Assembly (NCBI GenBank): GCA_017530365.1
Contig: JAFXMK010000036.1
Span: 39,886-103,885 of the forward strand
Reading direction: 5' to 3'
DNA from: Bacteroidales bacterium
GTDB lineage: Bacteria > Bacteroidota > Bacteroidia > Bacteroidales > F082
Length of the DNA: 64,000 bases
The notes under the pieces were generated by a model. The model was given only the letters and a program-made list of their open reading frames with translations, was not told the DNA's origin and made no database searches. Shown piece after piece: positions 1 through 64,000 of the stretch (the first letter of the stretch is position 1; every line of letters starts with the position of its first letter). The translations under genes were made by a program, and so were the position numbers.

Positions 1-1
1 C

Positions 2-3000
2 GTCGAAGAGACTAAGTCTCAACGACTCGTTGGCAGCACCAACGAATGGGTCCTTGACAATTATTATATGATCAGCGAACAGGAAAAAGTGCTGAAGATC
101 GACCTCCAAAGCAAGGATTTCAAGAGGTTGGAAGGCCCTCGCATGGACTATCTTGAGCAGCTAATTCACGATTTTCTGATCCGCTGCCATTATCAGTTCG
201 ACAAAGGCATGCTTTTCAACCACCTGCTTCAGGTGCAGGAAGAGAAACAGGACTACCTCTCCTACCCCGAGGTCTGTGCTCTGCTCCCGCTGATGAAATG
301 CATCCTGCTGAAAGACCTGGCGACGCTGTGCCGACAGCTGAAGTCCGAAAACGCCTACCACTACTCTCCCACCGACCGCGCCCAGGCCGACATGGAGAAG
401 TTGGACATGGCCGCCCGTCAGAACCTAATGATGATGAACCTCTTCAACTCCTTGAAGAAGATGACCAAACTGCCGGTGTCGGAACTCATCGACAGCGTTA
501 GCTATTCCGAGAAGATGCTCAAGGAAGAGAAGGCGGATATGTACGACCAGATGTACGACCGCACCAAGGACGATTATCGCGCCATGATCACCCGACTCTG
601 CAAGAAACGCAAAGTCAAAGAGCACGACCTTGTGAAGGATCTGGTGGTCAAAGCCGACGAAAAAGGCGAACATGTGGGCTGGCAGCTCTTCCCGCCTAAG
701 AAATGGAACGCCCGCGCCCATTGGTATGTATGGATCGTGGTGCTGGCTTCGCTAGGCTTGGCCTTCGGCTTCGCCTATTGGGCCTTCGGACTCGGCTCCA
801 CTCGCGACATCTGGTTCACCATCATACTTACCATCTTGATGTGGGTGCCCATGAGCCAGATCATCATCGACCTGTTCAACCAACTGTTGTACAAGATACA
901 CAAGCCAGTCAACACCTTCAAGATCAAGTTCAAAGACGGCTTGATCCCTAAGGAATACGCCACCATGGTCATCATGCCGACCATCTTGAAGAACAAGGCC
1001 AGGACCGTCGAGCTGCTGGAACAGCTGGAGGTTTACTATCTCTCCAACATCAACCGCGCCAGCGAGGGACAGCGTCTGGAGAGCCGTCCCCAGAACCTCT
1101 TCTACACCCTCATCGGCGATGCCGCCGCAGGTCCCAACGAAGACATGCCTTGGGATAATGAAGTGGTTGAGGCTGGTCTTGCAAAAGTAAAGGAACTCAA
1201 CGAGAAATATGGCGCTCCAATCTTCAACTTCGTCTATAGAAGACGTGCCTGGAGCGACGGCGAGAACTGCTGGCTGGGACATGAGCGCAAACGTGGCGCC
1301 ATCTTGCATTTTAACGACCTGGTCTTAGGCAACACCAGCGAAGCCGAGAAGCAGAAACGCTTCCGCTGCGAGACCATCAGCGCCTGGCAGCAGCTAGCTG
1401 TTCCGGAAATCCAGTTCATCATCACCTTGGACACCGACACCGAGTTAGTGCTTTATTCCGCACAGAAGCTCATCGGCGCCATGGCACATCCGCTGAACCG
1501 CGCCCAGCTGTCGCCCGACGGCAAACGCGTCAACGCCGGTTACGGCATCATGCAGCCCCGTGTCAACGTCGATGTGGAAGTCACCAACAAGAGCCGTTAC
1601 GCCCAACTCTTCGCCGGTCTGGGCGGCCTCGACGTCTATACGACCGCCTCGTTCGAGCTGTATCAGGACATCTTCAACGAAGGCTCCTTCTGCGGCAAGG
1701 GCATCTACGACCTGAAGGTCTTCCAAAAAGTGCTGAAAGGCACCTTCCCTGAGAACCTCATCCTCAGCCACGACCTCATCGAAGGATGCCATATCCGCTG
1801 CGGCCTCATCAACGACCTGGAGCTGTTCGACGACAACCCATCCAACTACATCGACGACGCCAAGCGTCACCACCGCTGGACCCGCGGCGACTGGCAGATC
1901 ATCGGATGGCTGCGTAACAAGGTACGCAACGAGAAAGGCGAGAAAGTCAAGAACCAAGTCAACACCATCGGCCGCTGGAAGATCTTCGACAACCTGCGCC
2001 GCTCCGTCTTGAGCCTTGCCTTGATGGTCGTCATCATCTTCGGCTTCACTATTCAACTTTCAACTTTCAACTCTCAACTTTCAACTATCTCCCCCTTCTG
2101 GTACGTGCTCATCGCCCTGATCGCCGTGGCCAGCCCCATCGTCTTCTTCATCCTGGGACAAATCACAAAGCTTCCTAGCTTTGGAAAACGATACCACTAT
2201 TACGCCACCTTGATGCGCGGTTTCCGGGTGATCATCTATCGCTCTTTCGTCCAGTTCGCCTTGCTGCCCAAGGAAGCCTGGATGTACACTGATGCCTTGA
2301 TTCGCGCCTGCTACCGTCTATGGTTCAGCCACAAGAACCTCCTCAACTGGATTACCAGCGACGAAGCCGCCAAGAGCACCAAAGGTACCCTCGGCGACTA
2401 TATCGGCAAGTTCTGGTTCAACTATGTCGCCTCTGCCATCTTGATCGCCTTGTACATCCTCAGTCCAGGCAGTGTCCTCGCGCTGATCGCTTTGATATTC
2501 TGCGTTGTGGCCTGGTGTGGCGCTCCCTTCCTGATGTTCTGGCTCGGCAAGAAATTCCCGCAGGACAAGAAGAACCTCAGTGCCAAAGAGACAGAGGAAA
2601 TCCAACAACTGGCCAAGGACACCTGGCATTTCTTTGACCAGCAGATCACGTCGGAGACGAATTATCTCATCCCCGATAACTACCAGCTAAACCGAGAGAA
2701 GAAGGCCGACTACAAGACCTCCCCAACAAATATTGGCTACTCCATTACCTCCATCATCTCCGCTTCGGAACTGGGCTTCATCACCCAAGAAGAAGCTGTG
2801 GAACGCCTCGGGCATGTCATCGACACCGTCGAAAACCTGGAGAAATGGAACGGACACCTCTTCAACTGGTACCATGTCAACACTTTGAAAGCACTGCCTA
2901 ACTTCTTCATCTCCACCTGCGACAGCGGCAACTTCGTGGCATGTCTCTATACCTTGAAAGGGTATTTGATAGAAGTCAGTAGTCAGAAGGAAGAAGTAAG

Positions 3001-6000
3001 AAGTTTGATTGAGAGGGTTCAGAAATTGATTGAGGAGACGGATTTCTCCAAGCTGTATAATCCTGAATTGGATGTGTTCAGCATCGGTTACGACTATGGC
3101 GCCCATGCCCTCCTGCCCTACCATTACAACAACTTCGCCTCGGAGGCCCGACTCACCAGTTTCCTCACCATCTCACAAGGCGATGCGCCATATAAGCACT
3201 GGTTCTGCCTCGACAAGACCCTGGTCCAATACAAGGGTTACAAGGGCGTGGCTTCCTGGTATGGCACCCTCTTCGAATACTTCATGCCGCTCATCTTCCT
3301 GCCCACCTACAAGCACACCCTCATGGACGAGACCTATAGCTTTGCCGTGAGGGCGCAGAAGGCGTTCATTAAGAATTTAGAAGGAAGAAGCAAGAAGCAA
3401 GAATTGCCGTGGGGTATTTCTGAGACAGCTTATAACGAGTTGGACGATGCCCAGAACTATAAGTACCACGCCTTCGGTGTGCCGTACCTCAAGTTCCAGA
3501 ACACCACACCTGACCGTATCGTCATCTCGCCTTACAGCTCACTGCTGACCATCAGCGTCAACGACAAGGCGGTGTACGACAACCTGCAGCGGTTCAAGAA
3601 GCTCAACATGTACGACAACATGGGCTTCTACGAGAGCTATGACGAGGATGACCATGTGCCAGTGCTGGCCCATTACGCACACCACCAAGGCATGATCCTA
3701 GCCTCTCTCGCCAACTACCTCGGCGGCCACTGTTTGCAACACTACTTCATGCAAGAACCCGTCTTCAAGTCCATGGAGACCCTGTTGAAGGAAAAGGCCC
3801 AGGTACAGCCTTACATCGACCTAAAAGTCACGCAATACAAGCGTTACCAATACTCCAAGGTGCAGACCGAAAGCGATGCCCGCGACTACGACGGCATTGC
3901 CAACGTACCAGAGATCGGTGTGGTCAGCAATGGCCTCTACACTGTGCTGCTGAACGACCGCGGTTCGGGATTCTCTCGCTATCGCAACATACTCATCAAC
4001 CGTTACAGGAAGATCTCTGCCGACCATTATGGCACCTATCTTTATATTAGGAACCTGCGAAACGACAAGCTCTGGTGCAACACCTATTCCCCACTCGATG
4101 TGATGCCGTCGCAATATCGCGTGAGTTTCGCCTCCGACAAGGTGAGCTTCATGCGTGTGGATGACGAGATCGAGACCAAGACCGAAGTCACCGTCGTCAA
4201 GGATTACTTCGCGGAGATCCGCCGCTTCACCTTCACCAACACAAGCGACATGGACGTCGACCTTGAGATCACCAGCTATGGCGAAGTCGTCATGGCACCG
4301 CGTGAGGCAGATGCTGGGCACCGTGTGTTCAACGGCATGAAGATCCTCAGCGAATACGACAACGAGCACGAAGCCTTGATCTTCAGCAAACCTTCGCAAG
4401 ACAAACAAGACGCTTACTACTATGTCCTCCACAAGCTCTTTGTTGATCAGCCTGAGTTCACCAACGACAAGGCTAACTCCAACATCGTCAACTCAAGCTT
4501 GGTGGAATACGAGACGTCCAGGATCAAGTTCCTCGGCCGTGGCGGCAGCATACGTCATGCTCACGTCATCGACAACCACCGCACCTTGAGCAACACCGTT
4601 GGCACCACCCTCGACCCGATCATGAGCATGCGGCGTCGTATCCATGTCCCAGTCGGCAAAGCCGTCTCCGCCTTCATCATCACTGGCTTTGCCAAAGCCA
4701 AGGAACAGCTGTACCAGCTGGCAGAGCAATACCGTAATTCAGTGGATATCGAGGATGCCTTCAAGAAATCATCGGTTTTCAACAACATGCGTACAGGCAT
4801 GTCCCTGTTGAAAGGCTCACAGATGCGTCTCTACAACAGCATCTCGAAATACATCCTCCAGACGGCCACCTTTGGCGACCAGCGTCAGGAGCTGCTGGCC
4901 AAGAACACCCTCTCGCAAAGCGGTCTGTGGCGCTTCGGCATCAGCGGCGACCATGCCATCGTCCTCATGGAGATCGACGACATCAACAAGTCGGGATTCG
5001 CCAAGGAGATGCTTCGCGCCTTCGAATACTACAAGGTGCACGGCATGGTACTCGACCTCGTCTTCATCAACGATGTGCCGGGCAATGACCACGACGGCCT
5101 CACTCACTTCATCCGCAACATGGCCAACACCGAGCATCTCTGGGCCACCCATGAACAGACTGGCAAGGTGTTCATCCTCAATGGCAACGATCTTACCGAT
5201 GAAGAACGCATCCTGCTCCGCACCGTGGCACGCATCGACTTCAACAACCACGAGCGCATCGAGCAACAGCTGCAACGGCTCGAGACCATCAACCAGAAGT
5301 ACCAGGACAAGGTGGAGTATCCCGTCATGAAGCCAAGTGCCCAATACCACGTGTGGAGCTCGCTCGACTTCTACAACCAATACGGCGGCTTCGACCGCGA
5401 CGGACGCGACTATGTGGTGACCAACACCAACACCCCGATGCCATGGATCAACGTCATCGCCAACCCACGCTTCGGCTGCATCGTCAGCTCTACCATGGCA
5501 GGCTTCACCTTCGCCCATAACGCCCAGCAGTTCAAGCTCACGGGCTGGAGCAACGACATCGTTCGCGACAACGCCTCCGAGATGCTGCTTATCAACAAGA
5601 AGCAGTTCGTTCCCGCCACGGCACGTCATGGACAAGGCTTCTCCGCCTTCGACGCACAATACGACGAAATCGACGTCAAAGTTCGTGTGTTTGTCGCCTT
5701 GGAGCGCCTCGAGAAATACTACCAGATCAAGATCGACAACAAGACCAACGAAGACCTCGACTTGCAGCTCGACATGGTCTATAAACTCGTGTTGGGCAAC
5801 ACCGAGGAGAAGACGGCACGTTACCTCTACTCCGAATGGGATGAGGATTCGAGCAGCATCTTCGTGCGCAACGTCTATCACGAACAGTACCGCGATACCT
5901 GGGTACAGCTCACGGCAGTCAGCGACGACATGAAGGGCAACGGCTTCGACTATTCACTGAAATACCCGAACCGCAAACGCCTCGGCATGACGGTGAAGGT

Positions 6001-7585
6001 GCCGGCTAACGGCGAGAGCGCCATTGCTTTCATCATCGCAGTACCTGAAGACGGCAAGCGTCAATCAAGCCAATACACCAAGGCGATGATCGATGCCGAA
6101 TACGACAAGGTAGTCCGTTTCTGGGACGAGAAACTCAGCACCATCCAGGTGGAGACCCCCGACAAGTCGTTCAACTACATGCTGAACCGCTGGTACCTCT
6201 ACCAGGTCTATGCCTCACGTCTCTTTGCGCGTGCCGGCTTCTACCAAGTCGGCGGCGCCACTGGCTTCCGCGACCAGCTACAGGACGTGATGAGCTGCCT
6301 CTACAGCGATCCTGGCTACGCCCGACGTCAGATCCTCGACCATGCGGCACATCAATTCGCCGAAGGCGACGTGTTGCACTGGTGGCATGAGAGCTTACAA
6401 CTCGGCGCCCGCACCACCTTCAGCGACGACTACCTGTGGCTCGTCTATGTGGCTTATCAATACATCAGCGTCACCGGCGACCTCAGCATCCTCACCGAGG
6501 AGGTGACGTTCTGCCAGGCCGAGATGCTCTCACCCGGCGAAGCCGAGAAATGCCTGCACTATATGCCATCTTACCATAAAGCCAGCTTGTTCGAGCACCT
6601 GCGCCGTTCCATCAACAGATCCATGAGCAGGATCGGCTCGCACGGTCTGCCGCTGATGGGCTGCGGCGACTGGAACGATGGCATGAGCCGTGTCGGTGTC
6701 GGCGGCAAGGGCGAGAGCGTTTGGGTAGCCTTCTTCCTCTGCGACCTGTTGCCCAAGATGGAGGACCTCACCCAGAAGATGCCCGATGCCGACCTCAGCT
6801 ATTGTGAGGAGCTGTCACAGTTCCGTTGCAGGCTGGTCAAGGCGTTGCAAGACAATGCCTGGGACGGCTTCTGGTTCCTCCGTGCCTTCTTCGACAACGG
6901 CAACCCGATGGGTTCACGCAACAACACTGAATGCCAGATCGACCTCATCTCACAGGCTTGGAGCATCCTCACCGACGTCGCCACGCCTGAACAGAAGAAC
7001 TCCATCTTCCGTGAGACCGACGGACGTCTGGTCAACCGTGAACACGAGATCATCCAGCTCCTCACCCCTGCCTTCAAGAACTCTGCCGACGACCCGGGTT
7101 ACATCATGCAATACCCAGTGGGTGTTCGCGAAAACGGCGGACAATACACCCACGGTGCCATGTGGTATATCATGGCGCAGCTCAAGGAAGGCCGCAAGGA
7201 CATGGCGTACTTCCTCTATTCGCTCATCAACCCGATCCACCGCACCCAGTCGCTCGCCGACGTGCTCAAATACAAGGTGGAGCCGTACTGTATCGCAGCC
7301 GACATCTACAGCAACCCGCAGCATCCAGGCCGCGGTGGCTGGACCTGGTACACTGGATCGGCCTCATGGGCCTATAAGACTGGTATCGAGAACATCTTAG
7401 GATTCCACAAGGAAGGCAACAGGCTTACCATCACGCCGCATGTGCCGACCGACTGGAACGAGTTCAGCATCTGCTATCGCTATGGCAACAGCATCTACCA
7501 CATCAATTACAAGAAGGGTGAAGAGAACGCCTCAACCGTGATTGACTTGGTTGACGACGGCAATGAACATGAGGTTCGTATTTAA
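2..7585 (+). CDS. Cyclic beta-1,2-glucan synthase-like GT84/GH94 protein (5' end outside window)
   Basis: Very large membrane glycan synthase/phosphorylase of the NdvB/Cgs type. The first ATG in the window is at 68, but the frame stays open to the left edge and upstream codons read NEWVLDNYY, the usual N-terminal family motif (EWLLDN), so the true start lies outside. Counting from that ATG: paired membrane segments near 218-270; a GT84 core with DxD-like LDTDT near 455 and HHRWTRGDWQI near 601-611; more membrane segments near 655-700 and 780-826; a glucoamylase-like middle region with LPWGISETAYN; and a C-terminal GH94 region with GDWNDG near 2197-2202, whose Asp is the expected phosphorylase acid. 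By family it would make and length-trim beta-1,2-glucan. Short tandem repeats interrupt it near 2052-2087 (peptide QLSTFNSQLST) and 3383-3403. Its stop overlaps the stop of the convergent LolA-like gene. Whether the product is cyclic beta-1,2-glucan in this lineage is inference. Confidence 0.9.
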   Translation, partial: VEETKSQRLVGSTNEWVLDNYYMISEQEKVLKIDLQSKDFKRLEGPRMDYLEQLIHDFLIRCHYQFDKGMLFNHLLQVQEEKQDYLSYPEVCALLPLMKCILLKDLATLCRQLKSENAYHYSPTDRAQADMEKLDMAARQNLMMMNLFNSLKKMTKLPVSELIDSVSYSEKMLKEEKADMYDQMYDRTKDDYRAMITRLCKKRKVKEHDLVKDLVVKADEKGEHVGWQLFPPKKWNARAHWYVWIVVLASLGLAFGFAYWAFGLGSTRDIWFTIILTILMWVPMSQIIIDLFNQLLYKIHKPVNTFKIKFKDGLIPKEYATMVIMPTILKNKARTVELLEQLEVYYLSNINRASEGQRLESRPQNLFYTLIGDAAAGPNEDMPWDNEVVEAGLAKVKELNEKYGAPIFNFVYRRRAWSDGENCWLGHERKRGAILHFNDLVLGNTSEAEKQKRFRCETISAWQQLAVPEIQFIITLDTDTELVLYSAQKLIGAMAHPLNRAQLSPDGKRVNAGYGIMQPRVNVDVEVTNKSRYAQLFAGLGGLDVYTTASFELYQDIFNEGSFCGKGIYDLKVFQKVLKGTFPENLILSHDLIEGCHIRCGLINDLELFDDNPSNYIDDAKRHHRWTRGDWQIIGWLRNKVRNEKGEKVKNQVNTIGRWKIFDNLRRSVLSLALMVVIIFGFTIQLSTFNSQLSTISPFWYVLIALIAVASPIVFFILGQITKLPSFGKRYHYYATLMRGFRVIIYRSFVQFALLPKEAWMYTDALIRACYRLWFSHKNLLNWITSDEAAKSTKGTLGDYIGKFWFNYVASAILIALYILSPGSVLALIALIFCVVAWCGAPFLMFWLGKKFPQDKKNLSAKETEEIQQLAKDTWHFFDQQITSETNYLIPDNYQLNREKKADYKTSPTNIGYSITSIISASELGFITQEEAVERLGHVIDTVENLEKWNGHLFNWYHVNTLKALPNFFISTCDSGNFVACLYTLKGYLIEVSSQKEEVRSLIERVQKLIEETDFSKLYNPELDVFSIGYDYGAHALLPYHYNNFASEARLTSFLTISQGDAPYKHWFCLDKTLVQYKGYKGVASWYGTLFEYFMPLIFLPTYKHTLMDETYSFAVRAQKAFIKNLEGRSKKQELPWGISETAYNELDDAQNYKYHAFGVPYLKFQNTTPDRIVISPYSSLLTISVNDKAVYDNLQRFKKLNMYDNMGFYESYDEDDHVPVLAHYAHHQGMILASLANYLGGHCLQHYFMQEPVFKSMETLLKEKAQVQPYIDLKVTQYKRYQYSKVQTESDARDYDGIANVPEIGVVSNGLYTVLLNDRGSGFSRYRNILINRYRKISADHYGTYLYIRNLRNDKLWCNTYSPLDVMPSQYRVSFASDKVSFMRVDDEIETKTEVTVVKDYFAEIRRFTFTNTSDMDVDLEITSYGEVVMAPREADAGHRVFNGMKILSEYDNEHEALIFSKPSQDKQDAYYYVLHKLFVDQPEFTNDKANSNIVNSSLVEYETSRIKFLGRGGSIRHAHVIDNHRTLSNTVGTTLDPIMSMRRRIHVPVGKAVSAFIITGFAKAKEQLYQLAEQYRNSVDIEDAFKKSSVFNNMRTGMSLLKGSQMRLYNSISKYILQTATFGDQRQELLAKNTLSQSGLWRFGISGDHAIVLMEIDDINKSGFAKEMLRAFEYYKVHGMVLDLVFINDVPGNDHDGLTHFIRNMANTEHLWATHEQTGKVFILNGNDLTDEERILLRTVARIDFNNHERIEQQLQRLETINQKYQDKVEYPVMKPSAQYHVWSSLDFYNQYGGFDRDGRDYVVTNTNTPMPWINVIANPRFGCIVSSTMAGFTFAHNAQQFKLTGWSNDIVRDNASEMLLINKKQFVPATARHGQGFSAFDAQYDEIDVKVRVFVALERLEKYYQIKIDNKTNEDLDLQLDMVYKLVLGNTEEKTARYLYSEWDEDSSSIFVRNVYHEQYRDTWVQLTAVSDDMKGNGFDYSLKYPNRKRLGMTVKVPANGESAIAFIIAVPEDGKRQSSQYTKAMIDAEYDKVVRFWDEKLSTIQVETPDKSFNYMLNRWYLYQVYASRLFARAGFYQVGGATGFRDQLQDVMSCLYSDPGYARRQILDHAAHQFAEGDVLHWWHESLQLGARTTFSDDYLWLVYVAYQYISVTGDLSILTEEVTFCQAEMLSPGEAEKCLHYMPSYHKASLFEHLRRSINRSMSRIGSHGLPLMGCGDWNDGMSRVGVGGKGESVWVAFFLCDLLPKMEDLTQKMPDADLSYCEELSQFRCRLVKALQDNAWDGFWFLRAFFDNGNPMGSRNNTECQIDLISQAWSILTDVATPEQKNSIFRETDGRLVNREHEIIQLLTPAFKNSADDPGYIMQYPVGVRENGGQYTHGAMWYIMAQLKEGRKDMAYFLYSLINPIHRTQSLADVLKYKVEPYCIAADIYSNPQHPGRGGWTWYTGSASWAYKTGIENILGFHKEGNRLTITPHVPTDWNEFSICYRYGNSIYHINYKKGEENASTVIDLVDDGNEHEVRI
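2052..2087 (+). repeat. 7-bp tandem repeat CAACTTT inside the GT84/GH94 gene
   Basis: Nearly five units of CAACTTT/CAACTCT lie between two membrane segments and encode the low-complexity stretch QLSTFNSQLST. The insert stays in frame and falls in a loop, where it is probably tolerated. Confidence 0.85.
3383..3403 (+). repeat. Short 7-bp repeat GAAGCAA inside the GT84/GH94 gene
   Basis: About two and a half units of a GAAGCAA-type heptamer encode EGRSKKQE just before the conserved LPWGISE motif. A related, more degraded tract (AGTAGTCAGAAGGAAGAAGT) lies near 2977-3002 in the same gene. Confidence 0.55.
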
Positions 7586-8109
7586 TATTTCATCTCGTAG
7601 GTGTTGACAATGCCGTTGGCCTCTTCCAGGATCATCTTGACCAGCATGCCGTCCGACATGCGGTAGGTCAGATCCACCGAAGAATAGCCACCACGAGACA
7701 CCTTGCCTTTGGCCTTGATGATCACATGACGTAACCCGTTGGCCTCTTCAACGGTGGTCTCCGCGTTGTTGTCGATGGCAGCCTGTTCCCAGTTGCCCGA
7801 TATGCAGTTCAGCAGTGTGGAACGCTGCAACTTGACCATCTTTACTTTGTCGGCATTCAACTCGGCTTTCTTGCCGTCGAGGTTGATCTTAACCTTATTC
7901 CCTTCCACATGGAAATACTCGCCTTCCGGCTCAGAATAAACCATGGAAAGCTGGTCCTTGCCATCGAAGGTAAGATGGCCAGCTTTGTTGGTGGTCTTCC
8001 CCGAAACCTTGATCACGCGGGTTTGGGTGAAGTCGATGTCGTACTGTGTTTGTGCAAAGGTTGCCACGGCGAACAGCACCATGGCAAAAGTCAGTATAAT
8101 TCTTCTCAT
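7582..8109 (-). CDS. LolA-like periplasmic lipoprotein/lipid carrier
   Basis: A 175-aa protein with a clear signal peptide (MRRIILTFAMVLFAVATFAQ). The mature part has the LolA-type order of short beta-strand segments: a 'GHLTFDGKDQLSMVY' strand, 'PEGEYFHVEGNKVKINLDGKK', and a C-terminal 'DLTYRMSDGMLVKMILEE'. LolA folds carry lipoproteins or other lipids across the periplasm. Here it is the last gene of a lipid-linked string: its ATG overlaps the stop of the ACP gene by four bases, so it is translationally coupled to ACP and PlsX. This resembles the ACP/LolA pairing of aryl-polyene or flexirubin-type clusters, but no ketosynthases are visible, so a general lipid-carrier role is safer. It ends in convergent overlap with the GH94 gene. 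Confidence 0.7.
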   Translation of the reverse strand: MRRIILTFAMVLFAVATFAQTQYDIDFTQTRVIKVSGKTTNKAGHLTFDGKDQLSMVYSEPEGEYFHVEGNKVKINLDGKKAELNADKVKMVKLQRSTLLNCISGNWEQAAIDNNAETTVEEANGLRHVIIKAKGKVSRGGYSSVDLTYRMSDGMLVKMILEEANGIVNTYEMKY

Positions 8110-8333
8110 TGTTTTATGCTATCTAAAAAGGCGACCACATCGCCAATAGTTTCAAATTTTGCCAGTTCTTGATCGGGAATGACGATGCCATAGTCGTCCT
8201 CGAGTCGCATGAGCAGCTGAAGGATGTCCACTGAATCGGCACCGAGGTCTTTCTTGATTTGAGCGTCAAGGGTCACCCTATCAGGTGACACACGCAGTTG
8301 ACGCGCTAGGATTTCTTTTACTTGTTCAAACAT
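8106..8333 (-). CDS. Acyl carrier protein
   Basis: A 75-aa acidic helical protein with the 4'-phosphopantetheine site GADSVDILQLLMRLEDDYGI; the Ser of DSVD at about residue 37 is the attachment point. DSVD in place of the usual DSLD suggests a specialised rather than primary fatty-acid ACP. It sits directly downstream of plsX and overlaps the LolA-like gene, so its acyl cargo may be fed to PlsX or to an exported lipid. The purine-rich region ahead of the ATG is made of a GTAAGAA-type heptamer repeat. Confidence 0.9.
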   Translation of the reverse strand: MFEQVKEILARQLRVSPDRVTLDAQIKKDLGADSVDILQLLMRLEDDYGIVIPDQELAKFETIGDVVAFLDSIKQ

Positions 8334-8334
8334 A

Positions 8335-8354
8335 TTCTTACTTCTTACTTCTTA
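8335..8354. repeat. 7-bp tandem repeat TTCTTAC between plsX and acp
   Basis: Nearly three units of TTCTTAC (GTAAGAA on the coding strand) fill the whole plsX-acp gap. The tract contains the plsX stop codon and supplies the purine-rich leader in front of the acp ATG, so repeat number could change the spacing of the ribosome-binding region. Confidence 0.7.
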
Positions 8355-9371
8355 ATACTCATAATGCTCATACCTCATAATTATCTCTTCCATCTTCGAT
8401 GACAGAGCGCTGACCTCCATCTTGTAGGCTTGTTCAACGCACTTCTCCACCGCCACGGCCTTGCTTGAGCCATGGCCTTTCACCACGGTCTTGGAAGTCC
8501 CGAGGAGCACGCTACCGCCGTAGTTCTGGTAGTTCATGAACTCCTTCTCCTCCATGAACATCCGCTTCATCAGCAGGGCGCCCAGCTTGTAGATGCCCCT
8601 TGAGTAGATGTCCTTCTTGAGCTTCTTCAGCAGCTCCAAGGCCGTTCCTTCCGTGGTCTTCACCAGCACATTGCCCGAGAAGCCGTCGCACACCACCACG
8701 TCATAGTTGCCCGACAGCAGATCGCGGCTCTCCATGTTGCCCACAAAATTGATCTCGGGGGTCTCTTGTAGCAAAATGTATGCCTTTTGTCGAATCTCGT
8801 CGCCTTTTTCCGCTTCTTTCCCCACATTAAGCATGGCCACACGGGGTTTTTCAATGCCATATACCTGTTCCATATAGAGGCTGGCCATGATGGCGAACTG
8901 CCTCAGATGGTCAGGGGTGACCTCCACGTTGGCGCCGCTGTCGCAGATACCAACGATGCCGCCATTCATTGTCGGCAGAATGGGACAGAAAGCAGGACGT
9001 ATCACGCCTTTCACACGGCCGATTCGGGTCAAGGCGGCTGCCACCAAGGCACCGGTGGAGCCTGTGCTTACCATGGCGTTGATATCGTCACGATCGCGCA
9101 ACATACGCACCGCCTTGATCATGGAGCTCTCCCGCTTCAGACGTATCACGTCGATAGGTCGCTCGTCGCATCCGACGACTTCAGGAGCATGGACAATCTC
9201 CACCCTATCCGCATCGTAGGTCTTCCCTGCGAGATGGTCTTTGATGGTCTTTTCATCGCCCGTGAATATCAGATACAGGTCAGGCATCTTGGCCAGGGCC
9301 GCCAAGGCACCGTCGATATTGGCTTCCGGACTGTGGTCGCCACCGAAACAATCGATTATTATTTTGATCAT
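8352..9371 (-). CDS. plsX: Phosphate acyltransferase PlsX
   Basis: Converts acyl-ACP and phosphate to acyl-phosphate, the donor for PlsY in phospholipid synthesis. The chosen start gives MIKIIIDCFGGDHSPEAN, the normal PlsX N-terminus; the longer frame (to 9428) only adds a basic leader encoded by an intergenic repeat. Family blocks include STGSTGALVAAA, GICDSGANVEVTPDHL, MLNVGKEAEKGDE and VCDGFSGNVLVKTTEG. The length of about 339 aa is normal. It is unusual to see it beside ACP, a LolA-like carrier and FakA/FakB rather than rpmF/fabH. FakB-bound acyl-phosphate made upstream would enter the same acyl-phosphate pool. Confidence 0.95.
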   Translation of the reverse strand: MIKIIIDCFGGDHSPEANIDGALAALAKMPDLYLIFTGDEKTIKDHLAGKTYDADRVEIVHAPEVVGCDERPIDVIRLKRESSMIKAVRMLRDRDDINAMVSTGSTGALVAAALTRIGRVKGVIRPAFCPILPTMNGGIVGICDSGANVEVTPDHLRQFAIMASLYMEQVYGIEKPRVAMLNVGKEAEKGDEIRQKAYILLQETPEINFVGNMESRDLLSGNYDVVVCDGFSGNVLVKTTEGTALELLKKLKKDIYSRGIYKLGALLMKRMFMEEKEFMNYQNYGGSVLLGTSKTVVKGHGSSKAVAVEKCVEQAYKMEVSALSSKMEEIIMRYEHYEY

Positions 9372-9403
9372 AGAACGGCGAATCTTACGAATTAAACGAA
9401 TTA
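9372..9403. repeat. 9-bp repeat (AACGAATTA type) upstream of plsX
   Basis: The short gap holds a TTACGAATTAAACGAATTAT-like tract preceded by CGGCGAAT. A closely similar sequence forms the terminator-like hairpin at 61640-61702, so this is a dispersed repeat family rather than a gene-specific leader. Confidence 0.65.
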
Positions 9404-10525
9404 TTATACCAAGGTTTTTCCATAACAACGATATAACTTAACTTTCTCTTCGTCAAACCGTTTCCACTGATTCTGGATAGCGTAGTTGTCTTCTAGGTTC
9501 AGGTTGGTGTCGGCATACAGCACCTCTGGACGCTGGAGCATCTTCATCAGGTTGGCCGACACAATGACACTCACGCCGCGGTTCAGCCACTCGGGATCCA
9601 CGCCGATCAGGCAGAGATCGATGATGGAAGGCTTCTTCAAGGCTTTCAGCAGGCGGATCAAGGTCAAAGGCGTCAAGCGGCCGCCCGAGGGACGCACCGC
9701 ATCGGCGATGCCCGGGAATGCCAAACCGAAGCAGATCATCTTGTCGTTTTCATCCAGGATGACCGCGACGTTCTTCACATCGACCACCATCTTGAAATTG
9801 TCGATCATCATCTTCTTCATGCCCTCCGTGAATGGCACCGTGCCATAGAGCAGCTCGTAGGACTTGTCGAGTAGCTCAAAGATGCCATCGGCATAACGCT
9901 TGATGAAGTCGTTGGTGTTGCGTGCTGGTCCCAGATGCAAGTTGTAGCGCTTCATCACGAAGTCGGCGAGCTTGTCCAGCTCTCCGTCATAGTCCTTTGG
10001 CACACGGATGTGACTCCCCGTCCAATCCACTTCCTTCTGGTAGCCGAGCGCTTCCACGAAGGTCTGGTAATAGGGATGGTTGTAGCTCTCTTCAAAAGTG
10101 GCAGGCGTGTCGAAGCCGTCGATGAGCATCCCTTCCCTCTCCAGGTCGGAGAAGCCCAGTGGGCCGACCACTTCATCCATGCCCAGTCCGACAGCCCAAT
10201 CCTCCACCGCCTTGAACAATGCCTTCGCCACCTCCAGGTCTTCGATGACGTCGAAACGGGTAAATCGAACTTGTTTCTTGCTGTTCTTCTCGTTGGCGGC
10301 CTTCTGCAGGATGCCTGAAATACGGCCTGCCATCACGCCATCCTTGTAGGCGTTGAAATACACGGCGTCACAGATGTCGTTATAGACGAAATCCTGTTTA
10401 AAGATCTTCCTTTCATCCATCATCAATGGTGGCGTGAAGTAAGGATTGCCTTTATAGAGCTTCAGAGGAAAGTTGAGGAAGTCCTTCTGCTGTTTCTTGG
10501 TTATTACTCTTTCTATTTTGATCAT
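9404..10525 (-). CDS. YghO-like GNAT-fold protein
   Basis: A 373-aa cytoplasmic protein of the uncharacterised YghO-type acetyltransferase-like family. Visible family features are the N-terminal FLNFPLKLYKGNPYFTPPL, the central VVGPLGFSDLEREGMLIDGF, and a C-terminal acyl-CoA-binding-like half ending in an ADTNLNLEDNYAIQNQW motif. Members are often annotated N-acetyltransferase, but the substrate is unknown. It lies between the FakB and PlsX genes on the same strand, which fits a role in lipid or amino-lipid modification, although that is inference from position only. Confidence 0.75.
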   Translation of the reverse strand: MIKIERVITKKQQKDFLNFPLKLYKGNPYFTPPLMMDERKIFKQDFVYNDICDAVYFNAYKDGVMAGRISGILQKAANEKNSKKQVRFTRFDVIEDLEVAKALFKAVEDWAVGLGMDEVVGPLGFSDLEREGMLIDGFDTPATFEESYNHPYYQTFVEALGYQKEVDWTGSHIRVPKDYDGELDKLADFVMKRYNLHLGPARNTNDFIKRYADGIFELLDKSYELLYGTVPFTEGMKKMMIDNFKMVVDVKNVAVILDENDKMICFGLAFPGIADAVRPSGGRLTPLTLIRLLKALKKPSIIDLCLIGVDPEWLNRGVSVIVSANLMKMLQRPEVLYADTNLNLEDNYAIQNQWKRFDEEKVKLYRCYGKTLV

Positions 10526-10542
10526 AGTCTTTTGGTTTGTGG

Positions 10543-10636
10543 CATCCGCCTTTGGCGGATACTAGCTCTATAGAAAACGATCCAAATAAAAACAATGGAC
10601 CTCGTTTTCTATAGAGCTAGCATCCCTTCGGGATGC
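10543..10636. repeat. Nested palindromic element between fakB and the YghO-like gene
   Basis: Three stem-loops lie in a row: ATCCGCC-TTT-GGCGGAT; a perfect 19-bp inverted repeat (10562-10580 with 10602-10620, arms CTAGCTCTATAGAAAACGA and its complement) around a 21-nt loop; and GCATCCC-TTC-GGGATGC. There is no T-run as in a standard terminator. The structure resembles a REP/BIME-type dispersed element or a transcript-processing site. Confidence 0.8.
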
Positions 10637-10645
10637 CCTATAAGA

Positions 10646-11515
10646 TCAACGATGTTTGGCGTGGAAGCAGATGCCGACGCCGTTGGGGCCGCAGTGGCTG
10701 CCGATGGTCGGGTTGACCACCGTGGTCACCACGTTGAGGTCCTCGCCGAACTTTTCCTTCAGGAGCTGGACGGCCTCGTCGGCGATCTCGGGACAGTCGC
10801 TATGACCGACGACCACACGGTGTGCCTTGACGTCTTCGCCGAGCTCTTCGACATACTGCACCAGACGGGCGATGGCTTTGGCACGACCCTTCTCCTTGCC
10901 GATGGAGACCATCTTGCCTTCGTCGTTCAAGTAGATGATAGGACGGATGCCGATGAAGCCTCCCATAGTGGCTGCCAAGCCGCTCACACGGCCGCTGCGG
11001 CGGAAGAACTTCAGGTCGTCGGCGAAGAAATACATGGGGAACTTCGGGACTTCCACCTTGGCCCATTCCACGATCTCCTCGGCGGTCTTGCCAGCCTTGT
11101 ACATCTCGGCGCATTCAAGCACTACGTTGTACGACAAGGCGGTGATGCCTAGGGTATCGACGGAATAGAACTTCCTCTCGGGATACTTCTCCTTCAGCTT
11201 AGCCACGGCCTGATCCATGATGGTGAAGGTGTTGGACGTGCCTGATGAGAAGTGCACATAAAGGATGTCGTTCCCAGCCTGGAACTCAGGCTCGAAGTAC
11301 TGGATATAGGCCTCTTCGCTCATGGCGCTGGTGGTCGGCATGGTGCCGGCACGCAGCATGTCATAGAACGAATGGGCATCGAACACGTCGAAGTCGATGT
11401 AGGGGTAGATTACTTTGTCGCCCACGGTGTATGGCATGCTGATCATCTTGATGCCATACTCGGCACACTCCTTGGGAGTGATGTCGCAATCTGTATCGCT
11501 ATAAAATACTAACAT
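10646..11515 (-). CDS. fakB: DegV-family fatty-acid-binding protein FakB
   Basis: Binds a fatty acid and presents its carboxylate to FakA for phosphorylation, giving acyl-phosphate for phospholipid synthesis. Length is 289 aa. DegV/FakB motifs are all visible: N-terminal FYSDTDCDI, PTTSAMSEE, HFSSGTSNTF for carboxylate binding, KFFRRSGRVSG, and the C-terminal GSHCGPNGVG. The gene overlaps the end of fakA by seven bases, so the two partners are translationally coupled. The pair near plsX suggests scavenging of exogenous or recycled fatty acids. Confidence 0.92.
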   Translation of the reverse strand: MLVFYSDTDCDITPKECAEYGIKMISMPYTVGDKVIYPYIDFDVFDAHSFYDMLRAGTMPTTSAMSEEAYIQYFEPEFQAGNDILYVHFSSGTSNTFTIMDQAVAKLKEKYPERKFYSVDTLGITALSYNVVLECAEMYKAGKTAEEIVEWAKVEVPKFPMYFFADDLKFFRRSGRVSGLAATMGGFIGIRPIIYLNDEGKMVSIGKEKGRAKAIARLVQYVEELGEDVKAHRVVVGHSDCPEIADEAVQLLKEKFGEDLNVVTTVVNPTIGSHCGPNGVGICFHAKHR

Positions 11516-13158
11516 AAAACAAAAATATAGTCATAAACCGGCTGTAAGCCGCAATTCAAAATGATTTCAAGATTCTTGTATTCTTTTTGGAGATCCGCCA
11601 CCAAATGTTCGGCTTCTTCTTCTGGGACGTCTTTGCCGTAAAACACCAGCATTACGTCACGGGAGCTGGCATCCAGCTTACGGCACAAGTCCATCGCCGC
11701 CTCCGTCCGCACAGGACTGTCGCTGAGCATCTGCTTGCCGCTGTATCCCACGTAGTCGCCTTTATGGACCTCCACCTCCCCTTCTGCGTCACGGATGGCC
11801 GTGGAGACGAGACCTGTCGTGACCGACTCCATCATCTCTGTGACGCTGGCGATGTTTTCCTCCACGTTGGGATTGTCGCGGTCGATGAAGCCGATGCCGT
11901 AATAGCCTTCTCCGATGGTGTTCGACGGCATCACATGGATATCGGCTTTTTTGTAGAGCTCGGCGGCTTGTTCGGCAGCCATCTTGATGTTCTTGTTATT
12001 AGGGAAGACGAGGATGTGCTGGGCGTTGATCCTTGCGAAGGCATCCAGGAAGTCCTGGGTAGATGGATTCATGGTCTGACCGCCTGCGATCACCTCGTCG
12101 GCCCCGATCTCGTGGAAAGCTTTGATCAAACCCTCGCCGGAAGCGACAGTGACGATACCGTATTTCTGAGGGGAGAGGTTAGAGGTTAAAGGTGAGAGGT
12201 GAGAGGTTAGAGGTGAGAGGTTTTGATTGTGCTGGAGCGACATGTTCTCGATCTTGATTGTCAGGAACTCGCCGTATTGTTGCATCTCGTTGAGGATGAC
12301 GCCAGGCGTGAAGGTATGCACATGCACCTTCACGATGGTACCTTCACGGAAGGCCACCACCGACTCGCCCACACGGTTCAGGTAGTCGATGATCACCTGC
12401 TCGTCAAAGGTTTCCAAATCCACTTTGGAGCGCATCAGACGCAGCAGGAACTCCGTGCAGTAGCCGAATTCGAGCTTGCTGTCCTCGTTGAACTTGTCGA
12501 GGTCAACAGCAGGAGCTGCTGGCGCGGAAGTCGGTATCAGTTCCTCTTCGCTGGTCTGGCCGCACAAGGCCTCGTTCATGCCGCGGAAGATGCAAAGCAG
12601 CCCCGCTCCCCCACTGTCCACCACACCGGCATCCTTCAGCACTTGAAGCAGCTCCGGCGTGTGATCCAACGACACCTGCATCGCTTGGAGCATGGTTTCG
12701 AAATAATGGTTTATGTCCTGTGAGGCATCGGCGGCTTCAACGCCTTCGCGAAGCACGGTGATGATGGTGCCCTCCACAGGAATCGGGATGGCTTTATACG
12801 CCTCCGTAACGGCAGCGGACATGGCATCAGCGAAGGCTTTGGTATCCGCCACTTCTACGCCTTGCAAGCCTTTGGCGAGGCCCGCAAAGATGCGTGACAA
12901 GATCACGCCCGAGTTGCCACGGGCACCTAGAAGCATACCGGATGAGGCAGTCTGTGCTGTCATTGCGAGCTTAGCGAAGCAATCCAATGACGAGACACCC
13001 GCCTTTAGGGTCATCAGCATGTTGTCGCCCGTATCCCCGTCGGGGATGGGAAACACATTCAAGTCGTTGATAAGGTTCTTTTCTCTTCCAAGAGCCACTG
13101 CCCCTTGACGGAGCATGGCCGCAAAAATCAAACTATCTAATTCTGTTGTCCTTTCCAT
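11509..13158 (-). CDS. fakA: Fatty acid kinase FakA (DhaL/DAK2 domain, YloV-like)
   Basis: ATP-dependent kinase that phosphorylates FakB-bound fatty acid. The N-terminal DhaL domain shows NVFPIPDGDTGDNM and GARGNSGVILSRI (ATP/Mg site), followed by DAK1-like and DegV-like C-terminal regions, 549 aa in all. Two repeat-derived stretches interrupt the normal sequence. One is LDCFAKLAMT, encoded by a GTCATTGCGAG-type repeat between the kinase motifs. The other is LSPLTSHLSPLTSNLSP, encoded by seven heptamer units in the middle linker. Both are in frame, so the protein is probably functional. The start overlaps the end of the MMPL exporter gene by 22 bases. Confidence 0.92.
   Translation of the reverse strand: MERTTELDSLIFAAMLRQGAVALGREKNLINDLNVFPIPDGDTGDNMLMTLKAGVSSLDCFAKLAMTAQTASSGMLLGARGNSGVILSRIFAGLAKGLQGVEVADTKAFADAMSAAVTEAYKAIPIPVEGTIITVLREGVEAADASQDINHYFETMLQAMQVSLDHTPELLQVLKDAGVVDSGGAGLLCIFRGMNEALCGQTSEEELIPTSAPAAPAVDLDKFNEDSKLEFGYCTEFLLRLMRSKVDLETFDEQVIIDYLNRVGESVVAFREGTIVKVHVHTFTPGVILNEMQQYGEFLTIKIENMSLQHNQNLSPLTSHLSPLTSNLSPQKYGIVTVASGEGLIKAFHEIGADEVIAGGQTMNPSTQDFLDAFARINAQHILVFPNNKNIKMAAEQAAELYKKADIHVMPSNTIGEGYYGIGFIDRDNPNVEENIASVTEMMESVTTGLVSTAIRDAEGEVEVHKGDYVGYSGKQMLSDSPVRTEAAMDLCRKLDASSRDVMLVFYGKDVPEEEAEHLVADLQKEYKNLEIILNCGLQPVYDYIFVLC
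12174..12222. repeat. Seven-unit AGAGGTT/AGAGGTG/AAAGGTG heptamer tract inside fakA
   Basis: Seven consecutive 7-bp units (49 bp) encode the LSPLTSHLSPLTSNLSP insert between two FakA domains. An equally long seven-unit tract of the same family lies inside manC. Confidence 0.9.
12961..12989. repeat. GTCATTGCGAG...GAAGCAATCC dispersed repeat inside fakA
   Basis: The sequence GTCATTGCGAGCTTAGCGAA followed by GCAATCC encodes the in-frame DCFAKLAMT stretch of FakA. A variant of the same core lies at the 3' end of the TPR gene near 53121-53152. Repeats with this core recur in many bacterial genomes. Confidence 0.7.
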
Positions 13159-15623
13159 GGTTTTTTCTTCAATACACTACGCTTGTAAGCGGGGATTTTC
13201 ATCAGCTGACGGAAAGCGAACGGCTGAAGCGAATAGGATATCATAATGGTTGACGCCATTCCGATGAGGGTGCTGAGCCCAATGGATTGAATGGCGGGGT
13301 GAACTGCGAAAAGTAAGGATGCGACCACGATGATCAGGATGAGCGCCGAGAAGAAGATGGCCACCTTGTGCCAGGTGAGCACATCGCGGCTGCCCGTCCG
13401 GGCTTGGGTGAGCAGCCCTTCGGTGATGAAGATACTGTAATCCACACCGATGCCGAAGATGAAGGTGGAGATGATGATGTTGATCAGGTTGAACTCCAAC
13501 CCTATCAAGGCCATGTACCCTTGCACCATGAACCAGCTAAGCACCATCGGGATGAACGACAGTAGCGCCGTGAGGATGTTGTGGAAGGAGATCAGGAGGA
13601 TCAGCAGGACGAAGAGCGAGGAGATCCACACCGCGATGTTGAAGTCGTCGTGGATGACCTGCACCATGTCCTTGCAGTAATAGAACGGATCCAAGATGAA
13701 GGTCTTTGGATTCTTGATCACGGCTTCAGTCACCTTGTCCATGTCGGCAGCCTCCATTGAGACGTCGGTGAACACCATGTATTGTCCATCAGCGTTCAGC
13801 TCGATGAAGTTGCCCAGCAGGTTCTCCGGCACGATGCCGCTCTCCATCAGGGAGGCAGGTTCGTAGTCGGCTTCCAGCATCCCGTTGAAATCCGCGAACA
13901 TCGATGGGTCGAGGCCGAGCAAATTGGCATTGCGTTCCACCAAGGATTCAGCCTCTTTCATTCTATCTTCCGTCCAGAAGGTGTTCCATGCGGCGATGCG
14001 GGTCTCTTGCTCCTGTTCCGTCACAAACACTTTGGGAATCAAGTCGGTATAGCCATGAACGACACCTTGTTTCGACAAGGAATCCAAGATGAGCATCAGG
14101 GATTGGTCGGCCTCCAGCGCCTCATCGAGATCGGTGGAGACGGTGGAATAATATTTATGCACAAAGCCGTCGTTGTTCTTGGCGTTGAACAAGGCTTCGC
14201 TTTCCATCTCTTCGGGAGAATTATAGTCGAGATTCCTCAAGTCGCTGTCAAAGCGCACCTTGGGTGAGAAGATGATACCTACCACGATGATCGCCACGAT
14301 GATGGCAAGGAACCATTTCCTTCTGTCGTAAGGCAAGTTGTTGAGCCGAGAGATGTATCGGAAGGTCTTGCCTGTATGGTTTGCCTTGCGTTTCGGCATG
14401 AAATGCGGCAGGAAGATCAGGGCGAAGAGTGTGCTTCCCATCAAGGCGAAGGAGGCGAAGAGCCCGAAGTCGCGGAGCAGGTCGCTATCCGTGAACAGCA
14501 GGCTGCAGAAGGCACCCACGGTGGTGATGCATCCCAGAAACACGGGCGTGGACTCGTCGAGGAGCAGACGTTCTGGATCACCCACGAAGAAATGATGGAC
14601 CAGCAGGTGCAGACAGTAGCTGATGGCCACGCCGAGCACGATGGCACCCAGTCCAAGCGCCATCAGCGACATGCCGCCTTTGATCCAGTAGATGCAGGCC
14701 AGCGAGAAGGCAGCGCCATAGACAATGGGCACCAGCATCTTCCACAGGAAGGGGAAACTCTTGAAGCAGAAACCCAAGAGAATCAGGATCACGAGCAATG
14801 AGATGCCCACCGTCACCAAAAGGTCCGACTTGATCCGGCCAGCGTTCGACACACTGCCGATGGGGTCGCCGTGTGCCATCACCTTCACATCGGGGTGCAA
14901 GGCCTGGAAGTCGTTTCTGGCACGGTCCATCATCTTGGCGAAACGTGTGGCGGCGCCAGAATCCAACATCTTGAAGGCTGGAGCAAGATAGGCTATCGTC
15001 ACGGTGCTGTCGGCGCAGAAGAAATGGCCTTCCACGATGTTGTAACCGCCCACCGCTCCTTCCAGCAGGTCGCCCAGGACGGCAGCCTTCAGGTCTAGCG
15101 GGTCGTTAGCGATCATCTGGGTGATGTCGCCCGTTTCGTCTTCCATCAGCATGTCGTAATCCTTCTGCATCTGCGCCGCGGCCACCTCAGGTTCCATGGC
15201 CTTCTCGAAAGCCGGATACGCCGAGGTATCGACAAACGAGGGGACGTGCTCCAGCACGAAGTCCAGTGCGTTGAGCGCCATCTCGGGCTCCATCTGGTAG
15301 AGGATGTTGGCGATATAGTGGCTTGAGGAATCCACCTCAAGAAGATATTCCATGAACTCGTCCGTCCTTTCGGCCAACGTCACGACATCGAGAGGCTCGT
15401 CGGCGGAAGTCACCTGGATGAAGACCTTGTCCTTGAGTCCGATGGAGCCGAAAGCCAGCTGGCTCTCCACGCTGGATTCAGGAAGCAGCTTGGAGATATC
15501 CTCCTCGTACTTCACCTTCAATCCGAAAAACAAAAAGACCACAAAACTGACCGCCATGATGATGTACATCAGCGGCTTGTGGGATTTGAAAAAGTTGTAT
15601 ATTGGAACAAAAATCCTATGCAT
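13137..15623 (-). CDS. RND/MMPL-superfamily exporter
   Basis: An 828-aa polytopic inner-membrane protein with the two-fold layout of MMPL/HpnN-type transporters. One membrane helix near the N-terminus is followed by a large periplasmic loop (about 40-240), a five-helix bundle, a second periplasmic loop (about 440-640) and a final bundle containing FIFGIGVDYSIFITEG, the family's GxxxDY motif in the proton path. Such proteins export lipids or hydrophobic compounds. With the LolA-like carrier, ACP and FakAB downstream, movement of a lipid toward the outer membrane is the best guess. It starts four bases after the sugar transferase gene and overlaps fakA. Confidence 0.85.
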   Translation of the reverse strand: MHRIFVPIYNFFKSHKPLMYIIMAVSFVVFLFFGLKVKYEEDISKLLPESSVESQLAFGSIGLKDKVFIQVTSADEPLDVVTLAERTDEFMEYLLEVDSSSHYIANILYQMEPEMALNALDFVLEHVPSFVDTSAYPAFEKAMEPEVAAAQMQKDYDMLMEDETGDITQMIANDPLDLKAAVLGDLLEGAVGGYNIVEGHFFCADSTVTIAYLAPAFKMLDSGAATRFAKMMDRARNDFQALHPDVKVMAHGDPIGSVSNAGRIKSDLLVTVGISLLVILILLGFCFKSFPFLWKMLVPIVYGAAFSLACIYWIKGGMSLMALGLGAIVLGVAISYCLHLLVHHFFVGDPERLLLDESTPVFLGCITTVGAFCSLLFTDSDLLRDFGLFASFALMGSTLFALIFLPHFMPKRKANHTGKTFRYISRLNNLPYDRRKWFLAIIVAIIVVGIIFSPKVRFDSDLRNLDYNSPEEMESEALFNAKNNDGFVHKYYSTVSTDLDEALEADQSLMLILDSLSKQGVVHGYTDLIPKVFVTEQEQETRIAAWNTFWTEDRMKEAESLVERNANLLGLDPSMFADFNGMLEADYEPASLMESGIVPENLLGNFIELNADGQYMVFTDVSMEAADMDKVTEAVIKNPKTFILDPFYYCKDMVQVIHDDFNIAVWISSLFVLLILLISFHNILTALLSFIPMVLSWFMVQGYMALIGLEFNLINIIISTFIFGIGVDYSIFITEGLLTQARTGSRDVLTWHKVAIFFSALILIIVVASLLFAVHPAIQSIGLSTLIGMASTIMISYSLQPFAFRQLMKIPAYKRSVLKKKPWKGQQN

Positions 15624-15626
15624 AAA

Positions 15627-16262
15627 TTAAAATACCGTTTCAAGTATCAACTTTATATCCTTGAAAAACGAGTAGTTTCTATAGTATTCGCAGTTGATAC
15701 GAACTTTGTCGGGATAAATGACATGGTCGTTATACCAAAGCGCGATCTCGGTTTCCGTTCGCGGATCGCCGTCGGCTTTGGCTTGTTTCACATATTCCTT
15801 GATCATCTCTTCCTCGTGTTTGTATTTCAGCGTGGCAGGTCCAGTGATGCCGGGACGCATCTCGAGGACGACACGGTCCTCCCCTTCCAGCTTGTCGGCA
15901 TAGCCTGGCACGTCAGGGCGTGGTCCCACGAAGCTCATGTTGCCTATGAGCACGTCCCAAAGCTCAGGCAGCTCGTCGAGTTTGGTACGACGAAGCATGG
16001 CGCCTTCAGGTGTCACCCTTCCCTCGTCGGGATAGGCCACAGAGGGACCTTCGTCTTCCTCATACATGGTGCGGAACTTATGGATCTTGAAACGCTTGCC
16101 ATGGCGGCCGATGCGTTCCTGGACATACAACACGGGGGCTTTCGGCATCTTGACCTTGATCCAGATGCCGATAGCGATGAGCAGCCATCCCAAGCCCAGC
16201 AGGCCTAGGAGTGCCATCACACGGTCAAAAAGGAATTTTAATGCCCGACCGAAACTGCTCAT
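15627..16262 (-). CDS. Initiating sugar-phosphate transferase (PglC/WcaJ-type)
   Basis: A 211-aa membrane enzyme expected to transfer a sugar-1-phosphate from a nucleotide sugar to undecaprenyl phosphate. One N-terminal hydrophobic segment is followed by the catalytic core: KIHKFRTM, the Asp-Glu pair in TKLDELPELWDVLIGNMSFVGPRP, and RPGITGPATLKY. The C-terminus (YNDHVIYPDKVRINCEYY) matches the fragment at 29332-29622 and gives the template for recognising it. The gene sits away from the main polysaccharide locus, in the lipid gene string, and overlaps the lipoprotein gene by four bases. Confidence 0.92.
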   Translation of the reverse strand: MSSFGRALKFLFDRVMALLGLLGLGWLLIAIGIWIKVKMPKAPVLYVQERIGRHGKRFKIHKFRTMYEEDEGPSVAYPDEGRVTPEGAMLRRTKLDELPELWDVLIGNMSFVGPRPDVPGYADKLEGEDRVVLEMRPGITGPATLKYKHEEEMIKEYVKQAKADGDPRTETEIALWYNDHVIYPDKVRINCEYYRNYSFFKDIKLILETVF

Positions 16263-17062
16263 TCAAAAAATGCCTTGCCATTTTCTTTCAGTTGGGCTTT
16301 CAGCGTCGCGGCAGGGATGGCGCATTCTGGCAGACCAAGCGGATGTGGTGCAATCTCGTAGTCCTGATAGAAGAAGACGATGGAGTCGTTTTCGATCCAA
16401 GGCTCGCTTTCAGGCAATGGGAATTCGGCACCCTCTTCCAGCACGAGGACATCTTCAAAGGTCACATCGGTGTCTTCCAACAGGAGGTCAAAATACTGTT
16501 CCTTCACGGCATTCTTAACCAATTCATTCAGTGCTCCGGGATTGGTGAACATCGTGTAGTTGAAGCGTTCGCCGGTAGCTTTGTTGAACGAGGCACCTTC
16601 CACGTAGGTGTTGCCATGGGCGCCGCCATCATACTCCCAAGTCTCGCGGACGTAGGTGACGTAACGGTCGTTATCATCGATCATCTTGATGAAGTGTTGG
16701 AGATGCGTGTCGGGAGCGCCCGTCTCCAGGCGGAGGAAGTCTTTCCTGTCATACTCCACCATGGCAGCGACATCTTGAGGATCGCCGTCGTAGTTCACAT
16801 TGAGTTGGCTGGCAATCCACTTGTTGATGCTGGTCCGGAGCACTTCATTCTCTGTCACAGGGGCATCCACCTCTGCATAATAACGTGCCATGTCGTCGTT
16901 CATCCATTCCTCGAGGGCTTCGGCCGGGAATTGAATGCTGTCATCCACCGTGATGCTGTTGACGGCAAACGTATCCTTAGGTTCAACGTTGTTGTTCTGG
17001 ACAGGTTGGTTGCAAGCCGTCATCATCAAGCAGGCTGCAACTGCGAAAAACATCTTTTTCAT
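16259..17062 (-). CDS. DUF3298/DUF4163-type lipoprotein (RsiV-like fold)
   Basis: A 267-aa lipoprotein with a lipobox signal (MKKMFFAVAACLMMTACNQ, Cys 17). The C-terminal half has the DUF3298 signature YDGGAHGNTY...FNKATGERF and ends with a conserved acidic strand. Such domains occur in PdaC/RsiV-type envelope proteins; no catalytic function can be assigned. It is a clear paralogue of the lipoprotein encoded just upstream, which suggests tandem duplication. Its ATGA overlap with the sugar transferase gene places it in the same transcript. Confidence 0.8.
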   Translation of the reverse strand: MKKMFFAVAACLMMTACNQPVQNNNVEPKDTFAVNSITVDDSIQFPAEALEEWMNDDMARYYAEVDAPVTENEVLRTSINKWIASQLNVNYDGDPQDVAAMVEYDRKDFLRLETGAPDTHLQHFIKMIDDNDRYVTYVRETWEYDGGAHGNTYVEGASFNKATGERFNYTMFTNPGALNELVKNAVKEQYFDLLLEDTDVTFEDVLVLEEGAEFPLPESEPWIENDSIVFFYQDYEIAPHPLGLPECAIPAATLKAQLKENGKAFFE

Positions 17063-17092
17063 ATTAGCGTGTTTAATGTTGTTTATCGAATC

Positions 17093-17872
17093 TTATTGGA
17101 AGAAAGCCTTTCCTTCTTCTGTTAGGAATTTCTCGATCACCGAATACGGGAAGGCGCATTCAGGCATACCTGCGGCGAAGGCGGCAATCTCGTAGGGGCT
17201 GTAGATGAAATGGACGCTATCGTTTTCAATCCACGGGTTGGTGCCTGGCAGGGGGAAAGCCTCATCCTCACCGAGCAAAAGCATCATGTCAATGTCGAAG
17301 TTCTCTTCCGTAAACTCCTCTCCAAAATGCTGTTCGATGATACCCTGCTCCACCAATTCGCACAATGCGTCGTGGTTCTTGAACATGTTGAACGAGAACC
17401 TTGCTCCCGTGTTGCGGTCGAATGTGGCGCAATAGTAGAACGGCATGCCGTGGGCCCCGCCGAAGTAGAGGTAGGAATCCTCCGAGTAGGTGATGTAACG
17501 GTCGGTGACTTCCCTCAGCTTCAGGTAGGTCTCCGTCATATAGCCAGGCTCGGTGTTGCCTTCATCGAGGGAGACTTTCATATCCACCTTCATCAGGTCG
17601 AAGATGTTGTCTGAGCCGATGACGGTATCGATCATCTGGGTTCTCATCCAAGCCAGGATGCTGTCTTTGAGCGCGTGGTTCCTGGTCACGGGTTCGTCCA
17701 CCTCGCAGGTATAGAACGACTTGTCAGACACGTACCACATATCGGGATCCAAGTCGGTGAACTGAACGCTGTCGCACACTTTCAGCGTTTTGATCGAGAA
17801 GTCGGCGAGTTTGTTTCTATTGCATGCTGCCAGCAAGGTAATGGCGGCAAAAAGGAGTACAAGTTTTTTCAT
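17093..17872 (-). CDS. DUF3298/DUF4163-type lipoprotein, paralogue
   Basis: A 259-aa lipoprotein (MKKLVLLFAAITLLAACNR, Cys 17) sharing the GGAHG motif, the FDRNTGARFSFNMF stretch and the C-terminal GEDEAFPLPGTNPWIENDSVHF block with the next gene. It is the first gene of the string that runs through the sugar transferase, MMPL exporter and FakAB, and a well-matched promoter stands just ahead. The function is unknown beyond being an anchored envelope protein. Confidence 0.8.
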   Translation of the reverse strand: MKKLVLLFAAITLLAACNRNKLADFSIKTLKVCDSVQFTDLDPDMWYVSDKSFYTCEVDEPVTRNHALKDSILAWMRTQMIDTVIGSDNIFDLMKVDMKVSLDEGNTEPGYMTETYLKLREVTDRYITYSEDSYLYFGGAHGMPFYYCATFDRNTGARFSFNMFKNHDALCELVEQGIIEQHFGEEFTEENFDIDMMLLLGEDEAFPLPGTNPWIENDSVHFIYSPYEIAAFAAGMPECAFPYSVIEKFLTEEGKAFFQ

Positions 17873-17899
17873 GTTTTTGCAGTTTGTTGTTTAAAGCTG

Positions 17900-17929
17900 C
17901 AAAAATACGAATAATTACTTATTTTTCAA
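17900..17929 (-). promoter_or_regulatory. Bacteroidota promoter for the lipoprotein/lipid gene string
   Basis: On the minus strand, TATTTTTG (17900-17907) is preceded, after exactly 19 nt, by TTG (17927-17929), matching the Bacteroidota -7/-33 pattern. It lies about 30 bases upstream of the first lipoprotein ATG. Confidence 0.65.
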
Positions 17930-18350
17930 CCACCTTTAATCTGAAGTCTTTAATATCTATTTCCATTAGATTAACTGGTGGAATCACCAAAGAGTTAAGG
18001 ATGGTCCCTTGGGTTTTGGCATGTTGTATGCCTCGAGCTGTGCCCACACTAATAGTAGCGATATACCTCAGGAACTCTTTTGGAAAGATAAGTACATTAT
18101 TCTTTAGTCCTGATTCTACAAAAGCAGGATCTATCATAAAGTAACAATACACTGTCAACGAAGAAATGATTGTTTCTTTTTGTCTGAAAAGGTAATTGGT
18201 TCTACAACCAATAATTCTCGCATCGATATCGCCATTAAAGGATACTTGAAATCCAAATTCCACATCCTTCAGGTCATGGTTAACCAGATCAGCATGTAGT
18301 TCTATTGGATCATTCTCAATTTTGATAATTCTAAACGGGATTGACTTCAT
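17919..18350 (-). CDS. SecB-like chaperone of a toxin-antitoxin-chaperone module
   Basis: A 143-aa protein with a SecB-like ending: 'FPKEFLRYIATISVGTARG' followed by 'NSLVIPPVNLMEI' corresponds to the SecB helix and Pro-rich ending (ARxxIxxxxxxG...PxxLPPxNF). SecB-like proteins encoded after a HigBA-type pair bind the antitoxin's C-terminal tail and protect it from proteolysis, as in M. tuberculosis Rv1957. Gene order here (toxin, antitoxin, chaperone) is the same, with only ten bases after the antitoxin stop. The assignment rests on C-terminal pattern and position; the N-terminal half is divergent. Confidence 0.7.
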   Translation of the reverse strand: MKSIPFRIIKIENDPIELHADLVNHDLKDVEFGFQVSFNGDIDARIIGCRTNYLFRQKETIISSLTVYCYFMIDPAFVESGLKNNVLIFPKEFLRYIATISVGTARGIQHAKTQGTILNSLVIPPVNLMEIDIKDFRLKVVEK

Positions 18351-18360
18351 AGGTATTGTA

Positions 18361-18792
18361 TTATGCTACTCCAGACAACGAAGAATTTGACACATTAAAA
18401 GGAAACGAAGTTTCTAGTTTAGTGAAAACGGGTTTTATGTCATTGGAAAAAGAATTAAGTTGCCTCGGAACCTCTTTCTCAACCCTATCAACGACCCTTG
18501 TTTCAGATGTCAATGTGTTACTATCCGAAAACACTTTGTCCATAGATATATAAGAGATTTGAGGAATCATTCCTACTGCCATTGACAATTCAACCAATTT
18601 AGATAGACGATGATCGAAATCCCCATTCAACACCTGGCTAACATATCCTTTCGATACCCCTAACTTATTGGCCAACTCAGAACGAGATAGTTGGTGGTCT
18701 TGCATATAACGCTCAATCATTGCATATAAATCCAGTTGGATTCTCGTAATCCAATACTCTGGTGTTGACCGCAATTCATTATAAGTAATCAT
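18361..18792 (-). CDS. HigA-like XRE antitoxin with a long C-terminal tail
   Basis: A 143-aa DNA-binding antitoxin. The HTH_XRE domain is near residues 25-65 (LSRSELANKLGVSKGYVSQVLNG). Residues from about 80 onward form an unusually long, poorly structured tail ending in LETSFPFNVSNSSLSGVA. In chaperone-controlled TA systems such a tail is the chaperone-addiction region that targets the antitoxin for degradation unless bound by the SecB-like partner. The start overlaps the toxin gene by 14 bases, so translation is coupled. It probably represses its own operon through the palindromes in the leader. Confidence 0.8.
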   Translation of the reverse strand: MITYNELRSTPEYWITRIQLDLYAMIERYMQDHQLSRSELANKLGVSKGYVSQVLNGDFDHRLSKLVELSMAVGMIPQISYISMDKVFSDSNTLTSETRVVDRVEKEVPRQLNSFSNDIKPVFTKLETSFPFNVSNSSLSGVA

Positions 18793-19096
18793 TTTGTTCT
18801 AGCTTTGATATTTCAAGTAATAATAATTCAGGTAATTCTTTGTTGTCTTTTAAAAGCTGTTTAATTGTATTAAGATCTTTGTTTTGGTTTTTCTTGTATC
18901 CTCCCATAATTACAACAACATTTGGTTCGAGTTTGAGACAATAAACCCTTAGATCGTTTTTCTTAAACTCCAAACCAACCACCCTATCTCCATCTTTTAT
19001 ACTATTAACCTTTTCTTTAGGCATTATTGCATCTGTTTCCGCGACATAATCCATTTTTCGGACTGACTCCAACAATTCTACGGCAAAAGTACTCAT
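18779..19096 (-). CDS. HigB/RelE-like toxin
   Basis: A 105-aa protein with the HigB/phage Gp49-type core: GLEFKKNDLRVYCLKLE followed by VVVIMGGYKKNQNKD, the family's RVYxx...LxGFxKKxxKTP pattern. Members cleave mRNA at the ribosome. Toxin-first order is typical for HigBA. The first gene after a short leader with two palindromes, it is followed by the antitoxin and SecB-like genes. Confidence 0.8.
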   Translation of the reverse strand: MSTFAVELLESVRKMDYVAETDAIMPKEKVNSIKDGDRVVGLEFKKNDLRVYCLKLEPNVVVIMGGYKKNQNKDLNTIKQLLKDNKELPELLLLEISKLEQNDYL

Positions 19097-19110
19097 TTAT
19101 TTCAATTATT

Positions 19111-19140
19111 GTTTAGTTTTTACTAAACTATTTGTAGTTT
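19111..19140. promoter_or_regulatory. Overlapping palindromes, probable antitoxin operator
   Basis: GTTTAGT-TTTT-ACTAAAC (19111-19128) and AAACTA-TTTG-TAGTTT (19125-19140) are two perfect, partly overlapping inverted repeats. They lie between the promoter box at 19166-19173 and the toxin ATG, the expected place for an autoregulatory HTH antitoxin. Confidence 0.6.
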
Positions 19141-19165
19141 AAAATGATTCTAACTAATTCAACTA

Positions 19166-19173
19166 CAAAGATA
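19166..19173 (-). promoter_or_regulatory. Promoter -7 box for the TAC operon
   Basis: TATCTTTG on the minus strand, about 70 bases upstream of the toxin start; the -33 element is weak. Confidence 0.5.
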
Positions 19174-19238
19174 CTGAAATAAATAATATTAAAGTAAAAA
19201 ACAATAAAAATAAATTAATGGAATGAATTACCCTTTTC

Positions 19239-20303
19239 TCAACCGGCAGTAAACTCCTTAATCCGCTGTTCTTCACTGCGTTTGCATACGAGGAGACGGC
19301 CGTCTTTCAGCGAAACGATGTAACCTTCGAGACCTTGCAGCACCACCTTCTCTGCATCTTCGGCATGCACCACGCAGTCGTGGCATTCGTAGAGGTGGAT
19401 GTTGCCCACGCTACCGTTGCCTTCGGCGTCATGCTGAAGCTTGTCGTACAACGAGGCCCAGTTACCCAGGTCGCTCCATCCGAAATCGGCGGGATGCGTG
19501 CAGACGAGGCCGTCAGCGGCGGCAGGTTCCATCACGGCATAGTCGATGGAGATCTTTTCGCATTGGGGGAAAACCGTTTCGAGGTGAGAGGTTAAAGGTG
19601 AGAGGTTAAAGGTTAAAGGTGAGAGGTTAGAGGTTATTTGATCCATTTGGGAGGCAAGGACGGGCTTGTAGGTCGTGATGCACTGCGTGATGGTCTTGAC
19701 GTTCCACACGAAAATGCCAGCATTCCAAAGGTAGTTGCCTGCTTCCAGGTAACGCTGTGCGACTTCCAGGGCAGGTTTCTCTTTGAAGGCGGACACTTTC
19801 CTGATCTCACCCTGGACAGCATCCGACGACTCCACATAGCCGTAGCCCGTCTCCGGTCTGGAGGGCTTGATGCCGATGGTGACGATGAGGTCGTTTTGCG
19901 CTGTGAAGTCCAGGGCATTCTGGATCACTCGAAGGAACTCCACTGGATTCATCACCACGGCGTCAGCGGGTGTCACCACCACGTTGGCGTCAGGGTCTTC
20001 CGCCTTGATACGCCAGCAGGCCCAGGCGATGCAGGGAGCGGTGTTACGCGCAGCCGGCTCGGCGAGGATATGCTGTTCGGGGATCTCCGGTAGCTGTTGG
20101 CGGACGATGTCCACATACTTGGCGTTGGTCACCACCCAAAAGTTCTCCATGGGGCAGATTCCCCTGAAGCGATCGACGGTCAGCTGTATCAAGGTTCGGC
20201 CGCATCCGAGGATGTCGATAAACTGTTTCGGGAAATCCGGTGTGCTCAAGGGCCAGAAACGGCTTCCGATGCCGCCGGCCATAATTACTACGTGGTTGTT
20301 CAT
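19239..20303 (-). CDS. manC: Mannose-1-phosphate guanylyltransferase
   Basis: Makes GDP-mannose from mannose-1-phosphate and GTP. The start chosen gives MNNHVVIMAGGIGSRFWPLS, with the nucleotide-binding GGxGSRxWPLS motif at the N-terminus; the six extra residues of the longer frame are not needed. Other blocks: FPKQFIDILG, ILAEPAARNTAPCI, VTPADAVV, FKEKP, GNYLWNAGIFVW, SIDYAVMEPA. It is a ManC-type enzyme without the C-terminal isomerase domain. A seven-unit heptamer tract adds a SNLSPLTFNLSPLTSHL stretch ahead of the EKISIDYAVME block; it is in frame. It has its own promoter and is separated from the DegT gene by a terminator. Confidence 0.93.
   Translation of the reverse strand: MNNHVVIMAGGIGSRFWPLSTPDFPKQFIDILGCGRTLIQLTVDRFRGICPMENFWVVTNAKYVDIVRQQLPEIPEQHILAEPAARNTAPCIAWACWRIKAEDPDANVVVTPADAVVMNPVEFLRVIQNALDFTAQNDLIVTIGIKPSRPETGYGYVESSDAVQGEIRKVSAFKEKPALEVAQRYLEAGNYLWNAGIFVWNVKTITQCITTYKPVLASQMDQITSNLSPLTFNLSPLTSHLETVFPQCEKISIDYAVMEPAAADGLVCTHPADFGWSDLGNWASLYDKLQHDAEGNGSVGNIHLYECHDCVVHAEDAEKVVLQGLEGYIVSLKDGRLLVCKRSEEQRIKEFTAG
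19587..19635. repeat. Seven-unit AGAGGTT/AAAGGTT heptamer tract inside manC
   Basis: Seven 7-bp units plus one partial unit encode an in-frame LSPLTFNLSPLTSH insert. The unit family and unit number are the same as in the fakA tract. Confidence 0.9.
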
Positions 20304-20318
20304 CGTCGTTATTTTTTG

Positions 20319-20326
20319 CAAAGATA
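20319..20326 (-). promoter_or_regulatory. Promoter -7 box for manC
   Basis: TATCTTTG on the minus strand, 15 bases upstream of the chosen manC ATG, implying a very short leader. Confidence 0.5.
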
Positions 20327-20349
20327 GCTACTATTTCCATAACAAAAGA

Positions 20350-20383
20350 AAAACGGACCCGACAAATTGTCGAGTCCGTTTTG
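20350..20383 (-). terminator. Rho-independent terminator after the DegT gene
   Basis: AAAACGGAC/GTCCGTTTT arms with an inner CGACAA/TTGTCG stem form a strong hairpin with T-runs on both strands, just downstream of the aminotransferase stop. Confidence 0.8.
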
Positions 20384-20403
20384 TTTTTTGAACTGCCGAA
20401 GGG

Positions 20404-21677
20404 TTATTCGATGGCTTTCTTGATGCAGTCCACGATGTATTTGACGTCGTCGTCGCTGACGCAGGGACCGCTCGGCAGGCACATACCCACTTTGAAGAGC
20501 TGTTCCGATACGCCGTTGACGTAGGCGGGAGCGTCTTTGTAAACCGGCTGTTTGTGCATCGGCTTCCACAGCGGACGTGCCTCGATGCCTTTCTGGTCGA
20601 GATAGACGCGCATGGCCTCCACGTTGGCGTTGGGTTCGCAGTCGGTGTGGGCGCTGTCGGTGGCATGCACCACGCCAGCGGCGCCTCCGACGGCACCTTG
20701 CACAATGGTTTTATAGGCGTTCTCCTGCCCTTTCACCCGTACCGACGGATCTATCGTGATGGTGTTGAGCCAGAAGTTGGAATCATAACGTTCATCCGGG
20801 TTGCCATGGACCTCAATGCCCGGAACCTCCTTCAGCAGCTCCTTATAAAGCTCGAATACATGCTTATGGTGGTCGATATGGTCGTTGACGATGGTCATCT
20901 GGCCACGGCCGATGCCGGCACAGATGTTACTCATGCGGTAGTTAAAGCCGATGGCCTCATGCTGGTAATAGGGATATGCTTCACGTGCCTGTGTAGCCAG
21001 CCACATGATCTTCTGCCACGCCTCCGCGTCGGGACATATCAAGGCTCCTCCCCCGCTGGTGGTGACCATCTTGTTGCCGTTGAAGCTCAGCACACCATAG
21101 TCGCCGAAGGTGCCCAGCACCTGCCCTTTCCAGCGGCTGCCGAAGCCCTCAGCGGCATCCTCCACGACGGGGATGTCATAGCGGTTGGCGACTTCCATGA
21201 TACGGTCGATGTCGTATGGCATGCCGTAGAGCGCCACTGGCACGATTGCTTTTGGCTTGCGACCCGTCTTGGCGATGCGGTCTTTGATGGCTTCTTCCAT
21301 CAGATCGACATCCATGTTCCACGAGTCCTTCTCGCTATCGACGAACACCGGCTTGGCACCCAGGTAGGTTATCGGGTGCGAGCTGGCGCAGAAGGTAAAG
21401 CTCTGCACGATGACTTCGTCGCCAGGCTTCACGCCACAGGCGATCAGGGCCAGGTGAACGGCGGCGGTTCCTGAGTTAAGCGCGGTGACGCGCTTAGACA
21501 GTTGGCAGTTGGCAGTTGGCAGTTATTGACGAAGTCCTCGAGGTCCTTCTCGAAGCCGTTTACATTCGGGCCGAGCGGCACCACCCAGTTGGTGTCGAAG
21601 GCCTCTTTGATATACTTTTGTTCAAGGCCTGCTTCGCTCATGTGTGCGAGGCAGAGGTAAATGCGGTTGGTGGGCAT
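20404..21677 (-). pseudogene. DegT/DnrJ/EryC1 (PglE-like) aminotransferase, frameshifted at a heptamer repeat
   Basis: PLP-dependent sugar aminotransferase, read in two frames. The first (21677 to about 21500) gives MPTNRIYLCLAHMSEAG...AFDTNWVVPLGPNVNGFE, the family N-terminus. The second, from about 21496, gives SKRVTALNSGTAAVHLALIA, then KPGDEVIVQSFTFCASSHP, and the lysine motif FNGNKMVTTSGGGAL. The frame breaks exactly in a CAGTTGG tandem repeat encoding NCQLPTANC. Removing two units or adding one restores a single frame of about 420 codons; removing only one leaves a stop. All catalytic regions are intact, so this may be a phase-variable OFF state, a recent mutation or an assembly error in the repeat. 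Homologues act on 4-keto-6-deoxy amino sugars such as the bacillosamine precursor. Confidence 0.85.
21499..21524. repeat. CAGTTGG heptamer tract at the DegT frameshift
   Basis: Three full units plus CAGTT. The copy number sets the reading frame of the aminotransferase. The same unit family is found inside the Ugd gene. Confidence 0.9.
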
Positions 21678-21684
21678 GATATAT

Positions 21685-21719
21685 TACTTTGTAGTTACTT
21701 TGTACTTACTTTGTACTTG
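21685..21719. repeat. 11-bp tandem repeat upstream of the DegT gene
   Basis: Three units of ACTTTGTACTT/ACTTTGTAGTT sit just upstream of the DegT start on the minus strand, where the ribosome-binding site or promoter would lie. Confidence 0.7.
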
Positions 21720-21819
21720 TTTTATAAATAATCGAATAAGAACGTTTGGGATCATGAGCATTGCCTAGGATTGTATTGTCATTTTGTAAACTTCCTCTTT
21801 TTCGGGAAAATTGAATAGA

Positions 21820-22323
21820 TCAATAATTGACATCTATAGTGTTCGTAATACGCAGATTGAAATGGGTATCCTTTTTAAAATGTTGCATGGTTTCTTTCAA
21901 CGAATAATGGAAAACTGGATGCTGACAATTGGAAGCATAAGCGTATCGGCGTTTATAATCCGCAAAATAGTGGTTCTCCTTAAACAATTTAATTGTATTA
22001 CTAAGCTGCCCAATTGCTTCAGTTACCCAACTTGACGCGACATCCTTAAGTTCTATGAAAGCCAGGTATTCTTTCTCTTGGAACAACATACCGTCGCAAG
22101 TGCTTTCCAGATTACCGTCGTTATTGCGAATATCCATATTATGGTCAATAGCCACAAACTGTAAAACGTACTTATAGGGATTCTTGACAATTGCTTGAAA
22201 CTGACTACCAATTGTAGTTTGGGCAAGCTTTCCATTGCCAGGATCAAAAATGCGAAATTCCGCATCATCCCTTGGTTCCTCGGTAATGTAAGCCTTATCA
22301 AAGAAATTAACTTGCGACATCAC
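21820..22323 (-). CDS. Small PD-(D/E)XK-like protein paired with an AAA ATPase
   Basis: A 167-aa soluble protein, not recognised by name. The central block CDGMLFQEKEYLAFIELKD has the spacing of a PD-(D/E)XK nuclease core (Asp, about ten residues, then Glu-x-Lys). A helix (WVTEAIGQLSNTIKLF) follows, also usual in that fold. Its ATG overlaps the ATPase stop by four bases, so the two are co-translated. ATPase plus small nuclease pairs of this kind are common in anti-phage defence. Nuclease activity is inference from the motif; the fold needs a profile search. Confidence 0.55.
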   Translation of the reverse strand: MMSQVNFFDKAYITEEPRDDAEFRIFDPGNGKLAQTTIGSQFQAIVKNPYKYVLQFVAIDHNMDIRNNDGNLESTCDGMLFQEKEYLAFIELKDVASSWVTEAIGQLSNTIKLFKENHYFADYKRRYAYASNCQHPVFHYSLKETMQHFKKDTHFNLRITNTIDVNY

Positions 22324-23513
22324 ATATCTTCTATTTCGAGCAGTTGAGCGAACACTTCATTGGTATCGTTCAACTCACGGTTTAGCATATTGTCGTCCGA
22401 AGGCATATCGTCATACCTCTCAAGCGGTGTTATTTTTCCATCTTCTATCTGATAGACACATACGTCAGCACCATTTACACGTGAATGTTTGGGCACAACC
22501 TGTTCCAAACGATCAATTTGTTTCTGGTTCTTGGCATTTATGGATGCAGCCTTGACTGCAAGTGTGGTATAATCTATAAGATATGGACTATGGGTTGTAA
22601 TGATCAACTGGTTACCAACCGTCTTGTTGTAAGCTGCAAACAAATCAAACAAAACGTTTCGTTGTGATGCCGGATAAAGGTTTTGCTCAGGCTCCTCAAC
22701 AATATTGATAAACTGTCCGTACGTCAATAAAGAGGCCTGCTGAGCAAGAAGTAAACGACGCATATTCTCGTCAATAGAATTGTCGGCAAGAATATCAGCA
22801 ATACGTTTTTCGATGGCGTTGGTGACTTGAAGGCTGGGGGCGATCTGATTGCCCGATTTCACAAGAGCAGAGTCATAAAGGGTAACCAAAGACAGTGGGA
22901 TCAGTGATTGAAAACCGCTAGCCGCTTCAGAGGTGCGCACTTTGAAACCATTGCCTGTGAGCCATGCAACATTGTTCAGTTTGTCATATTGGAACACAAA
23001 TCCCTCGATTGGAAGGCGTATTTTCCCAAGCATTGATCGACGAGCCTTATCGTACTCTGAGAAAAGCACAAACAAAGATTGTGGTATCTCCTTCAACAAA
23101 TCGGGGTGTTCCACTACTGTAAGGAAATTACGTTCAGCAGGCACATACATGATTTTAGGCATCGGATAATCTGTCGTGACCGAGACAGCTTCTATCGAAA
23201 AAGTCTCGGACTCGTAATGAAAATTGTAGCGTGTGCCCTCAAAATGAATCACCGTTTCAGGCTTGAAATAATTCTGAATCCTGTGAAACTCACATTGCTG
23301 ACGGAAAAATGCGGCGTTGTCAGTTTTTTTGTTGAGAGCAAGGTCACCACGCACGAGACCTTTCTCAATCCAACTAAAAGTAGAGATAAGCTTTGCAACA
23401 GTGCTTTTCCCAGCACCTTGGTTGCCGCAAAAAATAGTGATAGGATATACCGGCATCATCCCATCATAACCTTCAACAATAGGACCAAAATTCCTGATTT
23501 CTATTTGTTTCAT
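22320..23513 (-). CDS. OLD/RecF-like AAA (ABC-type) ATPase
   Basis: A 397-aa ATPase starting MKQIEIRNFGPI. Walker A GNQGAGKST is near residues 30-38, a signature-like SGFQSLIPLSL lies in the middle, Walker B is in FINIVEEPEQNLYP, and an H-loop is in LIITTHSPYLID. This is the AAA_15/AAA_21 architecture of OLD-type, PtuA-like and other defence ATPases; no Toprim domain is attached. The upstream in-frame extension to 23573 overlaps the promoter and is rejected. With the small nuclease-like gene it forms a two-gene unit with its own promoter and AT-richer composition than the polysaccharide genes. Confidence 0.8.
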   Translation of the reverse strand: MKQIEIRNFGPIVEGYDGMMPVYPITIFCGNQGAGKSTVAKLISTFSWIEKGLVRGDLALNKKTDNAAFFRQQCEFHRIQNYFKPETVIHFEGTRYNFHYESETFSIEAVSVTTDYPMPKIMYVPAERNFLTVVEHPDLLKEIPQSLFVLFSEYDKARRSMLGKIRLPIEGFVFQYDKLNNVAWLTGNGFKVRTSEAASGFQSLIPLSLVTLYDSALVKSGNQIAPSLQVTNAIEKRIADILADNSIDENMRRLLLAQQASLLTYGQFINIVEEPEQNLYPASQRNVLFDLFAAYNKTVGNQLIITTHSPYLIDYTTLAVKAASINAKNQKQIDRLEQVVPKHSRVNGADVCVYQIEDGKITPLERYDDMPSDDNMLNRELNDTNEVFAQLLEIEDM

Positions 23514-23543
23514 TATTGTAACTGACTTGATTAAGTGTGTTTG

Positions 23544-23574
23544 CAAAAGTAGTAAAAAAACATAAACTGGCAAA
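23544..23574 (-). promoter_or_regulatory. Promoter for the ATPase/nuclease-like pair
   Basis: TACTTTTG (23544-23551) with TTTG (23571-23574) exactly 19 nt upstream on the minus strand, about 31 bases ahead of the ATPase ATG. This is a near-perfect Bacteroidota promoter. Confidence 0.7.
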
Positions 23575-23803
23575 GTGGATAAAAAACGAATTGCCTATCA
23601 AGATTCTTATTTCTCATCAAGGAGAAAGGAATAAGCCTCTCAAATTATCCGGGCCGTCTGATAAGGAAAGGTCGCATATTTAAAGGTTAACGGAAGATTT
23701 GTTTTAAAGAAATCAATCAACACATTCCCTTAAATATCTTGCTCATGAGTATATTATTATTGTCACCCCACCCAAATTAATGAATCGCTTTAACGCAGGC
23801 ACG

Positions 23804-24757
23804 TTAATTCAATAGCTTATTCAAAAAAAATAGATTTATCTGCTCGGGTTCAAGGTTGAACGGCACATCGAACCTCAACAATTGTCGAAGATAATCATCC
23901 AGCCGTTCAAGCAACCCAGCTACATCCTGCTCCGTTCCTTTTAACGCTTCGCCATGTGCGGTTTTCGAGCGATAACCATATCCCTTTTTAATATCATTGT
24001 ATATTGCAATGCGAGCAGACGCATCGTTCCCCAAAAGAACTGCAACACGTTCGGCAACCTGATGACTCAACTCAGCCGTCGATGTAGAAATCAATGCTTC
24101 CATTGCCGTAATATATAACAAGACTTTCATCGAGAGCGAAGCTGAAGCGCGGGCGTGAAATACATATAATTCAGCAATTGCCTTTCTTCCCATTTTTGCA
24201 TTTTTGAAATACTGGAACTGGGTCGCATCGCGAAAATTCGTCCCAGAACTTACATCATCCATCGAAATCACCTGCATGGATTCCGATACTCTTTCGATTT
24301 CTTCTTTTGAAAAACAGACTTCCTCAATTAATCCAGACGCTTTGGTGTTAATTGTTGACAATGATGCCTTGAACGAAACACCATCCTCAAATTCCTTGTC
24401 AAAAACAAACAAGAACCCATCTCTTACATAAACACTATTATCCCTAATGGACCAAAGGCCGTTCGTTAACGACTGAATCTGACGCAATAAACCAAAAGCC
24501 AAATTAGTTCCAAACGAACCTACCTTTTCTTGAGTTATTGAAGCATCAAATTCACCATCCACAAAATAAAAAGTGTTGCCTTGAAACTCATCTATGCTAT
24601 GGACACCCATGGTTCCTAAAGCCAATGTGCTTTGATAACTCAGTATTTCTTTAAGCAAACTACTTTTATTGGAAAGCATTCCTGATAGCAAAGGTATAAT
24701 GCAATTAGATTTTCCCAGTTTTAGGAAATGAACAACAGTTATAAAACGATATCTCAT
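23804..24757 (-). CDS. ApeA-like HEPN-domain protein
   Basis: A 317-aa protein whose C-terminal third matches the ApeA-like HEPN pattern: MEALISTSTAELSHQVAERV, then IKKGYGYRSKTAHGE. RSKTAH (residues about 263-268) is the R-x4-H motif that forms the RNase site of HEPN toxins. The N-terminal 200 residues are unrecognised and may be a sensor. It starts two bases after the RES gene and is the last gene of the four-gene unit. HEPN proteins with this motif often cut tRNA or rRNA during abortive infection. That role here is inference. Confidence 0.75.
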   Translation of the reverse strand: MRYRFITVVHFLKLGKSNCIIPLLSGMLSNKSSLLKEILSYQSTLALGTMGVHSIDEFQGNTFYFVDGEFDASITQEKVGSFGTNLAFGLLRQIQSLTNGLWSIRDNSVYVRDGFLFVFDKEFEDGVSFKASLSTINTKASGLIEEVCFSKEEIERVSESMQVISMDDVSSGTNFRDATQFQYFKNAKMGRKAIAELYVFHARASASLSMKVLLYITAMEALISTSTAELSHQVAERVAVLLGNDASARIAIYNDIKKGYGYRSKTAHGEALKGTEQDVAGLLERLDDYLRQLLRFDVPFNLEPEQINLFFLNKLLN

Positions 24758-24759
24758 GG

Positions 24760-25758
24760 TTATTCAAAACACGGCCCGTACTCAAATTTATATTTCACTT
24801 GATTAAGCAGAATTCTATCAATGGATTTCACTCTAACGATCTTATTCTTGATTACCTGACCAAATAACGCAATGTTGAGATAGGGTTTTGTTCTTACACT
24901 ATTGAAATACGATGGGTAGATAATGCCATCCAACCCTCGTAATTTAGCCATTTCCGATATTCTCCTTGTTATAGCATACGAATGACCACCTGCCAACAGT
25001 ACCTGTTTTATTGCCAAAGACAAATCTTCAAAAGGTGTTTCTTCGTTTGCTGTTTCTTTGGCATGGTTTAAATCCAAAAGGTGCAAACTCCTACAAGGCT
25101 CCAGGACTGCCACATACAATTCGTCTTCCATATTCACCCTGCATTCATGGATGCAAGTTTCCAAATCAAGAGACGCATAGAAAACCACCCCGCCTTTTAC
25201 ATTGAAACGTCCTCCTGTATATTTCTGTGATTCTGGCGCGTCAAAACTCTTCTCTTCAATATCATCCACCACATTCGTTCTTATTCTAAAGAATTGCACA
25301 CCCGAGTTTATCACTTTAATCTTACATCTGGATATCAATTCATCAACAGCCTTATCGCGCTTTTTCCAGTTTCTGGAGGTCAAACGCTCCATCCAATCCG
25401 TAATCCCCACCCTCCACAAAGCTGGCGCATAGGCAGTCGGCGACAACCCCGACGTCTCTCGAATCAGCCGAATATCATGTCCGAGACTCTTATGAAAAGA
25501 ATAATCAGACTCAAAATTTCCATCCCCCAACATCAGGACAGGGGAACCCCCATATTCTGTTTTGAAATATGAACCGCGGACAAAATAATTGTAGCACAAT
25601 TCTTCGACTCCCTCCTTATCCAAAGCCGAACCGGTTTTACTATTACAATTGGGACAAACGAAGGAGCCGACCGTTCCTATCTTTTTAGCCAATTCTCTCA
25701 AGCCAAAATCCCTAAAACAATCCGAACAAAGAATGGGGTTCTTGGTATTAATCATCAT
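24760..25758 (-). CDS. RES-domain protein with N-terminal zinc-ribbon/HEPN-RES region
   Basis: A 332-aa protein. The N-terminus has two CxxC pairs (CSDC near residue 11, CPNC near 36) followed by a helical stretch like the HEPN/RES N-terminal domain. The C-terminal RES domain carries the name-giving residues: FFRIR, GGRFN, ASLDLETCIHECR and YPSYFNS. RES toxins degrade NAD+. Unlike classical RES-Xre pairs there is no adjacent Xre antitoxin; instead its ATG overlaps the DUF6602-like gene and it is followed directly by a HEPN gene. This suggests NAD+ depletion wired into a larger defence module (inference). Confidence 0.8.
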   Translation of the reverse strand: MMINTKNPILCSDCFRDFGLRELAKKIGTVGSFVCPNCNSKTGSALDKEGVEELCYNYFVRGSYFKTEYGGSPVLMLGDGNFESDYSFHKSLGHDIRLIRETSGLSPTAYAPALWRVGITDWMERLTSRNWKKRDKAVDELISRCKIKVINSGVQFFRIRTNVVDDIEEKSFDAPESQKYTGGRFNVKGGVVFYASLDLETCIHECRVNMEDELYVAVLEPCRSLHLLDLNHAKETANEETPFEDLSLAIKQVLLAGGHSYAITRRISEMAKLRGLDGIIYPSYFNSVRTKPYLNIALFGQVIKNKIVRVKSIDRILLNQVKYKFEYGPCFE

Positions 25759-26600
25759 AGTTTAAAGACTCTCCCGTTCCCTGGATAATTTGAATCATCA
25801 ATAATATACTTCACAAAAGGGAATACATCGGTTGACCGACCTCGTGTAATAACAGAATATAATGCCGTAAGAAGTTGTTGGAAATTCTCTCCCTTTTTAT
25901 TCACGAAATAAAGGAAATCGGCGCCAGTAGGATCCGTACAAGTCTTTTTTTGTTTAATATCAATATATACTAAAACCCCATCATGGAGAGAAACCACCAT
26001 ATTAGGAACTAAATAGGGTGGGCGTTTATTAACTTCTTCCGCACATTTTGCCAAAAACGCATCTATTCCTAGCCCTATTTTTTCACAAATAATGAATCCA
26101 TAAATCTGATCAAGAGGATTATTGAATTGGTTGAATGTTTCTTCTTTTGAGCCCCAAATAACTGTATGAGAACAATACTTACGAAAACTGGCACCTTCAT
26201 TCCCAAATCGTTTCAATTTTTTAACAGACTCTATCTTTGAAAAAGCATCTAACAAATCTGATGTATTCAGTGTACTTTTCACTTCTCCTACCGCAATTAC
26301 ACTTTCACAAGGGTAATAAGACGATTCAGGAGTGTCATTTATAGAAAACACTGGACAGATATCTTTTTCATATATTATGATATCTGTCTGTTTGCTAGTA
26401 TTGTTATCCACGTCAATAACACATCCCGTAGAAACACACACTGCTTGAGGAAATAGTTTTTCAAGTTTTAACCGAACAGCTTGTTCACGAGCCGTACCCA
26501 CCAACACAGGCGTCGTTGCTCGACCTGCTCTAGCAAAACTATTAACCAAATCTTGGGCAAGACTCTGAACAAAATCTTTTGCAGAAAAAGAATTATCCAT
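25755..26600 (-). CDS. DUF6602-like protein with PD-(D/E)XK-type core
   Basis: A 281-aa protein resembling the DUF6602 family: helical start NSFARAGRATTPVLVGTAREQ, then KQTDIIIYEKD (Asp near 71) and VIAVGEVKSTL (Glu-x-Lys near 101), the layout of a restriction-type nuclease core. Many family members sit in defence islands. It is the second gene of the operon: it follows the Cys/His-rich gene by 27 bases and overlaps the RES gene by four. Whether it cleaves nucleic acid or is an inactive sensor cannot be read from the sequence. Confidence 0.7.
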   Translation of the reverse strand: MDNSFSAKDFVQSLAQDLVNSFARAGRATTPVLVGTAREQAVRLKLEKLFPQAVCVSTGCVIDVDNNTSKQTDIIIYEKDICPVFSINDTPESSYYPCESVIAVGEVKSTLNTSDLLDAFSKIESVKKLKRFGNEGASFRKYCSHTVIWGSKEETFNQFNNPLDQIYGFIICEKIGLGIDAFLAKCAEEVNKRPPYLVPNMVVSLHDGVLVYIDIKQKKTCTDPTGADFLYFVNKKGENFQQLLTALYSVITRGRSTDVFPFVKYIIDDSNYPGNGRVFKL

Positions 26601-26627
26601 TATTAAAAGGGGTGTTGACTAATTCTT

Positions 26628-27560
26628 TTATGCAAGTAATGAACTTCTAACCTTCAACTCCTCATATTCATCAAAGAATTCTCTCCAATTACTGTCATCA
26701 TATAATTTCGGAGAATAGCACCAATTACTACATTTTAGAAGAATTCCTTTTATCGTGTCAATATGATAATCACGAGGCACATCGCCTGTGGGAAAATCAA
26801 TTATTATGTTTTTGAACTCTCCGGCTTTGTCATATCTTGTATCGCAACCGAGCAAAAGCAAAAGATTATCAACTTTCGGAATGAGGTTTATGAACAGACA
26901 ATTCAAGGGAGTATTATAATCTTTGTCTAATAAATGTTCTTCAAAATCATTTTCATCTACCATGCAATCTGATGCCGCAATGTCAACTCTTGGCATTGCT
27001 ATCAAACGAAACAGATAATGGTTATCTCCATTACCATTAAAAGCTGCCCATAGGTTATTAACAACTTCATCCATCCTGCGTATGAATGAATGCGAATTAC
27101 TCTCCCTCTCATCTATATCTCTAGAACTCATTCGCAGTTTTTCGTATATGTGCAAGCGTTGTTCTTCTTGATGCCGAACCGCACATGCTGAACGAAAAGC
27201 CAACAACAAGCAATCAAGTTTCGATTCCGGAATACTATTCCGTTTTTCTATCTCTTTGAAAAGGCCGTCATCGTGTTCCTTGCAAAACAGCTTGTATTGC
27301 AGAGCAACCGAAAGACCGACATTATGTCTATTGTAGAAATTCCAATTGCCAGATCTTGGGTCCATGCAGTTATCAACCATCTGGAGAAGGTCGTGTTTTT
27401 CACCACAAATAGACGTCAATATAGGATGTTGTTGTAATAGATGAGACTTTATTGCTTTCGCATTACAACCTGGACAACAACATGTGTACGAATATGTCTT
27501 TGCATACTTCCAAGCTGCCACCAAATTGTCAGAGAAAACATTGGAATCAAAGGTATCCAT
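26628..27560 (-). CDS. Cys/His-rich protein of unknown function, first gene of the HEPN/RES unit
   Basis: A 310-aa protein not assigned to a named family. The N-terminal 110 residues hold CCCPGCNAKAIKSHLLQQH and, further on, FCKEHDDGLFKEIE, a CxxC...SH...CxxH arrangement that looks like a zinc-bound HNH/treble-clef module. The remainder is helical with acidic patches. As the operon's leading gene with a metal-binding module it could be the nucleic-acid-recognising or nicking component. Function is not known. Confidence 0.6.
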   Translation of the reverse strand: MDTFDSNVFSDNLVAAWKYAKTYSYTCCCPGCNAKAIKSHLLQQHPILTSICGEKHDLLQMVDNCMDPRSGNWNFYNRHNVGLSVALQYKLFCKEHDDGLFKEIEKRNSIPESKLDCLLLAFRSACAVRHQEEQRLHIYEKLRMSSRDIDERESNSHSFIRRMDEVVNNLWAAFNGNGDNHYLFRLIAMPRVDIAASDCMVDENDFEEHLLDKDYNTPLNCLFINLIPKVDNLLLLLGCDTRYDKAGEFKNIIIDFPTGDVPRDYHIDTIKGILLKCSNWCYSPKLYDDSNWREFFDEYEELKVRSSLLA

Positions 27561-27677
27561 ATATTATTCGTTTACAAAACAAACACCCACTAAACCACCC
27601 CACCATCTTAAACCACTTCATAGTTTCCACTCTCAACTTCCCAAATATCTATCAACTATATTCTTTCAACTTTATTA

Positions 27678-27860
27678 TTACCGATTCACCCTATTATAAC
27701 TTTCCAACGCCTCCAGCAGCTTCAAAAACAACTCCACTCTCTCCCTCTTCATCTCCCCAGCATTCATAAGTTTCCTGTTATGCTTAATCCAATTCAAATT
27801 CAAACCTCTTTCTTCGGGATTGTTCTTTTGACGGATTCCGATGATTCGTTTCGAAAAACG
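27678..27860 (-). pseudogene. C-terminal remnant of a basic protein in the gap beside DUF6236
   Basis: The 420-base gap contains a minus-strand frame without a start codon. It reads KRIIGIRQKNNPEERGLNL, then NWIKHNRKLMNAGEMKRERV and LFLKLLEALESYNRVNR, and is opened by an in-frame stop. The W...NRKLMNAG...ERV pattern resembles tails of helicase-associated-type proteins, but this is weak. The rest of the gap, including CAACTTT-like stretches near 27640-27670, shows no gene. Confidence 0.45.
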
Positions 27861-27980
27861 GCATCACATCCTCGTATCATCTTAGGCCATCCTTAAAGCC
27901 GTAAGCGCCTAAGCAATCAGCCCAAAACAAACAGCCATAAAACTGCCACAAGCTTTTTATAACACTTAAAATTAGGTTTC

Positions 27981-29033
27981 TCAATCATTAATAAACTCCT
28001 CCAACCTCGTATAGCTTTCACCCCTAACATTCTTGCAAAGCTTATCAACACCTATCAGATATGATGAGTAGGAAGGGTCTCTCCTCTTTTTCGCTCTATA
28101 GAAATCCGCATAAGAGCAGATAGCGCCCATCACAAGACTACCTGCAATCCTCAACAAACTAAATGGATTCCCTTGAATAGAAGAAAGTGTTCCTAAAGTA
28201 GTCAAAGATACAGGAACCCCCGTTGAAATAGCCAGTGCAGGTATGTCTTTCCACTTATCCATACTTTTGCGATATTCTTCTTTCGATTCCATCAATTCAT
28301 TCACGAAATCCATTTCAATCTGACCTGCATGATTAAGATTCGAAATCATGGCAAGATGGCTGGTAAAATCATTAAACTTCTCTCTAAGGAGCTTTCTTTC
28401 ATCTTTACGGTTATTGACAAACGATATCAGGTCGTGCGAACTCACTCCTCCTATGTTTTCGGGAACAACATCTTCCAAAGTGACAGAGCAGAAAAAGCCG
28501 TTGGCATCAGGATCTTGGAGAAATTCACCAAAGTTAGCATTCTCGCAGAAAAAAGGAGTGATCGACCAAGCATCCAAATCATCGGTGCCTCTGTTCAGAT
28601 TCCGAATCCTTGCAACAACCTGCGACAATTTGAACATGTAACCTCTTGCAAGTTCTTTCGAAAGGTGGAGCCACCTAAAATCATCTATGAAATGCTCACC
28701 TATCAAATCAAGATAAGGGTACAACCTGTTGTCAATTTTATCAGGGTGAATCCTTTCTTCCTCAGAAGGGATAAGGCCAGCTGGTAAACGATTGTCTAAT
28801 TTATCACAAAGTCTCAGGAATTCATCAAAAGTTTCTTCTCTATCCTTATCATCGAGTTTAATACTTCTAACAAGGTCTGCATCCACCAGAGCTTTTATTT
28901 CATCGCTATCAATAGGAGTATAATCCTCAGGAACAATCCTATAAACATGATCCCATAGTAGCAAACTTGATTTGACCCATGCCTCATTTTGAAACTCAAT
29001 ATGAGGATAATACAATATTGAATTTGCCTTCAT
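27981..29033 (-). CDS. DUF6236-like protein
   Basis: A 350-aa protein beginning MKANSILYYPHIEFQNEAWVKSSLLLWD, the recognisable opening of the DUF6236 family, found sporadically in accessory regions. The middle is helical and charged; one hydrophobic stretch near 285-310 (IPALAISTGVPVSLTTLG... SLVMGAICSY) could contact a membrane. No catalytic motif is visible. It stands alone, flanked by coding debris on both sides, which fits a horizontally acquired island gene. A defence role is possible from position only. Confidence 0.65.
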   Translation of the reverse strand: MKANSILYYPHIEFQNEAWVKSSLLLWDHVYRIVPEDYTPIDSDEIKALVDADLVRSIKLDDKDREETFDEFLRLCDKLDNRLPAGLIPSEEERIHPDKIDNRLYPYLDLIGEHFIDDFRWLHLSKELARGYMFKLSQVVARIRNLNRGTDDLDAWSITPFFCENANFGEFLQDPDANGFFCSVTLEDVVPENIGGVSSHDLISFVNNRKDERKLLREKFNDFTSHLAMISNLNHAGQIEMDFVNELMESKEEYRKSMDKWKDIPALAISTGVPVSLTTLGTLSSIQGNPFSLLRIAGSLVMGAICSYADFYRAKKRRDPSYSSYLIGVDKLCKNVRGESYTRLEEFIND

Positions 29034-29169
29034 ATTAAATAACCTTTAACCATGCTGCCCGACCATATGGAATGGCGTGCGAGCTTGATATGCAAACCAC
29101 AAGTCACTTCCATCTCGTCCAAACCAATCACCCGCAAAACTCCCCTACACCTTTTGAAAACACTTTCAC

Positions 29170-29622
29170 CTATTCCTCAATCACAAAATGAAAGTCCCCC
29201 CCATCTCCACAAACTCCTTCTTCCCACAAGTTTTCAAGATAATCAGCAAAGTTGTCTTCAACATCAAATTGCGGCCGCCCGACAAGGACAAGCCGCTCAA
29301 CATTTTTAATGATTTCCGCAAGAATGGTTTCTTATATCTCCTCCTCTCCATACTTCATCCGTCGCCCCAGCACCGTGGCGAAGATGATTTTGATATCCGT
29401 CCAGAAGGAATAATTGTGCAGATAATAACGATTGATGCGGACCTTGCCAGGGAAGACAACCTTGTCGTTGTATTCCTGGGATTTCTTTATCTCCACCAAA
29501 TAATCATTCTTAGCTAACATCTTCCCATGCTGAGGAACAAGCATCGAAATATCGACTTCATTTCCTTTAATCCACCAAATCATCGCTTTTGTGAAATCCG
29601 TGCCTGCCTCATAACAAAACAA
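29170..29622 (-). pseudogene. Sugar transferase C-terminal fragment plus trailing remnant
   Basis: The 96-codon frame ending at 29332 carries NDKVVFPGKVRINRYYLHN followed by YSFWTDIKIIFATV. This is the C-terminal tail of PglC-type transferases; compare the tail of the intact gene near 15.6 kb. The catalytic core and membrane helix are missing. After the stop the same frame continues with protein-like sequence (ETILAEIIKNVERLVLVGRP, then EDNFADYLENLWEEGVCGDG) to a stop at 29170, without a start codon. It appears to be the eroded downstream end of the polysaccharide locus. The rest of the 29034-29331 gap shows no gene. Confidence 0.7.
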
Positions 29623-29672
29623 AAACCTCTACCAAAGCAAAGATTTCATTCCAATGCCTATAAGCAGATGCT

Positions 29673-30329
29673 TTATTTAATTAAAGGTTTAGCAGGATTG
29701 CCCACCAAAACAAGGTCATTTTCAACATTTTTTACAACATTTGCACATTGACCTATCAAGTTGCAATTTCCCATTACAACTTTGTTCTTTACACAGCAAT
29801 TGATGCCAAAGAAGTTCATGTTCCCAATATTCAATCCGCTACCAATACACGTATGAGCTGCACAGAAATTACTATCACCTATTATGGTATCATGACCAAC
29901 TAAACAAGCCACATTAAATGTATTGAAACTTCCTATCTGTGCATTACTATTAAATGCACAATTTGCAAGTATTATATTACCATAACCCATTTTTACGCTT
30001 CTTGCTACATACGCTGCTGGATGAATAAAGTTCAAATACTTTTCTCGTGGAATATTAAAGCTATCCCTTAGCTCAGACCTTACCTTGATTAAATCGGAAC
30101 GATATAATAAATATAGGAACTTCACATCTTCATATCCTTCATACTTTTCTTTTGCCTCGTATGAATGACAAAGAATTGGATATTCCAGCACATGATCCAT
30201 AGTTGGGTCATCAAAAGCAAACCCCAATATTTCGGCATTGTAACCAAAACGTTCAATTGCATCAACAATCTGTTCAGCAACAACAACGGCTGTTCCTTTG
30301 CCACCAATAATTATAATTTTGGTTTTCAT
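29673..30329 (-). CDS. NeuD-like sugar acyltransferase (left-handed beta-helix)
   Basis: A 218-aa enzyme with a Rossmann-like N-terminal domain (IIIIGGKGTAVVVAEQI) and a C-terminal hexapeptide-repeat beta-helix (VKMGYGNIILANCAFNSNA...GHDTIIGDSNFCAAHTCIG). The His of GHD is the expected catalytic base. The PglD/NeuD family transfers acetyl or other acyl groups from acyl-CoA to amino sugars. It lies five bases after the ATP-grasp gene and is the last intact gene of the polysaccharide transcript. A second family member is encoded seven genes upstream in the same locus. Confidence 0.85.
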   Translation of the reverse strand: MKTKIIIIGGKGTAVVVAEQIVDAIERFGYNAEILGFAFDDPTMDHVLEYPILCHSYEAKEKYEGYEDVKFLYLLYRSDLIKVRSELRDSFNIPREKYLNFIHPAAYVARSVKMGYGNIILANCAFNSNAQIGSFNTFNVACLVGHDTIIGDSNFCAAHTCIGSGLNIGNMNFFGINCCVKNKVVMGNCNLIGQCANVVKNVENDLVLVGNPAKPLIK

Positions 30330-30334
30330 ATCTT

Positions 30335-31420
30335 TTATCCTTTTATGTTTTCAAATATTTCTTCGTTCTCCAATACGATCGGCTCCACATCCACATCGCG
30401 GAGGAAGATGTAGGGCTTGTCGTAGTGATGGTATTGGTCACGCACTATTCGGTCCGCATTGCCATCCTCGTAAATGGTCATGGTGTCACCAATCAGGTCG
30501 AAACCCACTCGGGTCATCACACCTGTATAGGCCATGTGGCGGATATTGACCTCGGTCACTTTCAGGTTGCCATTCTTGTCCTCCTTTAAGTCAAAACTGA
30601 GAATGCCGTGAGCAGGCACCTGTAGTTTGTTGCAGAGGTACTTGATGCAGTCATCGCAGAACTTGTTAATCTTGTCTTCATTGAGAAAACGAGCGAAGTG
30701 CGTGTTACCTGTGACATGACTTGGGGCTGTGTTGGCCATCACATACTCGGCACACTCCAAGGCGGCACCTTTCACATACTCGTTGTTGTAGTAGAGCATC
30801 TGGTTGGCCAGATGGCGACCGGTAAGAAACTCGCTAACGGTAAACTCTTCTATGCGGCTATTAATGAAAAGCCAAGACTTGTAACTGTCCAGATTGTCCA
30901 ACCGCAAAGAGCCCAGTCCACCAGTACCTTCAGTGGCACGAATCCAACAGGGGAAGCCAATTTCTTTCTCCACTTCCTCAAACTTTGGTTCCTTTTGCGT
31001 CACTTTGATGGTCTTGGGGATAAAGTCGGTGCCTTCGAGCAGCGAGGCCATGATGGCCTTGTCGCGCAAGGACTCACTAAGCAGCTTGCAGCCCATAAAA
31101 GTGGTCACAGGATGTTTGCCGTGCTTTTCGTAATAGTCGCCCCACTCCACAATCTCGGCTTCTGGTTGAACAAAGGCGTAATCAATATGCTTTTCTACAG
31201 CTAACTTCTCGATGAACGGGAAGTAGTCTGGACTGTCGCAACGCGGGCAGACGTAGTATTCATCCACCAACTTACGGCCTTTGGTGTACATAAAGAAGCC
31301 CATGGCTTTCTTGTCGGCGTCGATACCGATGACGTGGTAATCGGGGTGTTTTTCACGAATGACGGTGGCGATGCTTCGAGGCGTCAGCCCACCGATACCT
31401 GTTATTAAAAGAGTTTTCAT
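30335..31420 (-). CDS. ATP-grasp carboxylate-amine ligase
   Basis: A 361-aa ATP-grasp protein related to the carbamoyl-phosphate-synthase large-chain type. The N-terminal domain is Rossmann-like (LLITGIGGLTPRSIATVI). Next come the ATP-binding lobe with FPCWIRATEGTGGLGSLRL (glycine-rich loop) and metal-binding residues in GILSFDLKEDKNGNLKVTEVN. Such enzymes join a carboxylate to an amine using ATP. Within a glycan locus it may attach an amino acid or organic acid to an amino sugar, or make the acyl group. This is inference. Confidence 0.8.
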   Translation of the reverse strand: MKTLLITGIGGLTPRSIATVIREKHPDYHVIGIDADKKAMGFFMYTKGRKLVDEYYVCPRCDSPDYFPFIEKLAVEKHIDYAFVQPEAEIVEWGDYYEKHGKHPVTTFMGCKLLSESLRDKAIMASLLEGTDFIPKTIKVTQKEPKFEEVEKEIGFPCWIRATEGTGGLGSLRLDNLDSYKSWLFINSRIEEFTVSEFLTGRHLANQMLYYNNEYVKGAALECAEYVMANTAPSHVTGNTHFARFLNEDKINKFCDDCIKYLCNKLQVPAHGILSFDLKEDKNGNLKVTEVNIRHMAYTGVMTRVGFDLIGDTMTIYEDGNADRIVRDQYHHYDKPYIFLRDVDVEPIVLENEEIFENIKG

Positions 31421-31439
31421 ATATGTTTCGTTTGATTTC

Positions 31440-31560
31440 TCACAGAGAGTTTATTTCACACAAAGTCATTATTTGTCACACAGATTTCACGGATTTCACA
31501 GATGATTGATTACAATAACCTAACTGTACTATCTGTGTAATCTGTGGCATCTGTGTGACA
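31440..31560. repeat. CACAGAT-type tandem/inverted repeat between two glycan genes
   Basis: Units such as CACACAGAT, TTCACGGAT and TTCACAGAT (about 9 bp) run one way and then the other. The outer arms TGTCACACAGAT (31474-31485) and ATCTGTGTGACA (31549-31560) are perfect complements, so the gap can form a long hairpin inside the transcript. The same family occurs within the next gene upstream. Confidence 0.8.
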
Positions 31561-31561
31561 T

Positions 31562-32596
31562 TTAAATACTATTTATCAGCGTGACCATCCGTTCCATATC
31601 AGTGAGGTCATATCTCTGGTCACATATCAGTGAGAGCTCTGTGTCATATATCTTATTAGCCTCAAAATCCGCTGGAATTAGTGCGGGCTTCGGCCAATGG
31701 ATAGGGCAATAGATTTGAGCCTCAATCAGCTTTTTGCGGACGACATTGCGCTGCTCGGTAGTCTCGAAGAAAATAGGCACAAAAAGAGGTACAGCATTTT
31801 CAGTGAATTCACCCATGAACTTTACGCCTTGAAGGTTATCATGCAGAAAATGTGCGTTCTTTCTACGTTTGCGGCGTATGGCCGACAGGTCTTCTGTCTT
31901 ATACAAGGCATACGACAAATCATCCATCTCATAGTTCTGGTATTTCTCCACCAAATGATGCCCAAACTCCCCATAAAGGTTCAAAAAAGCTTGTTTGTCG
32001 ATGTTTTCATCACCTTCGATGAAGGCTCTCTTCATCCGCATAGCCGTTTCTTTAGAGGCGAGATAAGGACAATGTTTCAGTTGATAATCGCTTACACCAT
32101 TCACCACAGCACCACCAATCACCCCCATCCACTTACGAATACTGACAAACGAGTAGTCAGCCAAAGCCAAATAAGGGTCATTCTCCATCAGAAACGAATG
32201 CGTCCTGTCATACAGGACAATGCTTCCCCGTTCCTTAAACTTTTTTACCGTTTCTACTGATAGCGCATTCTCGTAACCAAAGTAATTAGTCACATAGAAA
32301 ACATCAGTGTAATCTGTGCCATCTGTGTGACAAATTATTTCTGTGCTTTCTGTGTGAACAACATCATAAAAATCAACATGAATTCTGTGTGCCACAAACG
32401 GTGCAAGCATAGAATCGCAGCACCAAGCAGGCATATAGACATTCCGAATCTTCCTTGTCTTAAGGATGTCCTGAATAATCAAATCGATAGCCGTTCGTCC
32501 AGAAATGACATAAACACCATCCCTCTCGGAAACAGCTTGAGGCATATTTCCCTCGAACCAGAACTCACTGCCGATTTCAAGTGTATTTCTTAACAT
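31562..32596 (-). CDS. Divergent DegT-like PLP aminotransferase
   Basis: A 344-aa PLP-fold enzyme. Recognisable parts are the opening VYVISGRTAIDLIIQDIL, NVYMPAWCCDSMLAPF, the cofactor Asp in LYDRTHSF, and the Schiff-base lysine in VSIRKWMGVIGGAVV. It is more distant from classical FdtB/PglE than the aminotransferase near 35 kb. The start at 32596 is chosen over 32614 to reduce overlap with the sugar transferase gene. An in-frame repeat (about 32299-32365) encodes TESTEIICHTDGTDYTDV. Substrate unknown; probably an amino donor step in the glycan repeat unit. Confidence 0.75.
   Translation of the reverse strand: MLRNTLEIGSEFWFEGNMPQAVSERDGVYVISGRTAIDLIIQDILKTRKIRNVYMPAWCCDSMLAPFVAHRIHVDFYDVVHTESTEIICHTDGTDYTDVFYVTNYFGYENALSVETVKKFKERGSIVLYDRTHSFLMENDPYLALADYSFVSIRKWMGVIGGAVVNGVSDYQLKHCPYLASKETAMRMKRAFIEGDENIDKQAFLNLYGEFGHHLVEKYQNYEMDDLSYALYKTEDLSAIRRKRRKNAHFLHDNLQGVKFMGEFTENAVPLFVPIFFETTEQRNVVRKKLIEAQIYCPIHWPKPALIPADFEANKIYDTELSLICDQRYDLTDMERMVTLINSI
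32299..32365. repeat. CACAGAT-type repeat inside the divergent aminotransferase
   Basis: Units like CATCTGTGTGAC, TAATCTGTGC and TTTCTGTGTGAAC encode a His/Thr/Asp-rich insert (HTESTEIICHTDGTDYTDV) in frame. It is the coding version of the repeat at 31440-31560. Confidence 0.75.
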
Positions 32597-33218
32597 ATTG
32601 CGGACGTTGCACATCGCGGGTGTCGTACAAGCTCACATTGCCACTAGTCTCTACGCCCACTCCTTCTCGCTTGAAAACATTCTTAATAGTCATAAAGAAA
32701 ATCCTGATGTCAAGCCACATGGTCAAATGCTGCACATAATAGACATCACACTCCAACTTGTGTTGCCAAGTGATGTTCTTTCGGCCATTCACCTGCGCCC
32801 ATCCTGTCATTCCTGGCCTTACATCATGACGATGGGCTTCCTCGTCAGTATAATACGGCAAATATACCGGCGGCAAAGGTCGCGGACCAATAAAAGCCAT
32901 ATCGCCTTTTAAAATATTAATCAGTTGAGGAAGTTCATCCATGGAGGTGCTCCGGACAAATCTGCCCGCCTTGGTCAGTCTTTCTTTGTCAGGCAGAAGC
33001 TTTCCATTGGCATCCTTTTCATCTGTCATCGACTTGAACTTGATGACTTTGAAAGGCTTCTCGCCTTTACCTATTCTGGTTTGGAAGAAAAAAGCTCCCG
33101 CGCCTTTATTGGCAAAATGCAGCCAAATAGTGACGAAAACGAATAGCGGCGACAAAATAATAATTGCCACCAAAGCACCTATAATGCCGATGACGCGTTT
33201 TAAAAAATATCGATACAT
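32577..33218 (-). CDS. Initiating sugar-phosphate transferase (PglC/WcaJ-type)
   Basis: A 213-aa enzyme with one N-terminal membrane segment (IGALVAIIILSPLFVFVTIW) and the full catalytic core: FFQTRIGKGEKPFKVIKFKS, the Asp-Glu pair in STSMDELPQLINILKGDMAF, IGPRP, and RPGMTGWAQVNGR. It would load the first sugar phosphate onto undecaprenyl phosphate for this locus. It is intact, in contrast to the fragment at the end of the same cluster, and differs in its C-terminus from the 15.6-kb enzyme. Confidence 0.93.
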   Translation of the reverse strand: MYRYFLKRVIGIIGALVAIIILSPLFVFVTIWLHFANKGAGAFFFQTRIGKGEKPFKVIKFKSMTDEKDANGKLLPDKERLTKAGRFVRSTSMDELPQLINILKGDMAFIGPRPLPPVYLPYYTDEEAHRHDVRPGMTGWAQVNGRKNITWQHKLECDVYYVQHLTMWLDIRIFFMTIKNVFKREGVGVETSGNVSLYDTRDVQRPQYVKKYT

Positions 33219-33221
33219 GAT

Positions 33222-34448
33222 TTATCCTAATAACTCAATTTCTCGTGCTGCCAGCACTTTGTAATCAAACTGTTTTGCCACTTCGCGGACACGACGGCAC
33301 ATGGCGTCATATTCCTCTTGAGGCTGTTCTGCAATGCTGCGAATGGCAGCGGCAAAATCTTCAGCAGTTTCCAAATTGCGGGAATTTCCAAGATGATGGT
33401 TTTCTATTACATTATCGTAAGCAAAGTACCTATTACAAACAATGGGTTTCCCCGCAGCTAAATACTGAAACAACTTACCAGAACTTGCGCCCCATTTCCC
33501 GAAACCCTTTTCATAATTCATCACATTCACAGTGGCTTGACTCACTACCCAGGCGCACTCCTCCAACGGGATCCTCTTTTCCTTGAAGACCACGTTATCA
33601 ATATGATTATCTTTTACATACTGCTCCAGATAGTCTCTATGGGCTCCATTACCATAGATGAAGAACCTGTATTTTGGATTCTCTTTCAGAAGTGCTGCAG
33701 CATCTATCAGTGTCTGCACATGGTTGGCTTTGCTGACGGAACCTAAATAAACAATCTTATAAGTATCCGTGGCATTCATGTCCTCATCGGGACGGGGATG
33801 CTTGATCTTATTCTCGTCAAACTCAGTCAAATCGATGCCATTGTTGATGTAATGAATGTGGTTAGTATCTATCTTTCCTCCGCTTTCAGTAGTCCATCCC
33901 ATAGACTTCAAATAATCCGCCCCACCTGCCAATGTATAGATAATCTCATCTGCAGCATAATAATACTTTTTTTCTATAGCATGGGCTATCTTCATCAACG
34001 GATTGGATTCCTTTATCAATCCAAATCGAACAAAACTCTCCGGCCACAAATCCCAAGCTTCTGCAATATACTTAGCTTTAAGTACCTTAGCTAGTCTGAC
34101 AACAGGATAGTCAAACGGAGGATGAATGTTATGCAAAATGACATCCGGCTTTTCAAAACTGTTACGGATACTATAAACATTCCTGGCAAACTTGTGAATT
34201 GCCAACATTCGTTTCGGACCATTCCCAACAAAGTCAGGCGTATAGACATGCACGAACTTATAATTACCGTATTGCTTTTCCAAGTATTTCCCATTAGGAA
34301 TTGTTATTCCTTCCCGCTGCGAAGAGTTGAAAGTGACCACCTCATGACCTGCTTGCATAAAGTATTTGGCCAATTCCAAATAGCGCGGATTGGCGGCCTT
34401 TGCGGGCGACCCTGTTTGTGGATTGATTATCCAAATCCGTTTTCCCAT
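33222..34448 (-). CDS. Glycosyltransferase family 4 (WbuB-like)
   Basis: A 408-aa GT-B enzyme. The N-terminal domain has IINPQTGSPAKAANPRYLEL and LAKYFMQAGHEVVTF, as in WbuB-like enzymes; the C-terminal domain has KIVYLGSVSKANHVQTLIDA, FFIYGNGAHRDYLEQ, and GASSGKLFQYLAAGKPIVC with the donor-binding Glu position replaced by neighbouring residues. It probably adds the second sugar to the lipid-linked intermediate. It lies three bases from the sugar transferase gene and one base from fdtB. Confidence 0.88.
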   Translation of the reverse strand: MGKRIWIINPQTGSPAKAANPRYLELAKYFMQAGHEVVTFNSSQREGITIPNGKYLEKQYGNYKFVHVYTPDFVGNGPKRMLAIHKFARNVYSIRNSFEKPDVILHNIHPPFDYPVVRLAKVLKAKYIAEAWDLWPESFVRFGLIKESNPLMKIAHAIEKKYYYAADEIIYTLAGGADYLKSMGWTTESGGKIDTNHIHYINNGIDLTEFDENKIKHPRPDEDMNATDTYKIVYLGSVSKANHVQTLIDAAALLKENPKYRFFIYGNGAHRDYLEQYVKDNHIDNVVFKEKRIPLEECAWVVSQATVNVMNYEKGFGKWGASSGKLFQYLAAGKPIVCNRYFAYDNVIENHHLGNSRNLETAEDFAAAIRSIAEQPQEEYDAMCRRVREVAKQFDYKVLAAREIELLG

Positions 34449-34449
34449 T

Positions 34450-35550
34450 TTAGAACTTGTTGATTAATTCAACCACTGTTTTTGCCTCGTCAAGCGAAAT
34501 ACTCGGACTGATCGGAAGACTCAGTTCATGGTCGGCGATATATTCTGTAATTGGTAGAATCATCGCATTCCACTCCTTGTAACATTCCTGCTTGTGCGGG
34601 GCAATAGGATAATGGATAACCGTGCCCACTCCGTTCTTATCCAGATAATCATGCAGCTCGTCGCGTTTCTCACTGAGGATGGGGAATAGATGATAGGCGT
34701 TCTGACTATCGTGCAATCTGTCGGGCAAAGACACCAAAGGATTTTTAATGTTATCGTAGTAGTAATTGGCCACCATTTTACGATGTGCATTGTCCTCTAC
34801 CAAATACTTCAACTTCACGTCCAATACCGCAGCCTGAATCTCATCCAAACGGCTGTTACGTCCTGTGTACTTGAAGACATATTTTTTTGAAGAGCCGTAA
34901 TTGGCCAAGGTGCGCACTGCCTCTGCCAGCTTATCATCGCTGGTAGTCACTGCACCACCATCGCCCAAAGCACCCAGGTTCTTGCCAGGATAGAAACTAT
35001 GTCCGGCGGCATCCCCGATAGAGCCCGTAGTACGACCATCGGTATGCTTGCAGCCATGGGCTTGAGCATTGTCTTCCACCAATTTCAGGTTATACTTCTT
35101 GCACAAGGCACCAATTTTGTCGGTATAGGCATTGCGACCATAAAGGTGAACAATACAAATGGCTTTGGTCTTGGATGTAATATGGGCCTCTATGAGATCA
35201 TCATCAATCTCCAAAGTATTTAGTTTCGGCTCTACCAAAACGGGCTTCAAGCCATTTTCCGTGATGGAAAGAATCGTAGCGATATAAGTATTAGCCGGAA
35301 CTATCACCTCGTCGCCAGGTTGCATCACGCCCAATTCGATATAGGCGCGGAAGATCCAAATCAACGCATCCAAACCGTTGGCGCAGCCGATGCAGTGCTT
35401 GGCACCGAGAAAGTTGGCATAATTGGCTTCAAAGCGCTTGTTCTCCTCGCCTTGTAGGTACCAGCCACTGTTCACCACTCGGGTGACGGCAGCATTGATT
35501 TCGTCACCATGCAAAGCGGTGACATCTTTTAGTGAAAGGAATGGTATCAT
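34450..35550 (-). CDS. fdtB: dTDP-3-keto-6-deoxyhexose aminotransferase (FdtB/QdtB-like)
   Basis: A 366-aa PLP enzyme, expected to convert dTDP-3-keto-6-deoxyhexose to the 3-amino sugar (Fuc3N or Qui3N). Motifs: IPFLSLKDV at the N-terminus, ANGLDALIWI, VIVPANTYIATIL, DNAQAHGC, the lysine in SFYPGKNLGALGDGGAVTT, and NSRLDEIQAAVL. The assignment to the 3-amino pathway is supported by two FdtA-like isomerases, RmlA and RmlB in the same locus and the absence of RmlC/RmlD. Confidence 0.88.
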   Translation of the reverse strand: MIPFLSLKDVTALHGDEINAAVTRVVNSGWYLQGEENKRFEANYANFLGAKHCIGCANGLDALIWIFRAYIELGVMQPGDEVIVPANTYIATILSITENGLKPVLVEPKLNTLEIDDDLIEAHITSKTKAICIVHLYGRNAYTDKIGALCKKYNLKLVEDNAQAHGCKHTDGRTTGSIGDAAGHSFYPGKNLGALGDGGAVTTSDDKLAEAVRTLANYGSSKKYVFKYTGRNSRLDEIQAAVLDVKLKYLVEDNAHRKMVANYYYDNIKNPLVSLPDRLHDSQNAYHLFPILSEKRDELHDYLDKNGVGTVIHYPIAPHKQECYKEWNAMILPITEYIADHELSLPISPSISLDEAKTVVELINKF

Positions 35551-35552
35551 TT

Positions 35553-36680
35553 TTATTGTTTTAATAATATTTCAATTACTCCCAAATAATTCTTGAATTG
35601 GCTATCCCATGAGTATTCCTCTAAAACGGCTTTCCTGCCATTTTGCCCCATTTCGTAGGCCTCTTTTTTATGCGTTAACAAATAATTAATAGCCGATTTA
35701 AAGTCCTCAACGCTGTGGGGATTGATACAAATGCCACAATGGTATTTTTCCACCATTTCCTCATATAAAGGAACTTTCGACAATATAACAGGTACTCCTG
35801 CCTCCATGGTTTCGTAGATTTTAACAACAGACCTTGACCCATTAGGAGATCCTGTTTTGCTAAAATCTCTCACGACATTGCCAATTACAGCCTGATTAAT
35901 TATGGACGGCAATTCTTCTCTCTTGAACCCATTGATAAACTCAACTTGTTTCCAAGCTGGCTTTTGCATGAGTTTCTGTTGATACGAATCCTGATAGAAC
36001 ACTCCTGCCAACAAATAAGTGACTTCTGGGAAATCCGCCAAGGCATCTAATATTTCCTCTTGACAACTATTGGTATAAATGCTACCAAAATAGCAAATGA
36101 CCGGCTTTCGGGAGCAATACTCTTCAAAACCCAATGAAAATTCAGGGTTAACTAATGGATAATTGGCAACGTCTTCAAAAATCTTACAAGGCAAGTGCTT
36201 TCTTATATACTCCGACTTGTCAACCAAACAACTGACAACAGCATCAAACCTTTTTACAGCATATTTTAAATACGATTCAGAAAAATAATGAACAATCTTT
36301 TTTACGAAATTATTTTTGAACTTGCGAGAATAATATCCAGGATACCATTCTCGCATGTTGTATATCACCATCTTGCCTTTTCGTTTCAACCAAAATCCCA
36401 ACCGAAACAATTCGGGTTCTGAAATCTGATAAATATCCGCATTAATCTCCGACAATTTCTTTTTAAGAATGCGAGGATTGTTTTTCAGCCGATCCTTTTT
36501 GTCTTTTGCTCTATAACCCGTTGACACATAATCGATACCCTTATAAAATGCATCGGGTTGGTCATCACACAGTAAATAAGTAACTTGAAATCCTGATGCG
36601 GCTAAAGACCTGCCTTGTCGAATCACCATCAAAGAGTCATCCCGTCCAAAAGCACTTGAAATGAAGCAGATATGTTTCAT
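35553..36680 (-). CDS. Glycosyltransferase family 4
   Basis: A 375-aa GT-B fold protein starting MKHICFISSAFGRDDSLMVI. The C-terminal donor domain shows KPVICYFGSIYTNSCQEEIL and KIYETMEAGVPVILSKVPLYEEMV, where the second Glu of an EX7E-like motif would lie. It adds one sugar of the repeat unit on the cytoplasmic face. Donor and linkage cannot be inferred. Confidence 0.82.
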   Translation of the reverse strand: MKHICFISSAFGRDDSLMVIRQGRSLAASGFQVTYLLCDDQPDAFYKGIDYVSTGYRAKDKKDRLKNNPRILKKKLSEINADIYQISEPELFRLGFWLKRKGKMVIYNMREWYPGYYSRKFKNNFVKKIVHYFSESYLKYAVKRFDAVVSCLVDKSEYIRKHLPCKIFEDVANYPLVNPEFSLGFEEYCSRKPVICYFGSIYTNSCQEEILDALADFPEVTYLLAGVFYQDSYQQKLMQKPAWKQVEFINGFKREELPSIINQAVIGNVVRDFSKTGSPNGSRSVVKIYETMEAGVPVILSKVPLYEEMVEKYHCGICINPHSVEDFKSAINYLLTHKKEAYEMGQNGRKAVLEEYSWDSQFKNYLGVIEILLKQ

Positions 36681-36695
36681 ATTAGTGATTGTAGG

Positions 36696-37361
36696 TTATT
36701 CTCTACTCATCTTTTTCAAGAATCTTGCAGGTGTACCCGCCCAGATTTCTCCTTCAGGAACATCATGCGTTCCAAGAGCATTGGCAGCTACCATGGAATA
36801 TTTTCCAACAACCTTATAAGCAATTATCGTTGCACCCACGGCCATGTCTGAACAATACTCAAGACGAGAATAACCGGTCATTATTGCTCCTGCTGAGCAG
36901 TGACAAATGTCATCGATATAGGTATCATGACCAATGCAACAATTTCCCATCACCAAACTGCATTTGCCTATATGGGCATTAGGACCAATATAACAATTGT
37001 ACATCACAAAGGCTCCTGGACAAATGGTAGCACCCTTACCAATGAAAGCGGACTTATGAATGATTGTCGCAAGTCTGTCTTCTGGAAAATTGGCAGCCTC
37101 AAACATTTCCGCTGTTTTATAGTTTCTACCCACCAAATGGATAGCCCAGCTAAAATAATAGTCTGTAGTTGCCAGCAGATGCGGAATATCTGATAGTTTA
37201 CCAATCACAGGGAAACCATCCACCTGGGTTTCAAAATCATTGATAAAACCAACCACCTCCCATTCAAGGTCGCCGTAACGGTTGCGGTTGTCTTCAATGG
37301 CAGAGGCAATGACTCCTCCATTACCTTCTCCGCCAATAATAACTACTTTTTTGCTATTCAT
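36696..37361 (-). CDS. NeuD/PglD-like sugar N- or O-acyltransferase
   Basis: A 221-aa enzyme: Rossmann-like start VVIIGGEGNGGVIASAI and a left-handed beta-helix (IGKGATICPGAFVMYNCYIG, NAHIGKCSLVMGNCCIGHD) with the expected catalytic His in GHD near residue 146. It is a good candidate for acylating the 3-amino group made by FdtB. Unusually it is followed at once by two CitE-like genes and a MaoC gene upstream in the transcript, so its acyl-CoA donor may be something other than acetyl-CoA (inference). Confidence 0.85.
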   Translation of the reverse strand: MNSKKVVIIGGEGNGGVIASAIEDNRNRYGDLEWEVVGFINDFETQVDGFPVIGKLSDIPHLLATTDYYFSWAIHLVGRNYKTAEMFEAANFPEDRLATIIHKSAFIGKGATICPGAFVMYNCYIGPNAHIGKCSLVMGNCCIGHDTYIDDICHCSAGAIMTGYSRLEYCSDMAVGATIIAYKVVGKYSMVAANALGTHDVPEGEIWAGTPARFLKKMSRE

Positions 37362-37373
37362 TTTATTCTCTTT

Positions 37374-38264
37374 TTAATCAAATCTTTTACATAATTCGTT
37401 CTTTTTCAGCACATCCTGAGCCATCTTGAGCATCGGCGGTCCGATAAACTTGTTATTAAGATAGGCGACACCCCTGCCCTCTTTTCTGGCCTCTTCCGAA
37501 AGGAACACAATTTCTTCCGCCCATTCAACTTGTTCCTCCGACGGAGAAAAAATCCTGTGACATACGGGTATTTCTTTGGGATGTACTAGCATCTTTCCTT
37601 CATATCCCAAGTCTCTTGCCACATTCATTTCACGCTCCAAATCCTCTAAGTCATGCACTTTCATGTGGACAATATCCAAAGGAACAATGTCGTGAGCTTT
37701 TGCTGCGTTCGCGATAATTGCACGTGCAGAAAATATGCTATTCCCCCCTTCATTATGTCGGCCACCTAAATCCGACATATAATCTTCGGCACCGAAACCT
37801 ACGGCAATAATACGCTCTGGGCAGGCTTCACAAACATCATTGATGTTGGCCACCGCTCCCGTGGTTTCAATTAGAGGAATCAACTTGAAATACCCTACTG
37901 GAATGTGTTTTTCATACTCAATAGTCTCCAAAAGCTTTCCTATGAAATAGATGTCTTGTCCATTGGTGCATTTTGGGTAGACAAAACCAGTAATACCAGG
38001 AAGAGTGAGTTGATAGACATCTTTCAACAACTCTCCACTTTCCCTGTCGTTTACTCTCGGGAAGACTTTGTGACCCTCCAACAGACCTTCTTTCAAGAAC
38101 TTAAGAATTGTGTCGCGACCCAACTGTTTGTTCTCAATAGGTTGACAAGAATCTTCCAAGTCGAGTGCCAACATATCCGCACCACTCTTTAACGCATTTT
38201 CAACCAAATGCTCTTTATGAGCGGGAAGATACAATAAACTGCGTGTTAAGAAATCTACTTTCAT
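37374..38264 (-). CDS. CitE-like CoA lyase (HpcH/HpaI family), copy 2
   Basis: A 296-aa TIM-barrel protein of the malyl-CoA/citramalyl-CoA lyase type: RSLLYLPAHKEHLVENALKS, LALDLEDSCQ (Mg-binding Glu-Asp), FPRVNDRESGE, YPKCTNGQD, IPLIETTGAVANI (Mg-binding Glu), GFGAEDYMSDLGGRHNEGGN, and the C-terminal MLVHPKEI. It is a close paralogue of the neighbouring copy. These enzymes make or cleave the C-C bond of hydroxyacyl-CoAs such as malyl- or beta-methylmalyl-CoA. Its place in a glycan operon suggests it makes an unusual acyl-CoA for sugar decoration. Confidence 0.85.
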   Translation of the reverse strand: MKVDFLTRSLLYLPAHKEHLVENALKSGADMLALDLEDSCQPIENKQLGRDTILKFLKEGLLEGHKVFPRVNDRESGELLKDVYQLTLPGITGFVYPKCTNGQDIYFIGKLLETIEYEKHIPVGYFKLIPLIETTGAVANINDVCEACPERIIAVGFGAEDYMSDLGGRHNEGGNSIFSARAIIANAAKAHDIVPLDIVHMKVHDLEDLEREMNVARDLGYEGKMLVHPKEIPVCHRIFSPSEEQVEWAEEIVFLSEEARKEGRGVAYLNNKFIGPPMLKMAQDVLKKNELCKRFD

Positions 38265-38269
38265 AGTTT

Positions 38270-39157
38270 TTAGTTTGATTTATTACATAAATCGTTTTTT
38301 TTCAGTACTTCTTGAGCCATTTTTAGCATCGGGGGACCAATAAACTTATTGTCCTTCACCGCCACACCCTTTCCTTCACGGATAGCCTCCTCAGACAACT
38401 GCACCATCTCCTCCGCCCATTCAATCTCTTCAGGCGACGGCGAATAGTAACGGTGACACAACGGCAGTTCCTTAGGGTTAAGAATCAGCATACCATCAAA
38501 ACCAAGTTTTTTGGACAGAATAAGGTTATGTTCCAAATCCTCAAGATCGTGCACCCGAATATGCACTGTATCAATAGCGGCAACGCCACAATTATGGGCT
38601 CCATTTACAATCATATTGCGGGCAAAGAAGATGCTTTGGCCTTCAATGTCATGTTTGCCTTCGAGATCTGTTACATAATCCTCACAACCGAAAGCAACTG
38701 CCACCACTCTGGGACTTGCCTTGCAAATGTCCTGAATGTTCATCACAGCTCCCGTGGTCTCAATAAGCGGGATAAGTTTGAAAGTACCAGGAGCAAAGCC
38801 TTTGTCATACTCAATAGTATCAAGCAACTTACCGATGAAATAAACATCTTCTCCGCAACGCGACTTGGGATACATAAAGCCCTGAATACCTTCAATTGAC
38901 AATTGATAGACATCTTTCAAAAGTTGCCCACTTTCACGATCGTTGATACGGGGAAAGAGAACACGGTTTTTAAAATAGCCCTCACGGACATATTGCACAA
39001 TCTTATCGCGAGCCACCTGCTTGTTTTCAACAGGTTGCACACTATCTTCGATATCGAGCAACAACACATCTGCGTCACTACGTGAAGCACTTTGCATCAG
39101 CCTGTCGTTGTGTGCAGGAACGAACATCAGGCTTCGTGTCAAGAAATCTGTTCTCAT
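38270..39157 (-). CDS. CitE-like CoA lyase (HpcH/HpaI family), copy 1
   Basis: A 295-aa paralogue of the next gene with the same ordered motifs: RSLMFVPAHNDRLMQSASRS, LLLDIEDSVQPVENKQ, FPRINDRESG, IPLIETTGAVMNI, GCEDYVTDLEGKHDIEG, LILNPKEL. The two share most blocks, including the C-terminus FIGPPMLKMAQ. It starts one base from the MaoC gene. Paired, slightly diverged CitE-like proteins may act as a heteromer or in successive steps (condensation and thioester hydrolysis), as in known malyl-CoA lyase/thioesterase pairs. That is inference. Confidence 0.85.
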   Translation of the reverse strand: MRTDFLTRSLMFVPAHNDRLMQSASRSDADVLLLDIEDSVQPVENKQVARDKIVQYVREGYFKNRVLFPRINDRESGQLLKDVYQLSIEGIQGFMYPKSRCGEDVYFIGKLLDTIEYDKGFAPGTFKLIPLIETTGAVMNIQDICKASPRVVAVAFGCEDYVTDLEGKHDIEGQSIFFARNMIVNGAHNCGVAAIDTVHIRVHDLEDLEHNLILSKKLGFDGMLILNPKELPLCHRYYSPSPEEIEWAEEMVQLSEEAIREGKGVAVKDNKFIGPPMLKMAQEVLKKNDLCNKSN

Positions 39158-39158
39158 T

Positions 39159-39620
39159 TCAATACCCTTTCTTCTTTACCAATACATTGCGGCGAAACGA
39201 GATGACATCTTCGCCTCGCTGATTATAGCCAATGGTCTCCACATAGACGATACCACGGTCAGGTTTCGAATGTGATTCCCTCTTACTGATAATGCGTGTA
39301 CGCGCATAAAGCGTGTCACCAATAAAGGTCGGGGCAAGATGTTTGATGGATTCATAACCTAGATTGGCAATGGCTTTGCCGCTGATGTCAGGCACCGTCA
39401 TTCCCACCACCAATGAAAACACCAATGTCCCTACAACCAAAAGCTGTCCATGCTGGTTGTGGCTGGCATAGTCAACATTGGTATGCACTGGATGGTGATT
39501 CATGGTCATGAGTGAGAAGAAATTGTTGTCACTCTCGAACACTGTTTTGGAAAGGGCGTGTTTGATCTCCTCGCCCTCTACGAAATCTTCGTAGTATAAG
39601 CCTAATACTGATTGATTCAT
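39159..39620 (-). CDS. MaoC-like hot-dog hydratase/dehydratase
   Basis: A 153-aa single hot-dog protein with the MaoC order: YYEDFVEGEEIKHALSKTV, then MTMNHHPVHTNVDYASHNQH (the hydratase-2 Asp/His region) and GTLVFSLVVGM. In the methylmalyl/mesaconyl-CoA routes a MaoC-type hydratase works together with a CitE-type lyase. Finding these three genes contiguous in a glycan operon suggests a dedicated branched or hydroxy-dicarboxylic acyl-CoA supply. Confidence 0.82.
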   Translation of the reverse strand: MNQSVLGLYYEDFVEGEEIKHALSKTVFESDNNFFSLMTMNHHPVHTNVDYASHNQHGQLLVVGTLVFSLVVGMTVPDISGKAIANLGYESIKHLAPTFIGDTLYARTRIISKRESHSKPDRGIVYVETIGYNQRGEDVISFRRNVLVKKKGY

Positions 39621-39645
39621 ATTAAATAAGTTAAATAATGTATTA

Positions 39646-40740
39646 TCAAAAACTTAAATTCATTCTATAAGGCAACCAACAATTAAGTCTACCAACAAAA
39701 TCAATATGAGATGCTCTAATAGTCAATTCGAAAAAGAAGACAAATAAACATATCGAATATAACGCTATTTTAGCAATAGGTTTGTTTTTGTAAAAGGGAG
39801 CTATCAACGTCAGAAAAACTGTAAACAAAACACTAACTCTATTAGCTAAAGTCACATGAAAAGAAAACAAAAACATCAGTGAACATCCAATATTATACAT
39901 GGTCACATAATGACCTAATAGTTGTTCAGATTCGATTTGATTATTCCTCCGAAAAGAAAAAAGGTTGATGAGATTAATCAAAGCAAAAACATAGGGAGTT
40001 CTGGAAAAATTAGCATTACCAATATCTTGCATATATCTTTCACCAGATTCAAGAATATCAGAGTCACTAAATAGAGCGGACTCCAACAAAGTATTAAACA
40101 TAGAGCTAATAAACGAGAAAGAGCCAATAATCGTTCCAAACACAAAACAAGTAATAAATATAGTCAAATTGGTCGTAAAGCCAAATTCTTTTTTCATTAG
40201 TACAAAAGGAATTGTAATCAAACCAAACAAGGCTGCCTTATGGCATAAAAAAGCAGCAATCAATAACAAAAAATAAGGAACGTATTGTTTCTTATACCCG
40301 TAATGGCATGAAAGGAAAATTGCCGAAACCGCCAAAAAATAACGAATAATGGTGAATGAATTCAATAAAAAAGTTGGGATACACAAAAAAACAAAAATTG
40401 AAACAGCCGGATTCTCAGACTCTTTTGCAAACATCAAGAAAAAGCCCAACACTATAACAAAACTGGTAGCCACAAAAAAGAACTGCGTAAAGCCATGTCT
40501 TTCGCAAAAATAGCCCAATTGCCTAACCAAAAACTCAAAATTATCAATGCCCAAACCTCCAAATTCAATAATATGCAGATAATTGAAAAAATCCCAACCC
40601 ACTCCATAACGAAAGCCACTGAACATAAAATACACCAGAAATAAAAAAACCATATATCTCTTCTTATTATTGACAAATTGTGGGATTAATAATGTCAATA
40701 ATAACAAACCTATATATGGAAATAAAGCAATAAAAACCAT
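39646..40740 (-). CDS. wzy: EpsG-family O-antigen/capsule polymerase (Wzy)
   Basis: A 364-aa integral membrane protein with about ten hydrophobic segments. EpsG-like blocks are MFSGFRYGVGWDFFNYL near residue 40 and a long periplasmic region (FSDSDILESGERYMQDIGNA) near 225-245. Wzy enzymes polymerise flipped lipid-linked repeat units in the periplasm. It lies between wzx and the MaoC gene; codon use is visibly AT-richer than in the rml genes, as is usual for variable wzx/wzy. Confidence 0.85.
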   Translation of the reverse strand: MVFIALFPYIGLLLLTLLIPQFVNNKKRYMVFLFLVYFMFSGFRYGVGWDFFNYLHIIEFGGLGIDNFEFLVRQLGYFCERHGFTQFFFVATSFVIVLGFFLMFAKESENPAVSIFVFLCIPTFLLNSFTIIRYFLAVSAIFLSCHYGYKKQYVPYFLLLIAAFLCHKAALFGLITIPFVLMKKEFGFTTNLTIFITCFVFGTIIGSFSFISSMFNTLLESALFSDSDILESGERYMQDIGNANFSRTPYVFALINLINLFSFRRNNQIESEQLLGHYVTMYNIGCSLMFLFSFHVTLANRVSVLFTVFLTLIAPFYKNKPIAKIALYSICLFVFFFELTIRASHIDFVGRLNCWLPYRMNLSF

Positions 40741-40745
40741 AGTGT

Positions 40746-42170
40746 TTATTTATTGGAACTCAATACCGTTTTAAACTGTTTTGTCTTAAAGATAAAATGA
40801 AGCAAAAAATAGATAACTGCGAACAGCAATGCACCAATCAATGCAGTAACAATTTCATTCGCAATTAGCAATCCTATCCTATACGAGACATACCCGGCGA
40901 TAATAGAGAACAAGATGTTCAAAAACAAATCGTTACACTGCATCCACAAACTGTAACCAATTTTACGGCCAGTCATAATACTAATCAACAGCCAATTGAT
41001 ATATGAAGTACAAACAATCCAAATCACCAAAATCTTAATATCATAACGCAAAAAATAAGCTACGCCAATCAATCCCATAATTGTAATAATTATTTGTGTA
41101 AAGAAAATTGTTTTTGTCTCTCCTATTGATTTTAATACATTGCGATTGATATGGATAATCGCATTAACCAATCCACCAATACACAAAATCTGAAAATACA
41201 CAGCTGATGCCACCCATTTTGAAGAGTATAATAATATGATAACTGGTTTGGCAAAGAAAAACAAATAAACTAACAAAGGGAAAGTGAAAAAAGTCGTCGC
41301 CACTAAAACCCTGCGTGTATTGTTCAATACACGGGTTGAATCGTCTTGCATTTTCGACATAAATGGAAACAAAACCTGCGAAATCACCATCGAAATGGAA
41401 TACACAGGAATCTGTTTTAAAGAATTCGCTTGATTGTAATAACCCAAATCTTTCACAGAATATCTTTTTCCTATTAAAAAGGAAACAATATTTGAATAAA
41501 AGGTGTCACAAAACGATGTTAAAGCCACAGACCAACCAAAACCAAACAATTCTTTAAAGTTCTTCTTATAGAAACCAAGTTCGTAAGACACTTTTGATGT
41601 ATGCCTATACAATAGGCATATTGATAATTGAAGGATAAGATTTTTTGCTACAAGGCTCCATACTCCACATCCCAATGCAGCCATGGCAATTGAGATGGAA
41701 GCACTAATTGTCGCTGATGTTATACCTATCTTTGCTAAACTACTAAATTTCAAGTTTTTATTTAAAAACGCTGCTTGAATACAATAAAACGCTCGAATCA
41801 GTACCGCAATTGATTCAACTCTTAAATAAACGGCAAGATTTGGAACTCCAACAAAACGTCCAATAGCTGGTGCTGCAATAAAAATAGTGGCAAAAAGGAT
41901 GATGGATATGAACAGATTTGTCGAAAAAACCGTAGAAATATCCTGTTTACTAACATCCTTTTTTTGAATCAACGCACTTGTTAATCCACTATCAACTAAA
42001 ATATCAGCGAAACTGACAAAAACCAAAATGATAGCAACACAACCAAAGTCCTCAGGTTCCAATAATCTGGCAAGGACCATGTTGGTGACAAAACCTATTA
42101 TTAATGAGCCTGCACGCTGGAAAAAGCTCCAAACAGTAGCTTTTAAAACCCTGTTTTTTACTAACGGCAT
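40746..42170 (-). CDS. wzx: Wzx flippase (MOP superfamily polysaccharide exporter)
   Basis: A 474-aa polytopic protein with 12-14 predicted helices. It starts with the MOP pattern MPLVKNRVLKATVWSFFQRA followed by VLARLLEPEDFGCVAIILV, and contains the conserved GKRYSVKDLGYYNQANSLKQ block. It moves the undecaprenyl-linked repeat unit across the inner membrane. Its presence with Wzy shows a Wzx/Wzy-dependent pathway rather than an ABC-transporter pathway. Confidence 0.93.
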   Translation of the reverse strand: MPLVKNRVLKATVWSFFQRAGSLIIGFVTNMVLARLLEPEDFGCVAIILVFVSFADILVDSGLTSALIQKKDVSKQDISTVFSTNLFISIILFATIFIAAPAIGRFVGVPNLAVYLRVESIAVLIRAFYCIQAAFLNKNLKFSSLAKIGITSATISASISIAMAALGCGVWSLVAKNLILQLSICLLYRHTSKVSYELGFYKKNFKELFGFGWSVALTSFCDTFYSNIVSFLIGKRYSVKDLGYYNQANSLKQIPVYSISMVISQVLFPFMSKMQDDSTRVLNNTRRVLVATTFFTFPLLVYLFFFAKPVIILLYSSKWVASAVYFQILCIGGLVNAIIHINRNVLKSIGETKTIFFTQIIITIMGLIGVAYFLRYDIKILVIWIVCTSYINWLLISIMTGRKIGYSLWMQCNDLFLNILFSIIAGYVSYRIGLLIANEIVTALIGALLFAVIYFLLHFIFKTKQFKTVLSSNK

Positions 42171-42179
42171 GATAAAAGA

Positions 42180-42605
42180 CTATTGAAGATTCTTTCTAAA
42201 TCTCAAAAATTCATTATAATCCCTAATATAATCCGAAGCTAAATATACATCCGAAGCCAACACCATGCAAACAGCACCTGACGAGAAGTCGTCCAAATCA
42301 CGCCACATGCCTGGTTTCACATATAGCCCTTGGTAGGGACGATTGAGGAAGAAGGTGCGCTTCATTTTGCCATCATCCAACGTCACTTTGAATGAGCCAC
42401 TCGCGGCGATGATAAGTTGGCTTAGCTCTTTGTGAGCGTGCGCGCCACGACTTTCACCTCCTGGAATATCATAAAGATAATACACCCGTTTCACGTCAAA
42501 AGGAAGTGTTTCTCCATTCTCCACCACGGAAAGATTTCCTTTGCGATCGCTATGGTGACGGTCAAGCTCTACCATTGAACAATCAAATACATTATATTTC
42601 TTCAT
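42180..42605 (-). CDS. fdtA: FdtA-like dTDP-4-keto-6-deoxyglucose 3,4-ketoisomerase
   Basis: A 141-aa cupin (WxcM/FdtA family). It has KGNLSVVENGETLPFDVKRV, YYLYDIPGGESRGAHAHKEL with the HAH pair used in catalysis, and LDDFSSGAVCMVLASD. It isomerises dTDP-4-keto-6-deoxyglucose to the 3-keto sugar that FdtB aminates. It is directly downstream of, and overlaps, a second FdtA-like gene. Confidence 0.9.
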   Translation of the reverse strand: MKKYNVFDCSMVELDRHHSDRKGNLSVVENGETLPFDVKRVYYLYDIPGGESRGAHAHKELSQLIIAASGSFKVTLDDGKMKRTFFLNRPYQGLYVKPGMWRDLDDFSSGAVCMVLASDVYLASDYIRDYNEFLRFRKNLQ

Positions 42606-43008
42606 CGCTCTTCAACTTTTTGAATTGGTCATAGTCGTGGACATAGTCACTCTTGTCATAATGCTCTGAGCCAAACTCCAAGGCAAAAGCATTGGTGGAG
42701 AAGTTCTCCATCGTTCGCCAAAGACCTTTAGGAATATACAAACCATAATAAGATCGGTTGAGGTTGAACCGTTTCTGCCGCTCACCATCATCGACCACCA
42801 CATCGAAAGCACCGGAAAGAGCTATTATCATCTCATCGTTCTTCCTGAAGGCATGACCACCACGAGATTCGCCTCCTGGCACATCATATATCCAATAGGT
42901 CCGCTTGATTTCAAACGGAATTTGATTGTTCTGCTCTGCAAAAGACAGATTGCCTCGGGCATCCAGAATTTTTGGAAGTTCTATGATTTTTGCATCTTCT
43001 ACTGTCAT
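42592..43008 (-). CDS. FdtA/WxcM-like cupin, variant with HAF in place of HAH
   Basis: A 138-aa cupin starting MTVEDAKIIELPKI; the ten residues before this Met in the longer frame lie inside the rmlB gene. It matches the FdtA fold (IPFEIKRTYWIYDVPGGESRG, ALSGAFDVVVDDG), but the catalytic pair reads GHAFRK, keeping the first His and replacing the second with Phe. Tandem HAH plus HAF/HAY copies could act as a heterodimer or split 3,4-ketoisomerase specificity. It overlaps the next gene by 14 bases. Confidence 0.82.
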   Translation of the reverse strand: MTVEDAKIIELPKILDARGNLSFAEQNNQIPFEIKRTYWIYDVPGGESRGGHAFRKNDEMIIALSGAFDVVVDDGERQKRFNLNRSYYGLYIPKGLWRTMENFSTNAFALEFGSEHYDKSDYVHDYDQFKKLKSDEEI

Positions 43009-43012
43009 AGTT

Positions 43013-44149
43013 CTAACGATTGGCATACATATCCTCATAGTATTTCATATAATCACCACGAGTGATGTTGTCCATCCACTCTTGGTTGTCCAAATACCAG
43101 CGAACAGTTTTTTCAATACCTTCCTCAAATTGCAGACTCGGCTCCCAACCTAATTCTTTCTGAAGCTTGGTCGAGTCGATGGCATAGCGCATATCATGAC
43201 CTGCACGGTCGGTAACGTAAGTAATCAAGTCCATGTCGGCACCTTCGGGCCGACCAAGAATACGGTCAACCGTATTGATAACCACCTTGATGATATCGAT
43301 GTTCTTCCATTCGTTGAAGCCACCAATATTGTAAGTCTCAGCCACCTTGCCCTCATGGAAGATAAGGTCAATGGCTCGAGCATGGTCTTCCACATAGAGC
43401 CAATCGCGCACATTCTCGCCCTTTCCATACACAGGCAATGGCTTGCGGTGACGAATGTTGTTGATGAACAGCGGAATCAACTTCTCAGGAAACTGATAAG
43501 GACCATAGTTATTGGAGCAGTTGGTCACCACTGTAGGAAGACCATAAGTATCATGGAAAGCTCTCACAAAATGGTCGCTGCTGGCCTTGGCTGCGCTGTA
43601 AGGACTATGAGGTTGATATTTCAAATCCTCGGTAAAGAACTTTTCGCCGTAAGCCAAATGATGTTTGCCCGAAGAAGCCTTTGTGGTGAATGGAGGTTCA
43701 ATGCCTTCAGGACGGGTCATTTCCAAAGCACCGTAAACTTCATCGGTACTGATATGGTAAAAACGTTTGCCTTCGAACTTTTCGGGCAGACTCTCCCAAT
43801 ACAACTTTGCGGCTTGCAACAAACTCAAAGTGCCCATCACGTTGGTCTGAGCAAAGGTAAAAGGATCCTTGATACTGCGATCCACATGGCTTTCTGCAGC
43901 AAGGTGAATAATGCCATCAACATGTTCGTCCTGCATCAGTTTATAGACACCTTCAAAGTCGCAGATGTCCATTTTGACGAAGCGGTAGTTGGGCTTGTCC
44001 TCAATGTCCTTCAGATTGGCGAGGTTGCCGGCATAAGTCAGTTTATCAAGATTGATAATCTTGTAATTAGGGTATTTGTTCACAAATAAGCGAACGACAT
44101 GGCTACCGATGAAGCCAGCGCCGCCGGTGATAATGATAGTGCGTTTCAT
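43013..44149 (-). CDS. rmlB: dTDP-glucose 4,6-dehydratase
   Basis: A 378-aa extended SDR enzyme producing dTDP-4-keto-6-deoxyglucose. It has the NAD-binding GGAGFIGSHVVRLF, HLAAESHVDRSI, STDEVYGAL, the catalytic YSAAKASSDH (Tyr-x3-Lys), and NNYGPYQFPEKLIPLF. No rmlC or rmlD follows; the product goes instead to the two FdtA-like enzymes and FdtB. Confidence 0.96.
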   Translation of the reverse strand: MKRTIIITGGAGFIGSHVVRLFVNKYPNYKIINLDKLTYAGNLANLKDIEDKPNYRFVKMDICDFEGVYKLMQDEHVDGIIHLAAESHVDRSIKDPFTFAQTNVMGTLSLLQAAKLYWESLPEKFEGKRFYHISTDEVYGALEMTRPEGIEPPFTTKASSGKHHLAYGEKFFTEDLKYQPHSPYSAAKASSDHFVRAFHDTYGLPTVVTNCSNNYGPYQFPEKLIPLFINNIRHRKPLPVYGKGENVRDWLYVEDHARAIDLIFHEGKVAETYNIGGFNEWKNIDIIKVVINTVDRILGRPEGADMDLITYVTDRAGHDMRYAIDSTKLQKELGWEPSLQFEEGIEKTVRWYLDNQEWMDNITRGDYMKYYEDMYANR

Positions 44150-44167
44150 ATACTCTGTGTTATTGTA

Positions 44168-45094
44168 TTATTTGTTTCTTAATGGATGTGTCAAGGTGTC
44201 GGAATTGATTTCTTCTTTCAACTCGTCAATCACTTTCAGTAAATACTGTCCGTATTGGTTTTTCAGCATTGGTTTTGCTAATTCACGCATCTTCTCCTCT
44301 GTGATCCATCCGTTACGATACGCGATGCCTTCCAAACATGCAATTTTCAAACCTTGGCGCTTCTCAATCACTTCAACAAATGTCGACGCCTCTGATAATG
44401 AATCATGCGTTCCTGTATCCAGCCAAGCAAAGCCACGACCAAAGACCTGCACTTTCAGCTCACCATCCTTTAGGAACTCCTGATTCACTGTGGTAATCTC
44501 CAGTTCTCCTCTTGCACTGGGCTTAATGGTCTTGGCCACATTAACGACCTTGTTTGGATAGAAATACAATCCAACAACAGCGTAATTACTCTTAGGTTCC
44601 TTGGGCTTCTCTTCTATGCTGAGGCAGTTGCCCTGTTTGTCAAATTCGGCAACACCATATCTCTCGGGATCGGAGACCCAATACCCGAACACGGTGGCTT
44701 TTTTGTTTTCTTCAGCATCTTTGACAGCATTTCTAAGCAGTGCGGTAAACCCACTTCCATAGAAAATATTATCGCCCAACACCAAACAAGCACAGTCATC
44801 TCCAATAAACTTTTCACCGATTATAAAAGCCTGGGCAAGGCCATCCGGTGAAGGTTGTTCGGCATACTCGAAATGGACACCGTAATCGGACCCGTCACCA
44901 AGCAAACGCTTGAAGCCAGGCAAATCATACGGTGTGCTGATAATCAAGATATCCCTTATGCCAGCAAGCATCAAAGCCGAAATGGGATAATAGACCATCG
45001 GCTTGTCATAGATAGGTAACAATTGTTTGCTCACCCCTTTAGTGATGGGGTACAATCTTGTGCCGGAGCCTCCGGCGAGTACGATGCCTTTCAT
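44168..45094 (-). CDS. rmlA: Glucose-1-phosphate thymidylyltransferase
   Basis: A 308-aa nucleotidyltransferase: [74 protein letters not shown]. It makes dTDP-glucose for RmlB. The length is slightly above the usual 290 aa, with a short extra C-terminal tail. Confidence 0.96.
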
Positions 45095-45119
45095 TTTTTA
45101 TTCTTATTATTCGTGTTAT

Positions 45120-46430
45120 TTAATCTCTCTTAAAAATATCCCTCGTATAAACCTTTTCCTTCACGTCATCCAGACTGCTATCATAACGGTTGGCGATAAT
45201 AGCCTGGCTTTGGGCCTTGAACTTGGTCAAATCGTTGACCACCAAACTGCCAAAGAAAGTAGTGCCGTCTTCCAAGGTGGGCTCGTAGATGATCACCTCA
45301 GCTCCCTTGGCCTTGATACGTTTCATCACACCTTGAATGCTACTTTGGCGGAAGTTGTCGCTGTTCGACTTCATTGTCAGCCTATACACTCCAATAGTTG
45401 GCAGTTGGCAGTTGGTAGTTGGCAGTTTTGAATCGTATTGGTTGTTTTCCGAGTAATCGTAATAGCCAGCCTTCTTCAAAACCTGGTCGGCAATGAAGTC
45501 CTTACGGGTACGGTTGCTATCAACAATAGCACGGATCAGGTCCTCCGGCACATCCTCGTAGTTAGCCAGAAGTTGCTTGGTGTCCTTGGGCAAGCAATAG
45601 CCTCCATAGCCAAAGCTTGGATTGTTATAATGGTTACCAATACGTGGGTCAAGACAAATACCGTCAATAATGGATTGGGTGTCGAGACCTTTCACCTCTG
45701 CGTAGGTATCCAACTCATTAAAGTAGCTTACCCTAAGAGCCAAATAGGTGTTGGCAAAGAGCTTCACCGCCTCGGCTTCCTTCATGCCCATGAACAGCAC
45801 AGGAACATCATCTTTAATGGCGCCCTGCTTCAACAGCCCAGCAAACTCTCGTGCTTTATCTTCCAAATCAGGACGAGCCAGAGATACTATTGCCTTGTTC
45901 TCCTCGTCATAACCCTTAATAGGTTTAGGATAGCCCACAATAATACGGCTTGGATAAAGGTTGTCGTACAACGCTTTGCTCTCGCGCAAGAACTCCGGCG
46001 AGAAGAGTATGTTAAGCTTCTTCACCCCCCTCGTCGCATATTTCAAGTAAAGACTCCTGCAATAACCAACCGGGATGGTACTCTTGATGACCATCACCGC
46101 ATCAGGATTCACTTTCAGCACCAAATCGATCACCTCCTCCACATGCGAAGTGTCGAAAAAGTTCTTCTGAGGATCGTAATTGGTAGGAGTGGCTATGACA
46201 ACAAACTCCGCATCACGATAGGCTGTAGCACCATCAAGCGTAGCCTCAAGGTCAAGATTCTTTTCCGCAAAGAACTTCTCGATGTATTCGTCTTGAATGG
46301 GCGACTTGCGTTGGTTAATCAGCGCCACCTTCTCCGGAATCACATCTACTGCAACAACATGATTGTGTTGTGCCAATAAAGTGGCAATACTCAACCCAAC
46401 ATATCCAGTGCCTGCTACTGCGATGTTCAT
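45120..46430 (-). CDS. ugd: UDP-glucose 6-dehydrogenase
   Basis: A 436-aa dehydrogenase making UDP-glucuronate. The start gives [20 protein letters not shown] (Rossmann GxGxxG); the 38-codon extension to 46544 reads into the leader and is rejected. Other motifs: [47 protein letters not shown], and the catalytic Cys in [23 protein letters not shown]-type heptamer tract encodes the insert [10 protein letters not shown] just before [13 protein letters not shown]; the frame is kept. It is the first gene after a good promoter and probably heads the long glycan transcript. Confidence 0.94.
45395..45427. repeat. CAGTTGG/TAGTTGG heptamer tract inside ugd
   Basis: Four full units plus CAGTT, encoding [12 protein letters not shown] in frame. 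It is the same unit family as the tract that breaks the DegT gene. Confidence 0.88.
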
Positions 46431-46559
46431 TATCTCAACTTCCAACAGCTTCGCCCCGTCAGTCACAGGATGTGATGACAAAGGGCTATCATTTAACGAG
46501 TTACAAAATTGCAGGGAAAGCAAGTAACGCCTGCATTTTGGCACTTTTATTTTAATCTG

Positions 46560-46591
46560 CGAAAATAAGAATAATTGGACAATAAATCAAA
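46560..46591 (-). promoter_or_regulatory. Promoter for ugd and the downstream polysaccharide genes
   Basis: TATTTTCG (46560-46567) with TTTG (46588-46591) 20 nt upstream on the minus strand, close to the Bacteroidota consensus. It leaves a leader of about 120 bases before the ugd ATG. Confidence 0.6.
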
Positions 46592-46662
46592 AATTATTTT
46601 GGAGTTTTTTCTTTGAAAATATGCTGCCCAAGGGCAGTGGTAAAGTAAATTACCATAAATGC

Positions 46663-46741
46663 GGAGTAAATTTATGAGTAAATTTTTATTGTTTCTAAAT
46701 TTACTCCCAATTTACTCTATAATTTACTCCCAATTTACTCT
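46663..46741. repeat. AATTTACTCCC tandem/inverted repeats between ugd and pnuC
   Basis: GAGTAAATTT-type units on one side face repeated AATTTACTCCC/AATTTACTCT units on the other, so the gap can fold into an AT-rich hairpin. The last unit contains the pnuC stop codon. Apart from this and the ugd promoter the 46431-46734 gap holds nothing recognisable. Confidence 0.7.
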
Positions 46742-47334
46742 CCTCGCCCCTGGGCGCTTGGACTATCGCTCATCATCCTCTTCCATTTAAAATACCCGAA
46801 CACCGCGATCACCACATAAAGACCGTAAAGGCCCGCCTTGAAAGGAATGTCTTTGTAAAAATAGAGTCCGCAGGTGACGATATCAACGATGATCCAAACG
46901 AACCACTGCTCAAGATATTTTCTGGCCAAAGCCCAGATGCCCACGATGCTTAAGGCCGTGGTGAAAGCATCGAGAACGGGAACCGTGCTGTTGGTGAAAC
47001 GCGACAACACAAAGTAAATGAGCGCCCAAACAACCGCCGCGACAAACGCCCAAAGCAATGCCATCTTTTTCGGTATATGACGGATCGGCAACTCCTTGGT
47101 CTTCTGCTTATGCCGCATCCAGGCGATAAAGCCATATACCGTCATGGCTAGATAGTAAAACTCCATGCCACAATCGGCATACAGCCCCTTCTGATAATAC
47201 AACACGATGCCCAGCGACTGCATGAAGAATCCAACCACCCACATCCAAACACTGGCCTTGTATTCCAACAGAATATACGCCAACCCCAACGCCGTCGTCG
47301 TTATATCCAACCAATGTGCCGTCAAAAATTCCAT
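46735..47334 (-). CDS. pnuC: PnuC-family vitamin transporter
   Basis: A 199-aa inner-membrane protein with about seven hydrophobic segments. PnuC landmarks are WLDITTTALGLAYILLEYKA near the N-terminus, FFMQSLGIVLYYQKGLYADC, and the C-terminal WFVWIIVDIVTCGLYFYKDI. Members carry nicotinamide riboside, riboflavin or thiamine. It stands between ugd and the CapD-like gene and has no visible riboswitch, so its vitamin cannot be assigned. Thiamine is possible because a thiamine-regulated TonB receptor lies about 12 kb away, but the two are not co-transcribed. Confidence 0.9.
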   Translation of the reverse strand: MEFLTAHWLDITTTALGLAYILLEYKASVWMWVVGFFMQSLGIVLYYQKGLYADCGMEFYYLAMTVYGFIAWMRHKQKTKELPIRHIPKKMALLWAFVAAVVWALIYFVLSRFTNSTVPVLDAFTTALSIVGIWALARKYLEQWFVWIIVDIVTCGLYFYKDIPFKAGLYGLYVVIAVFGYFKWKRMMSDSPSAQGRGE

Positions 47335-47387
47335 ATCGCCGATTCTACCGATTCTACCAAGCTTTAACCCCTACGGGGTTTCCCTCC

Positions 47388-47470
47388 AACCTCTAACCTT
47401 TAACCTTTAACCTTTAACCTTTAACCTTTAACCTTTAACCTTTAACCTCTCACCTCTCACCTCTCACCTT
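47388..47470. repeat. Long AACCTTT/CACCTCT heptamer tract between pnuC and the CapD-like gene
   Basis: Eleven full units plus a partial one, the longest such tract in the window. It ends inside the CapD-like gene: the TGA stop of that gene is part of the repeat. A small hairpin AACCCC-TAC-GGGGTT lies just before it. Confidence 0.95.
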
Positions 47471-49380
47471 CTATCGTATTCCTCAAATCTGCTGTTCTTG
47501 CTAATGAACTCCGGCACAGTCTTCTTCATCAAGATGACCATCTCAGGGATCTCCACATTGTGGGCAAGATTGACAAGTTCATTCAAGACCTGCTTCATCT
47601 CGTCGTACTTGTATTCGCGTACCTTGGCGATGCGGATGCGGTCGTGCGAGGTGGGCAGCGTGTTCTCCTTGTTGGAGAGCACCTCTTCGTATAGCTTTTC
47701 ACCAGGACGCAAGCCTATGTATTGGATCTCGATGTCCTCTCCCACTTTCAAGCCGGCAAGGGTGATCATGCGGCGCGCCAAGGTGTCAATCTTGATGGAT
47801 TCACCCATGTCGAACACGAAGATCTGGTTGCCGGAACTCATGGTGGCAGCCTCCATCACCAAGCGGCAAGCCTCGGGGATAGTCATGAAGAATCGGGTGA
47901 TTTCGGGATGGGTCACCGTGACTGGTCCGCCATTGGCGATCTGCTCACGGAAACGCGGAATGACAGAACCATTGGAGCCCAATACATTGCCGAAACGCGT
48001 GGTGACGAACTTGGTATTGCCAACCACTTTGCCCTGCTCCACTGCCAGTCCCAGCGACTGCACATAGATCTCCGCCAGACGCTTGGAGCAGCCCATGATG
48101 TTGGTCGGGTTCACCGCCTTGTCGGTGGAGATCATCACCATCTTCTCTACACCGTATTCCATACACTTGTCAGCGACATTGCAAGAGCCGAAGACGTTGA
48201 CCAGCACGGCCTCGCAGGGGTTTTCCTCCATCAGCGGCACATGCTTGTAGGCAGCGGCATGGAACACCACTTGTGGATGCCACTTGCGGAAGGCGTAGTC
48301 GAGACGGTCGGGATGCCGCACATCACCAATGATGGGCACGAAATCGAGTCTCGGAAAACGTTGCTCCAGCTCCAAGCGGAGGTTATGCATGGGCGTCTCG
48401 GCATTGTCGAACAGCACCAGCTGCTTGATGCCAAAGGTAGCCAGCTGACGGCAGAGCTCCGACCCGATGGAGCCCGCAGCACCCGTGACCATCACCACTT
48501 TATCCTTGAAATTAGCGATGATCTCATCCATCGAGATTTTGATCTCCTGACGACCGAGCAGGTCTTCGATCTTTACCTCACGCACCCGTTCGCGCAAAAT
48601 CTGATTACCCCCTTCCAAATTATCAATAGTGGGGATGATCAGCGTCTTGACATTATGCTGGTTACAATACTCCACCAAGCTCGTGTTTTCGCTCATCACA
48701 TCAGCCTCTGTAGTGAACAGAATCGAACGCACCGAAAGCTTGTCGAGGACCTTCTCCACCTGTTGGTCAGTGTGACATACAAACACAGGCAAGTCGTTGA
48801 TACGGAGGTTTTTGCTCTTGTCGTCGCGAGTGATAAAGCCCACCACCTTGTAATGCGGCGAGTTCTCCAAACGTGTGACAACAGCGGCCGACTTGTCGGA
48901 TGTGCTGAAGACCAACACCCGCTGGCGGTTGCTGAGTTCCTTGAATTTCCTCTTATACATGTCGTACACCCAAAACATCACAAGGCGCACGCATATCATA
49001 AGAAACAGGGAAAGCAAGAAGTCCAAAACCAGCGCAATAATTACACTTGCATTGAATATGCAGACAAACCCAACCACAAGGCCAATAAGAATGACCTTGA
49101 CCGACAAGGCCAATATATAGTTGAGCAAATCGCGCAAGGTGGTATGACGCACCACAACGTTATAACTCTTGAACAACAGCATGCCAGCTATCGTACCGAC
49201 AACACTGCTAATCAACCACCAAAGGGAAAATACTCCCCTATAGTAATTGGAGCCTGATTTTGCGAAAAAGGCCAAGGTCAACACAACAATCGCCGAGGCG
49301 ATTATCGACAGCACCAGGTCAATCGCAAAAATGACCTTCGCACTCAGGTATTGCTGAAAGTACTTGTTCAACCTGCTCAT
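47464..49380 (-). CDS. CapD/WbpM/FlaA1-type nucleoside-diphosphate-sugar 4,6-dehydratase
   Basis: A 638-aa membrane-anchored enzyme: four N-terminal helices, a CoA-binding-like domain (RVLVFSTSDKSAAVVTRLEN), then the SDR domain with VTGAAGSIGSELCRQL, AAAYKHVPLMEENP, ISTDKAVNPTNIMGCSKR and FGNVLGSNGSVIPRF. The typical long WbpM-type enzyme dehydrates UDP-GlcNAc to 4-keto-6-deoxy sugars such as the bacillosamine or FucNAc precursor, which would feed PglE-like DegT aminotransferases. The stop codon and end of the gene are supplied by the neighbouring heptamer tract. Confidence 0.92.
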   Translation of the reverse strand: MSRLNKYFQQYLSAKVIFAIDLVLSIIASAIVVLTLAFFAKSGSNYYRGVFSLWWLISSVVGTIAGMLLFKSYNVVVRHTTLRDLLNYILALSVKVILIGLVVGFVCIFNASVIIALVLDFLLSLFLMICVRLVMFWVYDMYKRKFKELSNRQRVLVFSTSDKSAAVVTRLENSPHYKVVGFITRDDKSKNLRINDLPVFVCHTDQQVEKVLDKLSVRSILFTTEADVMSENTSLVEYCNQHNVKTLIIPTIDNLEGGNQILRERVREVKIEDLLGRQEIKISMDEIIANFKDKVVMVTGAAGSIGSELCRQLATFGIKQLVLFDNAETPMHNLRLELEQRFPRLDFVPIIGDVRHPDRLDYAFRKWHPQVVFHAAAYKHVPLMEENPCEAVLVNVFGSCNVADKCMEYGVEKMVMISTDKAVNPTNIMGCSKRLAEIYVQSLGLAVEQGKVVGNTKFVTTRFGNVLGSNGSVIPRFREQIANGGPVTVTHPEITRFFMTIPEACRLVMEAATMSSGNQIFVFDMGESIKIDTLARRMITLAGLKVGEDIEIQYIGLRPGEKLYEEVLSNKENTLPTSHDRIRIAKVREYKYDEMKQVLNELVNLAHNVEIPEMVILMKKTVPEFISKNSRFEEYDRR

Positions 49381-49395
49381 CTATATCTCTTTTTT

Positions 49396-49458
49396 TCTCT
49401 TATCTTTTATCTCTTATCTTTTATCTCTTATCTACAATCTCCCATCCACAATCTCTCT
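49396..49458. repeat. TCTCTTA/TCTTTTA heptamer tract overlapping the end of the TviB-like gene
   Basis: Five clean units grade into variants (TCTACAA, TCTCCCA, TCCACAA, TCTCTCT). The last residues (EREIVDGRL) and the stop codon of the sugar dehydrogenase are encoded by this tract. Confidence 0.85.
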
Positions 49459-50718
49459 CTCCAAAATCCCCTTTACATCGTAAATCACGCCACCTTCCTT
49501 AACCAACGACTTCACGTCCATGTCGAGGAACTCCTTGTGGGAAACGGCGAGGATGACAGCGTCGTAGGAGTGAGGAGTGAGGAGTGAGGAGTGAGGAGTA
49601 ATTTCAACACCATATTCTTCTTTGACATGGGCGGGGCTGGCCCAGGGGTCATAGACCGTGATGTTGTGGGTGTATTCCTCGAGGGTGTGGTAGATGTCAA
49701 CCACCTTCGTGTTGCGAATGTCGGGGCAGTTTTCCTTGAAGGTAACACCCAAGATCAGGATCTTCGCGTCCTTCACCAGCACACCTTTCTTGTTCATGCA
49801 CTTGATCGTCTGGTTGGCCACGTAAGCACCCATGCCATCGTTGAGGCGTCTCGCAGCCCGCATGATACGCGGCAGCACGCCATATACCTGCGCTTTCTGG
49901 ATCAGGTAATAAGGATCGACCGAGATGCAGTGTCCGCCCACGAGTCCGGGACTCAGCTTAATGAAGTTCCACTTGCTCGAGGCGGCTTCGATGACGTCGT
50001 GTGTGTCGATACCCATGGCATTGAAGATCTTCGCCAGTTCGTTCATGAAGGCGATGTTCACGTCGCGTTGGCTGTTCTCGATGATCTTGGAAGCCTCTGC
50101 CACCTTGATACTCGGCGCCTTGTGCGTGCCATTCACTAAAACGCTATTATAGATGGCATCCACATAGTCGGCGATCTCAGGCGTGGAGCCAGAAGTCACT
50201 TTTTTGATCTTCTCCACGGTATGTTGTTTGTCGCCCGGGTTGATGCGCTCTGGGCTATAGCCGGCATAGAAGTCCACGTTAAACTTCAGCCCACTGACAC
50301 GCTCCACCACGGGAAGGCACTCCTCTTCGGTTACGCCTGGATACACGGTGCTCTCATACACCACCACGTCGCCTTTCGAGATGACCTTGCCGACGGTCTC
50401 GCTAGCACCCCACAGGGGCTTCAGGTCAGGACGGTTGTCGCTGTCAACGGGGGTGGGCACGGCGACCACATAGAAGTTGCATTTCTTGATTTCCTCAAGG
50501 TTGGTAGTGCAACGGAATCCGTGGTTCTTGATGGCATCTTGCAGGAGGTCGTCCGCCACTTCGAGGGTGGCATCGTGGCCCGTCATCAGGGCATCCACAC
50601 GGGATTGGTTCATGTCGAAGCCGATGGTTTCATATTTCGTTGAGAACAGCCTGGCCAGCGGAAGTCCCACATAGCCAAGGCCTATCACACAGATTTTTGT
50701 CTCATTAGGGGTATTCAT
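49432..50718 (-). CDS. Nucleotide-sugar dehydrogenase, TviB/WbpO-like
   Basis: A 428-aa UDP-sugar 6-dehydrogenase expected to make a UDP-HexNAc uronic acid. N-terminal Rossmann ICVIGLGYVGLPLARLF, then VAVPTPVDSDNRPDL, YESTVYPGVTEEECLPV, GYSPERINPGDK, the active-site Cys in GLVGGHCISVDPYYL, and GVTFKENCPDIRNTK. PGDK and VDPYY favour the TviB/WbpO class over Ugd. A GTGAGGA heptamer tract inserts TPHSSLLTPHS between EYGVEI and YDAVILAVSH, still in frame. It heads the minus-strand glycan genes after a promoter shared back-to-back with recR. Confidence 0.92.
   Translation of the reverse strand: MNTPNETKICVIGLGYVGLPLARLFSTKYETIGFDMNQSRVDALMTGHDATLEVADDLLQDAIKNHGFRCTTNLEEIKKCNFYVVAVPTPVDSDNRPDLKPLWGASETVGKVISKGDVVVYESTVYPGVTEEECLPVVERVSGLKFNVDFYAGYSPERINPGDKQHTVEKIKKVTSGSTPEIADYVDAIYNSVLVNGTHKAPSIKVAEASKIIENSQRDVNIAFMNELAKIFNAMGIDTHDVIEAASSKWNFIKLSPGLVGGHCISVDPYYLIQKAQVYGVLPRIMRAARRLNDGMGAYVANQTIKCMNKKGVLVKDAKILILGVTFKENCPDIRNTKVVDIYHTLEEYTHNITVYDPWASPAHVKEEYGVEITPHSSLLTPHSYDAVILAVSHKEFLDMDVKSLVKEGGVIYDVKGILEREIVDGRL
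49571..49598. repeat. TGAGGAG heptamer tract inside the TviB-like gene
   Basis: Four full units plus flanking partials encode LTPHSSLLTPHS. The same unit family, in the other orientation, lies inside aroE. Confidence 0.88.
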
Positions 50719-50751
50719 AGTTTACAATAACTTCTAAACTGGGTTAACTTG

Positions 50752-50781
50752 CAAAGTTAAGATTATTTTTAATATCTCAAA
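50752..50781 (-). promoter_or_regulatory. Promoter for the TviB-like gene
   Basis: TAACTTTG (50752-50759) with TTTG (50778-50781) 18 nt upstream on the minus strand, about 33 bases before the ATG. Confidence 0.6.
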
Positions 50782-50807
50782 AAAATATTTTAATGACAAT
50801 AATTTCC

Positions 50808-50815
50808 TAATTTTG
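50808..50815 (+). promoter_or_regulatory. Promoter -7 box for recR, almost no leader
   Basis: TAATTTTG ends six bases before the recR ATG, so transcription probably starts at or next to the start codon. Confidence 0.5.
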
Positions 50816-50821
50816 CAAGCC

Positions 50822-51427
50822 ATGGCAGAATACTCAAGCATATTACTGGAAAACGCTGTTGAAGCCCTGTCGAAGCTACCCGGCATCGGCAAGAAGACCG
50901 CTTTGCGATTGGCATTGCACCTGCTCAACGAGGAAACCATTCAGACAGAGCAACTTGCCGACGCTTTGCTCAAGATGAAGCACAACATCATGCTTTGCGA
51001 ACGCTGCTACAACATCTCCGACACCAAGGTCTGCTCCATCTGCTCGAACCCGCGCCGCGACGAGAACACCCTCTGTGTGGTGGCCGACATGCGCGACGTC
51101 TTGGCTATCGAACACACGGCAGCCTACAACGGCCTCTATCACGTGCTGGGCGGCGTCATCAGTCCCATCGAAGGTATCGCCCCGAAGGACCTCAAGATAG
51201 AGGAGCTCATCCAACGAACAAAGACCGAAGACATCCGCGAGATCATCCTTGCACTTCCTGCAACCATTGAAGGCGACACCACCAACTTCTACATCTTCAG
51301 ACAGTTGAAAGATTTCAAGGGCAAGATCACCGTCATCGCCAAAGGCATCGCCGTGGGCGACACCTTAGAATATGTGGATGAGATCACCTTGGGGAGGTCG
51401 ATTCAGAATAGGATAGCTTTTAATTAA
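50822..51427 (+). CDS. recR: Recombination protein RecR
   Basis: A 201-aa DNA-binding protein that loads RecA with RecF/RecO at gaps. The ATG at 50822 gives MAEYSSILLENAVEALSKLP; the TTG nine bases earlier lies inside the promoter box and is rejected. It has the HhH motif LPGIGKKTALRLALHLL, the zinc finger CERCYNISDTKVCSICSN, and the Toprim domain (LCVVADMRDVLAIEHT, YHVLGGVISPIEGIAPKDL). Complete and normal in length. Confidence 0.96.
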   Translation: MAEYSSILLENAVEALSKLPGIGKKTALRLALHLLNEETIQTEQLADALLKMKHNIMLCERCYNISDTKVCSICSNPRRDENTLCVVADMRDVLAIEHTAAYNGLYHVLGGVISPIEGIAPKDLKIEELIQRTKTEDIREIILALPATIEGDTTNFYIFRQLKDFKGKITVIAKGIAVGDTLEYVDEITLGRSIQNRIAFN

Positions 51428-51436
51428 TGTTACTTT

Positions 51437-51660
51437 GTTACTTTTCCCATCGATGGAAAAGTAACCAAAAGATCTAGGCCAAAAACAAAGGCCCACCGCA
51501 CAGCCTCTCTAAGTGGGGAGCCTCATGGCGGGGCGCCGCAGGCGTTTGCCTTCGCAGAAGGCACTCCACGACATGACGCTCAAGACCTTAGGACAACTGC
51601 GGGGAGGTCCGATCATGTCGGCCTTGAACTTTTGTTACTTTTCTTTCAAGAGAAAAGTAA
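51437..51660. repeat. Structured intergenic element bounded by matching hairpins
   Basis: The recR-TPR gap holds an element of about 224 bp. The left edge is a near-palindrome GTTACTTTTCC...GGAAAAGTAAC (51437-51465). The right edge is TTACTTTTCT-TTCAAG-AGAAAAGTAA (51635-51660). Both stems share TTACTTTTC, so the ends are alike. The GC-rich interior holds further stems (GGCGCCGC, TGCCTTCGCAGAAGGCA). No believable protein frame is present. It resembles a small non-autonomous dispersed element or a structured RNA. Confidence 0.6.
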
Positions 51661-51680
51661 GTAAAAAGCAAGAAAAACAT

Positions 51681-51688
51681 TATCTTTG
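51681..51688 (+). promoter_or_regulatory. Promoter -7 box for the TPR gene
   Basis: TATCTTTG, 18 bases upstream of the GTG start, directly after the structured element. Confidence 0.5.
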
Positions 51689-51705
51689 CGAACAAATTAA
51701 AAACC

Positions 51706-53151
51706 GTGTTCACCGACGACAACAACTCTTGGGAAGAAAACGACGATGAGCTGACTAGCGAAGCCGTCAGCCGTTTCGAAGACATGCTCGAAAACCAGCG
51801 CCCTACCTACTTCGACGCTGAGGAATTCGAGATGATCATCGACTATTACATGCAGAACAACAACCTGAAGCGCTCGCGTCAGGCTGTCGATCTCGCATTG
51901 GCACAGCATCCCGACGACATCAACCTCAAGATCAAGAACGCGCGGCAATTCCTCGTCGAGAACGACCCCAAGAAAGCCTTCGACCTCCTTGACCAGATGG
52001 AGATCAACGACGAAGAACCCGACTACTACCTCACCCTCGGCTCCTGCTACGCCGCCCTCGGAAAACACCAGAAAGCCATCGACACCTACACCGCCGCCCT
52101 GTCCTATTTCGACGAAGACGAGAAAGGCGAGCTGTACCACGCCATCGGCTTCGAATACCAGAACCTTGGTGCCCTCAACAAAGCCATCGAATACTACAAG
52201 AAGTCGCTGAATGTCGATGCGGAAGACCTCCAAAACAACAACTCCATCATCGACCTCATCAACTGCTTTATCATGACGAACCGCGTGGAGGAAGGCATCG
52301 CCTACTTCAACCAACGCATCGAGGACAACCCACAGGAGGCCGAGTCGTGGTCGGCCTTGGGCGACCTCTATCGCCGCACCGACCGCCTGGAGGAAGCCAT
52401 CGAGATGTATGAATACGTGCTCGCCATCGACCCCACCCACCTCTGGGCCAACATGCACCTCGCCAACTCCTACTACGACCTCAACCGTTTCCAGGAAGCC
52501 ATCGACTCGCTGAACGAGGCGCTGGCACACGACGTGGAGACCTCCATGATCCACGCCTCCCTGGGCGACTGCTACTACCGACAAGAGAAATACATCGACG
52601 CCAAGAACGAATACAACCGTGCGCTGGCCATCAACGAGCACCTCACCGAGGCCTGGTCGGGACTTGGCTACATCTACAGCGACACCGGCGACAGCCACAA
52701 GGCCATCAAGTTTTTCGAGAGGGCCTACCAGCTGGAGCCGTTCAACGACGACCACCTCTATAATTTAGCCGCCGAGCATCAGAAGATCGGCGAGCACGAG
52801 AAAGCCCTCGCCTACCTGCTGGAGATCGAGAAGAGCCAGCCCAACGACCCCGACCTGTACTTCTTCCTCGGCGACCTGCTGGCCGACATGGGCCGTTTCG
52901 ACGAGGCCATCTGCTACCTGAAGCTGGGACTGGAACGCACCCACAATGACGCTACCCTGCTCTATCTCCTCGCCTATCTCTATCTTGAGCGCAACGAACG
53001 CACCCAGGCTTTGACTTACCTGGAAGAAGCGCTGACTGCCAATCCTGATTATTATAAGGAGTTTATCGAATACAATCCGGAAATGATTAGCAATGACGTT
53101 GAAGTCATGGATATGATTAATGGATTGCTTCGTCGTTCCTCCTCGCAATGA
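51706..53151 (+). CDS. TPR-repeat protein
   Basis: A 481-aa soluble protein starting with GTG (VFTDDNNSWEENDDEL). At least ten TPR-like units run from about residue 40 to 460 (for example AESWSALGDLYRRTDRLEEA and TEAWSGLGYIYSDTGDSHKA). There is no signal peptide. TPR arrays scaffold protein complexes; the partner is unknown. The last residues, NGLLRRSSSQ, are encoded by a GTCATTGCGAG-type dispersed repeat that also carries the stop codon. It is followed by the small multidrug exporter and aroE, probably in one transcript. Confidence 0.9.
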   Translation: MFTDDNNSWEENDDELTSEAVSRFEDMLENQRPTYFDAEEFEMIIDYYMQNNNLKRSRQAVDLALAQHPDDINLKIKNARQFLVENDPKKAFDLLDQMEINDEEPDYYLTLGSCYAALGKHQKAIDTYTAALSYFDEDEKGELYHAIGFEYQNLGALNKAIEYYKKSLNVDAEDLQNNNSIIDLINCFIMTNRVEEGIAYFNQRIEDNPQEAESWSALGDLYRRTDRLEEAIEMYEYVLAIDPTHLWANMHLANSYYDLNRFQEAIDSLNEALAHDVETSMIHASLGDCYYRQEKYIDAKNEYNRALAINEHLTEAWSGLGYIYSDTGDSHKAIKFFERAYQLEPFNDDHLYNLAAEHQKIGEHEKALAYLLEIEKSQPNDPDLYFFLGDLLADMGRFDEAICYLKLGLERTHNDATLLYLLAYLYLERNERTQALTYLEEALTANPDYYKEFIEYNPEMISNDVEVMDMINGLLRRSSSQ

Positions 53152-53152
53152 C
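53121..53152. repeat. GGATTGCTTCGTCG...CTCGCAATGACG dispersed repeat at the TPR gene end
   Basis: A second copy of the GTCATTGCGAG...GAAGCAATCC-type repeat, reverse orientation. It forms the 3' end and stop region of the TPR gene; the first copy is inside fakA. Confidence 0.7.
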
Positions 53153-53158
53153 GTGACT

Positions 53159-53656
53159 ATGAAAAATTATCTCTATATATTCCTGATCTCCATGATCCCG
53201 CTGATTGAGCTCCGCGGTGCCATCCCTGTGGCCTACGGTATCAAAGCCGCCATGGACAACCCCGCCGACTTCAACCTGCTGTGGGCTTATATCATCATCG
53301 CCGTGGGCAACATGCTGCCGGTGCCATTCATCTTTTTCTTCGCCCGCCGCGTGCTGGAATGGGGCAAGGACAAGAAATACATCGGAAGATTCTTTACCTG
53401 GTGTCTCACCAAAGGCGAGAAAGGTGGCGAGAAGCTGAAAGCCAAGGCTGGACGCGGCCTATATGTCGCCCTGTTGCTCTTCGTCGGCATCCCGTTGCCC
53501 GGCACTGGTGCCTGGACGGGAACGCTAGCCGCCAGCTTCCTCGACATGGACTTCAAGAAGAGCGTCATTGCCGTGATCGGTGGCGTGATACTTGCCGGGG
53601 TCATCGTCGGAGTGCTCTGCACCCTAGGCTTCGGAGCCCTCTTCGGCATCCATTAA
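53159..53656 (+). CDS. Small multidrug export-like membrane protein (PF06695 type)
   Basis: A 165-aa membrane protein: MKNYLYIFLISMIPLIELRG, then AIPVAYGIKAAM and IIIAVGNMLPVPFIFFFARR, and the glycine/proline-rich FVGIPLPGTGAWTGTLAASF. These are the re-entrant-loop motifs of this DedA-related family. Its substrate is unknown. The earlier ATG at 53120 overlaps the repeat and TPR gene and is rejected. Its stop codon falls in the first heptamer of a tract that leads into aroE. Confidence 0.85.
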   Translation: MKNYLYIFLISMIPLIELRGAIPVAYGIKAAMDNPADFNLLWAYIIIAVGNMLPVPFIFFFARRVLEWGKDKKYIGRFFTWCLTKGEKGGEKLKAKAGRGLYVALLLFVGIPLPGTGAWTGTLAASFLDMDFKKSVIAVIGGVILAGVIVGVLCTLGFGALFGIH

Positions 53657-53675
53657 CCTCTAACCTTTACCCTTT
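53655..53675. repeat. Short AACCTCT/AACCTTT/ACCCTTT tract linking two genes
   Basis: Three units fill the gap between the exporter stop (TAA, first unit) and the inferred TTG start of aroE, which overlaps the last unit. Confidence 0.75.
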
Positions 53676-54408
53676 GAACCTCTTCGGACTCATCGGTCAT
53701 CCCCTCGGTCACTCTTTCTCGAAGGCTTATTTTACAGCAAAATTCGAGAGAGAAGGCTTAGATTGCGAGTATCAAAACTATGACATCGAAGATATTTCAA
53801 TTATAAAACAATCCAACCTGACTGGATTCAACGTCACCATCCCTTACAAAGAAGCCATCATTCCCTATCTCGACGAACTGGACCCAGCGGCCAAGGAAAT
53901 AGGCGCCGTGAACACCGTGAAAGTGTTTCCCAACGGCAAAATGACTGGATACAACACCGATGTCATAGGTTTTTCTGTCGCTCTTCACTCCATACTCCTC
54001 ACTCACCACTCCTCACTCCTCACTCCTCACTCCGCCTTGGTCCTCGGCACCGGCGGCGCATCGAAAGCCGTTCAATACGTTCTGAAAAAGCACCGCATCG
54101 CCTTCCAACTTGTAAGCCGCGATCCTAAAAAAGGCAATCTCACCTACGCCACGCTAAAACCCGACATCATCAAATCACACCTTCTAATAATTAATACCAC
54201 TCCAGTGGGCATGGCACCCGACAACAACATGGCGCCTAACATCCCATACGAAGCCATCTCCGATAAGCACGCCTTGATCGACCTGATCTATAACCCCGAG
54301 GAAACACTGTTTTTAAAAAATGGCCACGAACATGGCGCCACCACCACCAACGGCCTCGCCATGCTTCATGCGCAAGCCGAAGCCTCGTGGAAAATTTGGA
54401 ACTCCTAA
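53674..54408 (+). CDS. aroE: Shikimate dehydrogenase
   Basis: Reduces 3-dehydroshikimate with NADPH. No ATG is available; the protein begins at or near the TTG giving (M)NLFGLIGHPLGHSFSKAYF, whose GHPLxHSxS motif must be near the N-terminus. It has the catalytic Lys in FNVTIPYKEA, Asp in YNTDVIGF, and nucleotide-binding LVLGTGGASKAVQY; C-terminal NGLAMLHAQAEASW is complete. A heptamer tract inserts LLTHHSSLLTPHS between the substrate- and cofactor-binding domains, in frame. Length 244 aa, normal to slightly short. Confidence 0.92.
   Translation: MNLFGLIGHPLGHSFSKAYFTAKFEREGLDCEYQNYDIEDISIIKQSNLTGFNVTIPYKEAIIPYLDELDPAAKEIGAVNTVKVFPNGKMTGYNTDVIGFSVALHSILLTHHSSLLTPHSALVLGTGGASKAVQYVLKKHRIAFQLVSRDPKKGNLTYATLKPDIIKSHLLIINTTPVGMAPDNNMAPNIPYEAISDKHALIDLIYNPEETLFLKNGHEHGATTTNGLAMLHAQAEASWKIWNS
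53994..54033. repeat. ACTCCTC heptamer tract inside aroE
   Basis: Between five and six units (ACTCCTC, one ACTCACC) encode SILLTHHSSLLTPHSA at the domain junction. Confidence 0.88.
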
Positions 54409-54415
54409 CCCGAGT

Positions 54416-54823
54416 TCAGGAAACCATACGCTCACACCGATCAATAATATCATCGGTTAAACGAAAACCCATGTCACAAACGACCCTACTTTGGTTTCCA
54501 TCATAATTCATTGACAAATGAATGGTGTCGTATCCCATATTAACCAACGACAACAACTTTTTGTCTCGATGGGAAACCACTTCTCGATAATCGTTAATGT
54601 CAGGACGCGTCCGCTTACCCTGCCTCACATTAAAGACCACATCAAGCGCTATCAACACCCCAAGCCACAAATAGTTCCCTGCGGCTCGAACATATTTTCG
54701 ATCCTGATAAGCCTCCCCATCGTCATCAAGTTTCCCCCTCTCTCTCAAGATTTCCTTTGCGTTTCTGACATAACGCCTAGCTTCCTCTATCGTTTTGGGT
54801 TCTTTTTTCTTAAATATTCCCAT
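54416..54823 (-). CDS. DUF5618-like protein
   Basis: A 135-aa soluble protein with the family opening EEARRYVRNAKEILRERGKL and YQDRKYVRAAGNYLWLGVLI; the C-terminal half (SLVNMGYDTIHLSMNYDG) is mixed alpha/beta. Function is unknown; members are sporadic in Bacteroidota. It converges with aroE and has its own promoter. Confidence 0.7.
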   Translation of the reverse strand: MGIFKKKEPKTIEEARRYVRNAKEILRERGKLDDDGEAYQDRKYVRAAGNYLWLGVLIALDVVFNVRQGKRTRPDINDYREVVSHRDKKLLSLVNMGYDTIHLSMNYDGNQSRVVCDMGFRLTDDIIDRCERMVS

Positions 54824-54845
54824 TTTTTCAAAAATAATTTTTCTG

Positions 54846-54876
54846 CAAATATATATTAATTATTAGGTTTTGTCAA
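54846..54876 (-). promoter_or_regulatory. Promoter for the DUF5618-like gene
   Basis: TATATTTG (54846-54853) with TTG (54874-54876) 20 nt upstream on the minus strand. Confidence 0.55.
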
Positions 54877-54918
54877 TAGTAAAAGCAATATTTTTTAAAA
54901 ACTTTCGTTAAATTGTCG

Positions 54919-54926
54919 TATTTTTG
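54919..54926 (+). promoter_or_regulatory. Promoter -7 box for the PorT-like gene
   Basis: TATTTTTG, 20 bases upstream of the ATG at 54947; no clear -33 box. Confidence 0.45.
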
Positions 54927-54946
54927 CATCATTAGATTCTTAGACC

Positions 54947-55795
54947 ATGAAACTGCATAAACTGCTTTTATTTGGAACACTGATATTGTTCTGCTCCCAT
55001 TTCAACAATGCCAACGCCCAACTCTTCAAGGGCGAAGCCTTTGCCGGCGCGAGCCTCTCGCAAGTGGACGGCGACGAATGCTTTGGCTACAATCGTTTCA
55101 ACGGACAGCTAGGAGCCGGAGTCCTGCTTTCGCTGACCGAAAAAGACTGGCTCGATCTGGGACTCGAGATCGTTTACAACCCCAAAGGCGCCCTCAGAAG
55201 CGACACCCTCATCGGCAACAGCGGACATTTCCGTGGCACCTACGACGTGAAACTCAACTACGTTGAGATCCCCTTGATGGTCTACTTTACCGACAAGCAC
55301 AGATATACCGTCGGCCTCGGCGCCTCCTACGGACGATTGGTTGGCTTGTCAGAGAAAATCAACGGCGTCGCTACCGACATCCGTCCCGGCGACGGCTACC
55401 TGCGTTGGAAGGATGGTTACGAAGGCTCCCACGACATCGACTTGAGCGAGATTCGCACCTTGGAAGACCTCTCCGCTTCAGGTTTGTATGACGATACCCA
55501 ACTGCCACCCACCATTATAGTGCAAAACTCGAACTCCTACAGCAAACATGACATCAGCATCTGCGCCGATTTCCGCATCCGCATTTGGGAAGGCTTTCAT
55601 GCTCAGCTGCGATACCAGTATTCGCTGAGGCCTATCCGCATCAGACTGTTTGAGGAATACAATCCCCAAGTGGACTACAAAGTTCGGAAACAATATAACA
55701 ACCAGATCTCACTGCGTTTGACCTACATCTTCGGCGAGGACCTCTCCAAACTCAACCGTGATATCCAAAAGGAAGAAAAGAAAAGAAACCGATAG
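54947..55795 (+). CDS. PorT-like outer-membrane beta-barrel protein
   Basis: A 282-aa protein with a signal peptide ending NNANAQ. The body has alternating amphipathic strands typical of the PorT/OMP_b-brl_2 family: GEAFAGASLSQVDG, VLLSLTEKDWLDLGLEIVYN, YVEIPLMVYFTDKHRYTVGL, and a final ISLRLTYIF strand. After the last strand comes an unusual charged tail (LSKLNRDIQKEEKKRNR). It probably sits in the outer membrane; the specific role is not known. Confidence 0.8.
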   Translation: MKLHKLLLFGTLILFCSHFNNANAQLFKGEAFAGASLSQVDGDECFGYNRFNGQLGAGVLLSLTEKDWLDLGLEIVYNPKGALRSDTLIGNSGHFRGTYDVKLNYVEIPLMVYFTDKHRYTVGLGASYGRLVGLSEKINGVATDIRPGDGYLRWKDGYEGSHDIDLSEIRTLEDLSASGLYDDTQLPPTIIVQNSNSYSKHDISICADFRIRIWEGFHAQLRYQYSLRPIRIRLFEEYNPQVDYKVRKQYNNQISLRLTYIFGEDLSKLNRDIQKEEKKRNR

Positions 55796-55797
55796 GT

Positions 55798-56499
55798 TTA
55801 TCCTAAATAATAGTCTTTCAAAAAGTCGTTGTAATCCCCCGTCAAGCTGTTGTCGGCATGGCGTATTACCAGCGAGGATTCCTTTATTTCATCAGGTTTC
55901 CCGAAACGGAACTCCATATTCACCCTATTGGGCTCCTTGCCTTCCACGGGGATGATATACTGTATGCGATGGACAAATAGGTTGCACTGAGCCGCAACAG
56001 GAATGAAGTCGTGCGACTCCCGCTCGGGAAGCACCACGGCAAAGCGCCCGTCAGACTTCAGCATGCGACGCACCGCACCTGCCAACTCGGGAAATGTCAG
56101 GGAATTGTCGGTGTGCCGGGCCTGATTGCGGCGGTCGGCATCGCATTTGAAGGAATTGATGAAAAACGGCGGATTGGAGATGATGAGGTCATAGGCACAT
56201 TGCATCGTAAACTGCCGAATATCTGCATGGAAGGCAAACAGCTTGTCATGCCACTGCGATGCGTCGAAGTTGGACGATGCCTCATAAACAGAAGGTTCGT
56301 CAAGATCCACCGCATGGACCTTGGCGATGCCTTTCTGCGCCAGCATCAACGGCAGGATGCCACACCCCGTGCCTATATCCAGCACCCAATCCGACGGCTT
56401 CACCTCCACCCAAGCACCCAGTAATACCGCATCGGTCCCCACCTTCATAGTGGAGCGATCGTGACACAAACTGAAATGTTTGAAATGGAATCGTTTCAT
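55798..56499 (-). CDS. trmN6: tRNA1(Val) A37 N6-methyltransferase (TrmN6/YfiC-like)
   Basis: A 233-aa class I SAM methyltransferase. Motif I is in DWVLDIGTGCGILPLMLAQK, and the base-methylating NPPF motif is in DLIISNPPFFINSFKCD. The N-terminal FHFKHFSLCHDRSTMKVGTD is the YfiC opening. It lies two bases after rimM, an RNA/translation pair. Confidence 0.93.
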   Translation of the reverse strand: MKRFHFKHFSLCHDRSTMKVGTDAVLLGAWVEVKPSDWVLDIGTGCGILPLMLAQKGIAKVHAVDLDEPSVYEASSNFDASQWHDKLFAFHADIRQFTMQCAYDLIISNPPFFINSFKCDADRRNQARHTDNSLTFPELAGAVRRMLKSDGRFAVVLPERESHDFIPVAAQCNLFVHRIQYIIPVEGKEPNRVNMEFRFGKPDEIKESSLVIRHADNSLTGDYNDFLKDYYLG

Positions 56500-56501
56500 T
56501 A

Positions 56502-57026
56502 TTAACCCAAATACATATCTATCAGCCCCTCCGGCGCCTTCACATATAGCTTTTTCGATCTGCGATCCACCTTCTGAATCACCTGATCCAAGATGGGAAT
56601 CAGGATCTCCTTATTGTCTTTGAAAACCTGGATGATGGCTTGGGTGGGATACTCGATCACCTCATTGATGGGACCCAGCTCGCCTTTCTCTTCGTCAACC
56701 ACCATGAAGCCTTTCACCTCGTGGTAATAGAACTGCTTGCCCGACAGCTTCGGCAGCATCTCCAACGGCAGCCAGACTTCCTTCCCCGTCAAGGCCGAAG
56801 CCGCCTCCACCGTCTTCACATCTTGGATGGAAACGAAAAACTTGTCGCCACTGCAGACCAGTTTCTCCACAAAGAACGGCGTCAGCACCTTGTTGATCTC
56901 CAGCAGGAAATACTTCAGATCGAGGTATTCCGACGGATCATCGACATCCAGCTTGATGGTCACTTCACCTTTGATGCCATGGGTCTTGGCCACACGGCCC
57001 AAATAAAAACAATCCTCTTTTGTCAT
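56502..57026 (-). CDS. rimM: Ribosome maturation factor RimM
   Basis: A 174-aa protein assisting 30S assembly near S19. The start gives MTKEDCFYLGRVAKTHGIKG; the longer frame to 57050 runs into the promoter. It has the RimM fold with GEVTIKLDVDD, the PRC-barrel part (YHEVKGFMVVDEEKGELGPI), and the C-terminal LIPILDQVIQKVDRRSKKLY. Complete. Confidence 0.94.
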   Translation of the reverse strand: MTKEDCFYLGRVAKTHGIKGEVTIKLDVDDPSEYLDLKYFLLEINKVLTPFFVEKLVCSGDKFFVSIQDVKTVEAASALTGKEVWLPLEMLPKLSGKQFYYHEVKGFMVVDEEKGELGPINEVIEYPTQAIIQVFKDNKEILIPILDQVIQKVDRRSKKLYVKAPEGLIDMYLG

Positions 57027-57047
57027 TTTTTGCTGTTTATTCAAATG

Positions 57048-57055
57048 CAAAAATA
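57048..57055 (-). promoter_or_regulatory. Promoter -7 box for rimM/trmN6
   Basis: TATTTTTG on the minus strand, 22 bases upstream of the rimM ATG; it is back-to-back with the exporter promoter. Confidence 0.5.
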
Positions 57056-57066
57056 AGAGTTTTTCC

Positions 57067-57074
57067 TATCTTTG
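57067..57074 (+). promoter_or_regulatory. Promoter -7 box for the DUF2899 exporter
   Basis: TATCTTTG, 15 bases upstream of the first ATG of the exporter gene. Confidence 0.5.
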
Positions 57075-57088
57075 CTATCAAAATAAGA

Positions 57089-58183
57089 ATGATGCACGAT
57101 TTTCTCGATTTGTTTTTGGATGTGCTGAGGAACAGCTTCCTGGTGACCGGGTTGGTGATCATCATGATGCTGATGATCGAATACGTCAACATCCATTCTG
57201 AAGGACGGTTTTTCACCAAACTGCGCCAGCACCGTTTCGGACAGGTGGTGTTGGGCGCCGGACTGGGCATCATCCCAGGCTGCATGGGCGGTTTCGCCGC
57301 CGTCTCGATGTACTCGCACAAGCTGTTGAGCTTCGGCGCCTTGATCTCCATGATGATCGCCTCATCGGGCGACGAGGCCTTCGTGATGCTCGCCATGATA
57401 CCCAAGGAAGCCCTGATCCTGACGGCTGTGCTGTTCGTCATCGCCATCGCCGCCGGCTGGATCGTGGATCTGCTGTCGAAGAAAAACGACCCGAAGAGCA
57501 CCTGCGACGACGGTTTCCAATTACACCAAGAGGAGCACCATCACGGCACCGTCCACGAAAAGCCCTCTTTCAGAAACCTGCGTCATGCCAGCGCCGAACG
57601 CATCGCCCTGCTGCTCGGCGTGGTGATCTTCATCATCGCTCTTGCCTTTGGGTTACTGGAGCATGATCACGAACACGAGCACGAAGCGGCTGAAATCGCC
57701 AGCCACGTCAACATCTTCGATGAATACTGGATGAACCTGATATTTGCCGTCATCAGCCTGTTCGTGGTGTGGTTCATCGCCACCGCCAGCGAGCACATCG
57801 TCAAAGAACACCTTTGGGAGCACGTCATCCGGAAGCATTTCCTGACCATCTTCCTGTGGACCTTCGGTGCCTTGCTGGTCATCGAGCTCGGGCTGCATTA
57901 CCTCGACATGGAATCGTGGATCAACTCCAACATCCCATGGATGATCCTGCTGGCGGTGCTGGTGGGCATCATCCCCGAATCGGGACCCCACATGCTGTTT
58001 GTGACCCTGTTTGCCACCGGCATGGTGCCGTTCTCGGTGCTGCTGGCCAGCTCGATCTCCCAAGACGGACACGCCTCGCTCCCACTCTTGGCAGAAAGTA
58101 AATCCGGTTTCGTCAAAGCAAAACTCATCAATATCCTTGTCGCCGCCATCGGCGGATACGCTTGTTATTTCATCGGTTTCTAA
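57089..58183 (+). CDS. DUF2899/ArsP_2-type putative metal exporter
   Basis: A 364-aa protein with about ten membrane segments arranged as an inverted repeat. The two halves carry matching motifs: GAGLGIIPGCMGGFAAVSMY and, near 290, VGIIPESGPHMLFVTLFATG. Cytoplasmic or periplasmic loops are His-rich (HQEEHHHGTVHE; EHDHEHEHEAAE), suggesting heavy-metal or manganese binding. The chosen Met follows the promoter box; the longer frame (57020) overlaps rimM. It is followed after 12 bases by a universal stress protein. Confidence 0.85.
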   Translation: MMHDFLDLFLDVLRNSFLVTGLVIIMMLMIEYVNIHSEGRFFTKLRQHRFGQVVLGAGLGIIPGCMGGFAAVSMYSHKLLSFGALISMMIASSGDEAFVMLAMIPKEALILTAVLFVIAIAAGWIVDLLSKKNDPKSTCDDGFQLHQEEHHHGTVHEKPSFRNLRHASAERIALLLGVVIFIIALAFGLLEHDHEHEHEAAEIASHVNIFDEYWMNLIFAVISLFVVWFIATASEHIVKEHLWEHVIRKHFLTIFLWTFGALLVIELGLHYLDMESWINSNIPWMILLAVLVGIIPESGPHMLFVTLFATGMVPFSVLLASSISQDGHASLPLLAESKSGFVKAKLINILVAAIGGYACYFIGF

Positions 58184-58195
58184 ACACTCATCATC

Positions 58196-58999
58196 ATGAA
58201 AATCATCCTCGCTACCGACTTCAGCAAAGAAAACCAAATGCTCGTACCCTACGCCCTCGACCTCTTGCGGCCTACGGGTGGCACCATCGTGCTGTTTCAC
58301 GCCTACATGGACCATTTCGAGGTGAACGATGCCAAAGCCACAGCTGAAGAATCCATGCGCCAGAGCATGGCCTACCTTAACGGTGAGATAGAGAAACAAG
58401 GGCTGACGAACATCGAGATCATCCCCGAACTGATGGACGGCTATCCCGAGCAACAGCTGCTCCATCTGACCCGCGAGATCCAGCCCGACCTGGTGCTGAT
58501 GGGCACTCGTGGCCGCGGCAGGAAAGGCTTCCTGGAAGGCAGCATGTCGAAAAGCCTGATGAGCAAGTCGCCCGTACCACTGCTCTCGATCCACGAGGAA
58601 TACCAGTACAAGCCCAACAACGAGGTGCTGTATGTGACTAACTTCGACAAGACGGACGCCAACTCCATCGCACGAGTGTTCGACATCCTGAAGCCCTACC
58701 AGCTGCATCTCCATGTGGTCAACTTCATCATGGATGGCGAGCCGTCCAAGGCGGCACATCAGATGAAAGAGCTGGAAGAGACCCTGAAATACATGAACCT
58801 CAACGGTGAGCTTTGCTTCAAGCTGATCTACAACAGCAGTCCCCGCGACGGCATGAAGGCGTATTGTGCCGAAAACAACATCAGTCTGGCCGCCTTCATC
58901 CCCCACCGCCGCCACTTCTGGGACATCTTCTTCCGCGACACCGTCACGAAAAACGATTTCTTCGACCTGCATATTCCGTTGCTCACTTTTCATAAGTGA
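58196..58999 (+). CDS. Universal stress protein, two-domain
   Basis: A 267-aa protein with two Usp folds. The first (MKIILATDFSKENQMLVPYA) has the ATP-binding motif GTRGRGRKGFLEGSMS near residues 103-118. The second (NEVLYVTNFDKTDANSIARV) lacks it. It is co-transcribed with the metal exporter. The TGA stop is the first part of an AGAGGTT heptamer tract. Confidence 0.88.
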   Translation: MKIILATDFSKENQMLVPYALDLLRPTGGTIVLFHAYMDHFEVNDAKATAEESMRQSMAYLNGEIEKQGLTNIEIIPELMDGYPEQQLLHLTREIQPDLVLMGTRGRGRKGFLEGSMSKSLMSKSPVPLLSIHEEYQYKPNNEVLYVTNFDKTDANSIARVFDILKPYQLHLHVVNFIMDGEPSKAAHQMKELEETLKYMNLNGELCFKLIYNSSPRDGMKAYCAENNISLAAFIPHRRHFWDIFFRDTVTKNDFFDLHIPLLTFHK

Positions 59000-59096
59000 G
59001 AGGTTAGAGGTTAAAGGTTAAAGGTTAGAGGTTAATGGTTAAAGGTTAGAGGTTGGAAAAAAACTCTCACCTCTAACCCCTAAACTTTAACCTTTT
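58999..59096. repeat. AGAGGTT/AAAGGTT heptamers followed by the inverted form
   Basis: Eight units (58999-59054), a GGAAAAAAA spacer, then the complementary orientation (CTCACCTCTAACCCCTAAAC... to about 59096). The two arms can pair into a long imperfect hairpin that may stop transcription between uspA and the riboswitch. The uspA stop codon overlaps the first unit. Confidence 0.85.
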
Positions 59097-59099
59097 TAT

Positions 59100-59107
59100 T
59101 ATCTTTG
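59100..59107 (+). promoter_or_regulatory. Promoter -7 box for the thiamine-regulated TonB receptor
   Basis: TATCTTTG directly upstream of the riboswitch; start of transcription expected near 59113. Confidence 0.5.
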
Positions 59108-59115
59108 CCCCGTCA

Positions 59116-59222
59116 AACAGGGGTGCCTTTTCCGCAAGGATTGAAAGACAGGCTGAGATCATACCCTCTTACCTGATCCGGGTAATGCCGGCGTAGGGAT
59201 TGGATAGATTCAACATTCCCCT
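59116..59222 (+). promoter_or_regulatory. TPP riboswitch (THI box)
   Basis: All conserved blocks are present in order: GGGGTGCC, CTGAGA (59153-59158), ACCTGATC, GGGTAATGCCGGCGTAGGGA. The closing CCCCTTT can pair with the opening AGGGG. It controls the TonB receptor in response to thiamine pyrophosphate; whether it acts on termination or translation is not clear. Confidence 0.95.
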
Positions 59223-59255
59223 TTGCATTTATTATTAACTTAAACAGTTCATTAA

Positions 59256-61625
59256 ATGAAAAGGTTTTTTATTGGTATCGCAGCGTTATTTGTCGCAGCG
59301 AATGTGAATGCTCAAAATGAAATCGACACCACACATTTTGAAATGCTTAATGAAGTGGTTGTCAGCGGCGTGAAGGTGCAGAAAAATGCTCCTTTCGCCG
59401 TGACCAACATCCAGAAAAACGATCTGAATGAGTTTTCGAACACTGGACAGGAGTTGCCCTTCCTGTTCTCAAAGACCGCAGGTATCCTCTCGTGGAGCGA
59501 GAACGGTGTCGGCACTGGCACCAGCTACATGCGCATCCGTGGCACTGGCGACTCACGCATCAACGTCACCCTCGACGGCGTGCCGCTGAACTCACCCGAA
59601 GACCAATGTGTGTTCTGGGCCAACATGAACAGCTACGGTTCCTTGCTTGGCAACGTGCAGATCCAACGTGGCGTGGGCACCTCCACCAACGGCGATGGCG
59701 CCTTCGGAGGCACCGTGGCGCTCTCGTCAGCAGCACCCTCCGTGACGCCAAGCGCTGAAGTCACCGGCTCCTACGGCTCTTTCAACACCTTTAACTTCGG
59801 TGCCAAGGCATCCACTGGCCTCCTTTGGAACCATCTTATCATAGACGGAGCCTACCACGAGACCCATACCGACGGCTTCATGCACGGCACCAAAGGCCGC
59901 AGCGGCAGCTACTATGGAGGCATCACCTATTACAACAACAACTTCCAGCTCCGCTATAAGAACATCGGCAACTTCGAAAAAACCGGTCAAGCTTGGAACG
60001 GCGTCACAGCTGGCGACGACAACCTCAGCATCATGGATGGCACCTGGGGAATGAACACTGGCATCAAGACTTACGAAGACCTGTGGAACGCCGGCCTCGG
60101 TCAATACAACTCCCTCTATGAGCACCTTGTTTACGACGAAGACGGCAACTTCCTGAAAGACGAAAACGGCCATTACGTCACCGAGCGCTACCAACTCAAC
60201 GACGGCAGCTTCTGGGACAGGACCACCGACAACTTCTGGCAGGACCATAACATCCTCTCGGCCGCTTGGGACATCAACGAAAACTGGAAAACCTCGGCAT
60301 CGCTGCATTATACCTACGGCTATGGCTATTATGAGGAATTCCGCCCCAACAACAAACTTTCAAAATTCGGCATGACCTACATGTATCCTGACAGCTCTTA
60401 TGTGAGCAGGACAGACTTCGTTCGCAAGAAAGGCCTCACCCAACACACTTACGGTTTGGTCTGCAATGCCAATTACAAAGACGAAAGATGGGATATCATC
60501 GGCGGCATCTCGTCTCAAAATTTCAGCGGGAACCACTTCGGCTACGTCACTTATATTGCCAATAACGACGTCGCCGAAAAGTATCTCGCCAATGGCGACT
60601 ACAAATACTACGACTCCGATGCCAGCAAGTTCGACGGAAGCACCTTCGTCAAAGCGGCCTACAATCTCACTGAGCAATGGACCGTGTTTGGCGATCTGCA
60701 GTACCGCTACGTGGATTACAAGACCAACGGCATCAACGACAAATTCTATGACGACGAAAGCGGCTACTACAACCAACCCCTTGACATCCATGAGAAATAC
60801 CATTTCTTCAACCCCAAAGGCGGTATCTCCTGGAACCTCAACGACCACCATGCTTACGCTTCTGTTGCCATGAGCCACCGCGAGCCTGAACGCAATAACT
60901 TCACCGACAACGGATCGCGTCCAGCGCCCGTTCCAGAGCAGCTCCTCGACTATGAACTCGGTTACAACTACAACGGCAGCATCTGGCAGGCCGGCGCCAA
61001 CCTCTATTATATGGACTACACCAACCAGTTTGTCCAGACAGGCGAGTTGAGCGATATCGGCGAAGCCCTCACGACCAACATCAAGAAATCATACCGCATA
61101 GGTGTCGAGCTGCAAGCCGGCGTCAATGCCACCCCATGGCTGACCATCGAGGCGAATGCCGCTTTGAGCCAAAATAGGATCAAAGATTTTGACGAAGTGG
61201 CCGAAGACTGGGACAACGGCACCACCACCATCCATTACGACAACTCGACCTTGGCCTTCTCGCCATCAGCCATCCTTAACGGCTTCATTACTTTCCATCA
61301 CAAGGGTTTCGAGGCTACCTGGCATACCAACTACGTCTCGAGAATGTATCTCGACAACACCCAGAACATGGATCGCTCGCTGCCTGGCTATTCCACTTCG
61401 AACGTGAGCCTCGGCTACACGCTCAAGCCCAAGAGCGTCGTGAAGGAAGCCCTCTTCAAGGTCAGCTGCAACAACATCTTCAACAAGCGCTATGCCGCCA
61501 GCGGGTGGGTCTATTCAGCCATCTGCGCCAGCGGCGGTCATCCGAACGATAACCGTTATTACCAAATCGGATTCATACCGATGGCAGGTTTCACCGTCAT
61601 GGGAAATCTGACGCTCAAATTCTGA
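59256..61625 (+). CDS. TonB-dependent receptor, probable thiamine/TPP importer
   Basis: A 789-aa outer-membrane receptor. Signal peptide MKRFFIGIAALFVAANVNAQ; plug domain from about 30 to 150 with MLNEVVVSGVKVQKNAPFAV, YMRIRGTGDSRINVTLDGVP and QIQRGVGTSTNGDGAFGG. A 22-strand barrel follows, ending in FTVMGNLTLKF with the terminal Phe. It lacks the carboxypeptidase-like N-terminal domain of SusC-type proteins, as vitamin receptors do. The upstream TPP riboswitch is the main evidence for its substrate. Confidence 0.93.
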   Translation: MKRFFIGIAALFVAANVNAQNEIDTTHFEMLNEVVVSGVKVQKNAPFAVTNIQKNDLNEFSNTGQELPFLFSKTAGILSWSENGVGTGTSYMRIRGTGDSRINVTLDGVPLNSPEDQCVFWANMNSYGSLLGNVQIQRGVGTSTNGDGAFGGTVALSSAAPSVTPSAEVTGSYGSFNTFNFGAKASTGLLWNHLIIDGAYHETHTDGFMHGTKGRSGSYYGGITYYNNNFQLRYKNIGNFEKTGQAWNGVTAGDDNLSIMDGTWGMNTGIKTYEDLWNAGLGQYNSLYEHLVYDEDGNFLKDENGHYVTERYQLNDGSFWDRTTDNFWQDHNILSAAWDINENWKTSASLHYTYGYGYYEEFRPNNKLSKFGMTYMYPDSSYVSRTDFVRKKGLTQHTYGLVCNANYKDERWDIIGGISSQNFSGNHFGYVTYIANNDVAEKYLANGDYKYYDSDASKFDGSTFVKAAYNLTEQWTVFGDLQYRYVDYKTNGINDKFYDDESGYYNQPLDIHEKYHFFNPKGGISWNLNDHHAYASVAMSHREPERNNFTDNGSRPAPVPEQLLDYELGYNYNGSIWQAGANLYYMDYTNQFVQTGELSDIGEALTTNIKKSYRIGVELQAGVNATPWLTIEANAALSQNRIKDFDEVAEDWDNGTTTIHYDNSTLAFSPSAILNGFITFHHKGFEATWHTNYVSRMYLDNTQNMDRSLPGYSTSNVSLGYTLKPKSVVKEALFKVSCNNIFNKRYAASGWVYSAICASGGHPNDNRYYQIGFIPMAGFTVMGNLTLKF

Positions 61626-61639
61626 GCGGCGTAATAATT

Positions 61640-61702
61640 AACGGCGAATTTAACGAATTAAACGAATTATATAAGTTCGTAAAATTCGTTTAATTCGCCG
61701 TT
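61640..61702. terminator. Bidirectional terminator built of AACGAATT repeats
   Basis: AACGGCGAATT plus AACGAATTAAACGAATT faces AATTCGTTTAATTCGCCGTT, giving a long hairpin between two convergent genes. One arm carries an extra TAACGAATT unit. The same repeat family lies upstream of plsX. Confidence 0.7.
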
Positions 61703-61720
61703 CAAAATTCGCCGTTCCTC

Positions 61721-63772
61721 TTAGTGTTTAGCCTTCAAGAAGCTATAATTCTTTCCGAGGTCCAGGTGTTCGGCAACGAAATCATCGGGATACTCCACGA
61801 CGTAATCCACCACCTTGTCGCCCTCCATGACGGGACGGACAACAGGGTTGATGAAGCCGCCGTATGGCTTCAAACCTAGGGCGTCGTAACGTTCCTTGAC
61901 TTCCTTGTGGAGTTCAGGATCGACCTTGACGGCATATTTCTCGACCAAGGCCTTGCCAGCGGCATAGTCGCCCTCGCTCTTGATGCGTTGCACCTCGGCA
62001 AGCAGTTCGCCGAATAAGCCACGCAGCGCCTCGAAGTCGTTGACGACAAAATAGGTCTTGCCGTTCTCCACCTTCTTTTCGATGACGTTATTGTCCTTGC
62101 CATGCTCATAGCACCATTCGGCGATAAGCTTACGGTTCTGCATGTGGGATTCCGTCACGTCTTTGCCCAACTCTACACGAGCCAGCTGGGTCATCATGCC
62201 GTTACGGATATAGCCACAATATTCGGCTTTATAGGCTTCGGCATCAGGCAGCACCTTGAGTTCCACCATCTTCGGATCGGCCAGATAATACAAGCCAAAC
62301 AGGTCGGCGCGGGCCTCTTCCAAGGTGGAGGAGAACTCTTTCAAGGCGCCAGGCTGGGTGGTCGGCAGGAGCTTGCCTGAGCCATGGCCAAGGCATTCGT
62401 GCAAAGTGGTATGGACAATATCCGTCTCAGAGGCGTATTTCTTGCAAAGTGCTACTTCCTCTTCGGAATAGGCAAACTCGCTCAAGGCGCTCTTCGGGCA
62501 TTCTTCGGCAGCCTTGTCGTAGGCAATCATCAGGTTGGTGATGGTCACCGACTTGGAGCCATAGTCCTTGCGGATCCAGTCGGCATTAGGCAGGTTGATG
62601 CCGATCGGAGGTGAAGGGAAGCAGTCGCCGCCCAGGGTCGTGGCGATGATACTCTTGGCTGAGACGCCCTTGCATTCTTCTTTCTTGAAGCGTGCATCCA
62701 CGGGAGAATGATCCTCGAACCACTGGGCGTTCTCACTGATAATGAAAGAACGTTCGGTAGCTTCGAGATCCTTGTAATCCACGATGGATTCCCAAGTAGC
62801 CTTCATGCCCATCGGGTCGTTGTAGTCCTCGATGAAGCCATTCACAAAATCGATATGGGAGATCGAATCCTGCACCCAGGCGATGTTATACTCGTCCCAA
62901 GTCTTCAGGTCGCCCGTACGATAGTAGGCGATCAGCTTTTGGATGTAGTCGCGTTGCGTATCGTTTTCCGCCACTTCATTTGCTTTTTCCAGCCATCCGA
63001 TGATGGCCGAGATCGCTTCTCCATAAAGGCCGTCAGCCTTATAGACCTCTTCGTGGATGCCGGTTTTATCCTTGACCAGTTTCGAGTTCAGGCCGTATGA
63101 AATCGGCGTGGCGTCATTGGGTTTACGCATCTTGTCATAGAAGCGTTCCACCTCCTTTTTGGTGATGTTCCCTTCATAGAAATTGACCGCTGAGTTGGCG
63201 ATGATGTCCTCCTGGCTGCTACGACGCATCTTATACAGCTCCTGATCGAAGATGACAGGCGTAATGAAAGCGATGAAGTCATCAACGGTCTCCCCTTCGT
63301 TCAAAGGAAGCAGCGTGACATCGCTGCCTTTCACCAGTTCGGCGAAATAGCTTTCCGATATCTCAGGGAAGAACTTGTCTTCGGCGTAATGGTGATGGAT
63401 GCCATTGCTGAAGAAGACACGTTTGGCATAGATCAGGAAGTTCTGGAAATCGGCACTATTGCGATCGCCTTGATAGGAGTTCAGCACCGCTTCGATCGTT
63501 TTCCTGACACAGAGGTTGTATTTGAAGTTCTGGTCGAAGAGGATGTCGCGACCGCATTTGGCTGCTTCGTTAAGGTAATAGATATAGGCTTTCTGTTGCA
63601 GCGACAGCTGATCCCAGTCGGGCAGCTGGTAGCGCATGATTCGCAAGTCGGCGAATTGGTCCACCAAGAATTTGAATTCCTCTTTTGGAGTCGGTTCTTC
63701 TGTTGCGGGCTGTTTCGGCGTACAGCCGATCATCGTTCCCGCCAATCCCAGGATAATCATCAGTTTTTTCAT
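61721..63772 (-). CDS. Dipeptidyl-peptidase III family (M49) zinc peptidase, lipoprotein
   Basis: A 683-aa lipoprotein: MKKLMIILGLAGTMIGCTPK with lipobox Cys 17; the extension to 63856 is repeat-derived and rejected. It has the M49 zinc site HECLGHGSGKL (HExxGH with one inserted residue) and EEARADLFGLYYL with the third zinc ligand. DPP III releases dipeptides from oligopeptide N-termini. Lipid anchoring places it in the envelope, as in other Bacteroidota members. It stands alone with its own promoter. Confidence 0.92.
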   Translation of the reverse strand: MKKLMIILGLAGTMIGCTPKQPATEEPTPKEEFKFLVDQFADLRIMRYQLPDWDQLSLQQKAYIYYLNEAAKCGRDILFDQNFKYNLCVRKTIEAVLNSYQGDRNSADFQNFLIYAKRVFFSNGIHHHYAEDKFFPEISESYFAELVKGSDVTLLPLNEGETVDDFIAFITPVIFDQELYKMRRSSQEDIIANSAVNFYEGNITKKEVERFYDKMRKPNDATPISYGLNSKLVKDKTGIHEEVYKADGLYGEAISAIIGWLEKANEVAENDTQRDYIQKLIAYYRTGDLKTWDEYNIAWVQDSISHIDFVNGFIEDYNDPMGMKATWESIVDYKDLEATERSFIISENAQWFEDHSPVDARFKKEECKGVSAKSIIATTLGGDCFPSPPIGINLPNADWIRKDYGSKSVTITNLMIAYDKAAEECPKSALSEFAYSEEEVALCKKYASETDIVHTTLHECLGHGSGKLLPTTQPGALKEFSSTLEEARADLFGLYYLADPKMVELKVLPDAEAYKAEYCGYIRNGMMTQLARVELGKDVTESHMQNRKLIAEWCYEHGKDNNVIEKKVENGKTYFVVNDFEALRGLFGELLAEVQRIKSEGDYAAGKALVEKYAVKVDPELHKEVKERYDALGLKPYGGFINPVVRPVMEGDKVVDYVVEYPDDFVAEHLDLGKNYSFLKAKH

Positions 63773-63792
63773 TTTTTCAATAATTAGTGGGA

Positions 63793-63800
63793 CAAAGATA
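63793..63800 (-). promoter_or_regulatory. Promoter -7 box for the DPP III gene
   Basis: TATCTTTG on the minus strand, about 21 bases upstream of the ATG. Confidence 0.5.
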
Positions 63801-63813
63801 AGAAAAGTTTGTA

Positions 63814-63869
63814 GTTGATCAGTTGGAAGTTGTTCAGTTAACTTTAAACTGATCAACTGCCAACTGAAA
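63814..63869. repeat. Degenerate CAGTTGG-type repeat with inverted arms
   Basis: GTTGATCAGTT (63814-63824) and AACTGATCAAC (63847-63857) are perfect complements, with CAGTTGG/CAACTGCCAACTG units around them, between the DPP III gene and the rRNA terminator. Confidence 0.65.
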
Positions 63870-63872
63870 ACT

Positions 63873-63905
63873 AAAAAAGCCCTCGCGCTTTCGCGGAGGG
63901 CTTTT
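63873..63905 (-). terminator. Terminator of the rRNA operon
   Basis: AAAAGCCCT...CGCG-AAAG-CGCG...AGGGCTTTT with one bulged base and a T-run on the minus strand, directly after the 5S gene. Confidence 0.85.
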
Positions 63906-63910
63906 CCGTA

Positions 63911-64000
<90 letters not shown>

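Follow-up and report, generated by a model that had tools for sequence, protein, structure and literature searches.

Period-7 tandem arrays in a Bacteroidales genome and their unit families at orthologous sites

Why do tandem arrays of several different sequences, lying in genes and gaps alike, share a period of 7 bp? The question is raised by a 64,000-nucleotide stretch of a Bacteroidales genome (the window), for which an earlier note had proposed that unrelated units with a common period reflect one underlying mechanism, perhaps a polymerase or template-copying process. The organism is a rumen bacterium, its named relatives are rumen and gut metagenome assemblies, and the closest relative, G072, provides the main comparison.

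Heptamer arrays in the window and the genome

The most striking feature of the window is its concentration of repeats at 7 bp. Exact period-7 runs (≥12 matches) number 10, against 0.0 expected from 20 Markov-1 shuffles, with 9, 7, 5 and 2 runs at periods 14, 21, 28 and 35; the only other periods with an exact run, among periods 3–40 scanned, are 11 and 23, with one each. In a 490,645-base sample of this genome, tracts at periods 7, 14 and 21 number 61, 31 and 15, and no period that is not a multiple of 7 exceeds 6 (period 8 has 6 and period 23 has 5). One order-2 Markov shuffle of this sample gave 0 tracts at periods 5–9, the only periods shuffled. A backwards-read control was uninformative, because the repeat used reads nearly the same backwards. 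The tracts are real, given this concentration at 7 bp and its multiples, and the common period extends across genes and gaps, as the genome sample and the TRF rows below support. Most tract positions first reported were recovered; that at 53655 is a degenerate run and that at 63814 a degenerate quasi-inverted run, with no TRF row at score 40. The window arrays, which TRF also reports (its limits are bracketed where they differ), and their G072 sites are as follows.

2052..2086, minus strand: AGTTGAA-type array in a GH94-type ORF (68-7585, plus), with the C-rich strand coding; in G072 the same 35 bp, mostly of AGTGAGG-type units
2971..3004, plus strand: AGAAGNN array in the same ORF; common to G072
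3379..3403, plus strand: AGAAGCA array, also in this ORF, with the identical array in G072
8335..8354, minus strand: AGAAGTA array directly 5' of the start codon of a called gene (8106-8333, minus); in G072 a palindromic element and an AGGAGTG array
12174..12222, plus strand: AGGTKAR array between domains of a fakA-like gene (11509-13158, minus)
19581..19636 (TRF 19589-19636), plus strand: AGGTKAR array within a nucleotidyltransferase gene (19239-20321, minus)
21499..21524, plus strand: AGTTGGC array inside a gene for a DegT-type aminotransferase; the G072 array is AGTGAGG-type and longer than this one by 7 bp
45396..45427, plus strand: AGTTGGC array in the second UDPG/MGDP dehydrogenase (45120-46544, minus); in G072 AGTT edges are kept around an AGGTGAG interior
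47383..47470 (TRF 47388-47470), minus strand: AGGTTAA/AGGTGAG array of about 12 units, upstream of a gene at 46735-47334 (minus) and touching the end of the gene at 47464-49380; much shorter in G072
49396..49433, minus strand: AGATAAR array 5' of a Polysacc_synt_2 gene (47464-49380, minus), with the G-rich strand sense; AGATAAR family in G072 too
49566..49599, plus strand: AGGAGTG array in a UDP-sugar dehydrogenase (49432-50718, minus), in a loop that differs across the genus
53981..54033, minus strand: AGGAGTG array in a shikimate dehydrogenase-like ORF (53281-54408, plus), downstream of the Pfam match; in G072 a palindromic element and the AGGAGTG family
58999..59054 (TRF 59001-59054), plus strand: AGGTTAR array between a gene at 58196-58999 and a TonB receptor gene; the G072 array is shorter by 21 bp

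TRF also reports non-heptamer arrays in the window, of 11 bp at 21684 and of 11/23 bp at 46694, and rows with periods of 9, 10, 12, 15, 24 and 25 bp elsewhere. Arrays in this genome are about 18–90 bp long. With a dominant period of 7, the same unit at many unrelated loci and copy-number steps of 7 bp between relatives, they are dispersed bacterial heptamer simple sequence repeats (SSRs).

Inside tracts, indels of 7, 14 and 21 bp occur 11, 6 and 3 times; 1-bp indels (14) outnumber those of 7 bp, and 6-bp indels are as many as 14-bp ones (6 each). Outside tracts, local alignments show no enrichment of 7-bp indels: of 419 indels no longer than 30 bp, 5 are of 7 bp, and no tandem duplication is among these 5. 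The count leaves out blast blocks of <500 columns or <80% identity, and large differences ending a block escape it. Since 7-bp indels are not enriched there, a general 7-bp mutational bias was rejected and a general slippage bias is not supported; nor is a 7-bp polymerase bias seen outside tracts.

Unit families, orthologous sites and placement

The units are not unrelated, as had been supposed. In this genome and G072 they are C-poor on one strand, and turning every tract to its G-rich side favors this figure. The main families (the names are our own grouping) resemble variations on a single loose motif, four of the five fitting RRNRGTN in our reading of the sequences. The two genomes pooled, with orthologous sites thus counted twice, hold 230 tracts, AGTKAGG contributing 69/230 and AGGTKAR 52/230. 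AGTKAGG arrays end as GGAGT followed by A in 41/67 cases and as GGAG followed by G in 10/67; a sharp end phase is confined to AGTKAGG and AGTTGRC, with more spread for AGGTKAR, AGAAGNN and AGATAAR. Past the first bases, no clear motif was found in the array flanks. A scan of both genomes flagged no mosaic arrays and none midway between families (0/230). Blocks of variant units do occur within one array, with AGAAGCA three times and then AGAAGTA four times at C22:116796 in this genome, and in G184, from another family, arrays grade from TAGAAAT through TATGAAT to TAGGAGT.

At one and the same site, close relatives can carry arrays of different families, even inside conserved enzymes. By eye, 5 of the 12 window tracts placed in G072 have a different unit family there; in a larger comparison these are four “different” and one “near.” That comparison covers sites with an ortholog in the sampled stretches, leaving out 59/104 tracts of this genome and 77/126 of G072. 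Where both sites hold a tract (n = 34), the family is different at 7, near at 2 and the same at 25. The seven different pairs all join two of the five main, already common families, and switched pairs differ by 1–3 of 7 bases. At 11 of 45 orthologous sites G072 has no called tract; the empty sites are few and often rearranged, and some of the “absent” calls (C22:92661 and C22:117977) still have a weak tract there, of an unchanged family. The arrays at 2052 and 49566 have switched family with their length kept, and the best alignment of switched coding arrays is in register (0.62–0.65 identity), which is compatible with both copying and in-place models.

Three enzymes show what surrounds such arrays. 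The fakA array lies between FakA-like_M (amino acids 230–312) and FakA-like_C (amino acids 334–546), so the claim of insertion at a domain junction of a conserved enzyme was right for FakA in its location. In a comparison that took 28 of 72 loci, all 27 other fakA loci examined have a linker of constant length at that place, and the array has replaced this linker and is not a pure insertion. The nucleotidyltransferase and the dehydrogenase of 49566 were compared over the best 30 loci each, with 85 and 84 of 99 genomes matched, respectively. Six other nucleotidyltransferase loci (79–81% identity) have 21–27 nt without such an array at the 19581 site. In the dehydrogenase loop, heptamer arrays are callable in 7 of the best 30 loci and a shorter loop is found in 21. 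The loop carries five different commonest units (AGGAGTG, AGAGGTG/T, AGAGTTG, AGTTGGC and AGAGTTT), of which AGAGTTG and AGAGGTG are one-base neighbors and AGAGTTT, in G090, is in the opposite orientation. A candidate loop array in G064 scored 6, matched outside the loop and was not counted. Three relatives of this dehydrogenase, at 31–55% identity, are found on viral contigs.

Although 88% of bases are called coding, 133/230 tracts are intergenic, and 97/230 lie in called genes. In upstream intergenic arrays the G-rich strand is the sense strand by 82 to 18. Within 25 nt of a start (starts being taken from our own simple caller), AGAAGNN is found on the sense strand 10 times against 2.4 expected and AGATAAR 9 times against 2.3. 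AGTKAGG, which contains AGGAG, is not enriched near starts (4 against 3.2 expected), and a Shine-Dalgarno role for it was rejected on that ground. Neighboring arrays ≤200 bp apart are inverted with the G-rich one first in 20 cases and the C-rich one first in 2, and direct in 5. At two putative hairpin sites, the loop in G072 is the reverse complement of the loop in this genome, perfect in one case and with two mismatches in the second; at two others it is not inverted.

How the arrays may have arisen

We tentatively take as the best explanation a combination of ectopic copying between dispersed arrays, 7-bp slippage and selection that determines in which places an array survives. Through template switching or gene conversion at short matching sequence, an array would be copied elsewhere (no donor was traced), to land at a new site or over another array, such that the family changes and the site stays. 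Arrays would lengthen or shorten by 7 bp or its multiples, a step seen as copy-number differences between species. Selection would then set where arrays persist. The permitted places would be gaps between genes, 5' leaders that are purine-rich in the sense direction, the ends of genes, where a pair of arrays can fold into a hairpin, and protein loops, on the surface or between domains, that tolerate the encoded peptide. No dedicated enzyme would be needed, and the period of 7 is left unaccounted for.

The earlier idea of one underlying copying process finds its signs in the same families at dozens of loci and in the family switch at orthologous sites, and runs may be copied over one another. 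The interior swapped within kept AGTT edges at 45396, the FakA replacement, the five units of the dehydrogenase loop, the reverse-complemented hairpin loops and the AGTKAGG end phase also suggest copying. The combined explanation is further favored by the seven different pairs, which involve main families only, and by 7-bp steps that mark the inside of tracts and not their surroundings. Against it stand the grading in G184, the one-base neighbors, the 25/34 sites with the same family, the spread end phases, the two non-inverted hairpin loops, and the 1-bp and 6-bp indels inside tracts; ectopic copying might also leave mosaic arrays, whereas none were flagged. The first two of these points favor a serious rival with a real, if lesser, chance of being right, in which slippage carries a mutated unit through the array where it arose and, after repeated rounds of this kind, the family has changed, with no copying between loci. 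Variant-unit blocks inside arrays argue for it, as do the small distances between switched units and, in G184 itself, the graded arrays. Because one-base neighbors occur among the dehydrogenase loop units, we weighed in-place evolution higher and copying lower. However, all seven different pairs are between families already common, no array midway between families was flagged in this genome or G072, and the G090 array has the opposite orientation; a single 7-bp slip breaks the coding frame, yet the arrays at 2052 and 49566 switched with length kept.

It is unlikely that the arrays are mainly selected functional elements, with AGAAGNN and AGATAAR as putative unstructured, purine-rich leaders near starts and pairs of AGTKAGG and AGGTKAR as candidate gene-end hairpins: the sense bias, the enrichment of those two families near starts, the excess of inverted pairs and the intergenic bias fit it, whereas AGTKAGG lacks start enrichment, many tracts lie in called genes and 11/45 orthologous sites are without a called tract in G072. 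The C-poor strand, the 3' phase of AGTKAGG and the mostly G-first inverted pairs all point to one strand, as would be expected of a dedicated template-copying enzyme (a reverse transcriptase or transposase) that, much like telomerase, would extend the G-rich strand by heptamers at its 3' end. We consider this very improbable: in searches for two enzyme families, covering 20 genomes each, RVT_1 is unmatched in array-rich G064, G037 and G079 (only 82–90% complete) and Y1_Tnp in array-rich G002 (rated 100% complete) and G037. Of the proposed template-copying process, the signs of copying stand, and a reverse transcriptase is apparently dispensable, three array-rich genomes being without an RVT_1 match, though at 82–90% completeness only. 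REP or MITE elements moved by a Y1 transposase were rejected on the missing Y1_Tnp matches. That the arrays are assembly artefacts of metagenome bins is hardly credible: the named relatives are metagenome assemblies and a single wrong unit could account for the frame break at 21499, but the arrays are shorter than usual sequencing reads and are found again at matching positions in assemblies made independently. A bolder form of the copying explanation, which we think rather unlikely, is a shared species-specific pool whose arrays overwrite one another via copying at the 3' end of the G-rich strand, with enzyme loops repeatedly rewritten with the then-common family, possibly by a dedicated, as yet unknown activity.

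Relation to known heptamer repeats

The STRR heptanucleotides of heterocystous cyanobacteria are tandem, dispersed and of period 7, and the present arrays are likened to them by description only. In phase-variable SSRs, gain or loss of units can break the reading frame; similarly, the aminotransferase frame is split at the 21499 array here and open in G072, a comparison of two species only.

Heptamer arrays are also known beyond the STRR cited earlier. TAACTGA repeats occur in Beggiatoaceae, Cyanobacteria and some Bacteroidetes, mixed with other heptamers in Microcystis (MacGregor, 2015; PMC4679880). They too are dispersed arrays, many just upstream of start codons and some at peripheral places in ORFs, and strains differ by 7-nt indels; relatives have shorter gaps without obvious repeats, as here, and the phylogenetic distribution is limited. 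In contrast, the Beggiatoaceae genome has one dominant unit with near variants rarely repeated, whereas here several related families coexist, and orthologous sites need not share the same one. Only one of 69 tracts of this genome (C9:40542) has TAACTGA as its most frequent unit. The GGGNATC repeats of Xanthomonas and Nostoc (Rehm, 2015; PMC4692102) resemble ours in dispersal, intergenic bias, inverted pairs, and sites often conserved between species with variable length and sequence. They form G-quadruplexes and prefer four units, whereas our main families contain no GGG and show no four-unit preference (AGT(KAGGAGT)n occurs 21, 17 and 16 times for n = 2, 3 and 4); unit switching is not reported for them in the accessible part of that paper.

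Heptamer repeats are of a known kind, and unit swapping at fixed sites is the unexpected result here; in the portions of the heptamer-repeat literature available to us we found no earlier report of it. Bacterial simple repeats are usually explained by local slippage of local sequence. If confirmed in strains, the swapping would be one case, in a bacterium, of concerted evolution among dispersed tandem arrays, from which new protein loops, leaders and hairpins could come, and the reason for the recurrence of heptamers in unrelated bacteria would become testable.

Period 7 in the window and among related genomes

The earlier note had read the tandem tracts as sharing a strict 7-bp period, and this is borne out: 7 bp and its multiples predominate in the window, both by TRF and in an exact-run scan, and the concentration at 7 extends to 490,645 sampled bases of the source genome, that of a Bacteroidales (2.67 Mb, 50 contigs, 88% complete). 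The same periods predominate in samples of the closest relative, G072 (628,983 bases), and of G031 (100,000) and G064 (58,801); in samples of 63–80 kb of four other genomes, period-7 tracts number 0 (G001), 3 (G065), 5 (G062) and 1 (G051). Contig C7 of G072 is collinear with the last 19 kb of the window, with main blocks at 79–95% identity, and the samples of the two genomes, where aligned (309,688 columns), have a mean identity of 90.1%. Relatives of the FakA-like protein, found by a protein search from the window, come mainly from rumen and gut metagenome assemblies. Window positions 24001–44000 have a GC content of 0.39–0.43, against 0.51–0.55 near the window ends, with ORFs mainly on the minus strand; TRF returned no period-7 row in this block. 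The arrays at 21684–21718 and 46694–46741 repeat at 11 bp (and 23 bp) and do not belong to the 7-bp series.

Enlarged samples of the source genome (104 tracts in 890,645 bases) and G072 (126 in 1,013,769 bases) gave 230 tracts, comprising AGTKAGG (69), AGGTKAR (52), AGAAGNN (36), AGATAAR (24), AGTTGGC (13) and others (36). In our reading, four of the five main families match RRNRGTN, and AGATAAR has no GT. With every tract oriented to its G-rich strand, which itself raises the C/G contrast, arrays have 3.7% C and 36% G in the source genome (69 tracts) and 2.3% C and 38% G in G072 (93 tracts); C content is 1.4% in G031, 11.3% in G064, 9.2% in G051, 7.2% in G062 and 2.3% in G065. Repeat content is strongly unequal between species. 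Within the GTDB genus (99 genomes), AGGTKARAGGTKARAGGTKA is matched in 18, with at most 234 matches each, and GTGAGGAGTGAGGAGTGAGG, allowing one mismatch, is present in 19. Among 295 genomes drawn from the order, AGTKAGGAGTKAGGAGTKAG is matched in seven, with more than four matches only in the source genome (49) and G184 (112). In 68,749 bases of G184 picked around its matches, tracts have periods of 7 (8 tracts) and 14 (11), but also 8 (5) and 9 (4), and there are arrays with graded units.

Heptamer arrays are already known, as TAACTGA and GGGNATC repeats in PMC4679880 and PMC4692102, respectively; PMC6749651 describes transposition of non-coding satellites as rare in prokaryotes. Searches of open-licence papers for such repeats in Bacteroidetes, Bacteroidales or Prevotella gave no match, and among the matches listed in wider searches no title or abstract start mentions unit switching.

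Unit swapping at orthologous sites and in conserved enzymes

Orthologous places were located by 300-bp flanks. Of 104 source-genome tracts, 45 could be placed in the G072 sample, with the family the same in 25, near in 2, different in 7 and absent in 11, some of the last still having a weak same-family tract in G072. Conversely, 49 of 126 G072 tracts were placed (same, 25; near, 2; different, 8; absent, 14). In G072, places were located for 12 of the 13 window tracts; by eye, seven keep their family (2971, 3379, 12174, 47383, 49396, 53981, 58999) and five do not (2052, 8335, 21499, 45396, 49566), four of these five being scored as different and one (2052) as near by the flank-based procedure. 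The 2052 array is exactly 35 bp in both species, with AGTTGAA units in the source genome and mainly AGTGAGG in G072. At 45396 the interior differs and the AGTT edges are retained.

The FakA linker was examined at 28 of 72 loci. In L031, very probably the G072 locus, 51 nt of heptamers separate the anchors, much as in the source genome, and the remaining 27 all share a single linker length of 36 nt without heptamers, L043 reading 39 nt only because its match begins one residue later. The G072 gene (L031:10001–11749) also carries an in-frame REP-like palindromic element, GTCATTGCGAGG...CGCAATGAC, near residue 57, of which only part remains in the source genome (window about 12950–12990). Palindromic half-sites lie within 200 bp of 16 of 126 tracts in G072 (2 of 200 random intergenic points) and 5 of 104 in the source genome (7 of 200).

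Among the best 30 UDP-sugar dehydrogenase loci, the loop is 27 nt long and repeat-free in 21, contains an array in seven, and is longer with no callable array in G034 and G064. The G-rich strand is the sense strand in G090 and not in the other six array loci.

Commonest unit of the dehydrogenase loop, G-rich strand
Source genome: AGGAGTG
G072: AGAGGTG/T
G013 and G082: AGAGTTG
G031: AGTTGGC
G017: AGAGGTT
G090: AGAGTTT

A tree built without the loop groups G090, G017, G082 and G064 (99/95), and the source genome with G072 (95/87). Because much of the remaining tree is open, one gain with losses and several gains are both possible.

The best 30 nucleotidyltransferase loci include the 57-nt array of the source genome, an AGAGTTT array within 78 nt in G092, and a shorter AGAGGTG array in G031 (L278, contig C28), at which the match is broken into two frames; six loci at 79–81% identity (21–27 nt) and 21 at 51–55% (42–57 nt) have no visible heptamers. 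The DegT-type aminotransferase of the source genome is broken into two frames (window 20404–21432 and 21444–21677) at the 21499 array, which is 7 bp shorter than in G072, where the frame is open across the array (427 aa). The break may reflect genuine switching, decay of the gene or a mistake in the assembly.

Location, strand and ends of arrays

Called genes cover 88% of bases, yet 133 of the 230 tracts are intergenic, and 33 of these are flanked by convergent genes. For arrays upstream of a gene, the sense strand is the G-rich one in 82 and the C-rich one in 18. Arrays within called genes have a C-rich sense strand in 50 cases and a G-rich one in 47, with 25 of these 47 at the gene 3′ end. 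Sense-strand AGAAGNN (10 versus 2.4 expected) and AGATAAR (9 versus 2.3) are enriched within 25 nt of starts; AGTKAGG is not (4 versus 3.2). A TPP riboswitch (Rfam RF00059; window 59109–59214) lies between the 58999 array and a TonB receptor gene, and a 5S rRNA (63913–64000, minus strand) is incomplete at the window end. A sequence of ∼100 bp at 51430–51533, possibly a small dispersed element, recurs at six further G072 places on both strands.

Neighboring arrays within 200 bp in the source genome, G072 and G031 are inverted with G first in 20 cases, C first in 2 and direct in 5, orthologous pairs being entered twice; in a looser scan, all 18 inverted pairs with a common unit are G-first. The loop of the hairpin at source contig C22:120975 is the exact reverse complement of its G072 counterpart, and that at G072 C1:103993 is reverse-complemented between the two genomes with two mismatches. 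The loop at C22:77652 is not inverted relative to G072, nor are the GATAATTGT loops of source C5:51866 and G072 C12:104188, assuming orthology.

AGTKAGG arrays start at AGT in 37 of 68 cases and end at AGT in 42; in a stricter set, ends read GGAGT|A in 41 of 67 and GGAG|G in 10, alike in genes and gaps. AGTTGRC shows the same tendency (AGTT end in 8 of 13), and the ends of other families are more scattered.

Proposed copying between arrays and its rivals

Between the source genome and G072, only 5 of 419 indels (≤30 bp) outside arrays are 7 bp, and no tandem duplication is among the five. Within arrays, the most frequent lengths are 1 bp (14), 7 (11), 6 (6), 14 (6) and 2 (5), with three indels of 21 bp. 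These lengths make local 7-bp duplication unlikely as the main origin of new arrays, and the hypothesis of slippage biased by the polymerase footprint, cited in PMC4692102, is not enough alone. The earlier suggestion of one mechanism, perhaps a polymerase or template-copying process, is partly supported: a general 7-bp bias of the polymerase is not seen outside arrays, and the recurrence of families and their switching at sites are signs of copying. Arrays would be copied ectopically, by conversion or template switching; the presence of families at dozens of loci and their replacement of one another at fixed sites fit such copying, and copying of whole arrays, a candidate cause, would give fixed ends. 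Evolution of the units in place is a serious rival. The strand asymmetry, the phase of array ends and the G-first order in hairpins suggest that activity lies at the G-rich 3′ end. The orientation of arrays in leaders and the tolerance of loop peptides are best read as selection on which arrays survive.
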